DNA from: Asticcacaulis aquaticus
GTDB taxonomy: Bacteria; Pseudomonadota; Alphaproteobacteria; Caulobacterales; Caulobacteraceae
Direction: 5' to 3'
Length of the DNA stretch: 64,000 nt
NCBI RefSeq assembly: GCF_028550415.1
Contig: NZ_JAQQKX010000018.1
Coordinates: 1 to 64,000, forward strand
The notes beneath the pieces are model-generated. The model did not search any database. It saw only the letters and a program-made list of their open reading frames with translations, and was not told the origin of the DNA. The position numbers were made by a program, and so were the translations under genes. Positions within the stretch are counted from its first letter, which is position 1, and each line of letters begins with the position of its first letter. Of this stretch, positions 1-64,000 are shown piece by piece.

Positions 1-2
1 TC

Positions 3-80
3 GTCGCCGTCATGCGTAAGCTTATTGAAGCCGCAAACATCGTGCTTAAGCGACAATCACTCTGGATACAGCGCGCTTAA
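3..80 (+). mobile_element. IS110-type transposase, C-terminal tail (cut by window edge)
   Basis: An open frame enters from the left edge and ends at TAA 78-80. The 25 visible residues include MRKLIEAANIVLK, which resembles the helix at the extreme C-terminus of IS110/IS116/IS902 transposases (typically MRKL/I-x-x-x-N-x-x-L). Only the tail is visible, so the catalytic DEDD and serine domains cannot be checked. If correct, an insertion sequence borders the pectin/rhamnose locus. The short length makes this a tentative call. Confidence 0.4.
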
Positions 81-92
81 CTCACATGGTTG

Positions 93-113
93 CTCCCCAT
101 CAGAGATGGGGAG
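93..113. repeat. CTCCCCATC hairpin, single-arm relic of the dispersed palindrome family
   Basis: CTCCCCATC and GATGGGGAG pair perfectly around a 3-base loop. The same stem forms the tip of the larger element at 35887. It lies between the end of the putative transposase and the end of the minus-strand DUF1961 gene and could act as a weak terminator for either. Confidence 0.6.
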
Positions 114-131
114 GAATGATAATGCGAAGAT

Positions 132-863
132 TTACCCCAATTTCCGCACTTCCAGATTTTCATATTCGGCCACCAGCGGGGCCATCTGGCGGAAGCCGAT
201 GCTGCCCCTGGTCGGCCATTGACGCTCCGGTCCGCCGGTCCAGTTAACCACCGGCAGGTCGTTGATCGTAAAGGCGACCGTCGCACCGGACTTGCGGATT
301 TTCACGCGGTAGGGCGGCTTGGCGTCCTCGACATCAGGCAGGGGATCGGCACCCTGCGCCAGCATTTCGAACCCCGGCGCGTAACGCAGATTAGCGAGGT
401 GGAAGGCGCGCTCCTCTTCCCAGCGGCGGCGGAAATAGGAGATTTGCAGGGCCTGCACGTCGCTCTTGGTATATTGGTCGTAGATCCCCGCGCGTGGTTT
501 GAGTTTAGGGTCGAGGATATGCTCGCCATTGATGCCGCCCGCCGCGAAAAACAGGATGCACAGGCCGGGCTCCTTGAGGACGCGGAAGTCCCAGCTAATT
601 TCGATATCGTCGGGGAAGACCTCAGGGCACCAGAAGACGAAGTTCGACGCCTGACCCTCGGCGGCGTCGCGCAACGCGCTCATCTGCATCCGGCCATTGG
701 GGAAATCGACCTTCGCCTCGCCTTCCATTTTGAACTGCGCCACATCGGCGGGTGTTTTCAAAGGGTTGGCGTAGACCAGATCGCCCGTATCCTTGGCAAA
801 CAGCGGTGAGGCGGCACCGGTAGCGGCCAGCCCGGTCATAAATATCCGGCGGTCGAGTTTCAT
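132..863 (-). CDS. DUF1961 (YesU-like) exported protein of the rhamnogalacturonan locus
   Basis: A 243-residue protein of the DUF1961 family, known from YesU in the Bacillus subtilis rhamnogalacturonan cluster; its biochemical role is not established. The N-terminus carries a twin-arginine-like signal (DRRIFMTGLAATGAA) with possible cleavage after SPLFA, so it is probably periplasmic. The family-typical stretches include FWCPEVFPDDIEISWDF near residue 78, GEHILDP, QALQISYFRRRWEEER and a C-terminal NDLPVVNW. The fold is expected to be a concanavalin-like beta sandwich. The start ATG follows GGAG at a spacing of about 7 bases. It lies 50 bp downstream of rhaI on the same strand, so the two probably form one operon. 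A role in handling oligosaccharides is inferred from context only. Confidence 0.75.
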   Translation of the reverse strand: MKLDRRIFMTGLAATGAASPLFAKDTGDLVYANPLKTPADVAQFKMEGEAKVDFPNGRMQMSALRDAAEGQASNFVFWCPEVFPDDIEISWDFRVLKEPGLCILFFAAGGINGEHILDPKLKPRAGIYDQYTKSDVQALQISYFRRRWEEERAFHLANLRYAPGFEMLAQGADPLPDVEDAKPPYRVKIRKSGATVAFTINDLPVVNWTGGPERQWPTRGSIGFRQMAPLVAEYENLEVRKLG

Positions 864-913
864 GGCCGATCTCCGTTTCGAGTTTTTGTGGCAATAAGAC
901 TTTTACGCGTGGA

Positions 914-2239
914 TCAGCAAATCCCGCCGCGTTCGGCCCGGCGCGGCTGGCGTGCGCGGGCCTTTTCGGCGCGGTAACCCGTCGCCCGGAAAGCGGCCAT
1001 AGGGTCGATGGCCCCGCCCTTGCGCCGCCGCGCCTCGGCCAGGGCCGGACGTACATCGGTTTCGAACGCCAGCCGCAGGCAGTTATGGCCCATCATGACA
1101 TCGTTGGCGTCCTGATACGCCGCCATGGCCGCGCGGTCGACGATCAGGGCCTTGGCATAGGCGCCACCGATGGCACGCGCCGAGTTGAGGATGCTCTCCA
1201 TCGGGTCGGTGACGTTGTGCGACTGATCCATCATGTAGGACGGGTCGAAGGCCGCCCCGCGCTTCGCCGCGCGCTCTTCGGCATGGACCAGTTCGTTGAA
1301 GATCAGGAACAGCTGGAACGGGTTGATCGACCCGGCATCCAGATCGTCGTCGCCGTATTTCGAGTCGTTGAAATGGAAGCCGCCCAGCTTGCCGAACTGC
1401 GCCAGCCGCGCGACGATCATTTCGATATTCACGTTCGGCGCATGGTGGCCCATATCGACCAGACACTGCGCCTTGGGGCCCAGTTGCTGGGCGCAGAGGA
1501 TCGAGGTGCCCCAGTCCTGAATGACCGTCGAATAGAAGGCGGGCTCGTAGAGTTTATGCTCAAGGAAGACGCGCCAGTCGTCGGGCAGGGCGGCGTAGAT
1601 TTCCGTCATGCTGTCGAGATAGCGCTCCAGCGTCTCGGCGAACTGGGCCTGACCGGCGAAGTTGGTGCCGTCCGAGAGCCAGACGGTCAGGGCATTCGAC
1701 CCTAGCTTCTGCCCGATCTCGATACATTCGAGATTGTGCTCGATGGCCTGCTGGCGCGTGGCGCGGTCGGTGTGGCTGAGGGAGCCGTACTTGTACGACA
1801 GGGTCTGACCCGGCTGGTCCTGAAACGTGTTGGAATTGACCGCGTCGAAGCCGATGCCGTAGGCCTCGGCATATTGACGCACCTCGGTATAGTCGTAGGT
1901 CACGTCCCACGGAAAGTGCAGCGAGATACGCGGGGTCATGCCGGCGATCTGATGGACGGCGGCGCAGTCCTCGATCTTCTCGAAGATGTTGTTAGGCTCA
2001 CCCGGCATGGGGAAGCGGGCAAAGCGCGTGCCGCCGGAAATCATGCCCCAGCTCGGCAAACCCACTTCCAGCGTCATAAGACGGCGGACGACCGTCTCGA
2101 TATCGACATCGGAGCGCTCAAGCCGCACGCGCAGGCTCTCATAGTCGTACAGGTGCGCGGCCATGAGCTTGTCGTTTTCGGCGTCGATCACGTCCTGCGG
2201 CAGGGCCGACAGGTGTCTCTTGACGGCGATATCGTCCAT
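914..2239 (-). CDS. rhaI: L-rhamnose isomerase, Pseudomonas stutzeri subtype
   Basis: This enzyme converts L-rhamnose to L-rhamnulose, the first intracellular step of the phosphorylating route. The sequence follows the P. stutzeri type closely: VPSWG-like GLPSWGM, GGTRFARFP, DAVNSNTF, YKYGSLSH, and the metal/substrate motifs LEHKLYEP, LVDMGHH and FHFNDSKYGDDDLD. The TIM-barrel enzyme needs two divalent metals held by the Glu, Asp and His residues of these motifs. I chose ATG 2239, which gives 441 residues and aligns with the usual N-terminus; a TTG 45 bp further upstream (2284) is also in frame. It is divergent from the kinase gene and followed by the DUF1961 gene. No rhamnulose-1-phosphate aldolase is visible in the window. 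Confidence 0.93.
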   Translation of the reverse strand: MDDIAVKRHLSALPQDVIDAENDKLMAAHLYDYESLRVRLERSDVDIETVVRRLMTLEVGLPSWGMISGGTRFARFPMPGEPNNIFEKIEDCAAVHQIAGMTPRISLHFPWDVTYDYTEVRQYAEAYGIGFDAVNSNTFQDQPGQTLSYKYGSLSHTDRATRQQAIEHNLECIEIGQKLGSNALTVWLSDGTNFAGQAQFAETLERYLDSMTEIYAALPDDWRVFLEHKLYEPAFYSTVIQDWGTSILCAQQLGPKAQCLVDMGHHAPNVNIEMIVARLAQFGKLGGFHFNDSKYGDDDLDAGSINPFQLFLIFNELVHAEERAAKRGAAFDPSYMMDQSHNVTDPMESILNSARAIGGAYAKALIVDRAAMAAYQDANDVMMGHNCLRLAFETDVRPALAEARRRKGGAIDPMAAFRATGYRAEKARARQPRRAERGGIC

Positions 2240-2455
2240 GCGGGGGTCCCAGAAACTGACTTTGACCCGCTCAATAGGACCCAAAGCGGGAAGGTGTCAA
2301 ATCAACAGCGCTGTGTGTGCTGTCGAGTGAAGATAACTGATGCGCAAATGCCAGACATGGCGGGTTTTTCATCCGTGCGCCTTTGCACAGCCATAGTTTT
2401 CCCCTAGGGTCGAATTCAACGAAGCCGGTGAAAAATAAGCGATCTTTGCCGATAG

Positions 2456-2497
2456 GTTTCGATCAGAAACGATCCGGAACCGAATGTCTTCGATCAG
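2456..2497. promoter_or_regulatory. candidate operator in the rhaI / kinase divergent promoter
   Basis: The divergent gap holds the inverted repeat GTTTC-gatca-GAAAC at 2456-2470. A near-identical 10-mer, TTTCGATCAG at 2457 and CTTCGATCAG at 2488, is spaced 31 bp apart, about three helical turns. Such phased repeats suit a multimeric DeoR-type repressor such as the one encoded at 4175. This is a pattern-based proposal. Confidence 0.4.
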
Positions 2498-2505
2498 GGA
2501 GTGTG

Positions 2506-4032
2506 GTGACCTTGGCTGACCTTTGGCGTGACATAAGCTCTGTGGACGGGACGGCGGACGTTGTGCGCCCGGCCGCCGAGGTCGTGTCCCTGCGCGACGT
2601 GTCCGACGAGGTTCAGCGTCGCCGCACGGCGGGGACGGTCTGCGTCGTCTTCGATGTCGGCAAGACCAATGCCAAGGTCAGCGTCATCGATGCCGAGGGC
2701 CGCATCCTCAGCCAGTCGGCGATCCGCACACCGCACCTGCATACCCGTCTTTATGCGGCCTTTGACGTCGAGGCTTTGCACGACTGGTTCGTGAGCGAAC
2801 TGAAACGCCTCGGCGCGCGCTATCGCATCGATCGCATCATTCCGGTGGCGCACGGCGCGGGTTGCGCGTTTCTCGGGGCCGACGGCGCGCTTCTGCAACC
2901 GGTGCAGGACTACGAAGCGGCGATCCCTCAGGCCTATGCGCAGGCCTATCAGGCCATTCGCCCGCCGTTCGAAGAAACCCTGTCGCCGCTGCTGCCCAAC
3001 GGGCTGAATCTGGGCGCGCAAATCTTCTGGCACGCCCGGCGCGATCCGAAATTCATCGAGCGCGTCCACCACATCCTGTCCTATGCGCAATACTGGACGT
3101 GGCGGTTGTCGGGGGTGATGTGTTCGGAAATCACATCGCTGGGCTGCCATACCGACCTGTGGAACCCGACGATGGGCAGCTTTTCGTCGCTGGCTGTGCG
3201 CGAAGGCTGGGCGTCGAAGTTCGCGCCCCTGCGTCCGGCATGGGAGCGCGCCGGGCCATTGCGCACCGAAATTGCGCAGGCGGCGGGTATCGCGCACGAC
3301 TGCCATATCCATGTCGGACTGCACGATTCCAATGCGGCCCTGGCGCTGGTCATTGCCCGTCACGCGCCCGACGACCGCGCCACCTTGCCGGTCATCCTGA
3401 CGACCGGGACGTGGTATGTCGCTATGGCGCCGGGCGTGACTCCCGCCAGCGTCAAGGACGATTTGCAGCCCGATCGTGACTGCCTCGTCAATATCGACGT
3501 TCATGGTCAGGCCGTGCCGTGTGCGCGCTTCATGGGCGGTCGGGCGCTGGAGCTGATCACTAATGGCCGGGTCGATGTGCCGGTTAGTCTGGCGACCGCG
3601 CAGCGCGTACTGGCGTCGGGCGCGATGGCCCTGCCCAGCTTCGTCGGTGCGGGCGGGCCGTTTCCGGGACGGCAGGGTGAGATTCGCGGCCTTGACGACG
3701 ACACGCCGGAAACGCGTCTGGCGCTGGGCCTGATCTATATCGCGCTGATCGCCGTCTCGTCGCTGGATATGATCGCGCCGACCGACCGGCCCTTGCTGAT
3801 CGAAGGTCCGGCGGCGCATAATCCGGTCTTCTGCACGCTTCTGGCGGCCCTGCGCGACGGCGAGGTGTGGGTCTGCGATGCCTCGTCCGGGGTGACGCGC
3901 GGCGCAGGGGCCATGGCCTTTTTCGGTCAGCACACGCCGCCAGCGCCGGCCTATAAGTCCGTGACGCCGCAACTGGTTGCGGAAATGCGCGCCTATCGGG
4001 CCGCATGGGTGGCGGCGATGGATGCGGATTGA
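2506..4032 (+). CDS. rhaK: FGGY carbohydrate kinase, probable rhamnulokinase (RhaK type)
   Basis: This is predicted to phosphorylate L-rhamnulose at C1 with ATP. It is about 508 residues long, as usual for FGGY kinases. The phosphate-binding strand VVFDVGKTNAKVSV lies near residues 47-60, and the second actin-like domain carries LTTGTWYVAMAPG and the C-terminal SGVTRGAGAMAFFG. The start is uncertain. AGGGAG at 2496-2501 can serve GTG 2506 or TTG 2512, while an ATG at 2383 would add an N-terminal extension unlike the family. Assignment to rhamnulose rather than another ketose rests on the neighbours: divergent rhaI, the DeoR gene 140 bp downstream and the rhamnose mutarotase. Confidence 0.8.
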   Translation: MTLADLWRDISSVDGTADVVRPAAEVVSLRDVSDEVQRRRTAGTVCVVFDVGKTNAKVSVIDAEGRILSQSAIRTPHLHTRLYAAFDVEALHDWFVSELKRLGARYRIDRIIPVAHGAGCAFLGADGALLQPVQDYEAAIPQAYAQAYQAIRPPFEETLSPLLPNGLNLGAQIFWHARRDPKFIERVHHILSYAQYWTWRLSGVMCSEITSLGCHTDLWNPTMGSFSSLAVREGWASKFAPLRPAWERAGPLRTEIAQAAGIAHDCHIHVGLHDSNAALALVIARHAPDDRATLPVILTTGTWYVAMAPGVTPASVKDDLQPDRDCLVNIDVHGQAVPCARFMGGRALELITNGRVDVPVSLATAQRVLASGAMALPSFVGAGGPFPGRQGEIRGLDDDTPETRLALGLIYIALIAVSSLDMIAPTDRPLLIEGPAAHNPVFCTLLAALRDGEVWVCDASSGVTRGAGAMAFFGQHTPPAPAYKSVTPQLVAEMRAYRAAWVAAMDAD

Positions 4033-4174
4033 TTGGTATCGCTAACATTTTGAATTTAACGTGTTCGACAAATCCAAAAAACCTGACTATAAGAATCAAT
4101 CATAATCGATCACGACTTGCGCGGCAGACGCGGGCGTGGTCCACTCGCAAAAATATTCAGGGCGGATTTAACCT

Positions 4175-5029
4175 ATGCACTTACAGGATCGCTGGAAGCT
4201 GATCATCGACGAACTCAATCCGGATCGGGTCACCTCGGTCGACGAATTGACCAGCCGTTTGGGGGTGTCGCCCGCCACGATCCGCCGCGATCTCAACGAA
4301 TTGCATGAACTGGGGCACCTGCTGCGGGTGCGCGGCGGGGCCATGCGCGTCGAAGGCAAGCATTTCAACGGCAAGGCCGTCGCCGAAGCCGAGCCGCAGA
4401 AACATCGCCTCGACAGCCTGACGGGGCAGTCGAGCTTCCTCGATTCCACCATCGTCAACGCACCGGTCAAACGGGCCATTGCCCGCGCGGCGCTGGATTA
4501 TCTGCGGCCGGGCATATCGATGATCATCGATGGCGGCACGACGACCTACACTATGGCCAACATGATGGCCAATGAGCCGTACCACGTGCTCACGACCTCA
4601 ATCCCCATCCTGCAGTGCCTGCTCGACCGTTCGAAGGTCAAGGTGACCCTGCCGGGCGGCGAACTGTTCCGCGAACAGCGCATCATCCTCAATCCGTATG
4701 AGGACGGCATGTTGCAGAACTTCTCGGCCGCCAAGATATTCATCGGCTGTCAGGCCCTGACCAAGAACGGCCTGATGCAGTCCGACACGCTCCTGGTGCA
4801 GTCCGAGCGCCGCCTGATGGAGCGCGCCGATCAGGTGATCCTGCTGGCGGATTCGTCCAAGATCGATGCCCCGGCGTCCCTGTCGGTCTGTCCCCTGACG
4901 GCGATCGACGTGGTGGTGACGGACGAGGGGATCACGCCCGCGGCCCGCGGCTGGCTGGAAAACGCGGGCATCGAGGTGCGCATCGCGCGCGTGACGGCGG
5001 ATGATCTGAAGGCGTTCGAGGTGGTTTGA
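4175..5029 (+). CDS. DeoR-family transcriptional regulator of rhamnose genes (predicted)
   Basis: A 284-residue DeoR/GlpR-type regulator. Residues 18-42 form the winged helix-turn-helix (VDELTSRLGVSPATIRRDL). The sugar-phosphate sensing domain follows, with the DGGTTTY loop at 119-125 typical of the isomerase-like fold. Family members usually repress catabolic operons and release DNA on binding a phosphorylated sugar. It follows the rhamnulokinase gene on the same strand after 142 bp, and in several alphaproteobacteria a DeoR protein controls the rhamnose operon. The repeats at 2456-2497 are a plausible target. A palindromic element begins 9 bp after its stop codon. Confidence 0.82.
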   Translation: MHLQDRWKLIIDELNPDRVTSVDELTSRLGVSPATIRRDLNELHELGHLLRVRGGAMRVEGKHFNGKAVAEAEPQKHRLDSLTGQSSFLDSTIVNAPVKRAIARAALDYLRPGISMIIDGGTTTYTMANMMANEPYHVLTTSIPILQCLLDRSKVKVTLPGGELFREQRIILNPYEDGMLQNFSAAKIFIGCQALTKNGLMQSDTLLVQSERRLMERADQVILLADSSKIDAPASLSVCPLTAIDVVVTDEGITPAARGWLENAGIEVRIARVTADDLKAFEVV

Positions 5030-5038
5030 ACTCATCCT

Positions 5039-5215
5039 ATACCTCCCTGCACTTTAGTGCGGGGAGGGGGACCGCGCCTGAAAGGCGTGGTGGTGGGGTG
5101 TCTTACTTTGTTGCCATCGTACGGCTTGATTTAAGTAAGCGAGAACCCCCACCACCACATCTCACTCACTGCGTTCGTTCGTGCGGTCCCCCTCCCCAAC
5201 AAGTTGGGGAGGTAT
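5039..5215. repeat. Palindromic element, full copy (deoR / rhaM gap)
   Basis: This copy shows the full design. The left arm begins ATACCTCCC with a tip hairpin (GCACtttaGTGC), then GGGGGACCGC and an inner hairpin (CGCCTgaaAGGCG), and ends GGTGGTGGGG. After an unpaired middle, the right arm mirrors it: CCCCACCACCACATCT, then GTGCGGTCCCCCTCCCC, then a tip hairpin ending GGGGAGGTAT. It fills the gap between two convergent genes and could terminate both. Confidence 0.9.
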
Positions 5216-5218
5216 AAA

Positions 5219-5536
5219 TTACGCCATATAAAACACGTGCTTCAGGTCCGTGGCGACCGGTGAATTGTCCGGATTGGTGTCCATGATATCGGCCATATAG
5301 GCCCACCACTTTTTCATCAGCGCCGTCGCGGGCAGGTCGGCCATGGTGTGATCGTCGGTGCGCTTCAGCACGCCGAACAGGGTCAGGGTCTCGGTATCGA
5401 GGAAGATCGAATAGTCCGACACGCCCGCCTCGTGCAGCAGGTCGGCCAGTTCCGGCCAGATTTCGTCGTGGCGCTTCTGGTACTCGGCCTCGAAGCCGGG
5501 TTTCAGTTGCATCTTGAAGCCGTGGATTTGGGTCAT
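5219..5536 (-). CDS. rhaM: L-rhamnose mutarotase
   Basis: This enzyme interconverts the alpha and beta anomers of L-rhamnose and so feeds the isomerase or the dehydrogenase. At 105 residues it has the family length. It keeps the catalytic histidine motif [12 protein letters not shown] (His23, matching His22 of E. coli RhaM), the RWWxYM-like [11 protein letters not shown], and the C-terminal NPDNSPV and HVFYM motifs. ATG 5536 was chosen because it follows AAGAGGAA at a good distance; longer frames run into the palindromic element at 5558. It is probably cotranscribed with the acetylesterase gene upstream, with that element in between. Confidence 0.93.
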
Positions 5537-5557
5537 GGTGTGGTGCTTTCCTCTTAA

Positions 5558-5698
5558 CATCCTCCCCTGTTTACGGGGGAGGTGGTTGCGAATGAAATGA
5601 GCAGACGGAGGGGGCAAAACAGTCGGTAAGGCCCCCACCACCGCATCTAGCGCTTCGCGCGTCGTGCGGTCCCCCTCCCCGGTACACCGGGGAGGTAT
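5558..5698. repeat. Palindromic element, mosaic copy (acetylesterase / rhaM spacer)
   Basis: The left arm is of a second subtype (CATCCTCCCC tip, then GACGGAGGGGGC), while the right arm is of the main subtype (CCACCACCGCATCTAGCGC, GTGCGGTCCCCCTCCCC, tip hairpin, GGGGAGGTAT). The arms therefore pair only partly with each other. It occupies the whole spacer between two same-strand genes, starting 5 bp after the acetylesterase stop and ending 22 bp before the rhaM start. Confidence 0.85.
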
Positions 5699-5702
5699 TA
5701 AG

Positions 5703-7058
5703 TCAGTTCCCCGAGACTTTCGCCACGACTTCGCGCATCAGCGGCCAGTCGGCGGGTTGAATCTCAAAGGCTTTGGGATCGACCGGCTTGGCCGGGTCGA
5801 GCGCCACGAAATCGGCGGAGGCCCGAAGGTCGAGGCTATTGGCCGGATCGGTGATCGCCTGCGCCACGTAGTTGGCGATGGTGAAGGCCCCATAGGCGTT
5901 ATGATGCGTGCCGTCCTTACCGGAATTGGCGAAGGCCAGCGGGCTGATCTCCGGCCCAAGGGCCTCATACAGCGTCTTCGTCTTCGCCGTGAGGTCGATA
6001 AACGGGATGCCCAGGTCCTTCGCGGTGTTGCGTACCGCATCGTCGTACCCAGCCAGCGTATTGTTGATCTTGCCGTCCTTGAACGAGCGGCGCGAGACAG
6101 GCGAAATCAGCACGACCTGCACGCCGTGGTCCTGCGCATCGGCGACCAGGGCCTTCAGATAGGCGGGATAGCCGCGCGCGGCGGCGACATAGGTGCGCGG
6201 CCACTGTTTTTTCTGGTCGTTATGGCCGAACTGGATGAGCAGGATGTCGCCGGGGCGGACCTCGCTCATCACCTTGTCCCAGCGTAAGCTCGTGATGAAC
6301 GACTTCATCGTCTCGCCCGACCGCGCGTGGTTGGCCACCGAAAGCTCGCTCGACAGGAAGCGCGGCAGCATCTGCCCCCACGAGGCGTAGTCGGCGCCGC
6401 CCTGATCGGCAACCGTCGAGTCGCCGACGATAAAGACGCGGCGGGCGGGCGTTGCCTTTTGGATCTCTATGGCCTGAATGGCGAGGGCCGAGCCTGAAAA
6501 AGCGATGGTTAGCTTGTCGTCCCAGTCACGGCTCTGAGTCGGCTCATCACCGCGCAGCAGGACTTTCGGCGTCTTGATGACGTCCTGTTCGGAAACAACG
6601 AGGTTGGGATCACGGACATTGACGAAGAACTCAACGGTTCTAGATTCGCCTTTTTTCAGCACGACCGGGGCAAGCATCAGGCGGCGATCTTCGGCCCAGA
6701 CCGAGGTGCGACTGCCGGTCTTCGATTTCGTCTTCTTGTCCTGCCCCAGCGTGACGCGGACGCGGTAATCGCCCGGCGCAGCCTTGAGGGCCAGCGCGAT
6801 TTCGTTACCGCCCTTGGTATTGGTGAAGCCGTACCCTTTCGTCTCGTCATAGGCCTGATCGGGTGTGAGAGCGATGGCGTCCGGCGCCGCCTTATAGGCC
6901 GGGTCGAGGACGAAGCGGTAGGTGGGTGCAGGGGCGGTCACGGTTTTGGTGGCCTCCTGAGCCATCGATGGCGTGGTGAAACCGACGGCCATGATCACGG
7001 CCAGTCCAAACGCCGTCAGGCCGCCGTGAATCTCATTTTTTTGATTATTTTTGATCAT
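5703..7058 (-). CDS. Rhamnogalacturonan acetylesterase (CE12, SGNH/GDSL hydrolase)
   Basis: This is predicted to remove acetyl groups from rhamnogalacturonan so that lyases and hydrolases can act. The protein is 451 residues. Residues 1-33 form a signal peptide (cleavage after SMA), residues about 45-200 a beta-rich galactose-binding-like domain, and 205-405 the SGNH hydrolase. Catalytic residues are visible: GDST (Ser214), FGHND (Asn280) and DGTHH (Asp382, His385). ATG 7058 follows AGGGAAA and gives the cleanest signal peptide; an upstream in-frame start adds 10 residues. It is divergent from the GH43-GH35 gene and upstream of rhaM. CE12 enzymes of this layout are related to B. subtilis YesY/YesT. 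Confidence 0.88.
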
Positions 7059-7253
7059 ATCAGCGGTTTCCCTGCTCAAATCTGGCATTTATATGCTCGC
7101 TTATGATATTTTTTCATTGATATGAGCAATAGTCAATGTCATCTTAACGCGCGACAAAAGGCGGCCATCGGCGTGCATACGGGCAAACAGGGCCTGTGTG
7201 GGTAAGTCCACCGACGGCAGGCCGGACAGAGGAAGCCCAGAAGAGGACCCCGG

Positions 7254-10200
7254 ATGCCCTATTCCAAGACGCTGCGCGGCCGTGCAGCCTTTTCGCGTGT
7301 TTCGCAAATCGGCCTGATCGCCGCCCTGGGTGGGGCTCTGGCTTTCGGCAGTTTCGCTCAGGAACTGGGCATCCCGCAAGGATCGGACGTCAATAAGCAA
7401 AACGTGCAAAAGGCCGATGCGCAAAAAGACGCACCCGTCTTCCTTATGTCGAGCTTCATGGCCACGTCGCAAAACACGATGAGCCTGTTCACCTCGTCCG
7501 ACGGCGTCACTTTCCATACTCTGGCGTCCGAAGCCTATACGCCTTCCAGCCGTCTGCTGCGCGATCCGTCGATCATCCGTCATACGGACGGCTATTATTA
7601 CGTCGTCTATACGACCAACTGGGACGGGGCCGATTTCGGCGTTACGCGCTCGAAAGATCTGCGGAACTGGGAGTTCGTGCGGGAGGTCAAGATCGACCTG
7701 CCGGACGTGACCAATACCTGGGCGCCGGAATGGTTCCGCGACAAGGACGGCTCGCTCAAGGTCGTCGTCTCCCTGTCGAAAGGTGGCACCAAGGGGCCGT
7801 TCGGGGCCTATGTGATCGAGGCGAATGCCGACCTGACGCAGTGGTCGGCGCCCAAGGCGCTCAAGGGGCTTGAGGGCAATTTCATCGACACCTTCGTCGT
7901 GTCGACGGATAAGGGTTATACCGCTTTCGTCAAGAACGAGACGACCAAGTTCATCGAGCTGGCCACCGCCAAATCGCTCTACGGTCCGTGGACAATCGAG
8001 AAAAAGGGTGACTGGGCAGGCTGGGGCAACTGGCGCGAAGGTCAGGCGCTCGTGAAACTGCCTAATGGCGGCTGGCGCATCTATTTCGACGACTACCTGA
8101 CCAAGCACTACTGGTATTCGGACAGCCTCGACGGCTTCAAGACCTGGACGCCGAAAAAGGAAATCGACGGCGTGTCGGGCGTGGTGCGCCACTTCACCGT
8201 CATGGCCGAAGACCCCAAGCTTTACGCCGAAGCGACCAAGCCCAAGGGCGCACCTAAGAAGGTGACCTGGGACGAGCATTCGATGATGGTCGACGGCAAG
8301 CGGATCATGGTGTGGTCCGGCGAGGTCCATCCGTTCCGCCTGCCCAATCCGTCGCTGTGGCGCGACGTCCTGCAAAAGATGAAAGCCGCCGGGTTCAACG
8401 GCGTCGCCTTCTATTTCGACTGGGGCTACCATTCGCCTGCACCGGGCGTCTATGACTTCTCGGGCGTGCGCAACGTCGAGCGGGCGCTGGAAATCGCCGA
8501 AGAAGAGGGCATGTACGTTATTGCCCGCACCGGCCCCTATGTGAACGCCGAACTGACCGGCGGTGGCTTCCCCGGCTGGATGCTACGTTCGCGCGCCGAG
8601 GCGCGTACCGACGACCCGGTCTATCTGGCCGCGACGGATGAATGGATGACCCAGATCAACGCCATCATTGCCCGCCATCAGATCACCGACGGCGGCGGCA
8701 CGGTCATCGCCTATCAGCTGGAAAACGAACTGGGTAAGGTCGAGCCGAAGCACGTCCGTCAGATGGAGCATCTGGCGAAAAAGGCGCGCGAAGACGGCAT
8801 CACCGTGCCCTTCTTCCACAATGCCGCCGGTCGTCTGCCGGACTGGACGCCGAAGAATTCGACCGCGCCGTGGGCCAATTCCGGCCCGACCGACATGTAC
8901 GCCTTCGACGGCTATCCGGGCGGCACCTGCAACGTCCACGCCGACCCGTCGGGTCCGAACAAGGCCCCCGACTGGGGCATCTACGGCAAGAACGTGCCCA
9001 AGATCGGCTCGCTGTCTTCGCCGAAAACGCCCGGTTTCGCGGCGGAGCTGGGGGCGGGCTGGTTCGACTACTGGGGCTCGAACGGCACCTATAACTGCAC
9101 CGCCGAGCGTCAGGGCAAGGGTTATCAGCGGGTCTTCTACGGCACCAACCTGATCAACCGCATCACCATCCATAATATCTACATGACCTTCGGCGGCACG
9201 TCGTGGGGCTGGCTGGCCGGTCCGGTGGTCTATACCTCCTACGACTACGGCGCGCCGATTTCCGAAGACCGCGGCCTGCGCCCGAAGGGTCTGGCGCTCA
9301 AGCAGCAGGGCATGTTCGTTCAGGCCGCCGAACAGGTGCTGGCCGAGATGGACAAGGGGCCGGAGATCAAGAGCTCGAACGAGAAGATCAAGGTCTATCA
9401 CAACATCAATCCGACGCTGAAGACGCACATCCTGTTCGCGGTCCACAGCCCGTCGGATCAACTTACCGACGACAGCGCCACCTTTGAGGTCACCACGACC
9501 GACGGCACCTACAAGATCCCGGTGCGCGTCAACGGTCAGGACGCCAAGATGCTGCTGGCCGGGTACGACATGGAGCGTCAGCGCCTCGTCTATTCCAACT
9601 CGGAAATCCAGACGCACTTTAAAAACGGCGATCAGGATCTGGTTCTGCTGCAAGGCCGCACCAACGAGACCGGTGAGACCGTCCTGCGTTACGCTTCGGC
9701 GCCGAAGGTCGAGGTCCTGTCGGGCGTCGCGACCTCGAAATACGATGCGAAAACCGGCGACCTGAAGATCAGCTATACGCACAACGGTTTGATCCGCCTG
9801 CGTATCACCGACGGCGGCCGCGCGCCGCTGCTGCTGCTGATCGCCGATGAGCCGACCAGCTACAATTTCTGGAAGCAGGACACCGCCGAAGGGCCGGTCC
9901 TGCAACTGACCGCCGCTCTGGTGCGCGGGGCCAAGCTGTCGGGCGGCAAGCTCGATCTGACGGGCGATATCGCGACGGACAGCGCCCTGACCATCTGGGG
10001 GCCGAAGTCGATTCAGTCGGTGACCTTCAATGGCGAGGCCCTGAGCCTCGTGCCGCAGGCCGACGGCAGCGTCATGAGCGCCCAGCCCCTGCCGCGTCCG
10101 GCGACCGTTACCCTGCCGGACCTCGAAGCCCAGCAATGGATGCGCCGCACGGACAGCCCCGAAGCCCAGCCGGGTTTCGACGACTCCAAATGGGTCAAGG

Positions 10201-11150
10201 CCGATACCCGTCCGACCGCCGCCCAGACCTGGACGACGACCGAGCGGGGCCAGCCGACGCTCAGCATGAGCGACTACGGCTTCCACCACGGTGACGTCTG
10301 GTATCGCGGCCACGTCAAGATCACCGACCAGACCGCCGATCAGCTTGAGCTGTTCTACGGCGCGGGCGGTGCGGGTCTGATTCAGGTGTGGGTCGACGGC
10401 AAATATATCGGCCACGATGAGCTCGATACGGGCCGTCAGTTCCCCGAAACCACCGACAGCATCAAGTTCAAGCTCGACAAGCTGACCCCCGGCGATCACG
10501 TCATCTCGGTCATGGTGCGCAACAATTCGCACAACTGGGATCTGATGGCCGACGACGCGCATCGTGAAGCGCGCGGCCTGATCGCCGCCTCCCTGACCAC
10601 GAAGGCGGGCCGTCGCTTCGCCGTGCCGATCGAGTGGCGCATCCAGGGTAATAAGGGCGGCGAGGAAATCGCCGATCTGGTCCGCGGGCCGATGAACAAT
10701 GGCGGTCTCTACGGCGAACGCGAAGGCTGGTATCTGCCGGGCAAACAGGACGGCTGGGAAAACGCCAGCCCGACCGCGGCCCCGCCGGCGGCGGGCACCT
10801 ACTGGCTGCGCACGCAGTTCAAGCTCGACCTGCCCAAGGGCCACGACGTGCAACTGGGCCTCAGCTTCGGCGACACCACCGTGCCGCGCTCGGAGCGTGA
10901 AAACCGCGTCTTGATCTTCGTCAATGGCTGGAATATGGGGCAGTTCATCGCCCATATCGGGCCGCAGCGCACCTTCGTCATTCCGCCGGGCATTCTCAAT
11001 CCCAATGGCGACAACACCATCACTTTGGCGGTCACCACCGACGGCAAGCCTGAAAATGCCCTCGAACCCGTCAAACTCGTCAACCTGCGCACCGTGCGCG
11101 GCGGCGTGCCACTTGAAATCGTGGCCGCTCCCAACAAACTGCAAAGATAG
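7254..11150 (+). CDS. Secreted two-domain glycoside hydrolase, GH43-like plus GH35 beta-galactosidase
   Basis: A 1298-residue exported enzyme. Residues 1-35 are a signal peptide (cleavage after SFA). Residues about 60-325 form a five-bladed propeller of GH43 type; candidate catalytic residues are Asp104 (RDPSI), Asp212 (FIDTF) and Glu262 (WREGQ). Residues about 337-1000 form a GH35 beta-galactosidase with acid/base Glu492 (YQLENELG) and nucleophile Glu598 (GFAAELG). Two or more beta-sandwich domains follow (for example GDVWYRGHVKI and the terminal NVRGGxPLE-like end). GH35 enzymes release terminal galactose, and GH43 enzymes usually cleave arabinan, xylan or galactan, so removal of rhamnogalacturonan side chains is the likely role. 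ATG 7254 follows AGAGGA. The GH105 gene starts 9 bp after the stop. Confidence 0.88.
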   Translation: MPYSKTLRGRAAFSRVSQIGLIAALGGALAFGSFAQELGIPQGSDVNKQNVQKADAQKDAPVFLMSSFMATSQNTMSLFTSSDGVTFHTLASEAYTPSSRLLRDPSIIRHTDGYYYVVYTTNWDGADFGVTRSKDLRNWEFVREVKIDLPDVTNTWAPEWFRDKDGSLKVVVSLSKGGTKGPFGAYVIEANADLTQWSAPKALKGLEGNFIDTFVVSTDKGYTAFVKNETTKFIELATAKSLYGPWTIEKKGDWAGWGNWREGQALVKLPNGGWRIYFDDYLTKHYWYSDSLDGFKTWTPKKEIDGVSGVVRHFTVMAEDPKLYAEATKPKGAPKKVTWDEHSMMVDGKRIMVWSGEVHPFRLPNPSLWRDVLQKMKAAGFNGVAFYFDWGYHSPAPGVYDFSGVRNVERALEIAEEEGMYVIARTGPYVNAELTGGGFPGWMLRSRAEARTDDPVYLAATDEWMTQINAIIARHQITDGGGTVIAYQLENELGKVEPKHVRQMEHLAKKAREDGITVPFFHNAAGRLPDWTPKNSTAPWANSGPTDMYAFDGYPGGTCNVHADPSGPNKAPDWGIYGKNVPKIGSLSSPKTPGFAAELGAGWFDYWGSNGTYNCTAERQGKGYQRVFYGTNLINRITIHNIYMTFGGTSWGWLAGPVVYTSYDYGAPISEDRGLRPKGLALKQQGMFVQAAEQVLAEMDKGPEIKSSNEKIKVYHNINPTLKTHILFAVHSPSDQLTDDSATFEVTTTDGTYKIPVRVNGQDAKMLLAGYDMERQRLVYSNSEIQTHFKNGDQDLVLLQGRTNETGETVLRYASAPKVEVLSGVATSKYDAKTGDLKISYTHNGLIRLRITDGGRAPLLLLIADEPTSYNFWKQDTAEGPVLQLTAALVRGAKLSGGKLDLTGDIATDSALTIWGPKSIQSVTFNGEALSLVPQADGSVMSAQPLPRPATVTLPDLEAQQWMRRTDSPEAQPGFDDSKWVKADTRPTAAQTWTTTERGQPTLSMSDYGFHHGDVWYRGHVKITDQTADQLELFYGAGGAGLIQVWVDGKYIGHDELDTGRQFPETTDSIKFKLDKLTPGDHVISVMVRNNSHNWDLMADDAHREARGLIAASLTTKAGRRFAVPIEWRIQGNKGGEEIADLVRGPMNNGGLYGEREGWYLPGKQDGWENASPTAAPPAAGTYWLRTQFKLDLPKGHDVQLGLSFGDTTVPRSERENRVLIFVNGWNMGQFIAHIGPQRTFVIPPGILNPNGDNTITLAVTTDGKPENALEPVKLVNLRTVRGGVPLEIVAAPNKLQR

Positions 11151-11159
11151 TTCTTCCCC

Positions 11160-12335
11160 ATGGCCGTCAATACCAAGAACCAGATCCTCACGCCGACCGA
11201 TCCGTTCAACATCCACCCGCTGCTGCAGCATCAGTCGGCAGCGCTGGGGGCGGATCGTAACGACTACCTCGCCGCCATCGACGGCCTGATCGACAACCTC
11301 GTCAATATCGAGGACACCTCGGGCGAGTTCCTGCTGCGTCTGACCGACGGTCGCGTGATCGACACCAAGGCCTGGCACGGCTTCGAATGGACGCAGGGCA
11401 TCGGCCTGTACGGCATGTACAAGGTGTGGGAGATGACCGGCGACAAAAAAGCCTGGGACATCATGATCAACTGGTTCGAGGACCGGTTCAAGGAAGGCTC
11501 GCCGTCGCGCAATATCAACACCGTCGCGCCGTTCCTGACGCTGGCCTACCTCTATGAGCGCACCGGCGACCGTCGTTACCTGCCGTACCTCGATGTGTGG
11601 GCCGAGTGGGTCTATAACGAGCTGCCGCGTACCGAAGAGGGCGGCTTCCAGCACATCGTCTATAACAGCGTCAACAATCAGCAGATGTGGGACGACACCC
11701 TGATGATGTCGGTCGTGCCGCTGGCCAAGATCGGCCTGCTGCTCAACCGTCCGCATTATGTCGAAGAGGCCAAGCGTCAGTTCCTCATCCACATCAAGTA
11801 CCTGACCGACCGCAAGACCGGCCTGTGGTTCCACGGCTGGACCTTCGACGGGCGTCACAACTTCGCCGACGCCCTGTGGGGCCGCGGCAATTCGTGGGTC
11901 ACGATCGTGATCCCGGAATTCATCGAGCTGCTCGACCTGCCGAAGGACGACGCCTTCCGCATGTTCCTCATCGAGACGCTGGAAGCGCAGGTCAAGGCGC
12001 TGGCCAAGGTTCAGGCCCCGTCGGGCCTGTGGCGCACCATCCTCGACGACGAGACGTCGTACGAAGAAGCCGCCGCGTCCGCGGGCTTCGCCTACGGCAT
12101 CCTCAAGGCCGTGCGTAAGGGCTATATCTCGAAAGAGTATGAGGCCATCGGCATCAAGGGCGCCAAGGCCGTCCGCGCACACATCAACGAGGCGGGCGAA
12201 CTGACTCAGGTGTCGTTCGGTACGCCGGTGTTCAACTCGATTCAGGAATACAAGGACATTCCGCTGACCTCCATGCCGTTCGGTCAGGCCATGGCCTTGC
12301 TGACCATGGGTGAGTTCCTGTATCGGTTTATCTAA
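11160..12335 (+). CDS. Unsaturated rhamnogalacturonyl hydrolase (GH105, YteR/YesR-like)
   Basis: This hydrolase removes the unsaturated galacturonic acid from the end of rhamnogalacturonan fragments made by lyases, leaving rhamnose ends. It is 391 residues long and has the (alpha/alpha)6-barrel sequence pattern. The acid residue is Asp179 in MWDDTLMM, matching the WxDT aspartate of YteR. Other family marks are WHGFEWTQG, HGWTFDGRHNFA and WGRGNSWV. There is no signal peptide, so it acts in the cytoplasm on imported oligosaccharides. It starts 9 bp after the upstream glycosidase and has only a weak ribosome site, which suggests translational coupling. Its unsaturated product goes on to the KduI/DhuI and KduD proteins encoded at 19728-22272. 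Confidence 0.92.
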   Translation: MAVNTKNQILTPTDPFNIHPLLQHQSAALGADRNDYLAAIDGLIDNLVNIEDTSGEFLLRLTDGRVIDTKAWHGFEWTQGIGLYGMYKVWEMTGDKKAWDIMINWFEDRFKEGSPSRNINTVAPFLTLAYLYERTGDRRYLPYLDVWAEWVYNELPRTEEGGFQHIVYNSVNNQQMWDDTLMMSVVPLAKIGLLLNRPHYVEEAKRQFLIHIKYLTDRKTGLWFHGWTFDGRHNFADALWGRGNSWVTIVIPEFIELLDLPKDDAFRMFLIETLEAQVKALAKVQAPSGLWRTILDDETSYEEAAASAGFAYGILKAVRKGYISKEYEAIGIKGAKAVRAHINEAGELTQVSFGTPVFNSIQEYKDIPLTSMPFGQAMALLTMGEFLYRFI

Positions 12336-12340
12336 TGCAT

Positions 12341-12450
12341 CCCCTCTCCCCTGCGGGGAGAGGGTGGTCCGTCAGGACCGGGTGAGGGGGAAAGGACAGA
12401 GTTTCAGGACTCCCCCTCACCCCGGCCCTCTCCCCACAGGGAGAGGGGGT
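12341..12450. repeat. Palindromic element, CCCTCTCCC subtype (GH105 / symporter spacer)
   Basis: Two arms, CCCCTCTCCC-hairpin-GGGAGAGGGTGG and CCCTCTCCCC-hairpin-GGGAGAGGGGG, flank a middle with GGTGAGGGGG and CCCCCTCACCC pairing to each other. It starts 5 bp after the GH105 stop and ends 22 bp before the symporter start, inside what is probably one operon. Confidence 0.85.
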
Positions 12451-12472
12451 ATTTTACGGGGAGTGAAACGAC

Positions 12473-14092
12473 ATGGCCGAAGCGCCGACTGTACGTAAAC
12501 CAAGCTGGATCAACTACTGGGGCTGGGGCTCCGGCGACATGCTGGGCGCGGGCGCTCAAGCGGTCATCACCGGCTGGCTGTTCTATTTCTTCACGACCTT
12601 CTGCGGCCTGACCGCCGTCGAAGCGGGCCTGATCCTCGGCCTGCCGCGTCTGCTGGAGGCGATCACCTGCCCGCTGATCGGCTATATCTCGGACAATCTG
12701 CGTCATACGTGGGTGGGCCGCAAGATCGGTCGACGCAAGATATTCCTGATGATCACCATACCGCTGCTGCCGTGTTTCGCCCTGATCTTCGTGTCGGGCC
12801 AGACCTTCTGGTACTACCTGATCACCTTTATCTTCTTCGAATTCCTCTACACCATGTTCCTGATCCCGTGGGAAACCTTGGCAGCTGAAATGACCAAGGA
12901 TTACAAGGAGAAGGCCAAGTTTGCCGGGGCGCGGATGATCATCGCGCAGTCCTCGGCCATCCTCGCCTCCTACCTGCCGAAGTTCATCATCGACAATTTC
13001 GGCGGCAAGGGTTCGGCGGATACCTTCCTGATCATGGCGTCGATCTTCGGCGTTCTGTTCTCGCTGGTCGTCATTCTGGTCGTCATCTTCTCGTGGGAGC
13101 GCCCCTATACCGAGGAAGAAAAGCTGATCAAGCCGCAGCCGCTCAACCTCGGTGCGGCGCTGATGATCCCGGTCAATATGTTCCGCGACCTGTTCTCGAC
13201 GCTTAAGCTCAAGGCCTTCCGTCAGCATCTGTCGGTCTATCTGGGCGGTTACCTGTCGCAGGACATCTTCAACACGGCCTTCCCGATCTTCGTGGCGACC
13301 GTTCTGGCGGCGGGTACGGTCCTGACCAAGGACGGCACGACCAGCCTGATCGCCGGGATGATGACGATGATGTACGTCGCCCAGCTCATCTCGGTCATGG
13401 TGGCCATTCAGGTCGTCATCAAGACGGGTCCGGTTCTGGCCTATCGCATCGCCATCAGCTTCGTCGCGGCATCGCTGATCCTGTTCCTCGCCTTCTACCT
13501 GACCCAGCCTGCCGGTTTCGCCGCCGGTCTGAACGGCATCAATGGCGACCTGTTCGCGGCGTTCAGCCAGTCGAACTTCGGCGTCGTCTTCTGGCTGTTC
13601 GTGCCGATCATCCTGGCGGGTCTGGGGCGCGGGACGCTGAACTTCGTGCCGTGGTCGGTCTATAACTACCTGCCCGATATCGACGAAGCTGTCACCGGTC
13701 AACGCCGCGAAGGTATCTTCGCCGGGGTCATGACGCTGGTGCGCAAGGTGGCTCAGTCGGGCGCCATCGTCGTCACCGGCTGGATCATCAATGCGGGTGG
13801 CTATGTGCCGCAACCGAAGGATCAGGCCGAACTGATCACCCAGACGCCGGAAGCCATCCACACCATCGTCCTGCTGCTCATCGGCGGTCCGATCGTGGTC
13901 ATGGTGCTGGGGATGATCCTGTCGTGGAGCTTCGGGCTCAATGTGAAGAGCCACGCCGTTCTGGTGCACGAGGTCGAACGTCTGCGCGCCGGTGAAACCG
14001 AAGCGGAATCGGAAGAAAGCCGCAAGATCGTCGAAGGTCTCACCGGCTGGAAGTTCGAACACCTGTGGAACCGCAAGCCGAAGAAGCGTTAA
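12473..14092 (+). CDS. GPH-family (MelB-like) sugar:cation symporter for pectic oligosaccharides
   Basis: A 539-residue inner-membrane protein with about 12 hydrophobic segments, of the glycoside-pentoside-hexuronide symporter family. The N-terminus shows the family's GSGDMLGAGAQ motif, and the loop after helix 2 has DNLRHTWVGRKIGRRK, which matches the conserved GRR-x-K region. Homologues next to GH105 genes import oligogalacturonides or rhamnogalacturonan fragments (YteP-independent systems, inferred). Placement directly after GH105 supports that substrate. The ATG follows GGGGAG. A long charged C-terminal tail (residues about 490-539) follows the last helix. Two hairpins after the stop close the operon. 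Confidence 0.85.
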   Translation: MAEAPTVRKPSWINYWGWGSGDMLGAGAQAVITGWLFYFFTTFCGLTAVEAGLILGLPRLLEAITCPLIGYISDNLRHTWVGRKIGRRKIFLMITIPLLPCFALIFVSGQTFWYYLITFIFFEFLYTMFLIPWETLAAEMTKDYKEKAKFAGARMIIAQSSAILASYLPKFIIDNFGGKGSADTFLIMASIFGVLFSLVVILVVIFSWERPYTEEEKLIKPQPLNLGAALMIPVNMFRDLFSTLKLKAFRQHLSVYLGGYLSQDIFNTAFPIFVATVLAAGTVLTKDGTTSLIAGMMTMMYVAQLISVMVAIQVVIKTGPVLAYRIAISFVAASLILFLAFYLTQPAGFAAGLNGINGDLFAAFSQSNFGVVFWLFVPIILAGLGRGTLNFVPWSVYNYLPDIDEAVTGQRREGIFAGVMTLVRKVAQSGAIVVTGWIINAGGYVPQPKDQAELITQTPEAIHTIVLLLIGGPIVVMVLGMILSWSFGLNVKSHAVLVHEVERLRAGETEAESEESRKIVEGLTGWKFEHLWNRKPKKR

Positions 14093-14117
14093 TCGCGCTT
14101 GTCCCAGCCAATAAAAA

Positions 14118-14147
14118 AGCCGCTCCTCACGGGGCGGCTTTTTTTGT
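14118..14147 (+). terminator. Rho-independent terminator after the symporter gene
   Basis: GCCGCTCC and GGGGCGGC form a stem around a short loop, followed by a run of seven T. It lies 26 bp after the stop codon. Confidence 0.8.
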
Positions 14148-14158
14148 GGTGCATGTCT

Positions 14159-14204
14159 AAAAATCATACCTCCCTGCACTTTAGTGCGGGGAGGTATGAT
14201 TTTT
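14159..14204. terminator. Single-hairpin form of the palindromic element, acting as a two-way terminator
   Basis: A near-perfect stem AAAAATCATACCTCCC / GGGAGGTATGATTTTT carries the same GCAC-ttta-GTGC tip seen in the element at 5039. With A and T runs at both ends it can terminate both the plus-strand symporter operon and the minus-strand lactonase gene, whose stop is 2 bp away. Confidence 0.8.
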
Positions 14205-14205
14205 G

Positions 14206-15111
14206 TCAGAGCTCAATCCCCAGCCGATATAGCCGGTTGGCATTGCCTGCGAACATGGCCAGACGCTCGGCCTCGCTGAAATCAGCCGTGACCGTGTCGA
14301 AGCTGTTCATGATCGTCGCATAGTCCGAGAACAGCTTGTCGGTCGGCACGTCCGACGCGAACATCACGCGGTCGACGCCGAAAATCTCGATGGTCTTCAG
14401 CACGATCGGGCGGATGCTCTCGGTGGTCCATTTGCGGTCAGCGAAGCCCATGCCGGAAATCTTGACCGAGACGTGCGGCATGGCGGCCAGACGGCGCATA
14501 CCGGCTTCCCAGCGGTCCATATGGCCCTCGCCGTCATTGACCGGCATCCCGGCATGATTGAGCATGACGGGGATGTTCGGATGCTTGGCCGCCAGATCGG
14601 CCGCCGCCGCCATCTGGTTGGTATAGATTTGCAGGTCGAAGGACAGGTTATATTTGGCCAGCAGCGCATAACCGGCCTGCCACTGCGGGTCGTCGAGCAG
14701 GTTCTTCGGCGTGTAGCTGAAATAGCTGTCGGGGTGCCAGTTGAGGATATGGCGGATGCCGCGCACCGCCGGGTAACGTGAGTGCGCCGCCAGAAGTGTT
14801 TCGACCTCCGGATCGTTGAGCGCCGCAAAGGCCACGATGCCCGTCGGGATACCGGTCTCGTCCGACAGGCGCTGCAGCCACTGGGTTTCAGTCAGGGCGT
14901 CGTCGCCGTGCGCGCCCGCGTCGATATGGACCGTGCCGCGCACGTCAAAGCCCGTGGCGTCGGCCTGATAATGGGCGGGGAGGTAGGTCGAGGCGATGGC
15001 CTCGGTCGAGCCATTGACGCCTGAGTCGTCGAACGGGGCGCTGAGCCAGCCGTAACGGAGCAGGTCAAGGTCCCACAGGTGGATATGGGCGTCGATGAAG
15101 GGTGTTTTCAC
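14206..15111 (-). CDS. Amidohydrolase-family sugar lactonase, probable L-rhamnono-1,4-lactonase
   Basis: A 301-residue TIM-barrel metal hydrolase of the amidohydrolase-2 group (COG3618). It opens with the metal motif FIDAHIHLWD (His9, His11) and ends with the FASDVPTD aspartate region; VMLNHAG holds another likely ligand. Fungal and bacterial rhamnonolactonases of the oxidative L-rhamnose pathway belong to this superfamily. It would hydrolyse the lactone made by the dehydrogenase at 18754. The start is GTG 15111 behind a strong GGAGG at about 8 bases. It is the last gene of the minus-strand run rhmD, diketo-hydrolase, SDR, lactonase. An L-fuconolactonase role is the main alternative. Confidence 0.75.
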   Translation of the reverse strand: MKTPFIDAHIHLWDLDLLRYGWLSAPFDDSGVNGSTEAIASTYLPAHYQADATGFDVRGTVHIDAGAHGDDALTETQWLQRLSDETGIPTGIVAFAALNDPEVETLLAAHSRYPAVRGIRHILNWHPDSYFSYTPKNLLDDPQWQAGYALLAKYNLSFDLQIYTNQMAAAADLAAKHPNIPVMLNHAGMPVNDGEGHMDRWEAGMRRLAAMPHVSVKISGMGFADRKWTTESIRPIVLKTIEIFGVDRVMFASDVPTDKLFSDYATIMNSFDTVTADFSEAERLAMFAGNANRLYRLGIEL

Positions 15112-15128
15112 AGGGTATCCTCCGTATT

Positions 15129-15275
15129 CATCCTCCCCTGTGAAACGGGGGAGGTGTCAGCGCGAAGTCGCTGACGGAGGGGGCAATATCGGGTGGGGTG
15201 GCCCCCTCCGTCATCCGCTTCACTTTGTTTCGCGGATGCCACCTCCCCCGTTCGCAGCGCTCACAGGGGAGGATG
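15129..15275. repeat. Palindromic element, second subtype full copy (SDR / lactonase spacer)
   Basis: Arms CATCCTCCCC ... GGGGGAGGTG and CACCTCCCCC ... AGGGGAGGATG are mirror images. Inner segments GACGGAGGGGGC and GCCCCCTCCGTC also pair. It spans nearly the whole spacer between two genes of the rhamnose oxidation operon. Confidence 0.88.
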
Positions 15276-15282
15276 TTAGCAT

Positions 15283-16029
15283 TTAGAACGTCGTGCGGCC
15301 GCCCGAGGTGTCGAAGGTCGAGGCCGTGGTGAACGAGCACTCTTCCGACGCCATGAAGGTCACCATGGCCGCCGATTCGTCGACGATGCCCAGACGACCC
15401 ATCGGGATCTTCGAGCGCATGTAGTCGACCTGCGACTGCGGCAACTGAGCCAGGATCGGCGACTCGAACGTCGCCGGGGTCAGGGCGTTGACGATGACGC
15501 CCTTGGTGGCCAGTTCCTTGCCGAGCGACTTGGTGAAGCCGATCACGCCCGCCTTGGAGGCCGAATAGGCCGAAGCGTTCGGATTGCCTTCCTTGCCCGC
15601 GACCGAGGCCACGTTGACGATACGGCCATAGCCGTTTTCCAGCATGTAGGGGATGATCTCACGGTTGCAGTAGAACAGGCCGTTGAGATTGATATCCATG
15701 ACCTTAAGCCACGAATCGACGGGGAATTCCCACACCGGTACGGTGGCGCCGGTGATGCCCGCCGAAGCGATCAGGATGTCGATCTTACCCAGGATCTCAG
15801 CCGACTTTTTGGCGGCGGCGGTGACTTCCTCAAGCTTCGAGACGTCCAGCGCCACGAAACCGGCGGCGCCGATTTCCTTGGCGGTGGCTTCGAGCATTTC
15901 GGCGTTCAGATCCCACAGGACGACCTTACCACCTTCGGCGATGATGCGGGCGGCGGCGGCCTTACCCAAACCACCAGCAGCGCCGGTGATGACGGCGCAA
16001 CGGCCTTTGTAACGATCAGCGTAAGCCAT
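15283..16029 (-). CDS. SDR dehydrogenase, probable 2-keto-3-deoxy-L-rhamnonate 4-dehydrogenase
   Basis: A 248-residue classical short-chain dehydrogenase. It has TGAAGGLG (15-22) for NAD(P) binding, NASAG, and the catalytic Ser142, Tyr155 and Lys159. Segments such as NLNGLFYCNREIIPYM, ASVAGKEGNPNASAYSASK and the C-terminal FTTASTFDTSGGRTTF match the LRA5 type of the Sphingomonas oxidative rhamnose pathway as I remember it. The enzyme oxidises C4 of 2-keto-3-deoxy-L-rhamnonate to give the 2,4-diketo acid. Its start codon overlaps the stop of the diketo-hydrolase gene (TAATG), so the two consecutive steps are translationally coupled. Confidence 0.85.
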   Translation of the reverse strand: MAYADRYKGRCAVITGAAGGLGKAAAARIIAEGGKVVLWDLNAEMLEATAKEIGAAGFVALDVSKLEEVTAAAKKSAEILGKIDILIASAGITGATVPVWEFPVDSWLKVMDINLNGLFYCNREIIPYMLENGYGRIVNVASVAGKEGNPNASAYSASKAGVIGFTKSLGKELATKGVIVNALTPATFESPILAQLPQSQVDYMRSKIPMGRLGIVDESAAMVTFMASEECSFTTASTFDTSGGRTTF

Positions 16030-16901
16030 TACTCAATGATCTCCAGGCCTTCGAGGGTGAACGGCACGACGGTCTGGCGCTGTTCGCCGAGGCCGGTGAT
16101 GCCGAGGTGCATGGTGTCGCCCGCGTTCAGATAGATCGCGGTCGGCTTCTGGCCTTCGCCGACGCCCGGCGGGGTGCCGGTGATGACGAGGTCGCCCGGT
16201 TGCAGGGTGATGAACTGCGAGATGTAGCTGATGCAGTGGGCAACGTTGAAGATCAGGGTCTTGGTGTTGCCGGTCTGACGGCGGACGCCGTTGACGTCGA
16301 GGAACATGTCGAGGTTGTGCACGTCGCCGATTTCGTCCGGCGTGACCAGCCACGGGCCGGTCGGGCAGAAGGTGTCGGCGCCCTTGCCCTTGACCCACTG
16401 CGTGCCGCGTTCCTTCTGGAAGGCGCGCTCGGAGATGTCGTTGACCAGCACGTAACCGGCGACGTGATCGAGCGCGGTGGCTTCGTCCACGTAACGGCAG
16501 GTCTTGCCGATGATCAGGCCCAGTTCGACTTCCCAGTCCAGCTTGGTCGCGTCACGCGGCTTGATGACCACGTCGTTCGGGCCGGTCAGCGAGGTGATGG
16601 CCTTGGTGAAGAAGATCGGCTCCGGCGGCACGGGCAGGCCGGCTTCGGCGGCGTGGTCGGCATAGTTCAGGCCGACGGCAATGATCTTGTTGATCTTGTT
16701 GACCGGCACGCCGTAACGGACGTCGCCTTCGACAACCGGCAGGGCCGACACGTCGGTGGCCTTCAGGCCGGCCAGCTTCGACAGGCGGACCTCTTCGGGG
16801 GTGATGTCGGCGACGACCGAGGACAGGTCGCGCAGCTTGCCGTCGGCATCGATAACGCCGGGCTTTTCCTGACCCTGCGGGCCAAAACGGACGAGTTTCA
16901 T
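16029..16901 (-). CDS. FAH-family hydrolase, probable 2,4-diketo-3-deoxy-L-rhamnonate hydrolase
   Basis: This is predicted to split 2,4-diketo-3-deoxy-L-rhamnonate into pyruvate and L-lactate, the last step of the oxidative route. It is 290 residues and belongs to the fumarylacetoacetate hydrolase family. The metal site is visible as Glu124 and Glu126 (DWEVELGLIIG) and Asp155 (VLVNDISERAFQ), with the catalytic-region motif GLNYADHA at 78-85 and TGTPPGVG near the C-terminus. ATG 16901 follows GAAGGAAA at 6 bases. It sits between the dehydratase gene and the SDR gene whose product precedes it in the pathway. Homologues also act in L-fucose and L-arabinose oxidation. Confidence 0.88.
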   Translation of the reverse strand: MKLVRFGPQGQEKPGVIDADGKLRDLSSVVADITPEEVRLSKLAGLKATDVSALPVVEGDVRYGVPVNKINKIIAVGLNYADHAAEAGLPVPPEPIFFTKAITSLTGPNDVVIKPRDATKLDWEVELGLIIGKTCRYVDEATALDHVAGYVLVNDISERAFQKERGTQWVKGKGADTFCPTGPWLVTPDEIGDVHNLDMFLDVNGVRRQTGNTKTLIFNVAHCISYISQFITLQPGDLVITGTPPGVGEGQKPTAIYLNAGDTMHLGITGLGEQRQTVVPFTLEGLEIIE

Positions 16902-16974
16902 TAAATTTTCCTTCAAAATTAAAGCCAACTCAAAGCGAAGAAGCGCTTCGAGCTTTGGGTTGACCATATGGACC

Positions 16975-17001
16975 ACCCCTGAATGCAAAGCATTCAGGGG
17001 T
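16975..17001. repeat. Perfect 12-bp-stem hairpin between dehydratase and hydrolase genes
   Basis: ACCCCTGAATGC and GCATTCAGGGGT pair perfectly around AAA. A second, imperfect hairpin (CAACTCAAAGC ... GCTTTGGGTTG) follows at 16926-16965. There is no T run, so RNA stabilisation or partial attenuation within the operon is more likely than full termination. Confidence 0.7.
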
Positions 17002-17010
17002 GAGTTTCAC

Positions 17011-18207
17011 TCAGTGTTCGTAGGGACGATAAAGCTTTACTTCGGGGTTCAATTCGACGCCAAAGCCCGGCTTGTCAAGCGCCGTGACCTTCATGCGGCC
17101 CTTTTCCGGAATCGGCTCACCCAGCAGCTGTGGGTGGAACATTGGCGCGACGTGATCGGCCTTAGGCGCCATCATCAGGAACTCGGCGAAGGGCGAGTTG
17201 TGGCGCGTGATGACGAAGTGGTAGCTATACACCGACGAGCCGTGCGGCACGACCAGCGTGCCCTTGGCATCGGCCAGGGCCGAGATCTTCAGCAGTTCGG
17301 TGACGCCGCCGCACCAGCCGACGTCCGGCTGGATGATGTCGCAGCAGTCCATGTCGAGCAGCATACGGAAGCCCCAGCGGGTCGATTCGTGCTCGCCCGT
17401 GGTGACCAGCATGCCCGGAGGGGCGTTTTTCTTGAGCTGCTGATAGCCCCAGTAGTCGTCCGGGTTGATGGCTTCTTCGATCCACTTGAGGCCGTATTCG
17501 TGGCACTTGTGCGCCAGCTTGGTCGCGTAGTTGACGTCGAGCGCCATCCAGCAGTCGTACATCAGCCAGAAGTCTTCGCCGACCTTCGAGCGCATGTCAG
17601 CGATCAGTTCGACGTTCTTCTTGAGGCCTTCGTCGCCTTCGACCGGACCGTGGTACAGCGGCAGCTTGCCGCCGATGAAGCCCATTTCCTTGGCCAGGTC
17701 CGGACGTGCGCCGGTGGCGTAGAATTGCAGTTCGTCGCGCACCGCGCCGCCCAGCATGTGATAGACTGGCTCCTGACGCAGCTTGCCCATCAGGTCCCAC
17801 AGGGCGAGGTCGACGCCGGAAATGGCGTTCACGACGATGCCCTTACGGCCGTAATATTGCGAGCCGAAGTACATCTGATCCCAGATGCGCTCGTATTCGA
17901 ACGGGTTACGGCCTTCGAGGAAGCGCGCGAAGTGCTTTTCGACGAGGTAGCAGGCGGGCTCACCACCGGTGGTCACGGCGAAACCGACCGTGCCGTCATC
18001 GGCTTCGATTTCGACGACCAGCGTGCCCAGCACGTTGATGCCGAACGACTTGCGCGACTGACGGTATTCGGGATAGCGCCCCATCGAGGTGGCGATGTGA
18101 TTGTCGATCCAGTGGCCTTCGCCCTGGTCGTGATAGTCGGCGCCACCGCCGCCCTCGCCACCTTTGATGACGAACGCGCGCACGTGCTTGATCTTGGGGT
18201 AACCCAT
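17011..18207 (-). CDS. rhmD: L-rhamnonate dehydratase (enolase superfamily)
   Basis: This enzyme dehydrates L-rhamnonate to 2-keto-3-deoxy-L-rhamnonate. The 398-residue sequence parallels E. coli RhmD throughout: [58 protein letters not shown] and [10 protein letters not shown]. Magnesium ligands are Asp218, Glu244 and Glu272, with His322 as the likely acid/base. ATG 18207 matches the family N-terminus (PKIKHVRAF) and has AAGG upstream. It is the first gene of the minus-strand oxidation operon and is divergent from the IclR fragment and the rhamnose dehydrogenase gene. Confidence 0.95.
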
Positions 18208-18316
18208 CTTAGAAGCCTTTTTAACCCTGCATGTCGAAAGCGGAGCCGGAAGTCCGGCAATGATCGATTTGTGGCAGTTATGCTCATTTGTGAGCGCAAA
18301 AACCGTTGCCAATCGC

Positions 18317-18330
18317 TATATTCCAATATA
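18317..18330. promoter_or_regulatory. Candidate operator in the rhmD / rhamnose dehydrogenase divergent region
   Basis: TATATT-CC-AATATA is a perfect 14-bp palindrome in the 202-bp gap between rhmD and the divergent IclR fragment. Nearby, ACGTCA occurs three times between 18361 and 18388. The palindrome is of a size that suits IclR or GntR dimers. No binding protein can be assigned from sequence alone. Confidence 0.4.
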
Positions 18331-18409
18331 TGAAATTAACCCATAGCTTATCAAGCAAAAAACGTCAGCCGCGAACGTCAAAACGTCAAATCACGGGCCT
18401 TAACGCACA

Positions 18410-18685
18410 ATGATCAAAGACACGGATGTTCAGGCGAAATCAGTCAGCGGCAGCCAGACCCTGGTGCGCGGCCTGATGATCGTCGAGGCCGTGGCGTCGG
18501 GGCTTGTGACGCTCAACGATATCGCCGAACGGGCCGGTCTGGCGCGGTCGACGGCGTACCGGCTGGCCTCGACTCTGGTCGAGCAGGGCTATCTCAGCGT
18601 CGCGCCGCGTGAGGCGGGCGGCGGCGGGTATCGTCTGGGGCAAAAGTTTTTGCGTCTGTCGCAACAGGCGAACGGCGTAAATTAA
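18410..18685 (+). pseudogene. IclR-family regulator, DNA-binding domain only (truncated)
   Basis: The 91-residue product is the N-terminal half of an IclR regulator. It has the winged helix ([20 protein letters not shown], residues about 31-50) and the start of the linker ([14 protein letters not shown]). Normal IclR proteins have about 250 residues with a C-terminal effector domain, and here the next gene starts only 68 bp after the stop. No continuing frame for the missing domain fits in that space. It may be a decayed gene, or a short protein that still binds DNA near the divergent promoter. It probably once controlled the oxidative rhamnose genes on both sides. Confidence 0.7.
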
Positions 18686-18753
18686 GTACATACAATCGAT
18701 TGGAAACGCGGGGGTGGGGTTCAACGCTTCCCGGCAATACAGAGAGAAAAGAC

Positions 18754-19533
18754 ATGCTACTCAAAGACAAGGTTTTGCTGGTTACCGGCGGTTCCAAGGG
18801 CATCGGTCGCGGCATCGCGGTCGCCGCTGCGCGTCATGGCGCGAAGATCGGCATCAACTTCGCCGGTGACGAGGCCTCGGCCCAGTCCGCCGTCGAGGAA
18901 ATCAAGGCCGCCGGCGGGCAGGCCTTTGCCCTGCGCGGCGATGTGTCGAAGCCCGAGTCGGCCACGGCCTTTGTCGCCGCCGCCGTCGAAGCCTATGGCC
19001 GCCTCGACGTGTTCGTGAACAATGCCGGCATCTGCCCCTTCCACGGCTTCCTCGACATGCCGGTCGAAACGGTGGACCGCACCATCGCCGTCAACCTGAA
19101 CGGTGCCTATTATATGTGTCAGGCCGCCGCCAACCAGATGGTCAAGCAGGGCAAGGGCGCGAACGGCTTCGCCGGTTCGATCGTCGCCGTCTCGTCGATC
19201 TCGGCGCTGGTCGGCGGTGAGTACCAGACGCACTATACGCCGACCAAGGCGGGCGTCCTGTCGCTGATGCAATCGACCGCCATCGCGCTGGGCAAACACG
19301 GCATCCGCTGCAACGCCGTCCTGCCGGGCACGATCCTGACCGACATCAACAAGGACGACCTCGCCGACCTCAAGAAGCGCGAATATATGGAAGCGCGCAT
19401 CCCGCTCGGTCGTCTGGGTCAGCCGGAAGATCTGGCCGGACCGGTCATCTTCCTCGCGTCCGACGAACTGGCCGGTTACGTCACCGGTGCGTCGCTGCTG
19501 GTTGACGGCGGCATGTTCGTAAACTTGCAGTAG
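18754..19533 (+). CDS. L-rhamnose 1-dehydrogenase (SDR)
   Basis: This enzyme oxidises L-rhamnose to L-rhamnono-lactone with NAD(P)+, the entry step of the oxidative route. It is a 259-residue SDR with TGGSKGIG (11-18), Ser148, Tyr161 and Lys165. The stretches NNAGICPFHGFLDMP, QTHYTPTKAG, RCNAVLPGTI and the C-terminal VDGGMFVNLQ match characterised bacterial L-rhamnose dehydrogenases (LRA1) as I remember them. ATG 18754 follows GAGAGAAA. It is divergent from rhmD and the rest of the pathway, and a clear terminator follows it. Confidence 0.9.
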   Translation: MLLKDKVLLVTGGSKGIGRGIAVAAARHGAKIGINFAGDEASAQSAVEEIKAAGGQAFALRGDVSKPESATAFVAAAVEAYGRLDVFVNNAGICPFHGFLDMPVETVDRTIAVNLNGAYYMCQAAANQMVKQGKGANGFAGSIVAVSSISALVGGEYQTHYTPTKAGVLSLMQSTAIALGKHGIRCNAVLPGTILTDINKDDLADLKKREYMEARIPLGRLGQPEDLAGPVIFLASDELAGYVTGASLLVDGGMFVNLQ

Positions 19534-19569
19534 TCTCTGGTTTTATCAGACAAATTGCTGCGTGAATGG

Positions 19570-19593
19570 AGGGCCGGTAGCGATACCGGCCCT
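19570..19593 (+). terminator. Terminator after L-rhamnose dehydrogenase
   Basis: AGGGCCGGTA and TACCGGCCCT form a perfect 10-bp stem around a GCGA loop, followed by TTTG. Confidence 0.75.
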
Positions 19594-19727
19594 TTGCCAT
19601 GAGCGGTTAAAATATCGCCGCGAATGTCTCATTACGTGGTGACACGTCCCCTAAACCGGGATATGTCGCTTGACCAAAGGTTCAGACCTCTTCGCACAAA
19701 ATTCGACCCTTCAAAGGACGTGATATT

Positions 19728-20378
19728 ATGAAAATCGCTCTGATTAACGAGAACAGCCAGGCCGCCAAGAACAGCATCATCTTCGACGCGCTGAAGACGG
19801 TTGCCGAGCCGCTGGGCCACACCGTGTTCAACTACGGCATGTACGGCGCCGAAGACAAGGCCTCGCTGACCTACATCATGAACGGTCTTCTGGCCGGTAT
19901 CCTGCTGAATTCCAAGGCCGCCGACTTCGTCGTCACCGGCTGTGGCACAGGTATGGGCGCCATGCTGGCCGCTAACTCGATGCCGGGCGTCTTCTGCGGT
20001 CTGGTCGTCGATCCGACCGACGCCTTCCTGTTCGGTCAGATCAATGACGGCAACGCCATCTCCATGCCGTACGCCAAGGGCTTCGGCTGGGCCGCCGAGC
20101 TGAACCTGCAGGACGTCTACCGCAAGCTGTTCGACGGCGAGCGCGGTCTGGGCTACCCCAAGGAGCGCGCCGAAATCATGGCCAAAAACCGCGGCATCCT
20201 GAAGACCGTGAAGAGCGTCACCTGCCACGACATGCTGACGGTCCTCAAGAGTATCGATCAGGACCTGCTGAAGGCCACCGTCGCCGGTGAAAAGTTCCAG
20301 GAATACTTCTTCGCCAACGCACAAGACGAAGGCATCAAGGCCTACATCAAGGGCGTTGTGGCGCTGGAAAACGCCTAA
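19728..20378 (+). CDS. RpiB/LacB-family isomerase, DhuI-like (unsaturated uronate pathway)
   Basis: A 216-residue protein of the RpiB/LacA/LacB family, clearly longer than ordinary RpiB (about 150). It has the family loop [10 protein letters not shown] with Cys72. The N-terminus ([15 protein letters not shown]), the segment [21 protein letters not shown] and the [10 protein letters not shown] stretch resemble, from memory, the streptococcal DhuI isomerase, which converts 4-deoxy-5-keto-hexosuluronate to the 2,5-diketo form. That is the same step as KduI, which is encoded next door. The start follows AAGGA. A terminator separates it from kduI. A different sugar isomerisation remains possible. 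Confidence 0.75.
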
Positions 20379-20385
20379 GCTGACC

Positions 20386-20416
20386 GAAGCCGGATTTTCG
20401 AATCCGGCTTCTTTCT
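20386..20416 (+). terminator. Terminator between the DhuI-like gene and kduI
   Basis: GAAGCCGGATT and AATCCGGCTTC form an 11-bp perfect stem with a TTCG tetraloop, followed by TTTCTT. It makes separate control of the DhuI-like gene and kduI possible, although the gap is only 82 bp. Confidence 0.85.
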
Positions 20417-20460
20417 TACCAGAGCCTTTACGCCAGAGCCTTCATAAACGGAGCGCGGCC

Positions 20461-21324
20461 ATGTGCCAGAATTCCCTGTATCAGAAGATTTATCACGCGA
20501 CCCATCCCGATATGATGGACTTCGCCGATACCGAAGACCTGCGCGACAAGTACCTGATGCAGGGCCTGTTCGTACCTGACTCGGTCATTCTGAACTACAC
20601 GCATTTTGAGCGCTTCGTCGTCGGCGGTGCGGCCCCGGTGTCGGGCGAGCTTCGCCTGCCGGACCAGACCGAACCGGCCTCGGCCGCCGGTCACCCCTTC
20701 CTTGAGCGCCGCGAACTGGGCGTCATCAATGTCGGCGGCGGCACCGGTAAAGTGTCGGTCGACGGCGTAGTCTACGATCTGGCGCAAAAGGATGGCCTGT
20801 ACATCCCGATGGGCACCAGGGACGTGGTTTTCTCTTCGGACGACGCGGCCAATCCGGCGCTCTATTACCTGACCTCGACGCCCGCCCACGCGCGCTACGA
20901 GACGGTCAAGATATCGATCGATCAGGCCGTGCCGCTGGCGCGCGGCTCGCTGGAGCAATCCAACGAGCGCGTCATCTATCAGTACATCGTGCCGACGACC
21001 GCCAAGTCGTGCCAGTTGCTGCTCGGCCTGACCATCCTGTCGCCGGGCTCGGTATGGAACACCATGCCGCCGCACCTGCACGACCGCCGCTCGGAGGTCT
21101 ATTTCTACTTCAACCTCGGCGAAAACGACCGGGTGTTCCACTTCATGGGACAGCCGGACGCCGCGCGCCATATCGTCATCCAGAACAACGAAGCCGTCGT
21201 CTCGCCGCCGTGGTCGATCCACATGGGGGCCGGGACGTCGAACTATGCGTTCATCTGGGCCATGGGCGGGGAAAACCTCGACTATACCGATATGAACGTG
21301 CTGGATATCTGCCAGCTGGCTTAA
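20461..21324 (+). CDS. kduI: 5-dehydro-4-deoxy-D-glucuronate isomerase
   Basis: KduI converts 5-keto-4-deoxyuronate, formed spontaneously from unsaturated galacturonate, to 3-deoxy-D-glycero-2,5-hexodiulosonate. The 287-residue cupin has the zinc ligands His205, His207, Glu212 and His254 ([10 protein letters not shown] and SIHMGAG), with the same spacing as the E. coli protein. Other marks are FVGGAAP-like [20 protein letters not shown] and the C-terminal [13 protein letters not shown] 20461 follows GGAGCG. It is followed by kduD, with a palindromic element in the spacer. Confidence 0.95.
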
Positions 21325-21335
21325 AGAGCGCTCCC

Positions 21336-21496
21336 TACTCCCCCGGTGTACCGGGGGAGGTGGCGCGAAGCGCCGGAGGGGGGCTCGCGAAAGTTTAACG
21401 GGCGCAGTGCGTGTTGCGACACCACGAGCCCCCACCACCGCATCTAGCGCTTTGCGCGTCGTGCGGTCCCCCTCCCCGGTACACCGGGGAGGTATG
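21336..21496. repeat. Palindromic element, mosaic copy (kduI / kduD spacer)
   Basis: The left arm is of the second subtype (CTCCCCCGG tip, GCGCCGGAGGGGGGCTC) and the right arm of the main subtype (CCACCACCGCATCTAGCGC, GTGCGGTCCCCCTCCCC, GGGGAGGTATGA). It begins 12 bp after the kduI stop and ends 20 bp before the kduD start. Confidence 0.88.
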
Positions 21497-21516
21497 AAGA
21501 TAACGGGAGACTAATT

Positions 21517-22272
21517 ATGACAAACGCATTCGATCTGTCGGGCAAGGTTGCCCTCGTTACCGGCGCCAACACCGGTCTGGGTCAGGGCATCGCGCTCGCC
21601 CTCGCCGAAGCCGGTGCCGATATCGCCGCCGTCGGCATCGTTCCGGCGGACGAGACCGGTGAGAAGGTCAAGGCGCTGGGCCGCCGCTTCATCAATATCG
21701 ACGCCAATCTCGGCTCGGTCGAGCCCATCGAACGCGTCATCAAGACGACGATCGACGAACTGGGCGGTCTGCACATCCTCGTCAACAATGCCGGTCTGAT
21801 CCGTCGCGCCGACGCCGTCGATTTCTCGGAAAAAGACTGGGACGACGTGATGAACGTCAACATCAAGGGCGCCTTCTTCGTCGCTCAGGCCGCCGGTCGT
21901 CACTTCATCGCTCAGGGTTACGGCAAGATCATCAATATCGCTTCGATGCTGTCGTTCCAGGGCGGTATCCGCGTCCCGTCCTACACCGCCTCGAAGTCGG
22001 GCATCGCCGGGATCACGCGCCTGCTGGCCAACGAATGGGCCAATAAGGGCATCACGGTGAACGCGATTGCGCCGGGCTATATGGCGACCGACAACACGGC
22101 GCAGCTGCGCGCCGATGCCGACCGTAACAAGTCGATCCTCGACCGCATCCCGGCGGGTCGCTGGGGTGAGCCGTCGGACCTCGGCGGTGCTGCGGTGTTC
22201 CTCGCCGCACCGGCGTCCGACTACGTCAACGGCGCGATCATTCCGGTGGATGGCGGCTGGCTGGCGCGCTAA
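21517..22272 (+). CDS. kduD: 2-dehydro-3-deoxy-D-gluconate 5-dehydrogenase
   Basis: KduD reduces the 2,5-diketo acid from KduI to 2-keto-3-deoxygluconate, which then enters the Entner-Doudoroff steps encoded elsewhere. The 251-residue SDR has TGANTGLG (15-22), Ser143, Tyr156 and Lys160. NNAGLIRRADAVDFSE, SMLSFQGGIRVPSYTASK and the end PVDGGWLAR are typical of KduD. The ATG has GGGAG 8 bases upstream, just beyond the end of the palindromic element. A strong terminator follows and ends the pectin locus. Confidence 0.94.
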   Translation: MTNAFDLSGKVALVTGANTGLGQGIALALAEAGADIAAVGIVPADETGEKVKALGRRFINIDANLGSVEPIERVIKTTIDELGGLHILVNNAGLIRRADAVDFSEKDWDDVMNVNIKGAFFVAQAAGRHFIAQGYGKIINIASMLSFQGGIRVPSYTASKSGIAGITRLLANEWANKGITVNAIAPGYMATDNTAQLRADADRNKSILDRIPAGRWGEPSDLGGAAVFLAAPASDYVNGAIIPVDGGWLAR

Positions 22273-22296
22273 ACGTCAGACATACCAAAACAATAG

Positions 22297-22324
22297 GCGC
22301 GGCTCGAAAGGGCCGCGCTTTTTT
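22297..22324 (+). terminator. Terminator after kduD
   Basis: GCGCGGC and GCCGCGC pair around TCGAAAGG, followed by six T. Confidence 0.88.
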
Positions 22325-22373
22325 GTTGAGGTTTTTCTCACGAGTTTTAGGTTGTTCGGAACGAGGTGGGGGC

Positions 22374-23063
22374 ATGATTAAACGCTATCCGAAAAACGTT
22401 CCGGGCGATTTCTATGTCGAAGACGGCTGCTGCATGAGTTGCGGTGTGCCGGAAAGCGAAGCGGGCGATATGTTCGAATGGGATGAGTTGGAGACATACG
22501 TTCACTGTTACGTCAGGCGGCAACCTGAAACGCCTTCCGACACCGAGAAGATGCTGAATGTCGTATGGAATGCTGAGGTTGAGTGTATCCGGTATGCCGG
22601 GTCGGACCCGGAGATTATCCGCCGTCTGGTACAATCCGGTGAGGGTAGCGTCTGCGATGATAATTTGCGGCATCAATACCGGGCGGAAGCACGCGATGAG
22701 GTCTTATTCGTTCGTGACAACGCGACACCTGGTACGCTGGCCGCAGAGTTTCACGCTTACCTTTTCGGTATTCCGGGCTTCGACGAACGCCCACGCTACG
22801 CTGTCAGGATGGGGGCCGCATCGGAGCGTGAGGCGATCATACGGTTGTCGTGGTTTGCGCCGCATTTCCATCGGTTGCGATTTCGTCGTGGCAGTACGGA
22901 AAGCGAGTGGCGGGTTCAGATAGAGCCCGAAATCAAGGAGGCTGGTCGAGCTGTTTGCCGCATCCTACAGGGCTGGCTCGATAGCAACGCCAACATCAGG
23001 GATCAAAGATGGTCTTCGCGCGCCGAACGCATGGCCGGTATTGCTCAGCCATTTGCTTATTGA
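22374..23063 (+). CDS. Hypothetical protein with a Cys-rich ferredoxin-like N-terminus
   Basis: A 229-residue protein that I do not recognise as a named family. The first 30 residues (NVPGDFYVEDGCCMSCGVP) resemble the N-terminal region of ferredoxin-like proteins, but only three closely spaced cysteines are present and the fourth ligand is missing, so an intact 4Fe-4S cluster is doubtful. The rest is hydrophilic with no membrane segment. ATG 22374 follows GAGGTGGGGG. Base composition is visibly lower in GC than its neighbours, which hints at acquisition. It stands alone between the kduD terminator and its own terminator. Confidence 0.6.
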   Translation: MIKRYPKNVPGDFYVEDGCCMSCGVPESEAGDMFEWDELETYVHCYVRRQPETPSDTEKMLNVVWNAEVECIRYAGSDPEIIRRLVQSGEGSVCDDNLRHQYRAEARDEVLFVRDNATPGTLAAEFHAYLFGIPGFDERPRYAVRMGAASEREAIIRLSWFAPHFHRLRFRRGSTESEWRVQIEPEIKEAGRAVCRILQGWLDSNANIRDQRWSSRAERMAGIAQPFAY

Positions 23064-23072
23064 CGCAGTGAA

Positions 23073-23132
23073 AGCCCCACCGTTGCCAGCGGGGCTCTTT
23101 TGTTCCGAGGTGCAGGAGGCGAGCCTCCTGCA
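23073..23132. terminator. Twin hairpin, two-way terminator (copy 1)
   Basis: AGCCCC...GGGGCT at 23073-23096 is followed by CTTTT on the plus strand and by CTTTC on the minus strand. A second perfect hairpin, TGCAGGAGGC-ga-GCCTCCTGCA at 23111-23132, lies directly after the stop of the minus-strand gene. The same pair of hairpins recurs at 23846-23905. Confidence 0.8.
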
Positions 23133-23133
23133 A

Positions 23134-23664
23134 TTACTCCGCCGGAGCCGCGCCGACGGGCATAACCCGCTTCTTTTCGGCGCGCAGTTGCCACCATATC
23201 CCCGCGATCAGCAGAAGCAGCAACACCCCGCGTACGGGGGCCAGTTCAGGCGCTTCGGGCGACGGCGAGAACGGTTTGCCGGCGGGGAGCCGGGTCAGGC
23301 CTTCGGTGGTCGTGAAGAACCACAGGAAGAAATAGGTGATCGACAGCCCGACGATTTCGATGGTGCGCGGCTTGAGGCGGGTGAAGGCGAGGTATTTCGC
23401 GCCGATGGCCGCCAGCAGCAGGACGATGAACAGGGCGCTGACGACGTGCGGGATGCCCGGACCACCATGATGGAAGATGGTGATGCCAGTCACGGCGCCG
23501 ATGAGCGCGGTCCAGAAATAGAGCTTGCCCAGTTCGGTATCGAGGCGGATCGTGCCTTTGGTCAGGTAGAGATAGCCGCCCAGAAACAGCGGTACGCAAC
23601 TGAGCGCCGTATGTGCGGCGCCGTACAGGGTGATGGTACTCGGCACAAAAGCTGCGACGGACAT
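23134..23664 (-). CDS. Small integral membrane protein, four predicted helices
   Basis: A 176-residue hydrophobic protein with about four membrane segments (near residues 10-30, 45-65, 75-95 and 105-120) and another hydrophobic stretch near 145-160. The layout resembles small DUF2306-like membrane proteins, but I cannot assign a family with confidence. His residues in TIFHHGG and IPHV between helices could bind a metal or heme. The ATG follows AAGGGGG at 6 bases. It is separated from the acnB gene by a half palindromic element and a twin-hairpin terminator, so it is probably its own unit. Confidence 0.65.
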   Translation of the reverse strand: MSVAAFVPSTITLYGAAHTALSCVPLFLGGYLYLTKGTIRLDTELGKLYFWTALIGAVTGITIFHHGGPGIPHVVSALFIVLLLAAIGAKYLAFTRLKPRTIEIVGLSITYFFLWFFTTTEGLTRLPAGKPFSPSPEAPELAPVRGVLLLLLIAGIWWQLRAEKKRVMPVGAAPAE

Positions 23665-23762
23665 GGTAACCCCCTTTGGTTGAGCCCGTAACGAGCCTGT
23701 GCCGGAAAGTGGATTTTGTCAAACGGCGTTACACGAATATTCGGCGCGGTTATGCGAAAGCC

Positions 23763-23835
23763 AGAACCCCCACCACCACATCTCACCACTTCGTGGTTCG
23801 TGCGGTCCCCCTCCCCGGTACACCGGGGAGGTATA
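23763..23835. repeat. Palindromic element, right half only
   Basis: GAACCCCCACCACCACATCT, inner hairpin (CCACTTCGTGG), GTGCGGTCCCCCTCCCC and tip hairpin CCGGTACACCGG ending GGGGAGGTAT. No left arm lies within 100 bp on its outer side. It shows that one arm can exist, or persist, alone. Confidence 0.85.
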
Positions 23836-23845
23836 AGAAACAAAA

Positions 23846-23905
23846 AGCCTCGCCGTTGCCAGCAAGGCTCTTAAGTTATGAGGTGCAGGAGGCGAGCCTC
23901 CTGCA
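23846..23905 (-). terminator. Twin hairpin terminator after acnB (copy 2)
   Basis: On the minus strand, TGCAGGAGGC-tc-GCCTCCTGCA comes first after the acnB stop, then AGCCTTGC-tggcaacg-GCGAGGCT and TTTTTG. The second hairpin shares the GGCAACG loop with the terminators at 23073 and 41968. Confidence 0.85.
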
Positions 23906-23918
23906 TTCTTTCTTATAA

Positions 23919-26507
23919 CTACTCCGCCGCGACCGTGCTGGCGACGTCGGCATATTCCTCGATCTGATCGAAGTTCATGTAGCGATAGACCTCCGCGCCC
24001 TTGGCGTTCAGCACGCCCATGTCGGCGTGGTATTCCTCAACCGTCGGCAGGCGGCCCAGTTTCGAGGCGATGGCGGAGAGTTCCGCCGACGCCAGGAAGA
24101 CGTTCGAGTTCTTGCCAAGACGGTTGGGGAAGTTACGCGTCGAGGTCGAAACGACGGTCGCGCCTTCGCGAACCTGCGCCTGATTGCCCATGCACAGCGA
24201 GCAGCCCGGCATTTCCATGCGCGCCCCGGCAGACCCGAGGACGCCGTAATGGCCTTCCTTGGTCAGTTCGGCGGCGTCCATCTTGGTCGGCGGCGCAACC
24301 CACAGACGGGTCGGGATGTCACGCTTGCCGTTGAGCAGCAGCGAGGCGGCGCGGAAGTGACCGATATTGGTCATGCACGAGCCGATGAAGACTTCGTCGA
24401 TGGCGGTGCCCTGAACGGTGGAGAGCAGGCGCGCGTCGTCCGGATCGTTCGGCGCGCACAGGATCGGCTCCTTGATATCGTTCAGGTCGATATCGATGAC
24501 GTGGGCGTATTCGGCGTCGGCATCGGCTTCCATGAGGACCGGGTTGGCTAGCCAGTCTTCCATCGCCTTGATGCGGCGTTGCAGGGTACGGGCGTCGGCA
24601 TAACCGTCGGCGATCATGTTCTTCATGAGCACGATGTTCGAGGTCATGTACTCGATGATCGGCTCCTTGTTGAGCTTCACGGTGCAGCCCGCCGCCGAAC
24701 GTTCAGCCGAGGCGTCGGTCAGTTCGAAGGCTTGCTCGACCTTGAGGTCCGGCAGGCCCTCGATTTCAAGAATGCGGCCCGAGAACTCGTTGATCTTACC
24801 GGCCTTGGCGACCGTCAGCAGACCCTGCTTGATGGCGTAGTAGGGGATGGCGTGGACGAGGTCACGCAGCGTGATGCCCGGCTGCATTTCGCCCTTGAAG
24901 CGGACGAGGACCGATTCCGGCATGTCGAGCGGCATGACGCCGGTCGCCGCGCCGAAGGCCACGAGGCCCGAACCGGCGGGGAAGGAAATCCCGATCGGGA
25001 AGCGGGTATGCGAGTCGCCGCCGGTGCCGACGGTGTCCGGCAGCAGCAGGCGGTTCAGCCACGAGTGGATGACCCCGTCGCCCGGACGCAGGGCGACGCC
25101 GCCGCGGTTCGAGATGAAGGCAGGCAGTTCGCGGTGGGTCTTGACGTCGACCGGCTTCGGATAGGCGGCGGTGTGGCAGAAGGACTGCATGACCAGGTCC
25201 GCCGAGAAGCCGAGGCAGGCGAGATCTTTCAGTTCGTCGCGGGTCATCGGGCCCGTGGTGTCCTGAGAGCCGACCGTGGTCATCTTGGGCTCGCAATAGG
25301 TGCCCGGACGGATGCCCTGCCCCTCAGCCAGACCGCAGGCCTTGCCGACCATCTTCTGGGCCAGCGTATAGCCCGCGGTCGAACCGGCGGGCGGCACGGG
25401 CAGGCGGAACTCGGTCGAGGCGGCGATGCCGAGGAATTCACGCGCCTTGGCGGTCAGCGAGCGACCGATGATCAGGTTGATGCGGCCACCGGCCTGAACC
25501 TCGTCGAGGATGACGTGCGATTTCAGGGCGAATTCGGCGACGGTGGCGCCGTCCTTCTCGATCTTGCCCTCGTAAGGGTAGATGTCGATGACGTCGCCCA
25601 TATTGAGGTTCGAGACATCGACCTCGATGGGGAGCGCGCCGGAATCTTCCTGCGTGTTGAAGAAGATGGGGGCGATCTTTCCGCCCAGAGTCACGCCACC
25701 GAAGCGCTTGTTCGGCACGAACGGGATGTCTTCACCGGTGGCCCAGATGACCGAGTTGGTCGCCGACTTACGCGACGAACCGGTGCCGACGACGTCGCCG
25801 ACATAGGCGACGAGGTGGCCCTTGGCTTTGAGGTCGTCGATGAACTGCATTGGCCCGCGCTTGCCGTCTTCCTCAGGCGTGATGCCGGGGCGCGCGTTCT
25901 TCAGCATAGCGAGGTAGTGCAGGGGGATGTCCGGGCGCGACCAGGCGTCCGGTGCGGGCGACAGGTCGTCGGTATTGGTTTCGCCGGTGACCTTGAACAC
26001 GGTGACGGTGATCTTGTCGGCGACCTTGGGGCGCGAGGTGAACCATTCGGCGTCGGCCCACGACTGGATGACACCCTTGGCGTTGTCGTTACCGGCCTTG
26101 GCCAGTTCCGCCACGTCGTGGAAGAAGTCGAACATCAGCAGCGTCTTTTTCAGCGCGGCAGCAGCGATCTGGCCCACGACCGCGTCGGTCAGCAGGTCGA
26201 TCAGCGGCTTGACATTATAGCCACCGACCATGGTGCCGAGCAGTTCGGTCGCCTTTTCGCGGCTGATCAGGGCGACGGGGAAGTCGCCGTGTGCCACCGC
26301 CGACAGGAAGGAGGCCTTGACCTTGGCCGCGTCGTCCACACCAGGGGGGACGCGATAGGTCAGGAGGTCGAGCAGGAAGTCCTCTTCGCCCGCCGGCGGG
26401 TTCTTGATCAGTTCGATGACATCGGCGGTTTGCGGGGCCGACAGCGGCAGGGGCGGGATGCCCAGGGCGGCGCGCTCGGCGACGTGGGCACGATAGGCTT
26501 CAAGCAT
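23919..26507 (-). CDS. acnB: Aconitate hydratase B
   Basis: AcnB interconverts citrate and isocitrate in the TCA cycle. The 862-residue protein has the AcnB domain order: N-terminal HEAT-like domain (1-160), swivel domain (about 170-370), then the three Fe-S domains. The 4Fe-4S ligands lie in [11 protein letters not shown] and [32 protein letters not shown] and [18 protein letters not shown] are typical active-site segments. The ATG follows GAGG. An AcnA is also encoded (39249), so the organism has both aconitases. In enterobacteria AcnB serves central metabolism and AcnA serves stress; whether that division holds here is unknown. Confidence 0.96.
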
Positions 26508-26697
26508 GGAAATGCACCTCGGAAAGGTCTGGGATATTTAGAGACGGCTAGGTTGTCTCTTCTTTTCCTCCGCATATCGCAGACGCGAACATTTGACCAG
26601 AGGACGGGGGTAAAATCACCGTGTCAGGGCGCAGATTTTTGCATGGGTGAAGTTTGTTTTTCACTCATGAATAATGCTTTTGGCCATGACGTTATCT

Positions 26698-27240
26698 TTA
26701 CGAATGCGACTGATCCGCAGACAGATGATGCCAGATTTCATCGCGGATGTCGTTGGGCCAGTCGGCCATGTGCTTGGTCAGCGTCGTGTGGTCGTGGGCA
26801 AACAAGGCGCGGGAGGCCTCCTCGAAGCCCGGACTATCCCCTGCAAGCGCAAACATTACATTATAGGCGGCGGTGGTGCGCGCCTTGAGGTCCGGGCCGT
26901 CCTTGCGCGCGGCGTCGATCAGCTTGCGCAGCGTCACCGAGGCCCCGCCGGGCTGTTGGGCCAGCCAGTCCCAGTGGCGGGGCAGGAGGGTCACTTCGCG
27001 CGCCACGACCCCCAGCTTCGGACGTCCGCGTCTGGCGGTCTCCGGCTCCGGCGTGTAGCGGGCGCGGATCGCTTCATCGTCGCCGCGCAGGTCGAGGTCG
27101 ATGACCTTGCCGGTGGTGCGGTCAAAGATAAGCACCGGATCGCCCACATGACGCGCGGCGACGGCGACCTCGGCCAGCGGTCCGATGGCGATACGCTGCG
27201 CCACCTGAAACACGACATAGGTGGTCTCGGAATCCATCAT
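26698..27240 (-). CDS. DUF2239 family protein
   Basis: A 180-residue protein of the DUF2239 family (COG3644), function unknown. Family marks are VLIFDRTTGKVIDLDLRG, the conserved core GRPKLGVVAREVTLLPRHW near residues 73-91, and QQPGGASVTLRKLIDAARK. The latter looks like a ribbon-helix-helix or short helical DNA-binding segment, but this is only an impression. It is divergent from a GIY-YIG gene with a perfect palindrome in the 66-bp gap. Confidence 0.85.
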   Translation of the reverse strand: MMDSETTYVVFQVAQRIAIGPLAEVAVAARHVGDPVLIFDRTTGKVIDLDLRGDDEAIRARYTPEPETARRGRPKLGVVAREVTLLPRHWDWLAQQPGGASVTLRKLIDAARKDGPDLKARTTAAYNVMFALAGDSPGFEEASRALFAHDHTTLTKHMADWPNDIRDEIWHHLSADQSHS

Positions 27241-27254
27241 ATCCTCGAATTATA

Positions 27255-27268
27255 TTTACCCGGGTAAA
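27255..27268. promoter_or_regulatory. TTTACCCGGGTAAA operator candidate
   Basis: TTTACCCGGGTAAA is a perfect 14-bp palindrome centred in the 66-bp divergent gap between DUF2239 and GIY-YIG genes; flanking TATA and TATA extend it with one mismatch. Its position would let one dimeric regulator block both promoters. Confidence 0.6.
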
Positions 27269-27306
27269 AATATATGGCATGAGCGCATCTGTCAAAGGAG
27301 AATGTC

Positions 27307-27645
27307 ATGGATAGCCATGAAAAGAAGGCCGCCATCGCGGCCTATAAGGAACGCAAATCGATCAGCGGCATCTATGCGGTGATCTGCAACGCGACGGGCG
27401 AGGTGTGGGTGGGCGCTAGCCGGAACCTTGAGTCGCAACAGAACGGGCTGTGGTTTACGCTCAGGCTGGGCCATCACATCCATAAGCCGTTGCAGGCGGC
27501 GTTCAGCGAACACGGTGCGGCGGCGTTCCGTTACGAGGAGCTGGATCGCATACCCGACGACTATTCGGATATGGCGCGCAAGGACGAACTGAAACGCCGC
27601 AAGGCCCTGTGGCAGGCGCGGTTGCAGGCAGACGGATTGTTGTGA
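27307..27645 (+). CDS. GIY-YIG nuclease-fold small protein
   Basis: A 112-residue protein with the GIY-YIG fold signature: GIYAV at 21-25 and VWVGAS at 33-38, standing for the GIY and YIG motifs. A downstream FRYEELDRIPDD segment follows. No second domain is present. The start follows AAGGAG at 6 bases. Pairing with a divergent DUF2239 gene is the only functional hint. Without the usual catalytic Glu clearly identified, nuclease activity is not certain. Confidence 0.75.
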   Translation: MDSHEKKAAIAAYKERKSISGIYAVICNATGEVWVGASRNLESQQNGLWFTLRLGHHIHKPLQAAFSEHGAAAFRYEELDRIPDDYSDMARKDELKRRKALWQARLQADGLL

Positions 27646-27659
27646 AGCGCGAGTAAGGC

Positions 27660-28493
27660 TTACCCGCCCTTGAGCGAGTTCCACGAGCGATCGGTGCCGC
27701 CCGCCGGGGTGACCACCGGCTTCAACTGCGCCTGAAACCAGGCGAGGTTCTGATCGACCAGCTCCGGCGGCAGGTCCTGACGCAGCAGGGTTTCGGCCTC
27801 GCCCAGCTTGCCCTGCATCCCCAGGACGAGCGCCAGATTCTGACGGACGCGGATATCGGCGCCCGGACGCACCGCGGCCCGACGCAGCAGGGTTTCCGCC
27901 CCGGCCAGATCGCCATTGGCGGCCAGCGACATGGCCTTGTTGGTCAGGAGCGACGGGTTTTCCGGCGACAGGCCGAGCGCCTTGTCCCACATCGCTTGCG
28001 CTTCGTCACCGCGCTTGATCTGGTCGTAGGCGACGCCGAGCAGGGAATAGGCGCGCCAGTCCTTCGCATTGAGTTCGATGGCGTGTTTCAGCGGTTCGAC
28101 GGCGTAGAAGGCATTGTTCTGACCGATAAAGGACTTCCCGGCGGCGAGCAGGGCATCGTAGTGGTTCGGTGCGAACATCAGGATGCGCTGGGCGGCCTCG
28201 GCGGCTTCCTTGTACTGGCCCAGTGCCCGCAGCGATTCCGACAGGGCCAGTCCGGCCTCGATATCGGTGGGGTCGCGCTCGAATTCGCGGTTGAAGAAGG
28301 CGGCGCGGGCCAGCGGCTCCATGCGCATGGCGGCGGCGCGGGCCTCGGCGGAGGCTTTCTGAACGGCGGGTGCAGCGGCCTTTTCCGTCGCCTTGACCTC
28401 CGTCTTTTCAGCCTCAGGCTTTTTCTTGCCCCACGCGGCGGCGGGACCGGCAACCGTCAGAAGGGCGGCGGCGATCAGAAGAAAACGGGACAT
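27660..28493 (-). CDS. Exported TPR protein, TadD-like
   Basis: A 277-residue protein with a signal peptide (cleavage near GPAAA-WG) and a Lys/Glu/Ala-rich stretch (22-55), then about four tetratricopeptide repeats (85-230), for example YKEAAEAAQRILMFAPNHYDALLAAGK (quoted in part) and LAGAETLLRRAAVRPGA. The segment RVRQNLALVLGMQGK is typical of TadD-type pilus assembly proteins. Flp/Tad pilus genes are not visible nearby, so the pilus link is inferred from sequence only. It is convergent with the GIY-YIG gene, 14 bp apart. Confidence 0.7.
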   Translation of the reverse strand: MSRFLLIAAALLTVAGPAAAWGKKKPEAEKTEVKATEKAAAPAVQKASAEARAAAMRMEPLARAAFFNREFERDPTDIEAGLALSESLRALGQYKEAAEAAQRILMFAPNHYDALLAAGKSFIGQNNAFYAVEPLKHAIELNAKDWRAYSLLGVAYDQIKRGDEAQAMWDKALGLSPENPSLLTNKAMSLAANGDLAGAETLLRRAAVRPGADIRVRQNLALVLGMQGKLGEAETLLRQDLPPELVDQNLAWFQAQLKPVVTPAGGTDRSWNSLKGG

Positions 28494-28637
28494 GGGGTGG
28501 GCCTTGTGAACAAACCGGAGGCGTTCTGACCTCGAAAAAGCAAATGGGCGGTTTTAAGCTTTGGTTCACAGGCCTAAATATATGGTTAAACCTTGAGGCC
28601 TATCGTGGCCCGGCTGTCTGACATTCGAGTGATCCCC

Positions 28638-30068
28638 ATGCCCAAGCCCCTGCCCAATACCGGCGTCAAACGCACCGAACATATCGTTTTCGGCGTTTTC
28701 GAAGACGAGGCGGAGGGTGTCATCGCGGCCCTGAAACCCGCCCATGCCGGGTTCCTGACGGCGCGCGGATTTACGGGCAAGGCCGGATCGATCATCGTGC
28801 TGCCGAGCGGTTTGGGGTCTAACGAGACCGGTGCCCTGTGGGTGTGGTTCGGTCTGGGGGCGCGCAAGGCCTATAACCCGCTGATCTTTCGCGCCCTGCC
28901 ATCGCAGTTGCCGACGGGCGAGTGGCGGCTGAAGGTCGACGAGGCTTTGGATCGCAAGGCCATTCACGTGGCGTTCCAGTTAGGGTCATACGCCTTCGAT
29001 CGCTATAAATCGGGCAAGAACCTGCGCGCCGAGGTGACGCTGGAAAGCGCCGACCTCAGCGAAGAGACCCGCACCGAGATCGCTCGCGAAGTGGCCGCGC
29101 ACGACCTTGTCCGCGATCTGGTCAATACCCCGGCCAACGATATGGGCCCGGCGGAGATCGAAGCCGCCGCGCGCGGTATCGCCGACCGCTTCGGGGCCAA
29201 ACTGACCGTCATCACCGGCGACGAATTGCTGACCGAGAACTTCCCCGCCGTGCATGCGGTGGGCCGCGGAGCCGTGGAAGCCCGCGGGCCGCGCTTTATC
29301 GAGATCGACTGGACGCCGCATGTGGAAGACATTTCCGCCGAACCGAAGCCGGTCATCGCTCTGGTCGGCAAGGGCGTGGCCTTCGACACCGGCGGCCTGA
29401 ATATCAAGGGCGGCGCGGGCATGGCCCTGATGAAAAAGGACATGGGCGGTGCCGCCCACGCCCTGGCGCTGGCGCAATGGATCATGGAGTCGAACCTGCG
29501 CGTGCGGCTGCACGTCCTGATCAGCGCGGTGGAAAACGCCATTTCCGGTGATGCCTTCCGTCCGGGCGACGTCATCGCCTCGCGAGCGGGAAAGAGCATC
29601 GACATCGGCAATACGGATGCCGAAGGCCGACTGATCCTTGCCGACGCCCTGACGCGCGCCGGTGAACTGACGCCCGACCTGACGCTCGATTTCGCCACGC
29701 TTACGGGGGCCGCGCGCGTGGCGCTGGGGCCGGAGGTCATCCCGTTCTACACCGACGACGAAGAGATCGCCCGCCGTCTGGAGGTCGCCTCGATCGCCGA
29801 ACACGACCCGCTGTGGCGGATGCCGCTGTGGGCCGGGTATCGCGACGCGCTCGACTCCGACATCGCCGATCTGCGCAACGATCCGCAAGGCTGGGCGCAG
29901 GCCGGATCGGTGACGGCGGCGCTGTTTTTGCAAAAATTCGCGCCTGAGACCGGTGCATGGGTGCATTTCGACGTCTATGCGTGGAACCCGCGCGGTCGTC
30001 CGGGCTTCCCCGTCGGGGCCGAGGCCCAGACGCTCAGGGCGTGTTTCAACCTGATCAAAGGATTGTGA
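28638..30068 (+). CDS. M17 leucyl aminopeptidase family protein
   Basis: A cytoplasmic two-metal aminopeptidase of 476 residues. The catalytic domain carries VGKGVAFDTGGLNIKGGAGM, MKKDMGGAA and the M17 signature NTDAEGRL. The N-terminal domain (1-150) is divergent, as in the shorter PepB-like members. ATG 28638 is preferred; a TTG 45 bp upstream is also in frame. The NlpC/P60 gene follows on the same strand after a palindromic element, an arrangement seen in many alphaproteobacteria and suggesting joint peptide or peptidoglycan fragment turnover. Confidence 0.9.
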   Translation: MPKPLPNTGVKRTEHIVFGVFEDEAEGVIAALKPAHAGFLTARGFTGKAGSIIVLPSGLGSNETGALWVWFGLGARKAYNPLIFRALPSQLPTGEWRLKVDEALDRKAIHVAFQLGSYAFDRYKSGKNLRAEVTLESADLSEETRTEIAREVAAHDLVRDLVNTPANDMGPAEIEAAARGIADRFGAKLTVITGDELLTENFPAVHAVGRGAVEARGPRFIEIDWTPHVEDISAEPKPVIALVGKGVAFDTGGLNIKGGAGMALMKKDMGGAAHALALAQWIMESNLRVRLHVLISAVENAISGDAFRPGDVIASRAGKSIDIGNTDAEGRLILADALTRAGELTPDLTLDFATLTGAARVALGPEVIPFYTDDEEIARRLEVASIAEHDPLWRMPLWAGYRDALDSDIADLRNDPQGWAQAGSVTAALFLQKFAPETGAWVHFDVYAWNPRGRPGFPVGAEAQTLRACFNLIKGL

Positions 30069-30078
30069 TCGTATCATC

Positions 30079-30265
30079 TATTCCCCCGGCGTGCCGGGGG
30101 AGGTGGCGGCGAATGAAATGAGCCGACGGAGGGGGGGCTCGCTGAGATGCCACGAATAAACCTGCGGCCCGATAAGGGCGGTACTCCTACTGCGAAGGCC
30201 CCACCACCACATCTAGCGCTACGCGCGTCGTGCGGTCCCCCTCCCCAGTAAACTGGGGAGGTATG
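30079..30265. repeat. Palindromic element, mosaic copy (aminopeptidase / NlpC spacer)
   Basis: Left arm of the second subtype (TTCCCCCGG tip, GACGGAGGGGGGGCTC), right arm of the main subtype (CCCCACCACCACATCTAGCGC, GTGCGGTCCCCCTCCCC, GGGGAGGTATGA). It fills most of the 328-bp gap between the two genes; the remaining 130 bp before the NlpC start probably hold a promoter, but no clear boxes are seen. Confidence 0.88.
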
Positions 30266-30396
30266 ATTGTTGATAGTCCCATTAACCCGACGTTCGCATC
30301 TTTGGGCTATCGTGGCTACATAAGTGCTTCTGCGTTAACGCTTTTTTACGAAGATTAAGCGGCGCAGAGCCGGTGATGGCTGCGAAGGCGAGACAT

Positions 30397-31251
30397 ATGG
30401 CTCACGACGATTTCGATCCGCGCATGACGCCGTTCAAGGACGGCAAGGCCGATCAGCTCCTCGAAGGACTGATGCGGGCGCAGACCTTTGTCGTCGGCGA
30501 AACCATGGGCTGCACCACGCCCGCGACCGCTTTGCGCGCCGGACCGAACGACAGCGCCGAACAATGGGACCAACTCCTGTTCGGCGAGCGCTTCCGCGTT
30601 ATCGAACGCTCGCGCGACTATGTCTGGGGCCAATCCCTGCGTGACGGCTATTGCGGCTATGTGAAAGAGGCCGATCTGTCGCGTGACTGGTTCGTGCCGA
30701 CGCATTTCGTCTCGACGCTGCGCAGCTACGTCTTTTCCCAGCCGAACCTCAAGTCGCGCATCGTCTGCGCGCTCAGCCTCAACGCGCTGGTCAGCGCCGG
30801 GGAAACCGACGGCAAATATACGCGCATCAATAATCTGGGCTGGATCTATACGGCGCACCTCGGCGATTTCGGCGCGTTCCACGGCGATTATGTCAGCGTC
30901 GCCGAAGCCTATCTCAATGCGCCGTATCAGTGGGGCGGCCGCGAAAGCGACGGGCTCGACTGCTCCGGCCTTGTCCAGCAGTCGCTCTATGCGGTGGGGC
31001 AGGCCTGTCCGCGCGATTCCGACATGCAGGCGGCCTTGGGCCACGCGCTCGATATCGGCGCGGATATGAAAGGGCTTTATCGCGGCGATCTGGTCTTCTG
31101 GAAGGGCCATGTGGCGATCATGTGTGACGAAGACCACATCATCCACGCCAACGGCTTCCATATGAAGACGGTCATCGAACCCCTGCGCGAGGCGGTGGCC
31201 CGCATCGAAGCGGCCGGTGTCGGACTGCCCACGGCGTTTCGTCGGTTGTAG
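30397..31251 (+). CDS. NlpC/P60 family peptidase with SH3-like N-terminus
   Basis: A 284-residue protein of the gamma-D-glutamyl-diamino acid peptidase family that trims peptidoglycan stems or recycled muropeptides. Residues about 30-155 look like two bacterial SH3-like domains, and 165-284 the NlpC/P60 domain. The catalytic triad is visible: Cys189 (GLDCSGLV), His238 (KGHVAIM) and His250 (IIHANGFH). No signal peptide is present, so a cytoplasmic role is likely. ATG 30397 follows AAGGCGAG; in-frame GTG and ATG codons exist 21-24 bp upstream. Confidence 0.9.
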   Translation: MAHDDFDPRMTPFKDGKADQLLEGLMRAQTFVVGETMGCTTPATALRAGPNDSAEQWDQLLFGERFRVIERSRDYVWGQSLRDGYCGYVKEADLSRDWFVPTHFVSTLRSYVFSQPNLKSRIVCALSLNALVSAGETDGKYTRINNLGWIYTAHLGDFGAFHGDYVSVAEAYLNAPYQWGGRESDGLDCSGLVQQSLYAVGQACPRDSDMQAALGHALDIGADMKGLYRGDLVFWKGHVAIMCDEDHIIHANGFHMKTVIEPLREAVARIEAAGVGLPTAFRRL

Positions 31252-31292
31252 AGTTTTATCGACGCTTACTGTGCTTGAGATGACGTCAGTAA

Positions 31293-31446
31293 GATTTGAC
31301 CACGAAAAACACGAAAAGCACGAAAAACTCTGTTGAAACACCGTGCGAAGCGCCGAAAACCTGAGCGACCACACTATGGAAAAGCCCTGCGGGCAAGAAA
31401 AGTGCAGCCGCTTTTTTTGTGTTTTTCGTGTTTTTCGTGGTCAAAT
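31293..31446. repeat. Second repeat family, copy 1 (GATTTGACCACGAAAAAC arms)
   Basis: The left arm GATTTGACCACGAAAAAC followed by ACGAAAAGCACGAA is mirrored at the right end by TTTTTCGTGTTTTTCGTGGTCAAAT. The middle contains TGAAACACCGTGCGAAGCG and a CCCTGCGGG hairpin that also occur, slightly changed, in the copy at 54743. It fills the gap between the convergent NlpC and ArsR genes, and nothing else is seen there. Confidence 0.88.
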
Positions 31447-31473
31447 TTTTTTACGGCCTCTCACGCACTCAAA

Positions 31474-31815
31474 CTACCCGTCTGAGCGCTCCCCGGTCTC
31501 ATCCACGGCCTGACGCGCCCTGTCCTCGCTCTCGCGGCGCAGCGGCGCGCGCACGCTGCATACCTCCTGCAAATAGCCGTCCAGCGAATTGAAGATGTGC
31601 TCGGACACGATGCTGTAGTGGACGAACTTGCCCTTCTTGACGCCCGTGATCAGTCCGGCGTTTTCCAGAATGCTCAGATGCTTCGACAGGGACGGCTTCG
31701 ACATGTCGAAGCGCTCGGCGATTTCTCCCGCCGTCAGTGAGGCCTTGGACAGATAGGCCAGAATCTTCAGTCGCGGCTCCGACGCCAGAGCCTCGAAGGT
31801 TTTTACCATACGCAT
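31474..31815 (-). CDS. ArsR-family transcriptional regulator (SdpR-like)
   Basis: A 113-residue winged-helix regulator. FEALASEPRLKILAYLSK starts the domain, and the recognition helix is GEIAERFDMSKPSLSKHLSILENAGLI (quoted in two parts here as GEIAERFDMSK and PSLSKHLSILENAGLI). No cysteine-based metal site is obvious, so it is more like the metal-independent SdpR/PagR members. ATG 31815 fits a GGGG at 7 bases; an ATG 24 bp upstream is possible. It is divergent from the DUF4166-TIGR01777 pair and probably represses it through the dyad at 31873. Confidence 0.85.
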   Translation of the reverse strand: MRMVKTFEALASEPRLKILAYLSKASLTAGEIAERFDMSKPSLSKHLSILENAGLITGVKKGKFVHYSIVSEHIFNSLDGYLQEVCSVRAPLRRESEDRARQAVDETGERSDG

Positions 31816-31872
31816 CCACGCACCCCAACATTTAGACATTTAGCGTATTGACGAAATGAATTCACCCCGCTA

Positions 31873-31896
31873 ACAATTCGTTTATTAGCTAATTGT
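31873..31896. promoter_or_regulatory. Candidate ArsR operator dyad
   Basis: ACAATTCGTTTA / TTAGCTAATTGT is a 24-bp imperfect dyad (9 of 12 positions pair), AT-rich, lying between the divergent ArsR and DUF4166 starts. This is the usual size and position of an ArsR site. Confidence 0.5.
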
Positions 31897-31937
31897 AGTG
31901 CGAACTGCATAGGCGGTCAAGACATAAGGGGGCGGTC

Positions 31938-32549
31938 ATGACGATCGCAAAAGAGACAGCTCTGTTGCCGCGCCTGATGGGGGCCGACTGGCACCTTTTG
32001 CATCCCGATGTGCAGCAACGCTTTGCCCACGATCCGGAGCCGGGGCATCCCAAAATCTATCAGGGCGTCATGGACATCGTCGCCTGTAATACCGCCGGGC
32101 GGTTGTTCGCGTTTCTGACGCGGCTGATCGGCAATCCACTGACCTCGCATACCGGGCAGGCTGTGCCCGCCGTCGTCACCCTGACCGCACAGGCCAAAGG
32201 CGGTGTCGCCTGGCATCGTCTGTATCGCTTCGACGGCAAGGCCCCGTGCCGCGTCACCTCGATCAAGCGCGCCGACGCCAGGGGCCGCCTGTGCGAATAT
32301 GTCGGCTTCGGCTTCGGGATGCGGCTGGCGGTTTCAGTACAGGACGGGGCGCTGCATTTCATCAGCGAACATTATGTCTGGGAGATCGGTGGCTGGCAAA
32401 TCCCCTTGCCGCACCTTCTGACCCCCGGACGCACCCATGTCGTGCATGAGCCCCTCAACGGCGGCCGCTTCCGTTTCAGCCTGAGCATGGATCATCCGTG
32501 GCTGGGGCGCACCTTTTATCAGACCGGTATTTTCGAGGCCGTACCATGA
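31938..32549 (+). CDS. DUF4166 domain protein
   Basis: A 203-residue soluble protein matching DUF4166, function unknown. The domain is recognisable by HPKIYQGVMDI, RLIGNPL, GVAWHRLYRF and the end HPWLGRTFYQTGIF. In other genomes this domain is sometimes fused to NAD-dependent dehydrogenase-type domains. Here the gene instead overlaps the next one, a TIGR01777 epimerase-like gene, by four bases (ATGA), so the two are made together. The start follows AAGGGGG. Confidence 0.8.
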   Translation: MTIAKETALLPRLMGADWHLLHPDVQQRFAHDPEPGHPKIYQGVMDIVACNTAGRLFAFLTRLIGNPLTSHTGQAVPAVVTLTAQAKGGVAWHRLYRFDGKAPCRVTSIKRADARGRLCEYVGFGFGMRLAVSVQDGALHFISEHYVWEIGGWQIPLPHLLTPGRTHVVHEPLNGGRFRFSLSMDHPWLGRTFYQTGIFEAVP

Positions 32550-33976
32550 CAACACTGCTTTGGCTGATGACGATTCAGGGCGTGATGGGCGCCTTCGACA
32601 CGCTCTATCATCACGAATTCACCGAGCGCCTGCCGTGGAAACCGCAGGCCGGGCGCGAACTGTTCATCCACGGTCTGCGCAATCTGTTCTACGGCCTGAT
32701 CTTCGCCTCTCTGGGCGGACTGAGCTGGGGCGGTGTCTGGGCGGGGGTGTTCGCCGCCCTGCTGATCGCCGAGATCGGTCTGACCCTGTGGGACTTCGTC
32801 GTCGAGGATCAGAGCCGCCACCTGCCGCCCAGCGAACGGATCACCCACACGCTTCTGGCCATCAATTACGGGCTGGTCCTGGCGTTTTTAGCACCTGAGC
32901 TGATGCGCTGGGAGACGTTGCCGAGCGGTTTCCACCCGCACGATTACGGGTTGGGGTCGTGGATCATGTACCTGTTTGCCGCCGGGGTGTGGGGATGGGC
33001 CGGGTTCGACCTGCTGCGGTCGCGGCGGTTTCGTAAACTCACGGCCGTGCCGTCCCTGCATCTCGATACGCCGAACCAGCGCGTCCTGATCACCGGCGGC
33101 ACCGGCCTGATCGGGTCGCGTTTGACGCAGGGGCTGATCGACGACGGCCATCAGGTAACGATCCTGACGCGCGACAAGGCTCAGGCGGCGAAATTTCGAG
33201 GGCCTCTGACGGTGATCGACCATATCGACGACCTGCGGGCCCCGGTCGATCTGATCATCAATCTGGCGGGCGAATCCCTGAGCGGCGGCCTGTGGACCCG
33301 GCGGCGCATCGCCCGGTTCTACGACAGCCGACTGGGCATTACCGGTGCGCTGATCGACTGGATCGCGCGGCAGCCGGTCAAGCCGAAACGGCTGATCAAT
33401 GCCTCGGCCATCGGTATATATGGCCGCAGCGAGACGGAGATCTTCGATGAGGCAAGCGCGCCTGCTGCGCCCGATCTGGCGACCGACCTGTGCACGAAAT
33501 GGGAGACTCTGGCCCTGACCGCCCAGAATCACGGCGTGCCGGTCAGTCTGATCCGCTTCGGCCTTGTCCTGTCGGTCGATGGCGGCGCGCTGGCCCAGAT
33601 GCTGTTTCCGTTCGAGTTCGGCATCGGCGGGCGGCTGGGCTCCGGCCGCCAATGGATATCGTGGATTCACATCGATGACGCCGTGGGGATGGTGGTTCAC
33701 GCCGCCAATGCGGGACTGGATGGTACGGTCAATGCCACGGCCCCTGTCCCGGTGCGTAATGCTGGTTTTACCCGTGCCCTGGGACGGGCTATGCACCGTC
33801 CGGTGGTGCTGCCTCTGCCGGGGTTTGTGCTGAAACGCTTGTTGGGGCAGATGGCGGATATTCTGCTTCTTAACGGCCAACAGGTGCTGCCCGCGCGGGC
33901 GACGCACAGCGGTTACCGGTTCCGCTATCCGCAGATCGACGCCGCGCTCAACGCCCTGTTCCGGGGGCGGATGTAA
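32546..33976 (+). CDS. TIGR01777 NAD-dependent epimerase-like protein with N-terminal membrane domain
   Basis: A 476-residue protein. Residues 1-170 carry about four to five membrane helices (QGVMGAFDTLYHHEF, LFYGLIFASLGGL, HTLLAINYGLVLAFL and others). From about residue 175 there is a TIGR01777-type extended SDR domain with nucleotide loop ITGGTGLIGSRL, NLAGESLSGGLWT, SASAIGIYG-like NASAIGIYG and ISWIHIDDAVGM. The substrate is unknown for this family. The membrane half is not part of the usual 300-residue TIGR01777 protein, so this is a fused form. It is coupled to the DUF4166 gene by an ATGA overlap. Confidence 0.83.
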   Translation: MTTLLWLMTIQGVMGAFDTLYHHEFTERLPWKPQAGRELFIHGLRNLFYGLIFASLGGLSWGGVWAGVFAALLIAEIGLTLWDFVVEDQSRHLPPSERITHTLLAINYGLVLAFLAPELMRWETLPSGFHPHDYGLGSWIMYLFAAGVWGWAGFDLLRSRRFRKLTAVPSLHLDTPNQRVLITGGTGLIGSRLTQGLIDDGHQVTILTRDKAQAAKFRGPLTVIDHIDDLRAPVDLIINLAGESLSGGLWTRRRIARFYDSRLGITGALIDWIARQPVKPKRLINASAIGIYGRSETEIFDEASAPAAPDLATDLCTKWETLALTAQNHGVPVSLIRFGLVLSVDGGALAQMLFPFEFGIGGRLGSGRQWISWIHIDDAVGMVVHAANAGLDGTVNATAPVPVRNAGFTRALGRAMHRPVVLPLPGFVLKRLLGQMADILLLNGQQVLPARATHSGYRFRYPQIDAALNALFRGRM

Positions 33977-33985
33977 GCCAAAAAA

Positions 33986-34014
33986 AGCCCCGGTGCGAAC
34001 ACCGGGGCTTTTTC
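33986..34014. terminator. Two-way terminator between TIGR01777 gene and cycM
   Basis: AGCCCCGGT-gcgaac-ACCGGGGCT is a perfect 9-bp stem with A6 on one side and T5 on the other, so it works for both convergent genes. Confidence 0.92.
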
Positions 34015-34016
34015 GT

Positions 34017-34661
34017 TTAGTGTGCAGCGGGGGCGGGAGCCGCCGCAGGCGCGGCAGGCGCATCGCCCGCAGGCGGCGCACCGGCGGGTGCGGCACCGGG
34101 CTGACGCGTGGGGTCCGGCGCCGGGATGCCGAGGCTGGAGCCCTTGGTGTGCAGATAGGCGATCAGGTTGATGCGCTCTTCCGGCTTCTTGATGCCGGCG
34201 AAGCCCATCTTGGTGCCCTTGACCCACTTCGCCGGGTTGGCGAGGAAGTGATAGAGCTGATCGTAGGACCAGGTCGGAGCCTCGGCGGCGTGCGCCTTCA
34301 TGCCGTCCGAATAGCCGAAGCCCGCGTGGCTGGCGGTCGGGCGACCGACGACGCCCCACAGGCCGGGGCCGGTCATGTTCGGGCCGCCTTCGTGGTCGTT
34401 GTGGCACGAGACGCACTTGGCGAAGACCTTTTCACCGGCGGCGATGTCCGCCGTCGGCAGGACCGTGCCCCAGTCCGGATCGAGTTCTACCGCGGCGACA
34501 CCACCGGCTTCGGGCGCTTCGGCCACTTCGATGGCGTAGCCGGGCTTTGCCGGGGCTTCGGTGTGATAGAGCGCGTCGACGCCGATGCGCACACCCATGA
34601 TGACCAGCGCGGTCGCCAGACCTGCACCCAGAATCTTGTTGAACTGAAGATTACCGCTCAT
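34017..34661 (-). CDS. cycM: Membrane-anchored cytochrome c (CycM-like)
   Basis: A 214-residue class I cytochrome c with an uncleaved N-terminal anchor (residues about 9-30). The heme site is CVSCH (83-87), and Met152 in KGTKMGFAG is the distal ligand. The pattern GPGLWGVVGR is typical. In rhizobia and relatives CycM carries electrons from the bc1 complex to aa3 oxidase. The C-terminus has an Ala/Pro-rich tail of about 40 residues. It is divergent from pheA, a neighbour pair common in alphaproteobacteria. The ccm genes needed to attach its heme lie 2 kb away. Confidence 0.9.
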   Translation of the reverse strand: MSGNLQFNKILGAGLATALVIMGVRIGVDALYHTEAPAKPGYAIEVAEAPEAGGVAAVELDPDWGTVLPTADIAAGEKVFAKCVSCHNDHEGGPNMTGPGLWGVVGRPTASHAGFGYSDGMKAHAAEAPTWSYDQLYHFLANPAKWVKGTKMGFAGIKKPEERINLIAYLHTKGSSLGIPAPDPTRQPGAAPAGAPPAGDAPAAPAAAPAPAAH

Positions 34662-35022
34662 GCCGCTTCGACGTCCTGACTCTTATATCTCGGTTGTGGC
34701 CGCGATGTTGACCGGATCGACAGGCAGTCGTCAATGCCGGTACGCGGACCGTTATTTTGTTTCCTCTGGCTCTCTGACACGCGAAACGCCAATACGCAAG
34801 ATGGCAGAGCCCGCTTAAGGCCAAAATGAGGCCGCAAACGGGGCTACGTGTCAAATCGTCACACCCTCCGGCTGCGGGGAGGGGGCCTTTCCGCTTTATC
34901 GCGCTTTGCGAAACCTGTGAAGCGGTTTTCAGCCCGGCAAGGCGCATCGGGATAGAAGTGCTTGAAACCTGCCGTAAATAAAGGCACAGACGGCGCTCAC
35001 CTCTGGTTATACGGCCCGTTTC
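34662..35022. other. 361-bp intergenic region between cycM and pheA
   Basis: No convincing gene is seen. It must hold the divergent promoters. At 34863-34884 there is CCCTCCGGCTGCGGGGAGGG, a single-hairpin relic of the palindromic family. GCGAAACGCC-type short repeats are too weak to interpret. Confidence 0.5.
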
Positions 35023-35880
35023 ATGACTTCGACCTCTCCCAAAAAGATCGCCTATCAGGGCGAACCCGGCGCTTTCAGCCATCAGGCCTGCAAACGCTGG
35101 TTCCCCGACCACGTACCGACGCCTTTTCCGACGTTTGAGGCGGCGTTCGCGGCGGTCAATGCGGGCGAGTGCGACCTGGGTATGATCCCGGCGGAAAACG
35201 CCCTGGCGGGACGCGTCGCCGACGTGCATCAGCTGCTGCCGCATTCGGGGCTGAAGATCATCGGCGAGCGCTTTTTGCCGATCGAGATGATGCTGATGGG
35301 CGTGCCGGAAACCGAGCTGGCCAACATCACGGTGGCCTTTTCGCACACCATGGCCCTGCTTCAGTGCCGCAACTCGCTGCTGGCGCTCAACATCAAGCCG
35401 GAAATGTTCCACGATACCGCCGGTTCGGCGCGGGCCTTGAGCGAGACGCGCGAACTGAACCGTGCCGCCATCGCGCCGGAAATCGCCGCCGAGCTGTACG
35501 GGCTGAAAATCCTCCAACGCAATATGGAAGACGCGCACAACAATACGACGCGATTCCTGGTCCTGACCGCGCAGGATCAGGTCGTTGAACCGGCCGCCGA
35601 AAAGATACTCACCAGCTTCGTCTTCGGCGTGCGCAACATCCCGGCGGCGCTGTACAAGGCCCTGGGCGGTTTCGCGACCAATGGGATCAACATGATCCGT
35701 CTGGAAAGCTATATCCGCGACGGCATCTTCGCCTCGACCTTCTTCTATGCCGAGGTCGAGGGGCGTCCAAGCGACCGCCTGCTAAAACTGGCCTTCGAGG
35801 AGCTGGCGTTTTTCGCCGAAGAAGTCGAGATTCTCGGCGTCTATCCGATGGACCCGTTTCGCGCGACGCAAGGGGCGTAA
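35023..35880 (+). CDS. pheA: Prephenate dehydratase
   Basis: This enzyme makes phenylpyruvate from prephenate in phenylalanine synthesis. It is a 285-residue monofunctional form without a chorismate mutase domain. The catalytic domain begins IAYQGEPGAFSHQAC and contains IPAENALAGRV and the NNTTRFLVL motif, whose TRF threonine is catalytic. The C-terminal ACT domain (about 200-285) has GFATNGINMIRLESY and should bind phenylalanine for feedback control, although the usual ESRP motif reads ESYI. A palindromic element follows the stop by 6 bp. Confidence 0.95.
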   Translation: MTSTSPKKIAYQGEPGAFSHQACKRWFPDHVPTPFPTFEAAFAAVNAGECDLGMIPAENALAGRVADVHQLLPHSGLKIIGERFLPIEMMLMGVPETELANITVAFSHTMALLQCRNSLLALNIKPEMFHDTAGSARALSETRELNRAAIAPEIAAELYGLKILQRNMEDAHNNTTRFLVLTAQDQVVEPAAEKILTSFVFGVRNIPAALYKALGGFATNGINMIRLESYIRDGIFASTFFYAEVEGRPSDRLLKLAFEELAFFAEEVEILGVYPMDPFRATQGA

Positions 35881-35886
35881 CTTTTC

Positions 35887-36064
35887 ATACCTCCCCATCT
35901 CTGATGGGGAGGGGAACCGCACGAGATGACCGAAGGTCAGCGAGATGTGGTGGTGGGGGTTCTTGCTTACTTACTGAACCGCGCCAGTGGTACCAAAGCA
36001 AGAAACCCCACCACCCCTTTGCTGCGCAAAGCGGTCCCCCTCCCCGACAAGTCGGGGAGGTATG
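35887..36064. repeat. Palindromic element, full copy (pheA / ccmG gap)
   Basis: ATACCTCCCCATC-hairpin start, GTGGTGGTGGGG, then CCCCACCACC, GCGGTCCCCCTCCCC and tip CGACAAGTCG ending GGGGAGGTATGA. It lies between convergent genes, ending 2 bp from the ccmG stop. Confidence 0.88.
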
Positions 36065-36066
36065 AT

Positions 36067-36606
36067 TTACTGAAGTTTCCTATTTTCACGCACAGCATCA
36101 TACACCTTCCCAACCGTTTCCGGCAGGATCGGGCCGGTGATCTTGTCGATCACCACACCGTCAGGGCCAACGATAAAGGTCTCCGGCACGCCTGAAATCC
36201 CCAGATCGAGCCCCATCGCCCCGTCTTCGTCGGACAGGATTTTCGCGTACGGATCGCCGTGCGTATTGACGAAGCTCAGGCCGTTGATCGGCGTGTCCTT
36301 ATGGTCGATGCCGATGATGACCACGCCCTTGGTTTTCAGGTCCATCAGATAGGGGTGTTCGGCCAGACATGGCGTGCACCATGAGGCGAAGACATTGATC
36401 AGAACCGGTTTGTTATAACCCGCGACCAGCGTTTTCAGCGTCATGGCGGAGCCGTCGTGCAGGTCGGTCAGGGCGCGTTCCGGCACCGGCTTTCCGACCA
36501 GTTCCGCCGGGGCGTATTCGGCCTTTTTGTGGAAATTGTACCAGCCGAGCACGCTTAAAGTCCCGACCAGTACGACCAGAGGCACGGCGAGGATCAGGCG
36601 CTTCAC
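36067..36606 (-). CDS. ccmG: Cytochrome c biogenesis thioredoxin-like protein (DsbE/CcmG)
   Basis: A 179-residue periplasmic thioredoxin-fold protein anchored by residues 4-22. The redox motif is WCTPC (76-80), and GVPETFIV holds the cis-proline region. It keeps the heme-binding cysteines of apocytochrome c reduced. The start is GTG, overlapping the ccmD stop by four bases (GTGA). It is the last gene of the run ccmA-ccmB-ccmC-ccmD-ccmG; the heme lyase genes ccmE, F, H and I are not in this window. Confidence 0.93.
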   Translation of the reverse strand: MKRLILAVPLVVLVGTLSVLGWYNFHKKAEYAPAELVGKPVPERALTDLHDGSAMTLKTLVAGYNKPVLINVFASWCTPCLAEHPYLMDLKTKGVVIIGIDHKDTPINGLSFVNTHGDPYAKILSDEDGAMGLDLGISGVPETFIVGPDGVVIDKITGPILPETVGKVYDAVRENRKLQ

Positions 36607-36779
36607 GCGTCCACCTTCTGCGCTTTTTCAGCGGCCAGTGTCTCTTGCAGGGCCTTGAGTTTCGCCGCCCGGTCGCGGTGCGCCACGACGCTCAGCACGG
36701 TCAGGCCGATCAGCGCCACCGCCGAGACGCCGTAGCAGCCCCAGACGTAAAAGGCGTATTTGCCGAAATCGAAATCCAT
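36603..36779 (-). CDS. ccmD: Heme exporter protein D (CcmD)
   Basis: A 58-residue protein with one membrane helix (residues about 10-32, YVWGCYGVSAVALIGLTVL) and a charged tail (HRDRAAKLKALQ), the normal CcmD design. CcmD helps release heme-loaded CcmE from the CcmABC complex. Its ATG overlaps the ccmC stop and its stop overlaps the ccmG start, so all three are translationally coupled. Confidence 0.9.
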   Translation of the reverse strand: MDFDFGKYAFYVWGCYGVSAVALIGLTVLSVVAHRDRAAKLKALQETLAAEKAQKVDA

Positions 36780-37513
36780 TACGCCCCTCCTTCGCGGAAG
36801 CTGATCCGCGCGCGCAGACCGTTATATTTGCGGCTCAGGATTTCGCAGTCGATGCGCACCAGCCACAGCCAGACGAACAGCAGATGATAGGCCAGCGCCA
36901 TGATCAGCAGCGGCCACAGCATGGCCGGCGCGACGGTGGGGCCATCGGCGCGGAACACCGATGCTCCCTGATGGAGCGTGTTCCACCAGTCGACCGAAAA
37001 CTTGATGATCGGCAGATTGACCAGCCCGATCAGGGCCAGAATGGCGGTCGATTTCGCCGCCCGGGTTTCGTCTTCGATCGAGGCGTGTAGCGCCATGTAG
37101 CCGATATAGAAGAGGAACAGGACCAGCACCGAGGTCATCCGCCCGTCCCACTCCCACCAGGTGCCCCACATGGGCTTGCCCCACAGAGACCCGGTGATCA
37201 GGGCCAAAGCCGTGAACACCGCGCCGATGGGGGCGGCGGCCTTGGCGGCGGCATCGGCCAGCGCGTGGCGGAAGATCAGGCCGAAGAAGCTGGAGACGCC
37301 CATGACGAGATAGGTGAACAGGCCCATCCACGCCGCCGGGACGTGTATGTACATGATGCGCACCGTGTCGCCCTGCTGGTAGTCTTCGGGCGAGGCAAAA
37401 CACAGGTAAAGCCCCCAGACGAACAGGATCGCGGTCGCCGCCGCAAGGTACGGACGCACGGGCGCGAACACCTTGGAGAAGCGCTCGGGATTGGCCAGCC
37501 AGCTAATGATCAT
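36779..37513 (-). CDS. ccmC: Heme exporter/handling protein C (CcmC)
   Basis: A 244-residue inner-membrane protein with six predicted helices. The tryptophan-rich heme-handling motif WGTWWEWDGR is present in the periplasmic loop, and conserved histidines lie in IHVPAAW and TLHQGASV. It presents heme to CcmE. ATG 37513 matches the family N-terminus; upstream in-frame sequence runs through ccmB and is not used. The gap to ccmB is 40 bp. Confidence 0.94.
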   Translation of the reverse strand: MIISWLANPERFSKVFAPVRPYLAAATAILFVWGLYLCFASPEDYQQGDTVRIMYIHVPAAWMGLFTYLVMGVSSFFGLIFRHALADAAAKAAAPIGAVFTALALITGSLWGKPMWGTWWEWDGRMTSVLVLFLFYIGYMALHASIEDETRAAKSTAILALIGLVNLPIIKFSVDWWNTLHQGASVFRADGPTVAPAMLWPLLIMALAYHLLFVWLWLVRIDCEILSRKYNGLRARISFREGGA

Positions 37514-37553
37514 GGGATTTTCATAGGCGTTTCGCGGGAAGGCGGCAAGTGCC

Positions 37554-38222
37554 TCAGTTGAGGGCGCTGCGCAATGCCGCACCCATGGCGATGGGCGACA
37601 GAGCCAGCGCGAACAGCCCATAGGCCCCCAGCAACCCCAGCGCCTGAGCGATCGGCGCACCCGTAACATAGGCGTCCATCAGGCCTGCGCCGAAAATGAC
37701 CGGCGGCACGTAAAACGGCAAGACCAGCAGCGCGATCAGCACCCCGCCTTTGCGGGACCCCAGCGTCAGCGATGCCCCGACACCGCCGATCAGCGCAAAG
37801 CTCAGAGACCCGATCAGGGCGGCGATCAGGCTCAGGCCCGCCGCATCGACCGGCGCGCCGAGGATGATCATCACCACCGGCGTCATCAGCGACAGGATCA
37901 GCCCGGTCCCCAGCCATTGGGCCAGACATTTGAGCAAGGCCACGGCTTCGAGCGCCAGCGGCCCGGTGCGCAGCAGGTCGAACACCCCGTCCTCGTAATC
38001 GCGCTCGAAGAGGCGTTCCAATGACAGGAGAGAGGCAAGCGCCAGACACAACCACGTCAGCCCCGGCGCGATACGCGACAGGGTCTGCGCGTCGGGTCCA
38101 AGACTCAGCGGCACCATGGCCATCAGGGTGATGTAGAATCCTGCCGCCAGCACTGGTCCGCCGCCACGTGCGAACGCCAGCGATAGATCGCGTTTGAGAA
38201 GAGCAAGAGCGGCGGGGATCAT
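37554..38222 (-). CDS. ccmB: Heme exporter protein B (CcmB)
   Basis: A 222-residue membrane subunit of the CcmABCD complex, with about six helices (for example ILSLMTPVVMIILG and ALLVLPFYVPPVIFGAG). The N-terminus ALLKRDLSLAFARGG is typical. The ATG at 38222 sits only 6 bp from the inner end of a half palindromic element; a usable Shine-Dalgarno sequence is not obvious, the nearest purine run being GGGGG about 15 bases upstream inside the element. Translation may therefore depend on that element or on weak initiation. Confidence 0.92.
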   Translation of the reverse strand: MIPAALALLKRDLSLAFARGGGPVLAAGFYITLMAMVPLSLGPDAQTLSRIAPGLTWLCLALASLLSLERLFERDYEDGVFDLLRTGPLALEAVALLKCLAQWLGTGLILSLMTPVVMIILGAPVDAAGLSLIAALIGSLSFALIGGVGASLTLGSRKGGVLIALLVLPFYVPPVIFGAGLMDAYVTGAPIAQALGLLGAYGLFALALSPIAMGAALRSALN

Positions 38223-38227
38223 AAGGC

Positions 38228-38396
38228 AAGAGCCCCCACCACCACATCTTGCCTGCCTTCGGCAGTCTCGTGCGGTCCCCCTCCCCAGCAAGCTGGGGAG
38301 GTATAAGAAATGTTCACTAAATCATACCTCCCCAGCAAGCTGGGGAGGGGGACCCCGCCCGCAGGGCGGGGTGGTGGGGGTTCTTGAGGCAGCGCC
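38228..38396. repeat. Two half elements, tail to tail (ccmA / ccmB spacer)
   Basis: A right half (38228-38305: GAGCCCCCACCACCACATCT ... CTCCCCAGCAAGCTGGGGAGGTAT) is followed by a left half (38323-38396: ATACCTCCCCAGCAAGCTGGGGAG ... GGTGGTGGGGGTTCTTG). The order is reversed relative to a complete element, and both tips have the same AGCAAGCT core. The pair separates ccmA from ccmB by 204 bp. Confidence 0.88.
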
Positions 38397-38426
38397 ACGA
38401 TCTCCCAATCATGCCATGAGAGCGCT

Positions 38427-39059
38427 CTACCCATAAACCACCTCCCCCACTTCGGCGCGCGTCAGTCGCAGTTCCCGAGTCTCGAACGGCAGCGGATCGT
38501 GCACCGCGCACACGATCAGCCCGCCGTCACTCAGATGCGCCTGCATCATCCCCGCCAATAACGCGCGGTGTTCGGTATCGAGCGGCGACATCGGCTCGTC
38601 CAGCAACCACACAGGCCGTTCGACCATCAGCAACCGCGCCAGAGACAAGCGCCGCTTTTGCCCCGCCGACAGCATTCTCACCTCTAAATCGAGCAGGCTG
38701 TTCAACCGCAGCTTCCCGACGGCCTCAGCCAATGACCCGGCGGTCCCGCCAAGGTACTCACACTGAAACGACAACTCCTGATCCACGCGCCGCGAAGGGC
38801 TCAGCGACTCCGCATGACCAAGATAATGAGAATTACTCGCAACAATACTATCGTCACTGTTGTCATCGCCGATGCGAATACTTCCCGCATGCGGCGGTGC
38901 AAACCCCGCCAGGGCTCGCAAAAGCGTCGTTTTGCCCACGCCATTGGCCCCGGTCAGCGCCACGCACTCACCCGGCCCAACCTCAAAATTCAAGTCTGAA
39001 ATCAACAGTTTATAGCCTTTTTTCAGGCTCAAACCCTCGACCCTTATGGCAAACGGCAT
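38427..39059 (-). CDS. ccmA: Heme exporter ATP-binding protein A (CcmA)
   Basis: The 210-residue ABC ATPase of the CcmABCD complex that drives release of holo-CcmE. It has Walker A TGANGVGKTTLL, signature LSAGQKRRLSLARLL, and Walker B VWLLDEP followed by the D-loop SPLD. ATG 39059 fits the family; an in-frame TTG lies 15 bp upstream. It is divergent from acnA, an arrangement widespread in alphaproteobacteria, with 189 bp of promoter region between them. The segment after Walker A (SDDSIVASNSHYL) is lower in GC than the rest. Confidence 0.93.
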   Translation of the reverse strand: MPFAIRVEGLSLKKGYKLLISDLNFEVGPGECVALTGANGVGKTTLLRALAGFAPPHAGSIRIGDDNSDDSIVASNSHYLGHAESLSPSRRVDQELSFQCEYLGGTAGSLAEAVGKLRLNSLLDLEVRMLSAGQKRRLSLARLLMVERPVWLLDEPMSPLDTEHRALLAGMMQAHLSDGGLIVCAVHDPLPFETRELRLTRAEVGEVVYG

Positions 39060-39248
39060 CAAATAAACTTTCAAATAGTCCCTTACCTTACATAGACGTG
39101 TTCATTGAACAAGTTTAGTAAGACAAGGGACCGCACCACCGTCCGGCCTTGCGCGACCTTTGGCGAACCCTGTGTGTCCGCCTGCGGGGCGCGCGCCGGC
39201 ATTTCGACGCCCATTGTGGGCCATGCGGTCGCACCGAAGGAACCGCAT

Positions 39249-41936
<2,688 letters not shown>

Positions 41937-41967
41937 CAGGGTCGCGGACCCTGCACCCCTAACTTGG

Positions 41968-41995
41968 AGCCCCACTGGCAACAGTGGGGCTTTTT
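41968..41995 (+). terminator. Terminator after acnA with GGCAAC loop
   Basis: AGCCCCACT-ggcaac-AGTGGGGCT and five T. The stem-loop is nearly the same as those near 23073 and 23846. Confidence 0.92.
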
Positions 41996-42107
41996 CCATG
42001 CGTCCCCAGCTTTCGGACTCAACAGGTCCCGTCACCTGTGTTAACGATACTTAACCGCTGATTCACGCCGCGTATCGGAGTCTGCGACAAAATATCCATA
42101 AATTATG

Positions 42108-42153
42108 ACCACTATATCTGGGACGTTAGGCTTCCCTTAACCACAAAATGTGG
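42108..42153 (+). promoter_or_regulatory. Pair of NrdR boxes upstream of nrdB
   Basis: ACCACTATATCTGG at 42108-42121 and ACCACAAAATGTGG at 42140-42153 are spaced 32 bp start to start. NrdR, the ATP/dATP-sensing repressor of ribonucleotide reductase genes, binds just such palindromic box pairs about three helical turns apart. The second box ends 47 bp before the nrdB start. Confidence 0.8.
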
Positions 42154-42200
42154 TGATATAGGCGTCACCCTGTCACCGCGTAACGATTCGGACGTTCCCC

Positions 42201-43244
42201 ATGAGCCTCATCCTGCCGACCCCGAAAGCCGGTCTTCTGACCCCCTCGATCGCCTATAAGCCGTTCCGCTATCCGTGGGCCTTCGACTTCTGGCAGAAGC
42301 AGCAGCAGGTCCACTGGCTGCCCGAAGAGGTGCCGCTGGGTGAGGACTGCAAGGACTGGGCGTCCAAGCTGAACGACAACGAACGCAACCTGCTGACCCA
42401 GATTTTCCGCTTCTTCACGCAGTCGGATATCGAGGTCCAGGACAATTACATGGAAAAATACGGTCGGGTGTTCAAACCGACCGAGATCAAGATGATGCTG
42501 TCGGCCTTCGCCAATATGGAGACCGTCCACATCGCCGCCTACGCCCTGCTGCTGGAAACCATCGGCATGCCCGAAGCCGAGTTCGGCGCGTTCATGGAAT
42601 ACGAAGCCATGCGCGACAAGCACGACTTCATGCAGAAGTTCGGCGTCGACAGCGATGCCGACATCGCCCGCACGCTTGCCATGTTCGGCGGTTTCACCGA
42701 AGGCTTGCAACTGTTCGCCTCCTTCGCCATGCTGATGAACTTCCCGCGCTTCAACAAGATGAAGGGCATGGGCCAGATCGTCTCGTGGTCGGTGCGGGAT
42801 GAGAGCCTGCACTGCGAAGGCATTATCAAGCTCTATCACGCCTTCAACAAGGAAACCGGTGCGGTGACCAAAGCCGTCGCCGACGATATCGTCGATTGCT
42901 GCAAAACCGTCGTCGGCCTTGAGGACAAGTTCATCGACCTGTCGTTCGAAATGGGCCCGGTCGAAGGCATGACGCCGGACGACATCAAACAATATATCCG
43001 CTACATCGCCGACTGGCGCCTGCGTCAGCTGGGCCTGCCCGAGGTCTATGGCGTGCAGGAAAACCCGCTGCCGTGGTTGCAGGTCCTGCTGTCGGGCGTC
43101 GAACACGCCAACTTCTTCGAGGCCCGCGCCACGGAATATTCCAAGGCCGCGACCAAGGGCCAGTGGACCGGCGGCGAAGGCGTCTGGGATGCCTTCGATA
43201 CCCTGCTCAAGAAGCGCGCCGAAGCGACCAAGGCCGGGGTTTAA
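42201..43244 (+). CDS. nrdB: Class I ribonucleotide reductase, beta subunit
   Basis: This subunit holds the di-iron/tyrosyl radical cofactor used for reducing ribonucleotides. At 347 residues it has the normal length. NMETVHIAAY carries metal ligands Glu107 and His110 and the likely radical tyrosine Tyr114, and RDESLHCEG carries the second Glu and His. No alpha subunit gene (nrdA) is adjacent, so it must lie elsewhere, as in other Caulobacteraceae. Two NrdR boxes upstream predict repression when dATP is plentiful. A terminator follows at 43321. Confidence 0.95.
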   Translation: MSLILPTPKAGLLTPSIAYKPFRYPWAFDFWQKQQQVHWLPEEVPLGEDCKDWASKLNDNERNLLTQIFRFFTQSDIEVQDNYMEKYGRVFKPTEIKMMLSAFANMETVHIAAYALLLETIGMPEAEFGAFMEYEAMRDKHDFMQKFGVDSDADIARTLAMFGGFTEGLQLFASFAMLMNFPRFNKMKGMGQIVSWSVRDESLHCEGIIKLYHAFNKETGAVTKAVADDIVDCCKTVVGLEDKFIDLSFEMGPVEGMTPDDIKQYIRYIADWRLRQLGLPEVYGVQENPLPWLQVLLSGVEHANFFEARATEYSKAATKGQWTGGEGVWDAFDTLLKKRAEATKAGV

Positions 43245-43320
43245 GGGTTAAGACTCCGGGGGCCTGCGCTCAAGCAGCGAAGCGGTAGCGCACAAAACAG
43301 CCCCCAAACCCCATAAATTA

Positions 43321-43357
43321 AAGCGCGCCATCGGTTGCCGGTGGTGCGCTTTTTTTT
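43321..43357 (+). terminator. Terminator after nrdB
   Basis: AAGCGCGCCA and TGGTGCGCTT form a stem with one bulge, with a further GG/CC pairing near the loop, followed by eight T. The remaining 75 bp back to the nrdB stop show no gene. Confidence 0.82.
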
Positions 43358-43526
43358 CATCCTTCCCCGTTTACGGGGAAGGTGGCAGGGCAGCCGTAAG
43401 GCTGAACTGACGGAAGGGGGAAACCGTGGTAACTCCAAACATTGTCAGACTTGTTTGAAGCTCCGCATCCCCCTTCCGTCTCGTCGCTCCGCGCCGATCC
43501 ACCTTCCCTTTAAAAGGGGAAGGATG
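43358..43526. repeat. Palindromic element, CCTTCCCC subtype
   Basis: CATCCTTCCCCGTTTACGGGGAAGG opens the element (quoted in overlapping parts: CATCCTTCCCC, GTTTAC, GGGGAAGG) and CCTTCCC ... GGGGAAGGATG closes it. GACGGAAGGGGGAAA and CCCCCTTCCGTC pair inside. With the nrdB terminator it accounts for the 347-bp gap before the next gene. Confidence 0.87.
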
Positions 43527-43591
43527 TTTTTTCCCCGCTTCGGGTTTGAATGCGCTATAGACCGCGACCTCATTCGTTTTGAAAGCCCACC

Positions 43592-43936
43592 ATGAAAAAC
43601 CCTGACTTCAACCGCTCCGCGCCCAAGCCCGCCGCGATCGCCCGCAAGAACCCGGCTCAGGCGGCGAAGAACCGCGAACTGGCGCTGGAAGCCCTCAAGG
43701 GCAAGGTCGCGCTGAACCTGACCTATGAAGGCGCGGCCATCGTCGCGGAAGTGCACACCGTCGGCCAGACCAAGACCTTCCGCCCGGCCATGCTGGTTTT
43801 TGTGAATGACGCTTTCCGCGTCCTCTATTTCGACGAAGCCTTCGATGTGGCCCTGAGCGAGATGGCATCGTCGGCCCCGCGTGACGGTTTCAAGGCGCAC
43901 GCCCGCGATTTCCGCAAATTCGACGCGGTGGCTTAG
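43592..43936 (+). CDS. Small basic hypothetical protein
   Basis: A 114-residue protein not recognised as a known family. The N-terminal third is rich in Lys, Ala and Pro (KPAAIARKNPAQAAKNREL). The rest has alternating hydrophobic strands (KVALNLTYEGAAIVAEVHTVG, AMLVFVNDAFRVLYFD), which suggests a small beta-rich fold. Codon use matches the neighbourhood, and it is flanked by palindromic elements on both sides. No membrane segment or signal peptide is seen. Confidence 0.7.
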   Translation: MKNPDFNRSAPKPAAIARKNPAQAAKNRELALEALKGKVALNLTYEGAAIVAEVHTVGQTKTFRPAMLVFVNDAFRVLYFDEAFDVALSEMASSAPRDGFKAHARDFRKFDAVA

Positions 43937-43938
43937 TA

Positions 43939-44081
43939 TTCCCCTCTCCCTGAGGGAGAGGGTCGGGCGGTGAAACTGACCGGGGTGAGGGGGAACTGGT
44001 AATTCCGCGCTCGGCTCAAACATTTCCCCCTCACCCGGCTTCACTTCGTTCTGCCACCCTCTCCCTCAGGGAGAGGGGATT
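43939..44081. repeat. Palindromic element, CCCTCTCCC subtype (convergent gap)
   Basis: TCCCCTCTCCCTGAGGGAGAG opens and CTCTCCCTCAGGGAGAGGGGA closes (each about 20 bases), with GGTGAGGGGGAA and TTCCCCCTCACC pairing in the middle. It fills the gap between two convergent genes. Confidence 0.87.
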
Positions 44082-44093
44082 AAGACGTGATCT

Positions 44094-44927
44094 TTAAAAC
44101 AGCTTATCCGGCCGTGACTGCGGCTGGCAGTAGCCCTGCTCGTATTCGCCCAACTTTTCGTCGGCCCTGATCGGCAGGGGGATGATATCCTTGCCGTCGA
44201 CTTTGCGGGCCAGAAACGCACCGGTATGGCGGTCCAGCGTCACGCGCAGTTGTGCCCCGCGTTTGGTGCGCGAATTATAGAGATCGTAGAAGTTCGGGCT
44301 GATCTTCACTGCACAGGTGATGGTTTCGCACACCGTGTCTTTCAGCAGGCTGTCGTGGCGCGGATCGGCCATCAGCACCTTGAAGCGCGCATTTTCGTCC
44401 GGCGAGACCTCCGACAGGCTGACCTCCAGATAGAAGCTGCCTTTCGAAATCAGACCCTTCGGCCCGACGACCTGAGTTTCGCATTTGAGGTCGTGCGTTT
44501 TGGCGCTGAGGACGTAAACCGGCGGCTCGGGCGGTGGGGGCGGGGCGGGCTCGACCACCGGGGCGGCGGGCTTATGGACCGGGGGAAGATTATTGACCAC
44601 CACGGCCACCGGCGGATCATCGTGAGACACGACAGGTGCTTTTTCAGGCGCCTTATCCGCCGTCTTGACGGGGACTTTTTCAGTTGTCTTTTCGGGGGCC
44701 TTCAACTGGCTGTACGGGATCGGCGCATCGGGTAATTTGGCTGGCAATTTGGCAGCAGGTTTGGCCGCCGGTTTCGGTGCCACTGCCTTGGGTTTCGGTT
44801 TTGGCTTAGGCTTGGCGGCGGGTTTGATCACCTCTTCGATGACCACTTCGCCGTCCTCCAGCTCGGCATGAGCCGAGCCCGCGCCGAACGCCAGAAGACA
44901 CACCAGAGTGAAACCGCGTATGGTCAT
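44094..44927 (-). CDS. Exported protein with Pro/Lys/Ala-rich linker, last gene of the PTS run
   Basis: A 277-residue protein with a signal peptide (residues 1-21, cleavage after AHA). Residues about 34-140 are low complexity, with KPKPKPKPKAV repeats and a Pro-rich stretch VEPAPPPPPEPP. A compact C-terminal domain of about 135 residues follows, containing four cysteines (CETQV, VCETITC, YCQPQ) that could form two disulfides. The linker resembles those that cross the periplasm or bind the cell wall. The ATG comes immediately after the HPr stop (TAGATG), so its synthesis is tied to HPr. No function can be assigned. Confidence 0.75.
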   Translation of the reverse strand: MTIRGFTLVCLLAFGAGSAHAELEDGEVVIEEVIKPAAKPKPKPKPKAVAPKPAAKPAAKLPAKLPDAPIPYSQLKAPEKTTEKVPVKTADKAPEKAPVVSHDDPPVAVVVNNLPPVHKPAAPVVEPAPPPPPEPPVYVLSAKTHDLKCETQVVGPKGLISKGSFYLEVSLSEVSPDENARFKVLMADPRHDSLLKDTVCETITCAVKISPNFYDLYNSRTKRGAQLRVTLDRHTGAFLARKVDGKDIIPLPIRADEKLGEYEQGYCQPQSRPDKLF

Positions 44928-45215
44928 CTACGACTCTTCACCAAAACGATCGGAGACCAGCGCCACCAGCGCAGCCACGGCCTCGGCCGCCTGCGCGCCT
45001 TCGGATTCGATATCGATATGGGTGCCTTTGGACGCCGCCAGCATCAGCAGGCCCATGATCGATTGGGCGTCGACGCGCGAATCGTCCTTGATGACGTAGG
45101 TTTGGGCATCGAACAGGGCGGCGGTCTTGACGAATTTCGCCGAGGCCCGCGCGTGCAGGCCTTTGTCATTGACGATTTCGACGCGCGCTGTCGTGTGGGA
45201 AGAGGTATCGGTCAT
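44928..45215 (-). CDS. Phosphocarrier protein HPr
   Basis: A 95-residue HPr-type protein. The phosphorylatable histidine is His21 (NDKGLHARASAKFV), and the regulatory serine is Ser52 (DAQSIMGLLMLAASKG), the target of the HPr kinase encoded upstream. No PTS sugar permease is present in the window, so it probably works in a regulatory phosphorelay. A palindromic element separates it from the EIIA gene. The secreted-protein gene starts directly after its stop. Confidence 0.93.
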   Translation of the reverse strand: MTDTSSHTTARVEIVNDKGLHARASAKFVKTAALFDAQTYVIKDDSRVDAQSIMGLLMLAASKGTHIDIESEGAQAAEAVAALVALVSDRFGEES

Positions 45216-45327
45216 GGGGTTTCTACACTGCGTAACGAAGACTTTTAGCGTCTTCTGATTAGCAGCGTCTTAACGCTTGTTTACCATGCGCGACAATCGG
45301 GAAATTTTGTGAGATGCGCCTCGGCTT

Positions 45328-45504
45328 ATACCTCCCTGCACTTGTGCGGGGAGAGGGACCGCGCCTGAAAGGCGTGGTGGTGGGGTGTCTTGCAGAGGTT
45401 AAAACAAAAACAGGCGAGGAAAAAGTAAGCAAGAACCCCCACCACCACATCTCACCGCTTCGCGGCTCGTGCGGTCCCCCTCCCCGGCATAGCCAGGGAG
45501 GTAT
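45328..45504. repeat. Palindromic element, full copy (EIIA / HPr spacer)
   Basis: ATACCTCCC, tip GCACttGTGC, GGACCGCGCC, inner hairpin, GGTGGTGGGG; then ACCCCCACCACCACATCT, GTGCGGTCCCCCTCCCC and GGGAGGTAT. It starts 3 bp after the EIIA stop and ends 113 bp before the HPr start. Confidence 0.9.
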
Positions 45505-45507
45505 AAT

Positions 45508-45912
45508 TTAGCTATCGCCCGACAGGACGTAGGAGGCCACGGTCACGTATTTGCGCCCGGCTTCCTGAGCGTGCTGGACGCAGTCGGCCAGCTTCTCGAT
45601 CTTGCGCAGAGTCGCCAGCTTGATCAGCATGGGCAGGTTGAGCCCGGCGATAACCTCGGCCTTGGTCTGCTCCATGACCGAGATGGCCAGGTTCGACGGC
45701 GTGCCGCCGAACATGTCGGTGAGGAGAATCACCCCGTCGCCGGTGTCGTTGGCAAAGGTGGCTTTCAGGATGTCCTGACGGCGCTGGGCCACGTCGTCGT
45801 CCGGCCCGATGCAGATCGAGGTCACGTAATCCTGAGGGCCCACAACGTGTTCCATGGCGGCAACGAACTCTTCCGCCAGTCCCCCGTGGGTCACGATTAC
45901 CAGTCCGATCAT
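45508..45912 (-). CDS. PTS EIIA component, mannose type (regulatory)
   Basis: A 134-residue EIIA-Man domain with the active His9 (MIGLVIVTHGG) and the family motif TDMFGGTPSNLA. No IIB, IIC or IID partner is visible, as is usual for alphaproteobacteria in which this domain receives phosphate from HPr for regulation only. ATG 45912 follows AAGGAAG. The 143-bp gap to hprK contains a perfect 14-bp palindrome, TGCGGTGCACCGCA, at 45986-45999. Confidence 0.93.
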   Translation of the reverse strand: MIGLVIVTHGGLAEEFVAAMEHVVGPQDYVTSICIGPDDDVAQRRQDILKATFANDTGDGVILLTDMFGGTPSNLAISVMEQTKAEVIAGLNLPMLIKLATLRKIEKLADCVQHAQEAGRKYVTVASYVLSGDS

Positions 45913-46055
45913 ATAAACGTCTTCCTTACACGCGTCCCCTCGACGGTGGACCGTCCGGGACACAAGACTACCATTATAGACTAACTGCGGTGCACCGCAA
46001 AAAGGGATTTATGGTTTAGGCGCAATTTCGCCCGATTCCAAGCCTGTCTGTGGAT

Positions 46056-46484
46056 TTACGCCAACTGTCTCAGGCGGGTAAGCAGTTTGGCCACAGTCGA
46101 AGCTTCCCTAGGGTTAAGCCGCAGCGTCGGCAGGTCGTGCCCCAGAACAGGGGTCAGTTCTTCGGCGGGCAGGCGCTCCGGCGTGGAAATCTGGCATTGA
46201 ACACAAAGGCTTATGCGGGTGAGGGGGCGGCGCGGGCGGGCGGTGATGCCGATGCCGCGGACCTCCAGCTTGCCGGCGATGGTGTCCGGTGCGCTGGCGA
46301 AAATGTGATCGCCCGACGCCCAGAGCACGGAGTAGTCGTCGCTGATCAGGCTGAACCCGGCCTCCAGCGCGCGCAGGGCGAGGTCGCTCTTGCCGACGCC
46401 GGACGGCCCCATGATCAGCACGCCGTGCCACACGCCGTTCAGCGGTACGGACAAGGACGTGGCGTGAAGGATGATGCGGCTCAA
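46056..46484 (-). CDS. hprK: HPr kinase/phosphorylase, short alphaproteobacterial form
   Basis: HprK phosphorylates or dephosphorylates the regulatory serine of HPr. At 142 residues only the C-terminal catalytic domain is present; Gram-positive HprK has about 310. Walker A is GPSGVGKS (26-33), followed by DDYSVLWAS with the catalytic-loop aspartates, and LEVRGIGI, the signature region near the active site. The start is TTG 46484, which has GGGAG at 6 bases. It lies between chvG and the EIIA gene, as in many relatives. Confidence 0.9.
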   Translation of the reverse strand: MSRIILHATSLSVPLNGVWHGVLIMGPSGVGKSDLALRALEAGFSLISDDYSVLWASGDHIFASAPDTIAGKLEVRGIGITARPRRPLTRISLCVQCQISTPERLPAEELTPVLGHDLPTLRLNPREASTVAKLLTRLRQLA

Positions 46485-46504
46485 GCGTGGCTCCCGGATT
46501 TCCT

Positions 46505-46680
46505 ATACCTCCCTGCGCTTTAGTGCGGGGAGGGGGACCGTGAGCAGAGCGAGCGGTGGTGGGGTGTCTTACGGAGGTTCAACGACCCCTGACGCAAGTA
46601 AGCAAGAACCCCCACCACCGCATCTAGCCGCGCAGGCGCGGCGTCGTGCGGTCCCCCTCCCCAACAAGTTGGGGAGGTAT
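46505..46680. repeat. Palindromic element, full copy (chvG / hprK spacer)
   Basis: ATACCTCCC, tip GCGCtttaGTGC, GGGGGACCGTGAGC, GGTGGTGGGG; then AACCCCCACCACCGCATCT, GTGCGGTCCCCCTCCCC and GGGGAGGTAT. It occupies nearly the whole space between the chvG stop (6 bp away) and the hprK start (20 bp away). Confidence 0.9.
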
Positions 46681-46686
46681 GTATTC

Positions 46687-48255
46687 TCATTGATACACGC
46701 TCGGCAGGGCGATGGTAAAGCGGGCGCCGACGATTTTGCCGTCGGCGTCCTCACGGTTCTCGGCCCAGATGCGGCCGCCGTGCGCCTCGACGATCTGGCG
46801 CGAGATCGACAGGCCCAGCCCCGAATTGCGCCCGAAGTCGGTGCCCTTGGGCCGCGACGTATAGAAGCGCTGGAAGATGGTCTCCAGATTCTCCGCCGGG
46901 ATGCCCGGGCCGTCGTCCTCGATGCTCAGGCACAGGGGGCGGGCCGCGTCGTCGTCGGAATGGCCCAGCACCACCCGCACCTCGCCATCGGGCGGCGAGA
47001 AGGAGCGGGCATTGTCGATCACATTACGGAAGACCTGCCCCAGCGGCCCTTCGCGGCCCTGCACGCGCGACGAGGCGGGCGTGACGTTGCGCGTCAGGCT
47101 GACCCGCGCGCCGGACCCTTCGGGCATATGCTGATAGAGCGAGACGATATCGTCGAGCAGCGCCCCCACATCGACGGGTTTCGGCACGTCGCGGGCCAGT
47201 TCGGCATCGAGGCGCGAGGCGTTGGAAATGTCGGTGATCAGGCGATCGGCGCGGCGGACGTCCTGATTGATGACGGCCATCAGGCGGGCCTTGGCGGCGT
47301 CGTCCTTGACGAGGCTGAGGGTTTCCAGAGCGCTGCGGATCGAGGTGAGGGGGTTCTTGATCTCGTGTGATACGTCGGCGGCGAAGCGGTCGATTTCGTC
47401 CATCCGCCGCGACAGCGCATCGGTCATCGACTCCAGCGACCGGGCCAGAATGCCGATTTCGTCGCGGCGCGCCTCAAGGTCGGGCAGAGACATGGCGCGC
47501 GATTTTTGCAAACGCACGCTGTCGGCGGCGGCGGAGAGGCGGTGGATCGGGCGGCTGACCAGCCAGTAGAGCAGCAGCGACGAGAAGATGCTGGTCCCCA
47601 GGGCCACCAGAATGAACGGCAGCAGGGCCCAGCGCTGGGCGGCGACGATGGAATCGACGTCGCCGGCCTCGATGGTCAGAACGCCGAGGATCGCCTTGAC
47701 GCGGCGCAGCGGCACCGAGACCGACACGACCTTCTGGCCCTTTTCGTTGTAGCGGACGGTGGCGACCTTTTCGCCGCTCAGGGCCTGCCGGACTTCGTCG
47801 GACAGGGCGGCTTCGTAATCCTTCTGGCGCGCGCCCCGGCTGTCGCCGGTTTCGGACGCGGGTTCGCTGGCCAGGGGTGGTAGGGGGCGGACATCGACGG
47901 TTTCGGAGACGGCGTAGGAATCGACGATGGGGTGGCCGTTGGCGTCGAACAGGCGGGCGCGCTGCTCGCCGGGAATGAAGCGCCCCAGCACCAGCACGGC
48001 GTTCTGCGGTTCCAGATAGGGGGCGGGGTCACCGGCGGTGGCCACCACGGCGATGATCTCGCCCATGGTTTCGGCCTGCGCCATCAGCGACTCCTTGCGG
48101 TTGTCGATCAGGCCCTGACGGAATTCGTTGAGCACCAGCGCGCCGATGACCAGCACCAGCAACCCGGCCAGATTGAGCAGCAGGATCAGCCGCCCGAGGC
48201 GCGATTGCCCCCAGCGGAAGCGGGGCAGACGGTAGGGGTGTTTGTCTGTACTCAT
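46687..48255 (-). CDS. chvG: Sensor histidine kinase ChvG
   Basis: A 522-residue membrane histidine kinase. Helices at about 22-44 and 210-233 flank a periplasmic domain of 165 residues. HAMP follows at 233-285, then the H-box with His297 (FAADVSHEIKNPLTS) and the ATPase domain (FRNVIDNARSF, EDDGPGIP, GLGLSISRQIVEAHGG). ChvG/ExoS homologues sense acid or cell-envelope stress and control envelope and carbon genes. Its start lies 3 bp from a palindromic element whose end, AGGGAGGTATAAG, provides an excellent ribosome site. chvI lies upstream on the same strand. Confidence 0.94.
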   Translation of the reverse strand: MSTDKHPYRLPRFRWGQSRLGRLILLLNLAGLLVLVIGALVLNEFRQGLIDNRKESLMAQAETMGEIIAVVATAGDPAPYLEPQNAVLVLGRFIPGEQRARLFDANGHPIVDSYAVSETVDVRPLPPLASEPASETGDSRGARQKDYEAALSDEVRQALSGEKVATVRYNEKGQKVVSVSVPLRRVKAILGVLTIEAGDVDSIVAAQRWALLPFILVALGTSIFSSLLLYWLVSRPIHRLSAAADSVRLQKSRAMSLPDLEARRDEIGILARSLESMTDALSRRMDEIDRFAADVSHEIKNPLTSIRSALETLSLVKDDAAKARLMAVINQDVRRADRLITDISNASRLDAELARDVPKPVDVGALLDDIVSLYQHMPEGSGARVSLTRNVTPASSRVQGREGPLGQVFRNVIDNARSFSPPDGEVRVVLGHSDDDAARPLCLSIEDDGPGIPAENLETIFQRFYTSRPKGTDFGRNSGLGLSISRQIVEAHGGRIWAENREDADGKIVGARFTIALPSVYQ

Positions 48256-48258
48256 CTT

Positions 48259-48432
48259 ATACCTCCCTGCGCTTGCGCGGGGAGGGGGACCATTGGCAGA
48301 GCCAATGGTGGTGGGGTGTCTTGCGAAGATTCAATGGCCGCTGACGTTGGAAAGTAAGAACCCCCACCACCACATCTCAATGACCTTTGGTCATTTCGTG
48401 CGGTCCCCCTCCCCAACAAGTTGGGGAGGTAT
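48259..48432. repeat. Palindromic element, full copy (chvI / chvG spacer), supplies the chvG ribosome site
   Basis: ATACCTCCC, tip GCGCttGCGC, GGGGGACCATTGGC, GGTGGTGGGG; then AACCCCCACCACCACATCT, GTGCGGTCCCCCTCCCC and GGGGAGGTATGA. Read on the minus strand the element ends GGGAGGTATAAG directly before the chvG ATG. Confidence 0.9.
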
Positions 48433-48455
48433 GAAGGGGGGATTACCTGCATCAA

Positions 48456-49166
48456 CTACACTTCGCGGTAGCGGTAGCCGACACCATACAGGGTTTCGAT
48501 CGAATCGAACTCCTGATCGACGACACGGAACTTCTTGCGCATCCGCTTGACGTGGCTGTCGATGGTGCGGTCGTCGACATAGACCTGATCGTCATAGGCG
48601 GCATCCATCAGGTTGTCGCGGCTCTTGACGAAGCCCGGACGCTGCGCCAGCGCATGCAGCAGCAGGAACTCGGTCACCGTCAGGCGCACGGGCTTGCCGT
48701 CCCAGGTGCATTCGTGACGGGCGGCGTCCATGACCAGCTTGCCGCGCTTGAGCGACTTGGCGTTCAGGGCCTCGGTTACCTCGACGGGCTCGCCCTGTTC
48801 GACGATACCGGCGCGGCGCAGGACCGCCTTGACGCGCTCCAGCAGCAGGCGCTGCGAAAACGGCTTGTGCATATAGTCGTCGGCGCCGAGATTGAAGCCC
48901 AGCACCTCGTCGATCTCGTCGTCCTTCGAGGTCAGGATGATGACCGGCAGGTTGGAGTTCATGCGCAGGCGGCGCAGGACTTCCATGCCGTCCATGCGCG
49001 GCATCTTGACGTCGAGAATGGCCAGGTCGGGCGGGTCCTTTTCGAGGGCGGCCAGACCGGCGACGCCGTCGTGATAGGCCTGAATCGTGTGCCCGCCGCT
49101 TTCCAGCGCCAGTGACACGCTGGTGACAATGTTTTCGTCGTCGTCGACTAAGGTAATGCGGGCCAT
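48456..49166 (-). CDS. chvI: Response regulator ChvI
   Basis: A 236-residue OmpR-type regulator. The receiver domain has the acid pocket DDDE (8-11), phospho-acceptor Asp52 ([12 protein letters not shown]) and Lys in HKPFS. The C-terminal winged helix has [18 protein letters not shown] and [16 protein letters not shown]. It is the partner of ChvG. The 213-bp divergent region to the next gene carries its promoter and contains three GCGTC/GACGC copies, but no motif I can assign with confidence. Confidence 0.95.
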
Positions 49167-49379
49167 TCAGACGGTTTCCCTGTTGTTAAAACCTAACCTA
49201 CGCAAGACGCTCAATTATTGACCTAATAAGGGCGTCATAGCGGTCTTAATCGGGCATAACAGCGTCTTCAACCTTAATTTAACAGGATTCGTCTATATTT
49301 CGACGGGATTGATCCCGTTTGTAACAAGCGGGACATAAGCGTCGCCGAATCCGGCGAAAGTATCGCCCGAGAGTACCGC

Positions 49380-51098
49380 ATGTCCGGCCAGATTCACTAC
49401 GAGGTTTTTGCGCGCAAGACGCCCCAGTCGGGGTGGGCGCTGCAAATGGCGCTGGAAGACCGCGACGGCGCCATTGCCGCCGCGCAGGACATGCTGACCA
49501 CCCGCCATGCCGCCGCCGTTAAGGTGACCAAGGAGGTCTTTACCGACGGCGAATTCCGAAGCTATGTCCTGCTGACCGAAGGCGCGCCGGAAACGAAGAG
49601 CAAGCTCAAGGTCGCGCCGCTGACCGACTCGGTGTGCACCGCGCCGCAGGACTTCTATACCAAACACGCCCGCGAACGCATTTCGCGCGTGCTCGAAGAC
49701 TGGCTGAAACGGCAGGGGGTGACGGCGTTCGAACTGCTGCACCGGCCCGATCTGGCCGAACGGCTCGATGCCTCGTCGAACGAACTGACCCACGCCATCC
49801 AGAAGATCGCCGTGCCCGAAGCGCAGGAGACCTCGGCCTCGGTGCACGAACTGATGCGGCGCTGGACGGCGCTGGTCGATAAGGCCATCGCCCGTGTCGT
49901 CGCCGACGGGCGGCGCAAGCTGTTCCCCGATCTCGACCTGTCGCGCGATATCCTGCCGCAGATCGCCAAAATCGCCGCGCAACCCGAACGCGGCTATGTG
50001 CTGGGCGGGGCGGTGGCGAAGCTGATGGCCGTCGAACGCAGCCCGGCGCGCAAGCTGGCGCACCTGACCGCGCTGGTGACGGCGGTGACCCACGTCTCCC
50101 CCGGAGACGGTCCCGACCTGAGCTGGGCGCGCGAGGTGATCGAGGTGCCGGTGGCCGAACTGTTCGCCAAGCGCAACGGGCTGGGCGAAATCATGGGGAC
50201 GGATCTCGATCCCGGTCAGGGCATGGCCATTCTGGCGCGCATGGTCGTGGGCGACGCGGTCGAAAAGATCGGTACGATCGACGCCCATATCCTGAGCGTC
50301 CTGCCGCCCACGCCCGACCATCTGGAAGCCTTCGGCGGCCTGATCCGGCAGGGGCATTTTCACGATCTGCGCAGCCAGTCGGTGCGCAACATGCTGAGCG
50401 AACTGCGCGGGGTGAAGCGGCTGAAGCCCGGCGACCCGATGGCCGAGATCGACCTGCTGCGGGCGCTCGCCATGGCACTGACGGCGGGCTGTGCCGAAGA
50501 GCACGAGCGCGACGATATCGGCAACGCCTTCATCGAACGGTCTAAAATGCTGGTGTCCAGCCCGTTCATCGAATCGCTGCTCGACGGGGTCGATGACGCG
50601 ATAGAGGGGATCGAACGTTTGTTGTGGCTGAGCGAAAATATAGCCGGTCCGGTCAACAAGAAGCAGGCGGCGCGCTGGCTGATGTCGTCGCTGACGGCGC
50701 AAAAGTTCGAACGCGACCTGCGCGACCCGAAGCGTCCGGCGGGCGCGAAACTGGCGCAGCTGGCGACCCTGCAAAAGCGCGTCGCCAAGGCGCAACTGAG
50801 CGAGGCCGATGCCGAGGCGGCGCGGACAAAGCTCGGCCAGATCGGCCACCTGATCGCGCAGGATGTGCACCTGATCGCCCATATCGTCAGGGGTGCGAAA
50901 TCGCCGATGCAGCGGGTCATGGCGCTGCTGAGTTTCGCGACGGCACAGGCGGGACCGGAAGGCCCTCTGTCCGAAGACGCGAAGACCGAGGTGATGAAGC
51001 AACTGCGCTCTGCGGACGTGCGCGCGGCCCTGATGGGCGATCCTCAGGGACTGATGACCCTGCGCCCCTTGCTGGTCCGGGCCGGACTGGCGGCTTGA
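49380..51098 (+). CDS. Large hypothetical protein, all-helical, divergent from chvI
   Basis: A 572-residue cytoplasmic protein that I do not recognise. The N-terminal 70 residues (YEVFARKTPQSGWALQMAL, KVTKEVFTDGEFRSYVLL) look like a small beta domain. The rest is predicted mostly helical, with repeated Leu/Ala-rich helices (for example LPQIAKIAAQPERGYVLGGAV and LKLAQLATLQKRVAKAQLSE-like). No membrane segment or known catalytic motif is seen. The start has only a weak GAGAG. Divergence from chvI suggests it may share regulation by ChvI. Codon use is native to the genome. Confidence 0.75.
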   Translation: MSGQIHYEVFARKTPQSGWALQMALEDRDGAIAAAQDMLTTRHAAAVKVTKEVFTDGEFRSYVLLTEGAPETKSKLKVAPLTDSVCTAPQDFYTKHARERISRVLEDWLKRQGVTAFELLHRPDLAERLDASSNELTHAIQKIAVPEAQETSASVHELMRRWTALVDKAIARVVADGRRKLFPDLDLSRDILPQIAKIAAQPERGYVLGGAVAKLMAVERSPARKLAHLTALVTAVTHVSPGDGPDLSWAREVIEVPVAELFAKRNGLGEIMGTDLDPGQGMAILARMVVGDAVEKIGTIDAHILSVLPPTPDHLEAFGGLIRQGHFHDLRSQSVRNMLSELRGVKRLKPGDPMAEIDLLRALAMALTAGCAEEHERDDIGNAFIERSKMLVSSPFIESLLDGVDDAIEGIERLLWLSENIAGPVNKKQAARWLMSSLTAQKFERDLRDPKRPAGAKLAQLATLQKRVAKAQLSEADAEAARTKLGQIGHLIAQDVHLIAHIVRGAKSPMQRVMALLSFATAQAGPEGPLSEDAKTEVMKQLRSADVRAALMGDPQGLMTLRPLLVRAGLAA

Positions 51099-51100
51099 TA

Positions 51101-51300
51101 TATAGTTCCCTGTTTACGGGGCCAGAGAGCGCTTACATCCTTCCCCGATTACGGGGCCAGAGACGCTGATAATCCTTCCCCGATTACGGGGCCAGAGACA
51201 CTGATAATCCTTCCCCGTTTACGGGGCCAGAGACACTGATAATCCTTCCCCGTTTACGGGGCCAGAGACACTGATAATCCTTCCCCGTTTACGGGGAAGG
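51101..51300. repeat. 35-bp tandem array of a palindromic-element tip
   Basis: Units start at 51101 (degenerate), 51136, 51171, 51206, 51241 and 51276 (partial). Each unit has AATCCTTCCCCGTTTACGGGG and then CCAGAGACACTGAT. The CCCCGTTTACGGGG part is the hairpin tip of the CCTTCCCC-type element that follows. The second and third units have GATTAC in the loop and the later ones GTTTAC, so the array shows a gradient of change. It begins 3 bp after the stop of the upstream gene. Confidence 0.92.
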
Positions 51301-51448
51301 TGGATCGACGTCGACAGACGGCGAGACGGAAGGGGGAAAACCGTAGAGGCCCTAAAACGCCATCAGTCTTTATTGAAACACCGTTTCCCCCTTCCGACGT
51401 TCAACCGCTTCGCGCTTGCCCGCCACCTTCCCCGTGAACGGGGAAGGA
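51276..51448. repeat. Palindromic element, CCTTCCCC subtype, joined to the tandem array
   Basis: AATCCTTCCCC, GTTTAC, GGGGAAGGTGG opens and CCACCTTCCCC, GTGAAC, GGGGAAGGATT closes. GACGGAAGGGGGAAA and TTTCCCCCTTCCGACG pair inside. With the array and the terminator at 51493 it explains the 447-bp gap between two convergent genes. Confidence 0.88.
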
Positions 51449-51492
51449 TTTCAAGTCAGTCTTGGCCCCGCAAATGAGGAAGGGGCAAAGCA

Positions 51493-51524
51493 AAAGGCCG
51501 CCTCCGTTACCGGAAGCGGCCTTT
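51493..51524 (-). terminator. Terminator after the chemoreceptor gene
   Basis: AAAGGCCGC and GCGGCCTTT pair with a partly paired loop. On the minus strand it ends CCTTTTG, and it lies 22 bp after the stop. Confidence 0.8.
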
Positions 51525-51545
51525 GTTTTAACCCATATACAAACC

Positions 51546-53228
51546 TTACGCCGCACGGACCTGCGCCAGGAAGCCGTTAACCTGCGCGCGCAGATATTCC
51601 GCCTGCTGGGCCAGTTCGGACGAGGCGTTGAGCACCTGAGTCGCCCCCATGCCGGTCTCTTCGGCCATGCGGGCGACGCCGGTGATGTTCATGGTCACCT
51701 CGGTCGTGCCCATCGAGGCCTGATTGACGGCCTGAACGATCTCGCCCGTCGCTGCGCCCTGCTGTTCGACAGCCGCCGCGATGGTGGTCGAGGAGTCGTT
51801 GACCACGCGGATCAGCCCGGCAATGCTCTCGATGGCCTTGACGGCGCGGTCGGTCGTGCTCTGGATGGCGGCGATCTGCTGGTTGATTTCGGTCGTGGCG
51901 CGGCCCGTCTGGGTGGCCAGCGTCTTCACTTCGGCGGCGACGACCGCGAAGCCCTTGCCCGCCTCACCGGCGCGCGCCGATTCGATGGTCGCATTGAGCG
52001 CCAGCAGGTTGGTCTGAGACGCGATGCCGGAGATCATATCGACGATGCCGGTGATCTTGCCCGCCGCTTCCGACAGTTCGTGGACGATGACCGTGGTGGC
52101 GTCGGCTTCGCGCACGGCCTCACGCGCCTTGACCAGCGAGTGATCGACCTGACGGCTGATTTCGGCAACGCTGGCGCCCAGTTCTTCGGCCGAACCGGCG
52201 ACCGAGGTCACATTGGTCCCGGCTTCTTCGGCGGCGGCGGAGACAGACGTCGCCTGAGCGGCGGACTCCTGCGCCGAGGCGGTCAGTTGCGCTGCTGTGG
52301 CCTGCATTTCGGTGGCGGCGGACGACACCATGTCGACGATGCCGCCGATGGCGCCTTCGAACTGCGTGGCCAGTTCCGACATGGCCTGCTTGCGCTGGTA
52401 TTCGGAATCTTCGCGCGCTTTAACGGCTTCGGCCTCAAGGGCCTTGTTGCGAATCAGGCCGTCGCGGAAGACTTCGACGGTGGCGGCCATCTCGCCGATT
52501 TCGTTGCGTTCGCCAAGGTTCGGCACCTTCACGTCGGTGTGGCCGTCGGCGAGGCGGCGCATGATCGCCGCCATACCGGCGACCGGGACCGAAACGCCGC
52601 GCACGATCATCAGGCCGACGACGACGGTAAACAGGGCGGTGATGCCCAGCGCCACGAAGATCATCGTCGTGGCCTGTTTGCCCAGCGCTATGCCAGCCTC
52701 GGCGGCGGCGTTGCCGGCCTTGAGCTGGAAGGCACGATCGGCGCGGATGGCGTCACGCAAAGTGCGGGCCTGATCCTGCATGTCGGTCATGAAGAAGGTC
52801 GTCGCCCCGGCGATATCACCCGCATTGACCTTGTCGAGATAGAGCTGGCTGTTGGTGCGATAGGTTTCCATATTATGGAAAACCTGATCGGCCAGGGCCT
52901 GTTCCTCACCCGGCGTGACCAGAGGCTTATAGTCGGCCAGCGTCTTTTCCAGCGCGTCCGACGCCTTGCCGATATTGGTGACGATCTCGGACCGCCCGGC
53001 CTCGTCGCTGGTCAGGAGCTGCAATTGACGCAGGCGCATCAGTTCGAAGCTCTGCGACATGTCGCCCAGCGTGTTGGCGGTCGGCAACCAGTTGGACCCC
53101 AGTTCATCGACGGCCTTGTTCACCGCGCTCAGACGGTTCACGGCGAACAGGCCCAGCGCCACCGTGCTGATCAGGAGAAGGGCAAAGGCCGCCACGATGC
53201 GGCTGCGGATGGTGATGTTGCGGAACAT
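51546..53228 (-). CDS. Methyl-accepting chemotaxis protein
   Basis: A 560-residue chemoreceptor. Membrane helices at about 9-31 and 190-212 flank a helical-bundle sensor domain of the four-helix type. HAMP follows at 212-265, then the signalling domain with the conserved hairpin tip ([29 protein letters not shown], quoted here in part as [20 protein letters not shown]). The ligand is unknown. No C-terminal pentapeptide for CheR docking is present. ATG 53228 follows AGGAG at 7 bases and gives a normal N-terminus. No che genes are next to it. Confidence 0.92.
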
Positions 53229-53430
53229 GACGAGGCTCCTGATGCGGGACGCGGAAAAGACGAGAGCGTGACGGGTATAGGTAACCCTGTTGCTTCTCCA
53301 TCTCACAGGAACGGTAAATCAGCCGTTAATCATCTTATAGTTTCTTTATTAAAAACAACAAGATGAGTTTCGTTTGCAAATTCTGCGGTATCATATCGCC
53401 GTTAATGAACGGCGGCGAGTTCACCGTTCG

Positions 53431-53832
53431 TTAATTCCCGCGAAAATTGAGTTCGAGCAGGACATTGTTCGGGTCGGCGACAAAGACCTGACGCAGGCCG
53501 ATGCGCGCCACGACGTTGGTGGCGTAGTAGAGGCCTTTGGCTTCGATCTTCGCGATGGTCTCGTCGTGACCGTCGCATTCGAACGCGATATGGTGGATGG
53601 CTCCGGTCGGATTGCCCGGTACGACCTCGCGCGGGATGGTGTTGTCGGTGCCGAAACGGTTGAGGTGAATCACCGCCCGGTCGCCGGAATCGTAGAGCCA
53701 CATTCGGTCTTCCGGGTCGCGCTCCGGCGCGGTGCGGGCGTCGAGATTGAGCAGGTCGGCATAGAAGGCGATGGTGCCCGCCATGTCGTGAGTCTGGATA
53801 TTGAAGTGGTCGAGGCGTTTGACGACGGTCAT
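53431..53832 (-). CDS. VOC/glyoxalase-family protein
   Basis: A 133-residue vicinal oxygen chelate protein with two beta-alpha-beta-beta-beta units. Metal-ligand candidates are His10 (VKRLDHFNIQTHD), the mid-protein HHIAFEC histidine and the C-terminal Glu in NNVLLELNF. The dimer would bind one metal and could be a dioxygenase, epimerase or glyoxalase; the substrate cannot be told. ATG 53832 overlaps the stop of the zinc-ribbon gene by four bases (ATGA). Confidence 0.85.
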   Translation of the reverse strand: MTVVKRLDHFNIQTHDMAGTIAFYADLLNLDARTAPERDPEDRMWLYDSGDRAVIHLNRFGTDNTIPREVVPGNPTGAIHHIAFECDGHDETIAKIEAKGLYYATNVVARIGLRQVFVADPNNVLLELNFRGN

Positions 53833-54266
53833 TTTGATCTCAGTTTGTCGATAAGTTTGAGGACTTCGGTACGGTTCTTGGCCTGCTTGACCCACAGGGG
53901 CAGACGCGAGGTAATGGAGGCGTTTCTGACGCCGGTTGGCGATGGGGCCATCTGCCGGAGGTTCGAGGCGATATAGGTGGCAATATGGTCTAGGTGAGCA
54001 TCATTATAGGCGTAAAAACGCCCGTGACGGCTCTCGATATCGTACCACAGTGACAGACCGTTGCAGAGATTATTCGTCGGCGGATAGGTGGTGACGCGGG
54101 CATCACGTGGTTCGACGTCGCGGTTGTGCCCGCACGCAGAGCAGACCAGCCGCCGCGCCGTCACGCCTTCGATCTTTGTCATCTGCGCCCGCCCCCCGCA
54201 CGCCGGACAAACGACCAGAATAAGGTCGAGAAACTCGCTGTCATGGCGGTGGACGAGCGCGGTCAC
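53829..54266 (-). CDS. Hypothetical protein with zinc ribbon
   Basis: A 145-residue protein. Four cysteines in two CxxC pairs (VCPACGG and VCSACGH, residues about 20-46) form a zinc ribbon. The remainder contains LWYDIESRHGRFYAYNDAHLDHIATYI, quoted in part, which suggests a second small domain; the end SITSRLPLWVKQAKNR looks helical. The start is GTG, 4 bp after the stop of the antitoxin-like gene, and the stop overlaps the VOC gene. The family is not known to me; a role in DNA or RNA binding is only a guess. Confidence 0.7.
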   Translation of the reverse strand: MTALVHRHDSEFLDLILVVCPACGGRAQMTKIEGVTARRLVCSACGHNRDVEPRDARVTTYPPTNNLCNGLSLWYDIESRHGRFYAYNDAHLDHIATYIASNLRQMAPSPTGVRNASITSRLPLWVKQAKNRTEVLKLIDKLRSK

Positions 54267-54270
54267 AGTG

Positions 54271-54588
54271 TCAGGCGCGCCGTTTGAGATCGGCCAGCAT
54301 TGCCTTTCGCAGGATGGCGTTCAGGCGCGTCTGGTAGCCCTTGCCGGACGATTTGAGCCACGCCATCACATCGGCATCGAGCCGCACGGTCGCCTGTTGT
54401 TTGACAGGACGCCTAAACGGATTGCGTACGGCGTTTTTCCAAAAGTCGTCGGTCAGTGGTGGAATGTCGCTGACGTCGATTTCATTGTCCGGACGCGCTG
54501 CCAAGGCGTTGATTTCAGCTTTCTGCTTATCTGTCAAAGGCGGCGGATTGGTGGGATCGAATTGATATCGAACGATTTTTGATTTCAT
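54271..54588 (-). CDS. BrnA-like antitoxin (orphan)
   Basis: A 105-residue protein. The C-terminal half has the BrnA antitoxin pattern PVKQQATVRLDADVMAWLKS, then GKGYQTRLNAILRKAM, a ribbon-helix-helix DNA-binding domain. The N-terminal half (PPPLTDKQKAEINAL and DVSDIPPLTDDFWKNA) is the usual toxin-binding region. A BrnT toxin gene would be expected just upstream, but the 344 bp there contain only stop-rich sequence and the second repeat family. It therefore looks like an antitoxin without its toxin, now cotranscribed with the zinc-ribbon and VOC genes. Confidence 0.78.
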   Translation of the reverse strand: MKSKIVRYQFDPTNPPPLTDKQKAEINALAARPDNEIDVSDIPPLTDDFWKNAVRNPFRRPVKQQATVRLDADVMAWLKSSGKGYQTRLNAILRKAMLADLKRRA

Positions 54589-54742
54589 GGTGTGGATGGC
54601 GCTCTTTATTTTATTCGGCGCGGTAATCTACGATAATGCAGATAGAGCAAATAATCGAGAGCAGATTCCATTTCTGAATGGCTATCCGTGAAAACGGCAA
54701 GGTTTACCTCGCACCTGACGGGCACGTGACCGTAGCCGCTAA

Positions 54743-54902
54743 GATTTGACCACGAAAAACACGAAAAGCACGAACTTCTTTGCGTGAAACCACCGCGCGA
54801 AGCGATCAAATGTTTCATGTGTCGCAATGACATAAGGCCCTTCGGGCGAAGATGTATTCGTCTACTTTTTCGTGCTTTTCGTGTTTTTCGTGGTCAAAAT
54901 CT
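54743..54902. repeat. Second repeat family, copy 2
   Basis: Arms GATTTGACCACGAAAAAC-ACGAAAAGCACGAA and TTCGTGCTTTTCGTGT-TTTTCGTGGTCAAAATC mirror each other. The middle shares GTGAAACCACCGCGCGAAGCG-like sequence and a CCCTTCGGG hairpin with the copy at 31293. The bases 54589-54742 before it carry no gene that I can support. Confidence 0.88.
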
Positions 54903-54932
54903 TACTTAATTTACCAAAGACTAAGCCATCGG

Positions 54933-57782
54933 CTAGTGCGCCTCGTCCCAGTTGAGCGCGGCCTTGGCTTCGACGTCGAGCGGTACCGAAATGTCGATGG
55001 CGGGCAGGGCGGCGTTCTTCATCACATTGATGATTACCGCCTTGGCTTTTTCGACCTCGGCGTCCGGCGCTTCGAAGATCAGTTCGTCGTGGACCTGTAA
55101 TAGCATCTTCGTGCTCAGGTCCGCGGCCTCAAGCATGGCAGGCATGCGGATCATGGCGCGGCGGATAATGTCGGCGGCCGTCCCTTGAATCGGCGCATTG
55201 ATCGCGGCGCGTTCGGCGAAGGCGCGCTGGGCCGCCGACTTGGCATTGACGTCAGGGATATTGATGCGGCGGCCGAAGATCGTCTCGACATAGCCCTTCG
55301 CTTTCACCTGATCGCGGGCGGCGTCCATATAGGCCTTGATGCCGGGGAAGCGCTCGAAATAGGTCTTGATATAGCGTCCGGCTTCGCCGTTATCGATGCC
55401 GAGCTGGTTGCCGAGACCGAAGGCCGAGATGCCGTAGATGATGCCGAAATTGATGGCCTTGGCACGGCGGCGGACCTCGGACGGCATGCCTTCGATCGGC
55501 ACATCGAACATTTCCGACGCCGTCATGGCGTGGATGTCGAGCCCGTCGGTAAAGGCCTTTTTGAGCTGTTCGATGTCACCGATATGGGCCAGCAGGCGCA
55601 GTTCGATCTGCGAATAGTCCGCCGAGATCAGCTTATGGCCGTCCTTGGCGATAAAGGCGGTGCGGATCTTGCGCCCTTCCTGCGTGCGGATGGGGATATT
55701 TTGCAGGTTTGGCTCGTTCGACGACAGGCGGCCCGTCGTCGTCGCGGCCAGTTGGTACGAGGTGTGGATGCGTTGCGTCTTCGGATCGGCATATTCGACC
55801 AGGGCGTCGGTATAAGTGCCTTTCAGCTTGGCCATCTGCCGGTAATCGAGCAGCAGGCGGGCGAGGGGCTGGCCTTTTTCGGCGAGGTCTTCGAGGACTT
55901 TAACATCGGTCGCCCACTGGCCAGAGGCGGTCTTCTTACCGCCGGGCAGGGCCATTTCGTCGAAGAAAATGGCGCCGAGTTGCTGCGGCGAATTGAGGTT
56001 GAACGGTCGCCCGACCAGCTTATGCGCTTCGGCCTCGATATCACCCATGCGCGCGCCGAAATCCTGGGACAGGAGACGCAGAACCTGCGGATCGACGCGG
56101 ACCCCGGCCAGTTCCATGTCTGACAGGACAGTGGGCATGTCGCGCTCCAGCGTCTCGTAGACGGTGAGCAGGCGCTGCTGAACCAGTTGCGGCTTAAGCA
56201 CGTGCCACAGGCGAAGCGTGATGTCGGCGTCTTCGGCGGCGTAGTGCGTGGCGGGACCGAGGTCGACGAACTTGAACGATTTGGCGCTCTTACCCGTGCC
56301 GGCGACCTGCTTGAACGGGATCGGCGTGTGACCGAGGTGCAGTTCCGACAGTTCGTCCATGCCGTGGCCGTGCATCCCGGCCTCAAGCACGTAGGAGATC
56401 AGCATGGTGTCGTCATAGGGCGCGACGCGGATGCCGTAGCGGGCAAAGACCGACAGGTCGTATTTGATATTCTGCCCGACCTTGAGCACCGCCGGGTCTT
56501 CGAGCAGCGGCTTCAGAACAGCGAGCGCCTCATCGAGCGGAATCTGCTTCAGCGTGTCGCCGGATAACGCCAGACCGCCCTGATCGGATTCGTGGCCCAG
56601 CGGGATATAGATGGCCGAGCCGACGCCGCAACTCAGCGACACGCCGACAAGGCCCGAGCTGGTGGCCGACAGGGCGTCGGTTTCGGTATCGACGGCAAAG
56701 ACGCCTGCGGCCTTGCACTGCGCGACATAGGCGCTCAGGGTGCCGATATCCTGAACGCACTGATAGGCGTCGTAATTGACCGGGGTCAGCAGGGCCTCGG
56801 GCGTGGCGGCCTTCGGTGTCGGCGCCTGACCCGTGGTGCCGAACAGCGGTTTGGATACCGGGGCCTTCGGCAGGTCTCCGGCCTTAGATTGCGCAGTTTC
56901 CAGCACGCTGAGCGAACCGCCGACGCGACGGGCCAGAGAGGTGAACTCCATCTCGGCCAGGAAGGCCCCAAGCTCTGTCGCGTCCGGGTCTTTCAGGGCG
57001 AATTCGTCGATGGGGCAGGGCGGCGGCACGTCGGCGCGCAGGCGGACCAGTTCGCGCGACAGCAGGATCTGGTCGCGGAACTCGGTCAGGGCCTCGCGGC
57101 GCTTGGGCTGTTTGATTTCCTGCGCGCGCTCAAGCAACGCATCGAGCGAGCCGTATTCGAGGATCAGTTGCGCGGCGGTCTTGACGCCGATACCCGGCGC
57201 GCCGGGGACGTTGTCGGTCGAGTCGCCGATCAGGGCCTGAGCATCGACGACCAGCTCCGGCGGGACGCCGAACTTTTCGATGACCTGATCGCGTTTGACC
57301 GGCGTGCCCTTGACCGGATCGAGCATGGAGACGTGGTCATTGACCAGTTGCATCAGGTCCTTGTCGGACGAGACGATAGTGACCTCAAAGCCCTCTTCGA
57401 CCGCCATTTTCGCATAGGTGCAGATCAGATCGTCGGCTTCGAAGCCGCTCAGTTCGACATTGTGGATGCCAAACGCCTTCGTCGCCTGACGGATCAGGGG
57501 AAACTGCGGGATCAGGTCTTCGGGCGCGGGCGGGCGGTGGGCCTTGTACTGATCGTAGAGGTCGTTGCGGAAGGTGTGCGATCCGGCGTCGAAAATGACC
57601 GCCAGATGCGAAGGTGCGTCGTCGCCGCGGTTCTCTTTGATCAGCTTATACAACATGTTGCAAAAGCCCGACACCGCGCCCACCGGCAGGCCGTCGGACT
57701 TGCGCGTCAGCGGCGGCAGGCCGTGATAGGCGCGGAAGATATAGCCGGAACCGTCGATCAGGACGAGGCGCTTTGCGGACAT
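54933..57782 (-). CDS. polA: DNA polymerase I
   Basis: A 949-residue repair and Okazaki-fragment polymerase. The 5'-3' exonuclease domain (1-290) has SGYIFRAYHGLPPL, FDAGSHTFRND and SGFEADDLI. The 3'-5' exonuclease domain keeps VFAVDTETDAL, so proofreading looks intact. The polymerase domain has motif A (DYSQIELRLLAHI), motif B (RRAKAINFGIIYG) and motif C (LQVHDELIFE). The length and the end (ALNWDEAH) are typical. It stands alone on the minus strand. Confidence 0.97.
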   Translation of the reverse strand: MSAKRLVLIDGSGYIFRAYHGLPPLTRKSDGLPVGAVSGFCNMLYKLIKENRGDDAPSHLAVIFDAGSHTFRNDLYDQYKAHRPPAPEDLIPQFPLIRQATKAFGIHNVELSGFEADDLICTYAKMAVEEGFEVTIVSSDKDLMQLVNDHVSMLDPVKGTPVKRDQVIEKFGVPPELVVDAQALIGDSTDNVPGAPGIGVKTAAQLILEYGSLDALLERAQEIKQPKRREALTEFRDQILLSRELVRLRADVPPPCPIDEFALKDPDATELGAFLAEMEFTSLARRVGGSLSVLETAQSKAGDLPKAPVSKPLFGTTGQAPTPKAATPEALLTPVNYDAYQCVQDIGTLSAYVAQCKAAGVFAVDTETDALSATSSGLVGVSLSCGVGSAIYIPLGHESDQGGLALSGDTLKQIPLDEALAVLKPLLEDPAVLKVGQNIKYDLSVFARYGIRVAPYDDTMLISYVLEAGMHGHGMDELSELHLGHTPIPFKQVAGTGKSAKSFKFVDLGPATHYAAEDADITLRLWHVLKPQLVQQRLLTVYETLERDMPTVLSDMELAGVRVDPQVLRLLSQDFGARMGDIEAEAHKLVGRPFNLNSPQQLGAIFFDEMALPGGKKTASGQWATDVKVLEDLAEKGQPLARLLLDYRQMAKLKGTYTDALVEYADPKTQRIHTSYQLAATTTGRLSSNEPNLQNIPIRTQEGRKIRTAFIAKDGHKLISADYSQIELRLLAHIGDIEQLKKAFTDGLDIHAMTASEMFDVPIEGMPSEVRRRAKAINFGIIYGISAFGLGNQLGIDNGEAGRYIKTYFERFPGIKAYMDAARDQVKAKGYVETIFGRRINIPDVNAKSAAQRAFAERAAINAPIQGTAADIIRRAMIRMPAMLEAADLSTKMLLQVHDELIFEAPDAEVEKAKAVIINVMKNAALPAIDISVPLDVEAKAALNWDEAH

Positions 57783-57935
57783 GTGGGCTCGCTTATAAAA
57801 GGTCAGATGGCTTCTTAAAACGATCCGCCCGCGATGCCAATTACTTATCCCTTCTCGCTGAGCGGAGAGGGAATGGGTGTTGATTTTTGTATATGTTTTG
57901 TTGTTTGAAAAGCAACATTTTGTTGAAAATGTATA

Positions 57936-57954
57936 TGTTGTGTGATATACAACA
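57936..57954 (+). promoter_or_regulatory. Candidate HigA operator at the higB start
   Basis: TGTTGT-gtgatat-ACAACA is an inverted repeat ending 2 bp before the higB ATG. Related half-sites (GTTGTTT, GCAACA, TTTGTTG) lie in the 50 bp before it, all in a strongly AT-rich stretch with TATATG boxes. Antitoxin autorepression sites usually overlap the promoter like this. Confidence 0.55.
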
Positions 57955-57956
57955 TT

Positions 57957-58238
57957 ATGATTGAAAGCTTTGCAGATCGACTGACTGAGCAGTTGTTTGA
58001 GGGTGTTGCCGTCAAGCGCATGGATGCCGGTTTGCAGAAGCAGGCCCTACGACGATTGATCTATCTGAACGCGGCGGTGAGTCTCGAAGATTTGAGGGTG
58101 CCGCCATCAAATCGGCTGGAGGCCCTGCAAGGCGATCGCAAGGGTTTCTATTCGATCCGCGTCAATGATCAATGGCGCATTGTCTTTAAATGGCTTGAGG
58201 GTAATGCGCACGAGGTCGAGTTCGTGGATTATCATTAG
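57957..58238 (+). CDS. higB: HigB-type toxin (RelE superfamily)
   Basis: A 93-residue predicted ribosome-dependent mRNA interferase. Family motifs are the start MIESFAD, LRRLIYLNAA, LEALQGDRKGFYSIRVND and QWRIVFKW near the C-terminus, which contain the basic and aromatic residues of HigB/RelE active sites. Toxin before antitoxin is the normal order of higBA. ATG 57957 was chosen over an in-frame codon 15 bp upstream because it matches the family start and leaves the operator untranslated. No clear ribosome site is present, which would keep toxin levels low. Confidence 0.9.
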   Translation: MIESFADRLTEQLFEGVAVKRMDAGLQKQALRRLIYLNAAVSLEDLRVPPSNRLEALQGDRKGFYSIRVNDQWRIVFKWLEGNAHEVEFVDYH

Positions 58239-58268
58239 GCTAGACTGCACGTACGTGCAGTCTAGCCT
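58237..58268. repeat. Perfect 32-bp palindrome between higB and higA
   Basis: The 16-base half AGGCTAGACTGCACGT is followed at once by its exact reverse complement. It begins inside the higB stop codon and ends 28 bp before the higA ATG. No T run follows. It can form a cruciform in DNA or a 16-bp hairpin in the message, and is not one of the dispersed families of this window. Confidence 0.95.
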
Positions 58269-58296
58269 GTAACCAAAGCATGTCAATGGTGGTTAA

Positions 58297-58596
58297 ATGG
58301 TTGATTATATTGAAATTGATCCTCCCGGCCTCATGCTGAAAGAGGATTTCCTCGACGACCTTAATGTGCGTCCGGGTACTTTTGCGGCGGCCATCAAGGT
58401 GGACCGTGCCGCGATCAAGGCGATCATCGAAGGCCGTCGTGCGATCACGGCTGAAATGGCCCTGCGTTTCGGCCTGTTCTTCGGCACCAGTCCGGAGTTC
58501 TGGCTGAACCTGCAAAAGGATTACGACCTGCGCAAGGTTAAACGCGAGCGGCTTGAAGACCTGACGGCGCAGATCAAGCCGCTCAAGGTCGCGTAA
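58297..58596 (+). CDS. higA: HigA-type antitoxin (Xre-family HTH)
   Basis: A 99-residue antitoxin and autoregulator. The N-terminal IDPPGLMLKEDFLDDLNVRPGTF and the helix-turn-helix AAAIKVDRAAIKAIIEGRRAITAEMALRFG (quoted in part) are typical, as is FFGTSPEFWLNLQKDYDLRK. It neutralises HigB and represses the operon. The spacing to higB (58 bp) is larger than the usual 10-20 bp because of the palindrome. Confidence 0.93.
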   Translation: MVDYIEIDPPGLMLKEDFLDDLNVRPGTFAAAIKVDRAAIKAIIEGRRAITAEMALRFGLFFGTSPEFWLNLQKDYDLRKVKRERLEDLTAQIKPLKVA

Positions 58597-58611
58597 ACCT
58601 TCGCGTAAAAA

Positions 58612-58773
58612 GGCCCCCACCACCACATCTCACCGACTTTGTCGGCTCGTGCGGTCCCCCCTCTCCAGCAAGCTGGGGCGATATAAGAATTACAGAACCT
58701 CTCCAACGTCATACCTCCCTGCCAAGGGCGGGGAGGGGGACCACGCCTGAAAGGCGTGGTGGTGGGGGAGGGG
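58612..58773. repeat. Two half elements, tail to tail (higA / OsmC gap)
   Basis: Right half 58612-58684 (GGCCCCCACCACCACATCT, GTGCGGTCCCCCCTCTCC, GGGGCGATAT) and left half 58710-58773 (ATACCTCCC, GGGGGACCACGCC, GGCGTGGTGGTGGGGG). Same reversed order as at 38228. The right tip has point changes (CTCTCC, GGGGCG), so this copy is decaying. Confidence 0.85.
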
Positions 58774-58815
58774 CTTCACCAGCAAGCGCCGCCGTAGGAT
58801 TTGACGCACAAAAAA

Positions 58816-58837
58816 AGCCCGGAGCTGCCTCCGGGCT
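58816..58837 (-). terminator. Terminator after the OsmC-family gene
   Basis: AGCCCGGAG and CTCCGGGCT form a perfect 9-bp stem with a four-base loop; on the minus strand it is followed by seven T. Confidence 0.9.
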
Positions 58838-58861
58838 TTCGTGCGTTCAAGCGGCGCAAAC

Positions 58862-59296
58862 CTAAGCCAGCGTCGCCTCAAGCGTGATCGGCACCGAGGC
58901 CAGCGCCTTGGAAATCGGGCAGTTGGCCTTGGCCCCGGCGGCCAGTTCCTGAAACTGCTCGTCCGATACGCCCGGAATCTGCGCCTTGAGCTTCAGCGTG
59001 ATGCCGACGATGGAAAACCCGGCCTCCGACGGCTTCACATCGACCAGAGCTTCGGTTTCCAGCTGTTCCGCCGTGAACCCGGCCTTGGCGAGGGCAAATG
59101 ACAGCGCCATCGTAAAACAGCCCGAGTGGGCGGCGGCGATCAGTTCTTCCGGATTGGTGCCCGACTTGCCCTCTTCGTCGCCGAAGCGGGTCTTGAAGCT
59201 GTAGGGCTGGGCGGTGAAGGCGCCGCTCTGGGTCGTCAGGGTGCCCGTGCCGGTCATGCCGTCGCCGCGCCATTGGGCGGTTGCCGTGCGTATCAT
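58862..59296 (-). CDS. OsmC-family peroxiredoxin
   Basis: A 144-residue OsmC-type peroxidase for organic hydroperoxides. The two redox cysteines are in AHSGCFTMAL and ANCPISKAL, and GTNPEELIAAAH is the family signature before the first. It is a cytoplasmic homodimer in known members. A second, more distant OsmC-fold protein is encoded at 61969. Confidence 0.93.
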   Translation of the reverse strand: MIRTATAQWRGDGMTGTGTLTTQSGAFTAQPYSFKTRFGDEEGKSGTNPEELIAAAHSGCFTMALSFALAKAGFTAEQLETEALVDVKPSEAGFSIVGITLKLKAQIPGVSDEQFQELAAGAKANCPISKALASVPITLEATLA

Positions 59297-59491
59297 CGTC
59301 CGTCTCCGTTTTTAAATGAAAGGATAGCCTTAACGCGGCTGGGGAGGAGTGGTATCCCGGCATTTGTAAACAGGCAATGGGTCAATTGGGGCTCAGTTTC
59401 ACCTCACTGAACCGTGACGATAGAAACCGTCGTTTGCCGGGGCGATGTCGTCAGCTAAACTGAGGGCGTTAGCTGAGAACGGTATCCGATT

Positions 59492-60253
59492 ATGTGCGAA
59501 CTTTTGGGCATGAGCGCCAATGTCCCCACCGACATTCGCTTTTCCTTTGCCGCTCTGGCGCGGCGCGGCGGCGATACCGGCCCGCACGCCGACGGCTGGG
59601 GCATCAGCTTTTACGAGCAGAAGGGTTGCCGCAGCTTCCACGACCCGAACCCGTCGGCGACGTCGGAGCTGGCGGCGCTGGTGCGCAGCTACCCCATCAA
59701 GTCGAAGACCGTCATCGCCCATGTGCGCAAGGCCAATCGCGGTCGCGTGACGCTGGAAAACACCCATCCGTTCACGCGTGAACTGTGGGGCCGGGCGTGG
59801 ACCTTCGCCCATAATGGGCAATTGAAGGGCGTCAAAACCCTGCCGCTGAGTTTCTTCCGTCCTATCGGTACGACCGATTCCGAACACGCCTTCTGCTGGA
59901 TTCTCGATCAGCTGGTGCGCAAATATATGGATTATCCGCCCGCGCGGGTGCTGGACAAGGAGGTCAAGCGGCTGTTCGGCGAACTGCGTAAGCTGGGGGT
60001 ATTCAACGCGCTTCTGACCGACGGGCGGTCGCTCTACGCCAGTTGCTCGAAGAAGCTGACCTATATCCAGCGTCGCGCGCCGTTCGGTAAGGCCAGCTTG
60101 ATCGACGCCGACATGCAGGTCGACTTCGCCGAAGAAACGACGCCTGACGACAAGGTCATCATTATCGCCACCCAGCCCCTGACACACGATGAGGTATGGA
60201 CGCCGATCGAACCGGGTTCGTCGCTGGTGTTTCGCTCGGGCGAAGTGATTTAG
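59492..60253 (+). CDS. Class II glutamine amidotransferase (YafJ-like)
   Basis: A 253-residue stand-alone Ntn-type glutaminase domain. The N-terminal nucleophile is Cys2 (MCELLGMS), exposed after removal of Met1. Other conserved segments are HADGWGISFY, IAHVRKANRG and TFAHNGQLKG, which bind glutamine and form the oxyanion hole. The acceptor of the ammonia is unknown for this family. The next gene starts 9 bp after the stop and is probably cotranscribed. Confidence 0.92.
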   Translation: MCELLGMSANVPTDIRFSFAALARRGGDTGPHADGWGISFYEQKGCRSFHDPNPSATSELAALVRSYPIKSKTVIAHVRKANRGRVTLENTHPFTRELWGRAWTFAHNGQLKGVKTLPLSFFRPIGTTDSEHAFCWILDQLVRKYMDYPPARVLDKEVKRLFGELRKLGVFNALLTDGRSLYASCSKKLTYIQRRAPFGKASLIDADMQVDFAEETTPDDKVIIIATQPLTHDEVWTPIEPGSSLVFRSGEVI

Positions 60254-60262
60254 GAGATGCCC

Positions 60263-61228
60263 ATGACCCAGGCTATTCGCGCTCACCGTCACGGCGGTCC
60301 CGAGGTTCTCACGTGGGAGACGGTCGAGGTCGGTGCGCCCGGTCCCGGCGAAGTGCGCCTGCGTCACACCGCCATCGGCGTCAATTTCATAGACACCTAT
60401 TTCCGGTCGGGCCTGTACAAAACCGACCTGCCGTTTACGCCGGGGAACGAAGGCGCGGGCGTGATCGAAGCGATCGGTGACGGCGTCACGGATTTAAAAC
60501 CCGGCGACCGCGTGGTCTATGTCGGCAGCCCCGGTTCTTATGCCGAAGCGCGCATCATGCCGGCGGACAAGCTGGTTCCCATTCCCGACGGGATCAGCGA
60601 TACGGTGGCCGCGGCCGCATTTTTGAAGGGCCTGACGGCGCAATATCTGCTGCGGCGGACCTTCCGCGTCGGGCCGGACCATACGGTGCTCTACCACGCG
60701 GCGGCAGGCGGGGTAGGTCTGCTGTTCGGGCAGTGGGCCAGGCATCTGGGGGCCACGGTCATCGGCACGGCGGGTTCGGACGAGAAAGTTGAACTGGCCC
60801 GCCAGAATGGTTACGACCACCTGATCAATTACCGTACCGAAGACTTCGTGGCACGCGTTCACGAGATTTCCGGAAAGGTGGATGTGGTCTACGATTCCGT
60901 TGGCAAGGATACCTTCGACGGCTCGCTCGATGTGCTGAAGCCGCTCGGCCTGTTCGTGTCGTTCGGGCAATCGTCGGGGCCGGTGCCGCCGTTCGATATC
61001 GGCGTACTGAATACCAAGGGCTCGCTGTTCATGACGCGGCCTTCGGTGTTCGGTTATAACCGCGACCGGGCGACACTGCTGGAATCGGCGGGCGAACTGT
61101 TCGATCTGATCGGGCGCGGGATTATCACCGTCTCGATCCCCCAGACCTTTGCGCTGAAAGACGCGCGCGCGGCCCACGAAGCACTTGAGGGCCGCGCCAC
61201 GACGGGCAGCACGCTGCTGATACCTTAA
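60263..61228 (+). CDS. NADPH:quinone oxidoreductase (zinc-independent MDR)
   Basis: A 321-residue medium-chain reductase of the QOR type. The GroES-like domain has GVNFIDTYFRSGLY and PGNEGAGVIEAIG, and the Rossmann domain has YHAAAGGVGLLFGQWARHLGA. No zinc-binding cysteines are present. It reduces quinones by one-electron transfer in related enzymes. ATG 60263 is used because AGGAG, which overlaps the upstream stop, lies 6 bases before it; an ATG 6 bp earlier is too close. It is convergent with, and overlaps by four bases, the next gene. Confidence 0.92.
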   Translation: MTQAIRAHRHGGPEVLTWETVEVGAPGPGEVRLRHTAIGVNFIDTYFRSGLYKTDLPFTPGNEGAGVIEAIGDGVTDLKPGDRVVYVGSPGSYAEARIMPADKLVPIPDGISDTVAAAAFLKGLTAQYLLRRTFRVGPDHTVLYHAAAGGVGLLFGQWARHLGATVIGTAGSDEKVELARQNGYDHLINYRTEDFVARVHEISGKVDVVYDSVGKDTFDGSLDVLKPLGLFVSFGQSSGPVPPFDIGVLNTKGSLFMTRPSVFGYNRDRATLLESAGELFDLIGRGIITVSIPQTFALKDARAAHEALEGRATTGSTLLIP

Positions 61229-61836
61229 CCCATCGGATCGCGGGGGCCGGTCGAGACCAGAACGGTTTCCGGTTCCGGTTTGCGTGGCGCCTCGGAATTG
61301 ACGGTTTCACGCCCCTCGAAGGCAGGGATGTCGAGGTCGGCGTGGCCGGTGTCACCGACCTGAGCCTGTTCGCCCGTGAAAAACGCCTTGATATAACCAA
61401 GGCCCGCCGCGATCATGCCGGGGCTGTCCCAGAACTCGGCTTCGGCGGCCTCAAACCGCAGCAGAAGCAGGTTCGGGTCGTCCTTGCCTTTCGGGAACCA
61501 CGCCTTATCGACTTCCGACCACAGTTCGTCGATTTTGGCGCGGTCGCGGCTGATGGTGATCGTGCCGTTGAGCGAGACGTAATTGTGCCCGTCGGTATCG
61601 GCATAGGTCAGAAGGGCCGCGGGATTGGCGGTGATCTCTTCGACCTTGCCCGTATCGGCGCCGGTAAAAAACCACAGCACACCTTGAAAGCCGCTGTTTT
61701 TCTCAATCTTCTGCTGCTGCATCGGGCGGGCGTGCAACAGGCCATTGGCGTTATAGGTCGCCAGCATGGCCACCTTGATGTCCTTGATCAGGGACCAGAT
61801 GCGGTCGCGGGCCTCACGGCCATAAAGGGTCGTCAT
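61225..61836 (-). CDS. Pyridoxamine 5'-phosphate oxidase-fold general stress protein
   Basis: A 203-residue flavin-binding split-barrel protein. Marks of the group are IKVAMLATYNANGLLHARPMQ, LWFFTGADTGKVEEI, YVSLNGTITISRDRAKI and DELWSEVDKAWFPKGKDDPNL (each quoted in part). Related proteins bind FMN and are induced by general stress, but the reaction is unknown. The C-terminal 40 residues are polar and variable. ATG 61836 was chosen over an in-frame codon 36 bp upstream. Confidence 0.88.
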   Translation of the reverse strand: MTTLYGREARDRIWSLIKDIKVAMLATYNANGLLHARPMQQQKIEKNSGFQGVLWFFTGADTGKVEEITANPAALLTYADTDGHNYVSLNGTITISRDRAKIDELWSEVDKAWFPKGKDDPNLLLLRFEAAEAEFWDSPGMIAAGLGYIKAFFTGEQAQVGDTGHADLDIPAFEGRETVNSEAPRKPEPETVLVSTGPRDPMG

Positions 61837-61968
61837 GTTTGCCTCTTTCGCTAAGAAATTCGGCCCCGCCACGCGCTCTTACAAGACGGCGTCAGGCGTA
61901 AATTTGCCATACGAAAGCGGACGGTTTGCGTTATGGTTCCCTTTTCGCGACGCTTTACGGAGACCCAC

Positions 61969-62355
61969 ATGGCGCAGGCCCATGCCCGGATCGGCACCAC
62001 CAATTACCTGACGACCATCGAGAGCGCCGGCCGCACCCTCATCGCCGACGAACCCGAAGCCCTGGGCGGTGGCAATGCCGGGTTCGCGCCCTACGATCTG
62101 CTGCTGGCGGCGTTGGCGGCCTGCACGTCGATCACGCTGCGCATGTATGCCGAGCGCAAAGGCTTTGCACTGCAAGGGCTTGAGGTCGACTTGCACCACG
62201 CGAAAGACAATAAACGGTCGAAGATCACACGCGAGGTGCGTCTGATCGGCGATCTGAGCGACGAGGCCCGCGCGCGGCTGGCCGAGGTGGTCGAGCGCAC
62301 GCCGGTGACCCTGACGCTGAAAGAAGGCGCGGATATTGCGACGCGATTTATATAG
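61969..62355 (+). CDS. OsmC-fold protein, second paralogue
   Basis: A 128-residue protein with the OsmC fold (GGNAGFAPYDLLLAALAACTSITLRMYAERKG region). The first redox cysteine is present in AACTSITL, but where the second would be expected the sequence reads VERTPVTLTL without a cysteine. It is thus like the YhfA or SsoOsmC-like members with one cysteine, and peroxidase activity is doubtful. ATG 61969 follows GGAG at 8 bases. Its 3' end overlaps the end of dinB by 8 bases. Confidence 0.87.
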   Translation: MAQAHARIGTTNYLTTIESAGRTLIADEPEALGGGNAGFAPYDLLLAALAACTSITLRMYAERKGFALQGLEVDLHHAKDNKRSKITREVRLIGDLSDEARARLAEVVERTPVTLTLKEGADIATRFI

Positions 62356-63448
62356 CCAGCGACAATTGCTGCGGTTCGGGGCGGGCATCGTTGGCGCCTA
62401 ATGACGACAGGGTGACGCCGAGCAACCGGATGCCCTTGGCCAGAGGGAACACACCGTCGAGCAGGGTGCCCGACACGCGTGAGAGTTCCGCTTTGTCGCC
62501 CACCGTGGCATTGGCGGTGTGGCTGCGGGTGATCTGCTGAAAGTCGGTATATTTGACCTTGAGCGTCACCGTGCGGCCGCGCGTGCCGTTCTGCTCGCAA
62601 TAACGCCAGACCTTTTCGACGATGGGCTGCAAGGCCGCGCGCGCTGCGTCGGCTGAGAAGATGTCCTGAAAGAAGGTGTTTTCGGCGCCGACGGATTTGC
62701 GTACCCGGTCCGGCCGTACCTGACGATGATCGATGCCGCGCGCGATATTGTGGTAATAGTCGCCCGACACGCCGAAGTGCTTTTGCAGGAAGGGCAGGGA
62801 CTGCGCCCGCAAATCGGCTCCGGTCATGATGCCCAGGCGGTTCATCTTCTCCTCGGTCGCCGGGCCGATGCCGTGAAAACGGCCGACCATCAGGGTTTCG
62901 ACGAATTCCGGCCCCATGCGCGGGGTGATGACATAGAGCCCGTCGGGCTTACGGTAATCCGACGCCATCTTGGCCAGAAACTTGTTGTACGACACCCCTG
63001 CCGACGCCGTCAGGCCCGTCGCCAGCTTGATGCGGGCGCGAATTTCCTGCGCGATCAGGGTCGCCGAGCCGACGCCCTTGTGGTTTTCGGTGACGTCGAG
63101 ATAGGCCTCGTCCAGCGACAGCGGCTCGACCAGATCGGTATAGTCCTCGAAGATATCACGGATCTGCTTTGACACGGCCTTGTAGGCGTCGAAGCGCGGC
63201 TTGACGAAGATCAGGTCCGGGCATTTGCGCCGCGCCGTGACCGAGGGCATGGCCGAGCGGATGCCGAACTTGCGCGCCTCATAACTGGCCGCCGCCACGA
63301 CGCCGCGTTCCATGCCGCCGACCGCGACCGGCTTGCCGCGCAGATCGGGGTTATCGCGTTGTTCGACCGAGGCGTAGAAGGCATCCATATCGATATGGAT
63401 GATCTTCCGCATTCCAGTTCTTGGGGGATGGTTTTCGATCTCGTCCAT
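62348..63448 (-). CDS. dinB: DNA polymerase IV (Y family)
   Basis: A 366-residue translesion polymerase. Catalytic acids lie in IHIDMDAFYASVE and SLDEAYLDV; the steric-gate region and YEARKFGIRSAMPS are typical. The C-terminal little-finger domain is complete. The final residues EPQQLSLAI resemble a beta-clamp binding motif (QLSLA). An SOS box lies 25 bp upstream of the ATG, so LexA control is expected. An alternative ATG lies 36 bp downstream. Confidence 0.95.
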   Translation of the reverse strand: MDEIENHPPRTGMRKIIHIDMDAFYASVEQRDNPDLRGKPVAVGGMERGVVAAASYEARKFGIRSAMPSVTARRKCPDLIFVKPRFDAYKAVSKQIRDIFEDYTDLVEPLSLDEAYLDVTENHKGVGSATLIAQEIRARIKLATGLTASAGVSYNKFLAKMASDYRKPDGLYVITPRMGPEFVETLMVGRFHGIGPATEEKMNRLGIMTGADLRAQSLPFLQKHFGVSGDYYHNIARGIDHRQVRPDRVRKSVGAENTFFQDIFSADAARAALQPIVEKVWRYCEQNGTRGRTVTLKVKYTDFQQITRSHTANATVGDKAELSRVSGTLLDGVFPLAKGIRLLGVTLSSLGANDARPEPQQLSLAI

Positions 63449-63472
63449 GATGTGCGTTCCGCGACGTTATGA

Positions 63473-63487
63473 GAACATACGCAGAAC
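63473..63487 (-). promoter_or_regulatory. LexA (SOS) box upstream of dinB
   Basis: On the minus strand the sequence is GTTC-TGCGTAT-GTTC, an exact match to the alphaproteobacterial LexA site GTTC-N7-GTTC. It ends 25 bp before the dinB start codon, a usual operator position. Confidence 0.88.
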
Positions 63488-63533
63488 TTAGCACAAAAAG
63501 AGAACAAATCAATAGGTCTGATTCGCCGTACCT

Positions 63534-63706
63534 ATACCTCCTTGCGCTTGCGCGGGGAGAGGGACCGTTGGCGGAGCCAATGGTGGTGGGGTGTCTTGCT
63601 GAGGTGGAACGAACACAGTTGTAAGAAAGCAAGAACCCCCACCACCACATCTCACCGCCTTTGGCGGCTCGTGCGGTCCCCCTCCCCGGCGTAGCCAGGG
63701 AGGTAT
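63534..63706. repeat. Palindromic element, full copy (ada/ogt / dinB spacer)
   Basis: ATACCTCC, tip GCGCttGCGC, GGGACCGTTGGC, GGTGGTGGGG; then AACCCCCACCACCACATCT, GTGCGGTCCCCCTCCCC and GGGAGGTAT. It starts about 50 bp upstream of the LexA box of dinB and ends 8 bp from the stop of the methyltransferase gene. Confidence 0.9.
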
Positions 63707-63714
63707 AAGAAAAA

Positions 63715-64000
63715 TCAGTTTTCCCGTTCCAACAGGGCCGCCTTGCGCTCGACGCCCCAGCGGTAGCCGGACAGGGCGCCGTCGTTGCGCACGATGCGGT
63801 GACAGGGGATGGCGACGGCGATGGTGTTCGACGCGCAGGCCGAGGCGACGGCGCGGACGGCCTTCGGTGCGCCGATGCGTTCGGCCAGTTCGCTGTAGCT
63901 GAGGCGCTGACCCGCAGGGATGGCTTGCAGGGCCGCCCACACCTTTTGCTGGAACACCGTGCCGCGGATATCGAGCGGCAGGTCGAGGCCGGTGCCGGGG
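63715..64000 (-). CDS. O6-methylguanine-DNA methyltransferase (Ada/Ogt), C-terminal part
   Basis: The frame is open to the window edge and its 5' end is missing. The visible 94 residues are the alkyltransferase domain: FQQKVWAALQAIPAGQRLSYSELA, the helix-turn-helix RAVASACASN with the arginine finger, and the active-site IPCHRIVRNDG, then LSGYRWG. The sequence PLDIRGTVFQQKVW entering from the edge suits Ada as well as Ogt; the N-terminal Ada domain, if any, lies outside. It repairs O6-alkylguanine by irreversible transfer to the cysteine. Confidence 0.93.
   Translation of the reverse strand, partial: PGTGLDLPLDIRGTVFQQKVWAALQAIPAGQRLSYSELAERIGAPKAVRAVASACASNTIAVAIPCHRIVRNDGALSGYRWGVERKAALLEREN

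What the first reader, a model, noticed from the sequence alone, without database searches (positions are those of the whole stretch)
5039..63706. Dense family of hairpin-armed palindromic elements in intergenic and intra-operon gaps
About 18 copies occur in 64 kb, at 5039, 5558, 12341, 14159, 15129, 21336, 23763, 30079, 35887, 38228 (pair), 43358, 43939, 45328, 46505, 48259, 51276, 58612 (pair) and 63534. The full element is a long inverted repeat whose two arms each carry a tip hairpin with CCTCCCC/GGGGAGG-type stems and an inner hairpin; the inner arm sequences GGTGGTGGGG and CCCCACCACC can pair with each other. Loop bases vary while stems co-vary (for example GCGC/GCGC, CCGG/CCGG, AGCT), as expected if RNA or cruciform structure is selected. 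None interrupts a gene. At least eight lie inside probable operons. They contain no gene and resemble non-autonomous, MITE- or REP-like elements.
Basis: partly seen in the sequence, partly recalled or inferred. Interest (0 to 1): 0.8.

Follow-up and report, generated by a model that had tools for sequence, protein, structure and literature searches.

The report
Paired triplex-forming repeats, relatives of BoxC
The window is studded with short paired repeats at gene ends whose arms follow the pairing rules of a three-stranded DNA fold, which makes them relatives of the known BoxC repeats of E. coli, spread by a mechanism that remains unidentified.

Summary
In detail: all 18 listed sites carry hairpin-armed repeats. 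The genome has at least 149 type-A arms; the genus is very probably Asticcacaulis.

Each arm reads Y-loop-R-spacer-H: a C-rich strand, its G-rich complement, usually an inner hairpin, then a second G-rich strand. H is the mirror image of R, with A or T at each A. That is the class II purine-motif intrastrand triplex code. One window arm (12414-12447, minus) fits the published BoxC/PIT/TM_ECO pattern exactly; types A, B and D are divergent relatives. Duplex and third strand change together across types and genomes (weaker).

Elements lie mostly just behind stop codons and rarely between divergent genes. They differ in presence and type between species.

The RAYT idea fails here: no Y1 transposase match in this genome, and in only 3 of 22 other same-genus genomes. 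The mobiliser is unknown. I rate this a new variant of a known kind; the three-strand covariation is the notable part.

The parts
5039..5215 (+). A/A element (left arm 5039-5098, right arm 5147-5215)
5558..5701 (+). B/A hybrid element; G029 has a similar hybrid with other stem sequences
12336..12452 (+). C/C element; the arm 12414-12447 (minus) fits the published TM_ECO pattern exactly (second loop CCG)
14159..14204 (.). tip-only remnant; G029 has a full B/A element at this site
15129..15276 (+). B/B element
21330..21498 (+). B/A hybrid element
23768..23834 (+). solo A arm (right-arm type)
30076..30267 (+). B/A hybrid element (left arm read by eye, right arm 30199-30264); absent in G029
35885..36066 (-). 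A/A element in reverse orientation; absent in G029
38228..38386 (+). tail-to-tail A pair, tips 19 bp apart; C element in G029, B in G089 and G104, empty in G109
43358..43526 (+). D/D element behind a terminator T-run; absent in G029
43937..44082 (+). C/C element; G029 has an ordinary hairpin with T-run here
45325..45507 (+). A/A element; left arm is B type in G029
46502..46683 (+). A/A element; reduced to a tip hairpin in G133 and G099
48256..48435 (+). A/A element; G029 has the same left arm and another right arm
51106..51447 (+). D/D element (51279-51447) with an abutting 35-bp x 5.5 tandem array of its tip (51106-51296)
58612..58770 (+). tail-to-tail A pair, tips 26 bp apart
63531..63709 (+). 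A/A element; no element at this site in G089, G042, G133, G109 and G099

Best explanation
These are paired repeats of the BoxC (PIT/TM_ECO) kind. The unit is one arm: a C-rich strand Y, a loop, its G-rich complement R, usually an inner hairpin, then a second G-rich strand H. H mirrors R with A or T at each A, so one DNA strand can fold into a purine-motif triple helix (class II). Two arms normally face each other, so each strand always carries one triplex-forming arm. Shown by sequence: the arm grammar, the three-strand code and its covariation, the placement behind stop codons, the turnover between species. Inferred: the arms fold when DNA is single-stranded, most likely at replication forks; template switching at hairpins and exchange between copies keep the stems matched and swap arms; an unidentified factor, not a RAYT in this genome, creates new copies; copies survive where they harm least, behind stop codons and away from promoters.
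For: Mirror H only in 138, direct H only in 15 of 440 asymmetric strand-wise detections; 167 with mirror H against a mean of 41.7 (maximum 59 of 200 draws) when R is paired with another arm's downstream sequence. Duplex and third strand change together: 48 of 48 and 24 of 26, 100 of 102 cells with 0 of 20000 permutations as good, and at one orthologous site (12336). In 29 pairs with unlike duplexes the arm's own H fits better than the partner's in 15, worse in 3, equal in 11. Exact BoxC arm in the window, with E. coli matches over at least 80% of it in 4746 of 5426 genomes. Double-sided changes without G-U at the two most variable tip pairs, and no G-T in 52 right-arm inner hairpins. Placement. 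Presence/absence and arm replacement between species. No PF01797 here.
Against: Counts are of related sequences; there are only about seven to ten R/H classes. The 8-bp pattern is weak: 24 of 32 cells, 812 of 20000 permutations as good, and its backward control also matched in the own genome (16 against 32 real). Own H beats cross-arm H pairing only 17 to 7. One tip pair carries a standing T-G wobble on the Y-R-H strand in 27 of 80 arms, and left-arm inner hairpins are less clean (7 GT, 12 AC, 52 other of 374 cells). 66 of 228 hairpins have no mirror H. Holder et al. saw no triplex in vivo. No mover was found.
Confidence: 0.55

Rival explanations
1. RNA-level elements: hairpins in message 3' ends that stabilise, attenuate or terminate transcripts, with stems selected as RNA.
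For: Positions behind stop codons, rare between divergent genes; very stable RNA folds; a standing T-G pair on one strand; at 43937 a relative has an ordinary terminator-like hairpin.
Against: Little G-U elsewhere: none at the two most variable tip pairs, none in right-arm inner hairpins. Holder et al. state that purine-motif triplexes do not form in RNA and cite no promoter or terminator activity for PIT elements. In 43000-62999 terminator-like sites were no more frequent than in shuffles (20 against 18.6) and two element tips were among them.
Confidence: 0.2
2. Mutational homogenisation: template switching and conversion at palindromes keep stems matched without selection, and the R-H relation is merely inherited from a few founders.
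For: Double-sided stem changes without intermediates; two inverted loops, CAAG for CTTG; template switching is described as able to create and maintain hairpins (PMC8794818, search listing only); few R/H classes.
Against: A mirror repeat cannot be made by template switching between complementary arms; each R/H class obeys the code, and both alleles keep it in six genomes that hold both.
Confidence: 0.25
3. REP/REPIN elements moved by a RAYT (Y1 HUH) transposase.
For: Paired inverted hairpins, head-to-head and tail-to-tail arrangement, high copy number; PF01797 is present in some relatives (24 of 149 genomes).
Against: No PF01797 match in this genome, 3 of 22 other same-genus genomes, none in 8 of 16 high-copy genomes that I chose; no GTAG next to the tip in 20 aligned arms.
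Confidence: 0.08
4. A classical MITE of a DDE transposon with target duplication.
For: Inverted ends ATACC/GGTAT; T-runs on both sides of the element at 43358 could be a duplication.
Against: No evident duplication at the other presence/absence sites or at E. coli araA-araD; solo arms and tail-to-tail pairs are common.
Confidence: 0.06

Closest known systems
BoxC / PIT / TM_ECO intrastrand triplex motif (Holder et al. 2015, PMC4666352)
   Same: Class II order Y-R-H, mirror third strand, intergenic, often inverted pairs of unlike arms, variable between close relatives; type C arms fit its pattern
   Different: Types A, B and D have other stems and a 10-30-nt hairpin-forming second loop instead of 3 nt; much higher density here
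REP / BIME / REPIN with RAYT
   Same: Intergenic hairpin units in head-to-head and tail-to-tail pairs, mosaic composition
   Different: Third strand; no RAYT in this genome; no GTAG tag beside the tip
CGTC-tagged REPs of Alphaproteobacteria (PMC3733652)
   Same: No dedicated transposase known; mostly head-to-head pairs; CGTC before and CCA after the inner hairpin in many B and D arms
   Different: Published stems of 8-9 bp with A-T outer pairs; no third strand is described in what I read (section 6, part 1 of the discussion, passages)
Caulobacter CIR repeats (Chen and Shapiro 2003, seen only through review PMC2229807)
   Same: Same bacterial family, two arms and a linker, intergenic
   Different: GANTC is not enriched here: 4 against 8.8 expected

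Membership tests
BoxC / PIT / TM_ECO | Pattern CCCTCNCCC N3-6 GGGNGAGGG N3 GGGNGAGGG, type C arms | tested here: met
   Window 12414-12447 (minus) fits exactly; other C arms with a 3-nt second loop in L047, L051, L055, L056, L058. C arms with an inner hairpin do not fit the 3-nt loop.
BoxC / PIT / TM_ECO | The same pattern, types A, B and D | tested here: not met
   Other stems and longer second loops
BoxC / PIT / TM_ECO | Class II order with mirror third strand | tested here: met
   138 mirror-only against 15 direct-only of 440; 162 of 228 hairpins with a mirror H
BoxC / PIT / TM_ECO | Intergenic, in inverted pairs | tested here: met
   42 of 44 rows without overlap of a called gene; 77 distinct paired elements
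BoxC / PIT / TM_ECO | Folds into a triplex in vitro | not testable with these tools
   Shown for TM_ECO oligonucleotides by Holder et al., not for these arms
REP / REPIN | RAYT in the genome | tested here: not met
   PF01797: 0 here, 3 of 22 other same-genus genomes
REP / REPIN | GTAG tag beside the hairpin | tested here: not met
   Tips are bounded by GGTCCC and TAT in the 20 aligned window A arms; types B-D were not checked systematically
CGTC REP | CGTC tag, 8-9-bp stem with outer A-T pairs, CCA tail | tested here: inconclusive
   Tags seen around many B and D inner hairpins, stems differ; read by eye
CIR | Conserved GANTC site | tested here: not met
   4 sites in 5007 bases against 8.8 expected
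MITE | Target-site duplication | tested here: inconclusive
   Four presence/absence sites at 86.9% identity, one possible T-run duplication

The most novel reading that the evidence does not exclude
Three-strand covariation shows that a single-stranded DNA triple helix, not an RNA hairpin, is the form under selection or used for copying in a repeat superfamily found across Proteobacteria. These would then be repeats whose spread depends on an evolved DNA triplex, read by an unknown factor, probably at replication forks.
Probability: 0.33. Interest if true: 0.85.

Novelty: new variant of a known kind. Interest (0 to 1): 0.6.

Why it matters
BoxC-type repeats are widespread, and the papers I read assign them no function and no mover. 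Earlier surveys selected them by assuming the triplex pattern; here duplex and third strand are seen to change together across types and genomes, which is evolutionary evidence for a DNA triplex. The idea can be tested directly by swapping H strands. The larger family (types with inner hairpins, hybrids, remnants) also gives more material for finding the mover.

Tried and rejected
Rejected: RAYT mobilisation in this genome; CIR membership by GANTC; an Rfam family; spread of the A element on plasmids or phages, where blastn with one copy (5039-5216) found nothing, although the C arm had 33 plasmid places in E. coli; terminators as the main role (43000-62999 only).

Led nowhere: literature searches for a name in this group. 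A search for triplex covariation listed 12 of 43 papers, among them Holder et al. but none whose title or abstract shows three-strand covariation in repeats. Target duplications stay open, since the one near relative is 86.9% identical over 23.8 kb.

Weak or unfair tests: one search compared within-arm code and cross-arm pairing under unequal rules, so I rely, which is weaker. The 8-bp pattern gave 24 of 32 cells, and its backward control matched in 7 of 190 genomes, the own one included (my count). For the 10-bp pattern the backward control matched in 6 of 398 genomes (my count); those sequences are not printed. In one search I used 74 of the 134 non-homopolymer lines printed (hand count), dropping near-repeats; by eye the 60 dropped lines obey the code. 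That list covers 20 of the 53 matching genomes. Gene positions come from my own simple caller. Element rows count a few hairpins twice (L055) and tail-to-tail pairs as two.

Full report
What is there. The window lies in a 4.0-Mb draft genome, 99.92% complete. The near relative G029 matches Asticcacaulis sp. YBE204 by a contig length of 534586; this is inference.

Anatomy. An arm on its class II strand reads Y, loop, R, spacer, H. Type A: CCTCCCC / GGGGAGG / GGTGGGG. Type B: the same stem with H = GGAGGGG. Type C: CCCTCTCCC / GGGAGAGGG / GGGTGAGGG. Type D: CCTTCCCC / GGGGAAGG / GGAAGGGG. The spacer usually forms an inner hairpin of varied sequence. In the usual element two arms face inward. In seven pairs that I read off they stand tail to tail, tips 16-26 bp apart. 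B/A hybrids occur at 5558, 21330 and 30076. In type A one arm has a short inner hairpin and the other a longer one framed by ACATCT and CGTGC.

Abundance. All 22 other same-genus genomes in that draw have A arms at E of 7e-10 or better; other genera of the family gave only weaker matches, best 8e-8. Twenty stretches of 20 kb elsewhere in the genome held 25 element rows, against 19 in the 64-kb window; 7 of the 20 held none.

The three-strand code. H is the reverse, not the reverse complement, of R, with A or T at each A. Simple duplication or inversion does not make such a mirror. In about 1.6 Mb there were 440 strand-wise detections of asymmetric purine-stem hairpins: 138 with a mirror H only, 15 with a direct H only, 29 with both, 258 with neither; when each R was tried on the downstream sequence of an arm with another R, a mean of 41.7 and at most 59 matched in 200 draws, against 167 observed. 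Each hairpin is seen from both strands; counted once, 157 of 228 have H on one side, 5 on both, 66 on neither, of which 6 have a direct H. Part of this material was fetched with patterns that ask for a G-rich H but leave its variable positions open.

Covariation. A pattern with open positions in Y, R and H matched 53 of 398 genomes of the phylum. Two alleles dominate: R GGGGAGAGGG with H GGGTGAGGGG, and R GGGGAGAAGG with H GGATGAGGGG. In the 74 lines that I tabulated, R8 = A had non-G at H3 in 48 of 48 and R8 = G had G in 24 of 26; 6 of the 20 genomes hold both alleles. In fetched loci 100 of 102 cells obey, with 0 of 20000 permutations as good; for the 8-bp pattern 24 of 32, with 812 of 20000 as good, and the direct-order control 14 of 32. 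At the orthologous site 12336 the left arm has the first allele here and the second in G029, all three strands changed. In 29 of 77 pairs the arms have different duplexes; there the own H fits better than the partner's in 15, worse in 3, equal in 11, and better than cross-arm pairing of the H strands in 17, worse in 7, equal in 5. These counts are of sequences, not of independent events.

DNA or RNA. Over 87 A arms the two most variable tip pairs show no G-U (GC 41, AU 38; GC 36, CG 23, AU 17, UA 4); the next pair has one, and outer pairs have six. Against a clean DNA reading, the fourth pair reads C-A on the modelled strand, thus T-G on the Y-R-H strand, in 27 of 80 arms. Right-arm inner hairpins: 24 distinct stems in 52 arms, 244 Watson-Crick and 18 other cells, no G-T, no A-C; left-arm: 303 Watson-Crick, 7 G-T, 12 A-C, 52 other in 68 arms, some of which may not be true arms. 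Holder et al. state that purine-motif triplexes cannot form in RNA. Template switching at palindromes can also give double-sided changes (listing only), so stem covariation alone does not prove selection.

Placement. With my own gene caller (coding fraction 0.85) 44 element rows in 464 kb fall into 32 tandem, 11 convergent and 1 divergent context; two of the tandem rows overlap a called gene. By gaps, 28 of 247 tandem, 11 of 67 convergent and 1 of 67 divergent gaps hold an element (divergent against the rest p = 0.004). In 30 tandem rows the stop side is closer in 21, the start side in 8, equal in 1 (p = 0.024); medians 11.5 and 67 bp. One element lies within the 3' end of a homogentisate dioxygenase gene and supplies most of the 54 residues beyond its Pfam domains.

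Turnover. Fourteen of the 18 sites could be compared with G029: 10 are occupied there, 4 are not. Occupied sites can differ in type: tail-to-tail A pair here and C there at 38215 (B in G089 and G104, empty in G109), left arm A against B at 45325, another right arm at 48256, tip-only here and full there at 14159. At 46502 G133 and G099 keep only a tip hairpin. In 23.8 kb of collinear sequence (86.9% identical) G029 has two elements that this genome lacks: one right behind a stop codon between neighbouring genes of one direction, one between convergent genes whose ends overlap here.

Kinship to BoxC. The 38-base C arm matches at least 80% of its length in 4746 of 5426 E. coli genomes; 30908 places are on chromosomes and 33 on plasmids, at a permissive E limit of 1. 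In eight araA-araD alleles three hold the motif and five do not; the W and TUM13881 alleles differ by 54 bp without an evident target duplication. Holder et al. report TM_ECO 3610 times in 262 proteobacterial genomes, intergenic in E. coli K-12, five inverted pairs of unlike arms there, and a triplex in vitro but no support for a stable one in vivo (introduction part 1, results parts 1-3 of 4, discussion part 1 of 2 read).

Mover. PF01797 has no match here, matches in 3 of 22 other same-genus genomes, and none in 8 of 16 high-copy genomes of other groups that I chose. The mover remains unknown.

Other papers. PMC3733652: passages, section 6 and part 1 of the discussion. PMC2229807 and PMC2267715: passages. 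Chen and Shapiro 2003 is not held.

Verdict. The elements are real and belong with BoxC-like intrastrand triplex repeats. I found no description of types A, B and D, their inner hairpins or three-strand covariation in my searches, which cover open-licence papers only.

Noticed in passing
window 51106-51296: 35-bp unit repeated 5.5 times, made of the D-type tip hairpin plus a short spacer, abutting a D element; looks like slippage at the hairpin.
   Followed up: partly
window 31290-31450 and 54740-54905; also L047, L057, L086, L095: A second inverted-repeat family of about 165 bp with ends TTTGACCACGAAAAACACGAAAAGCACGAA.
   Followed up: partly
window 57942-58596: HigB-like toxin gene and a partner with a weak helix-turn-helix match (below the Pfam cut-off), with a perfect palindrome at 58237-58268 between them; absent at this site in G029.
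   Followed up: partly
L057 7740-9176 (-): Homogentisate 1,2-dioxygenase gene whose last about 54 codons lie mostly in a C-type element.
   Followed up: partly
window 38324-38379 and 58711-58767: Tip loops inverted (CAAG instead of CTTG), both in tail-to-tail pairs; the G029 counterpart of the second has CTTG.
   Followed up: no
L083, at the place of window 35885 and 30076: G029 holds about 780 and 735 bp of other sequence, without an element, where this genome has elements.
   Followed up: partly
G700: One alphaproteobacterial genome has 286 matches to the 8-bp pattern, far above the others in that search; a good place to look for a mover. It has one weak PF01797 match.
   Followed up: no
araA-araD in E. 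coli (L262-L269): REP array of varying length with or without one BoxC arm at its end.
   Followed up: partly
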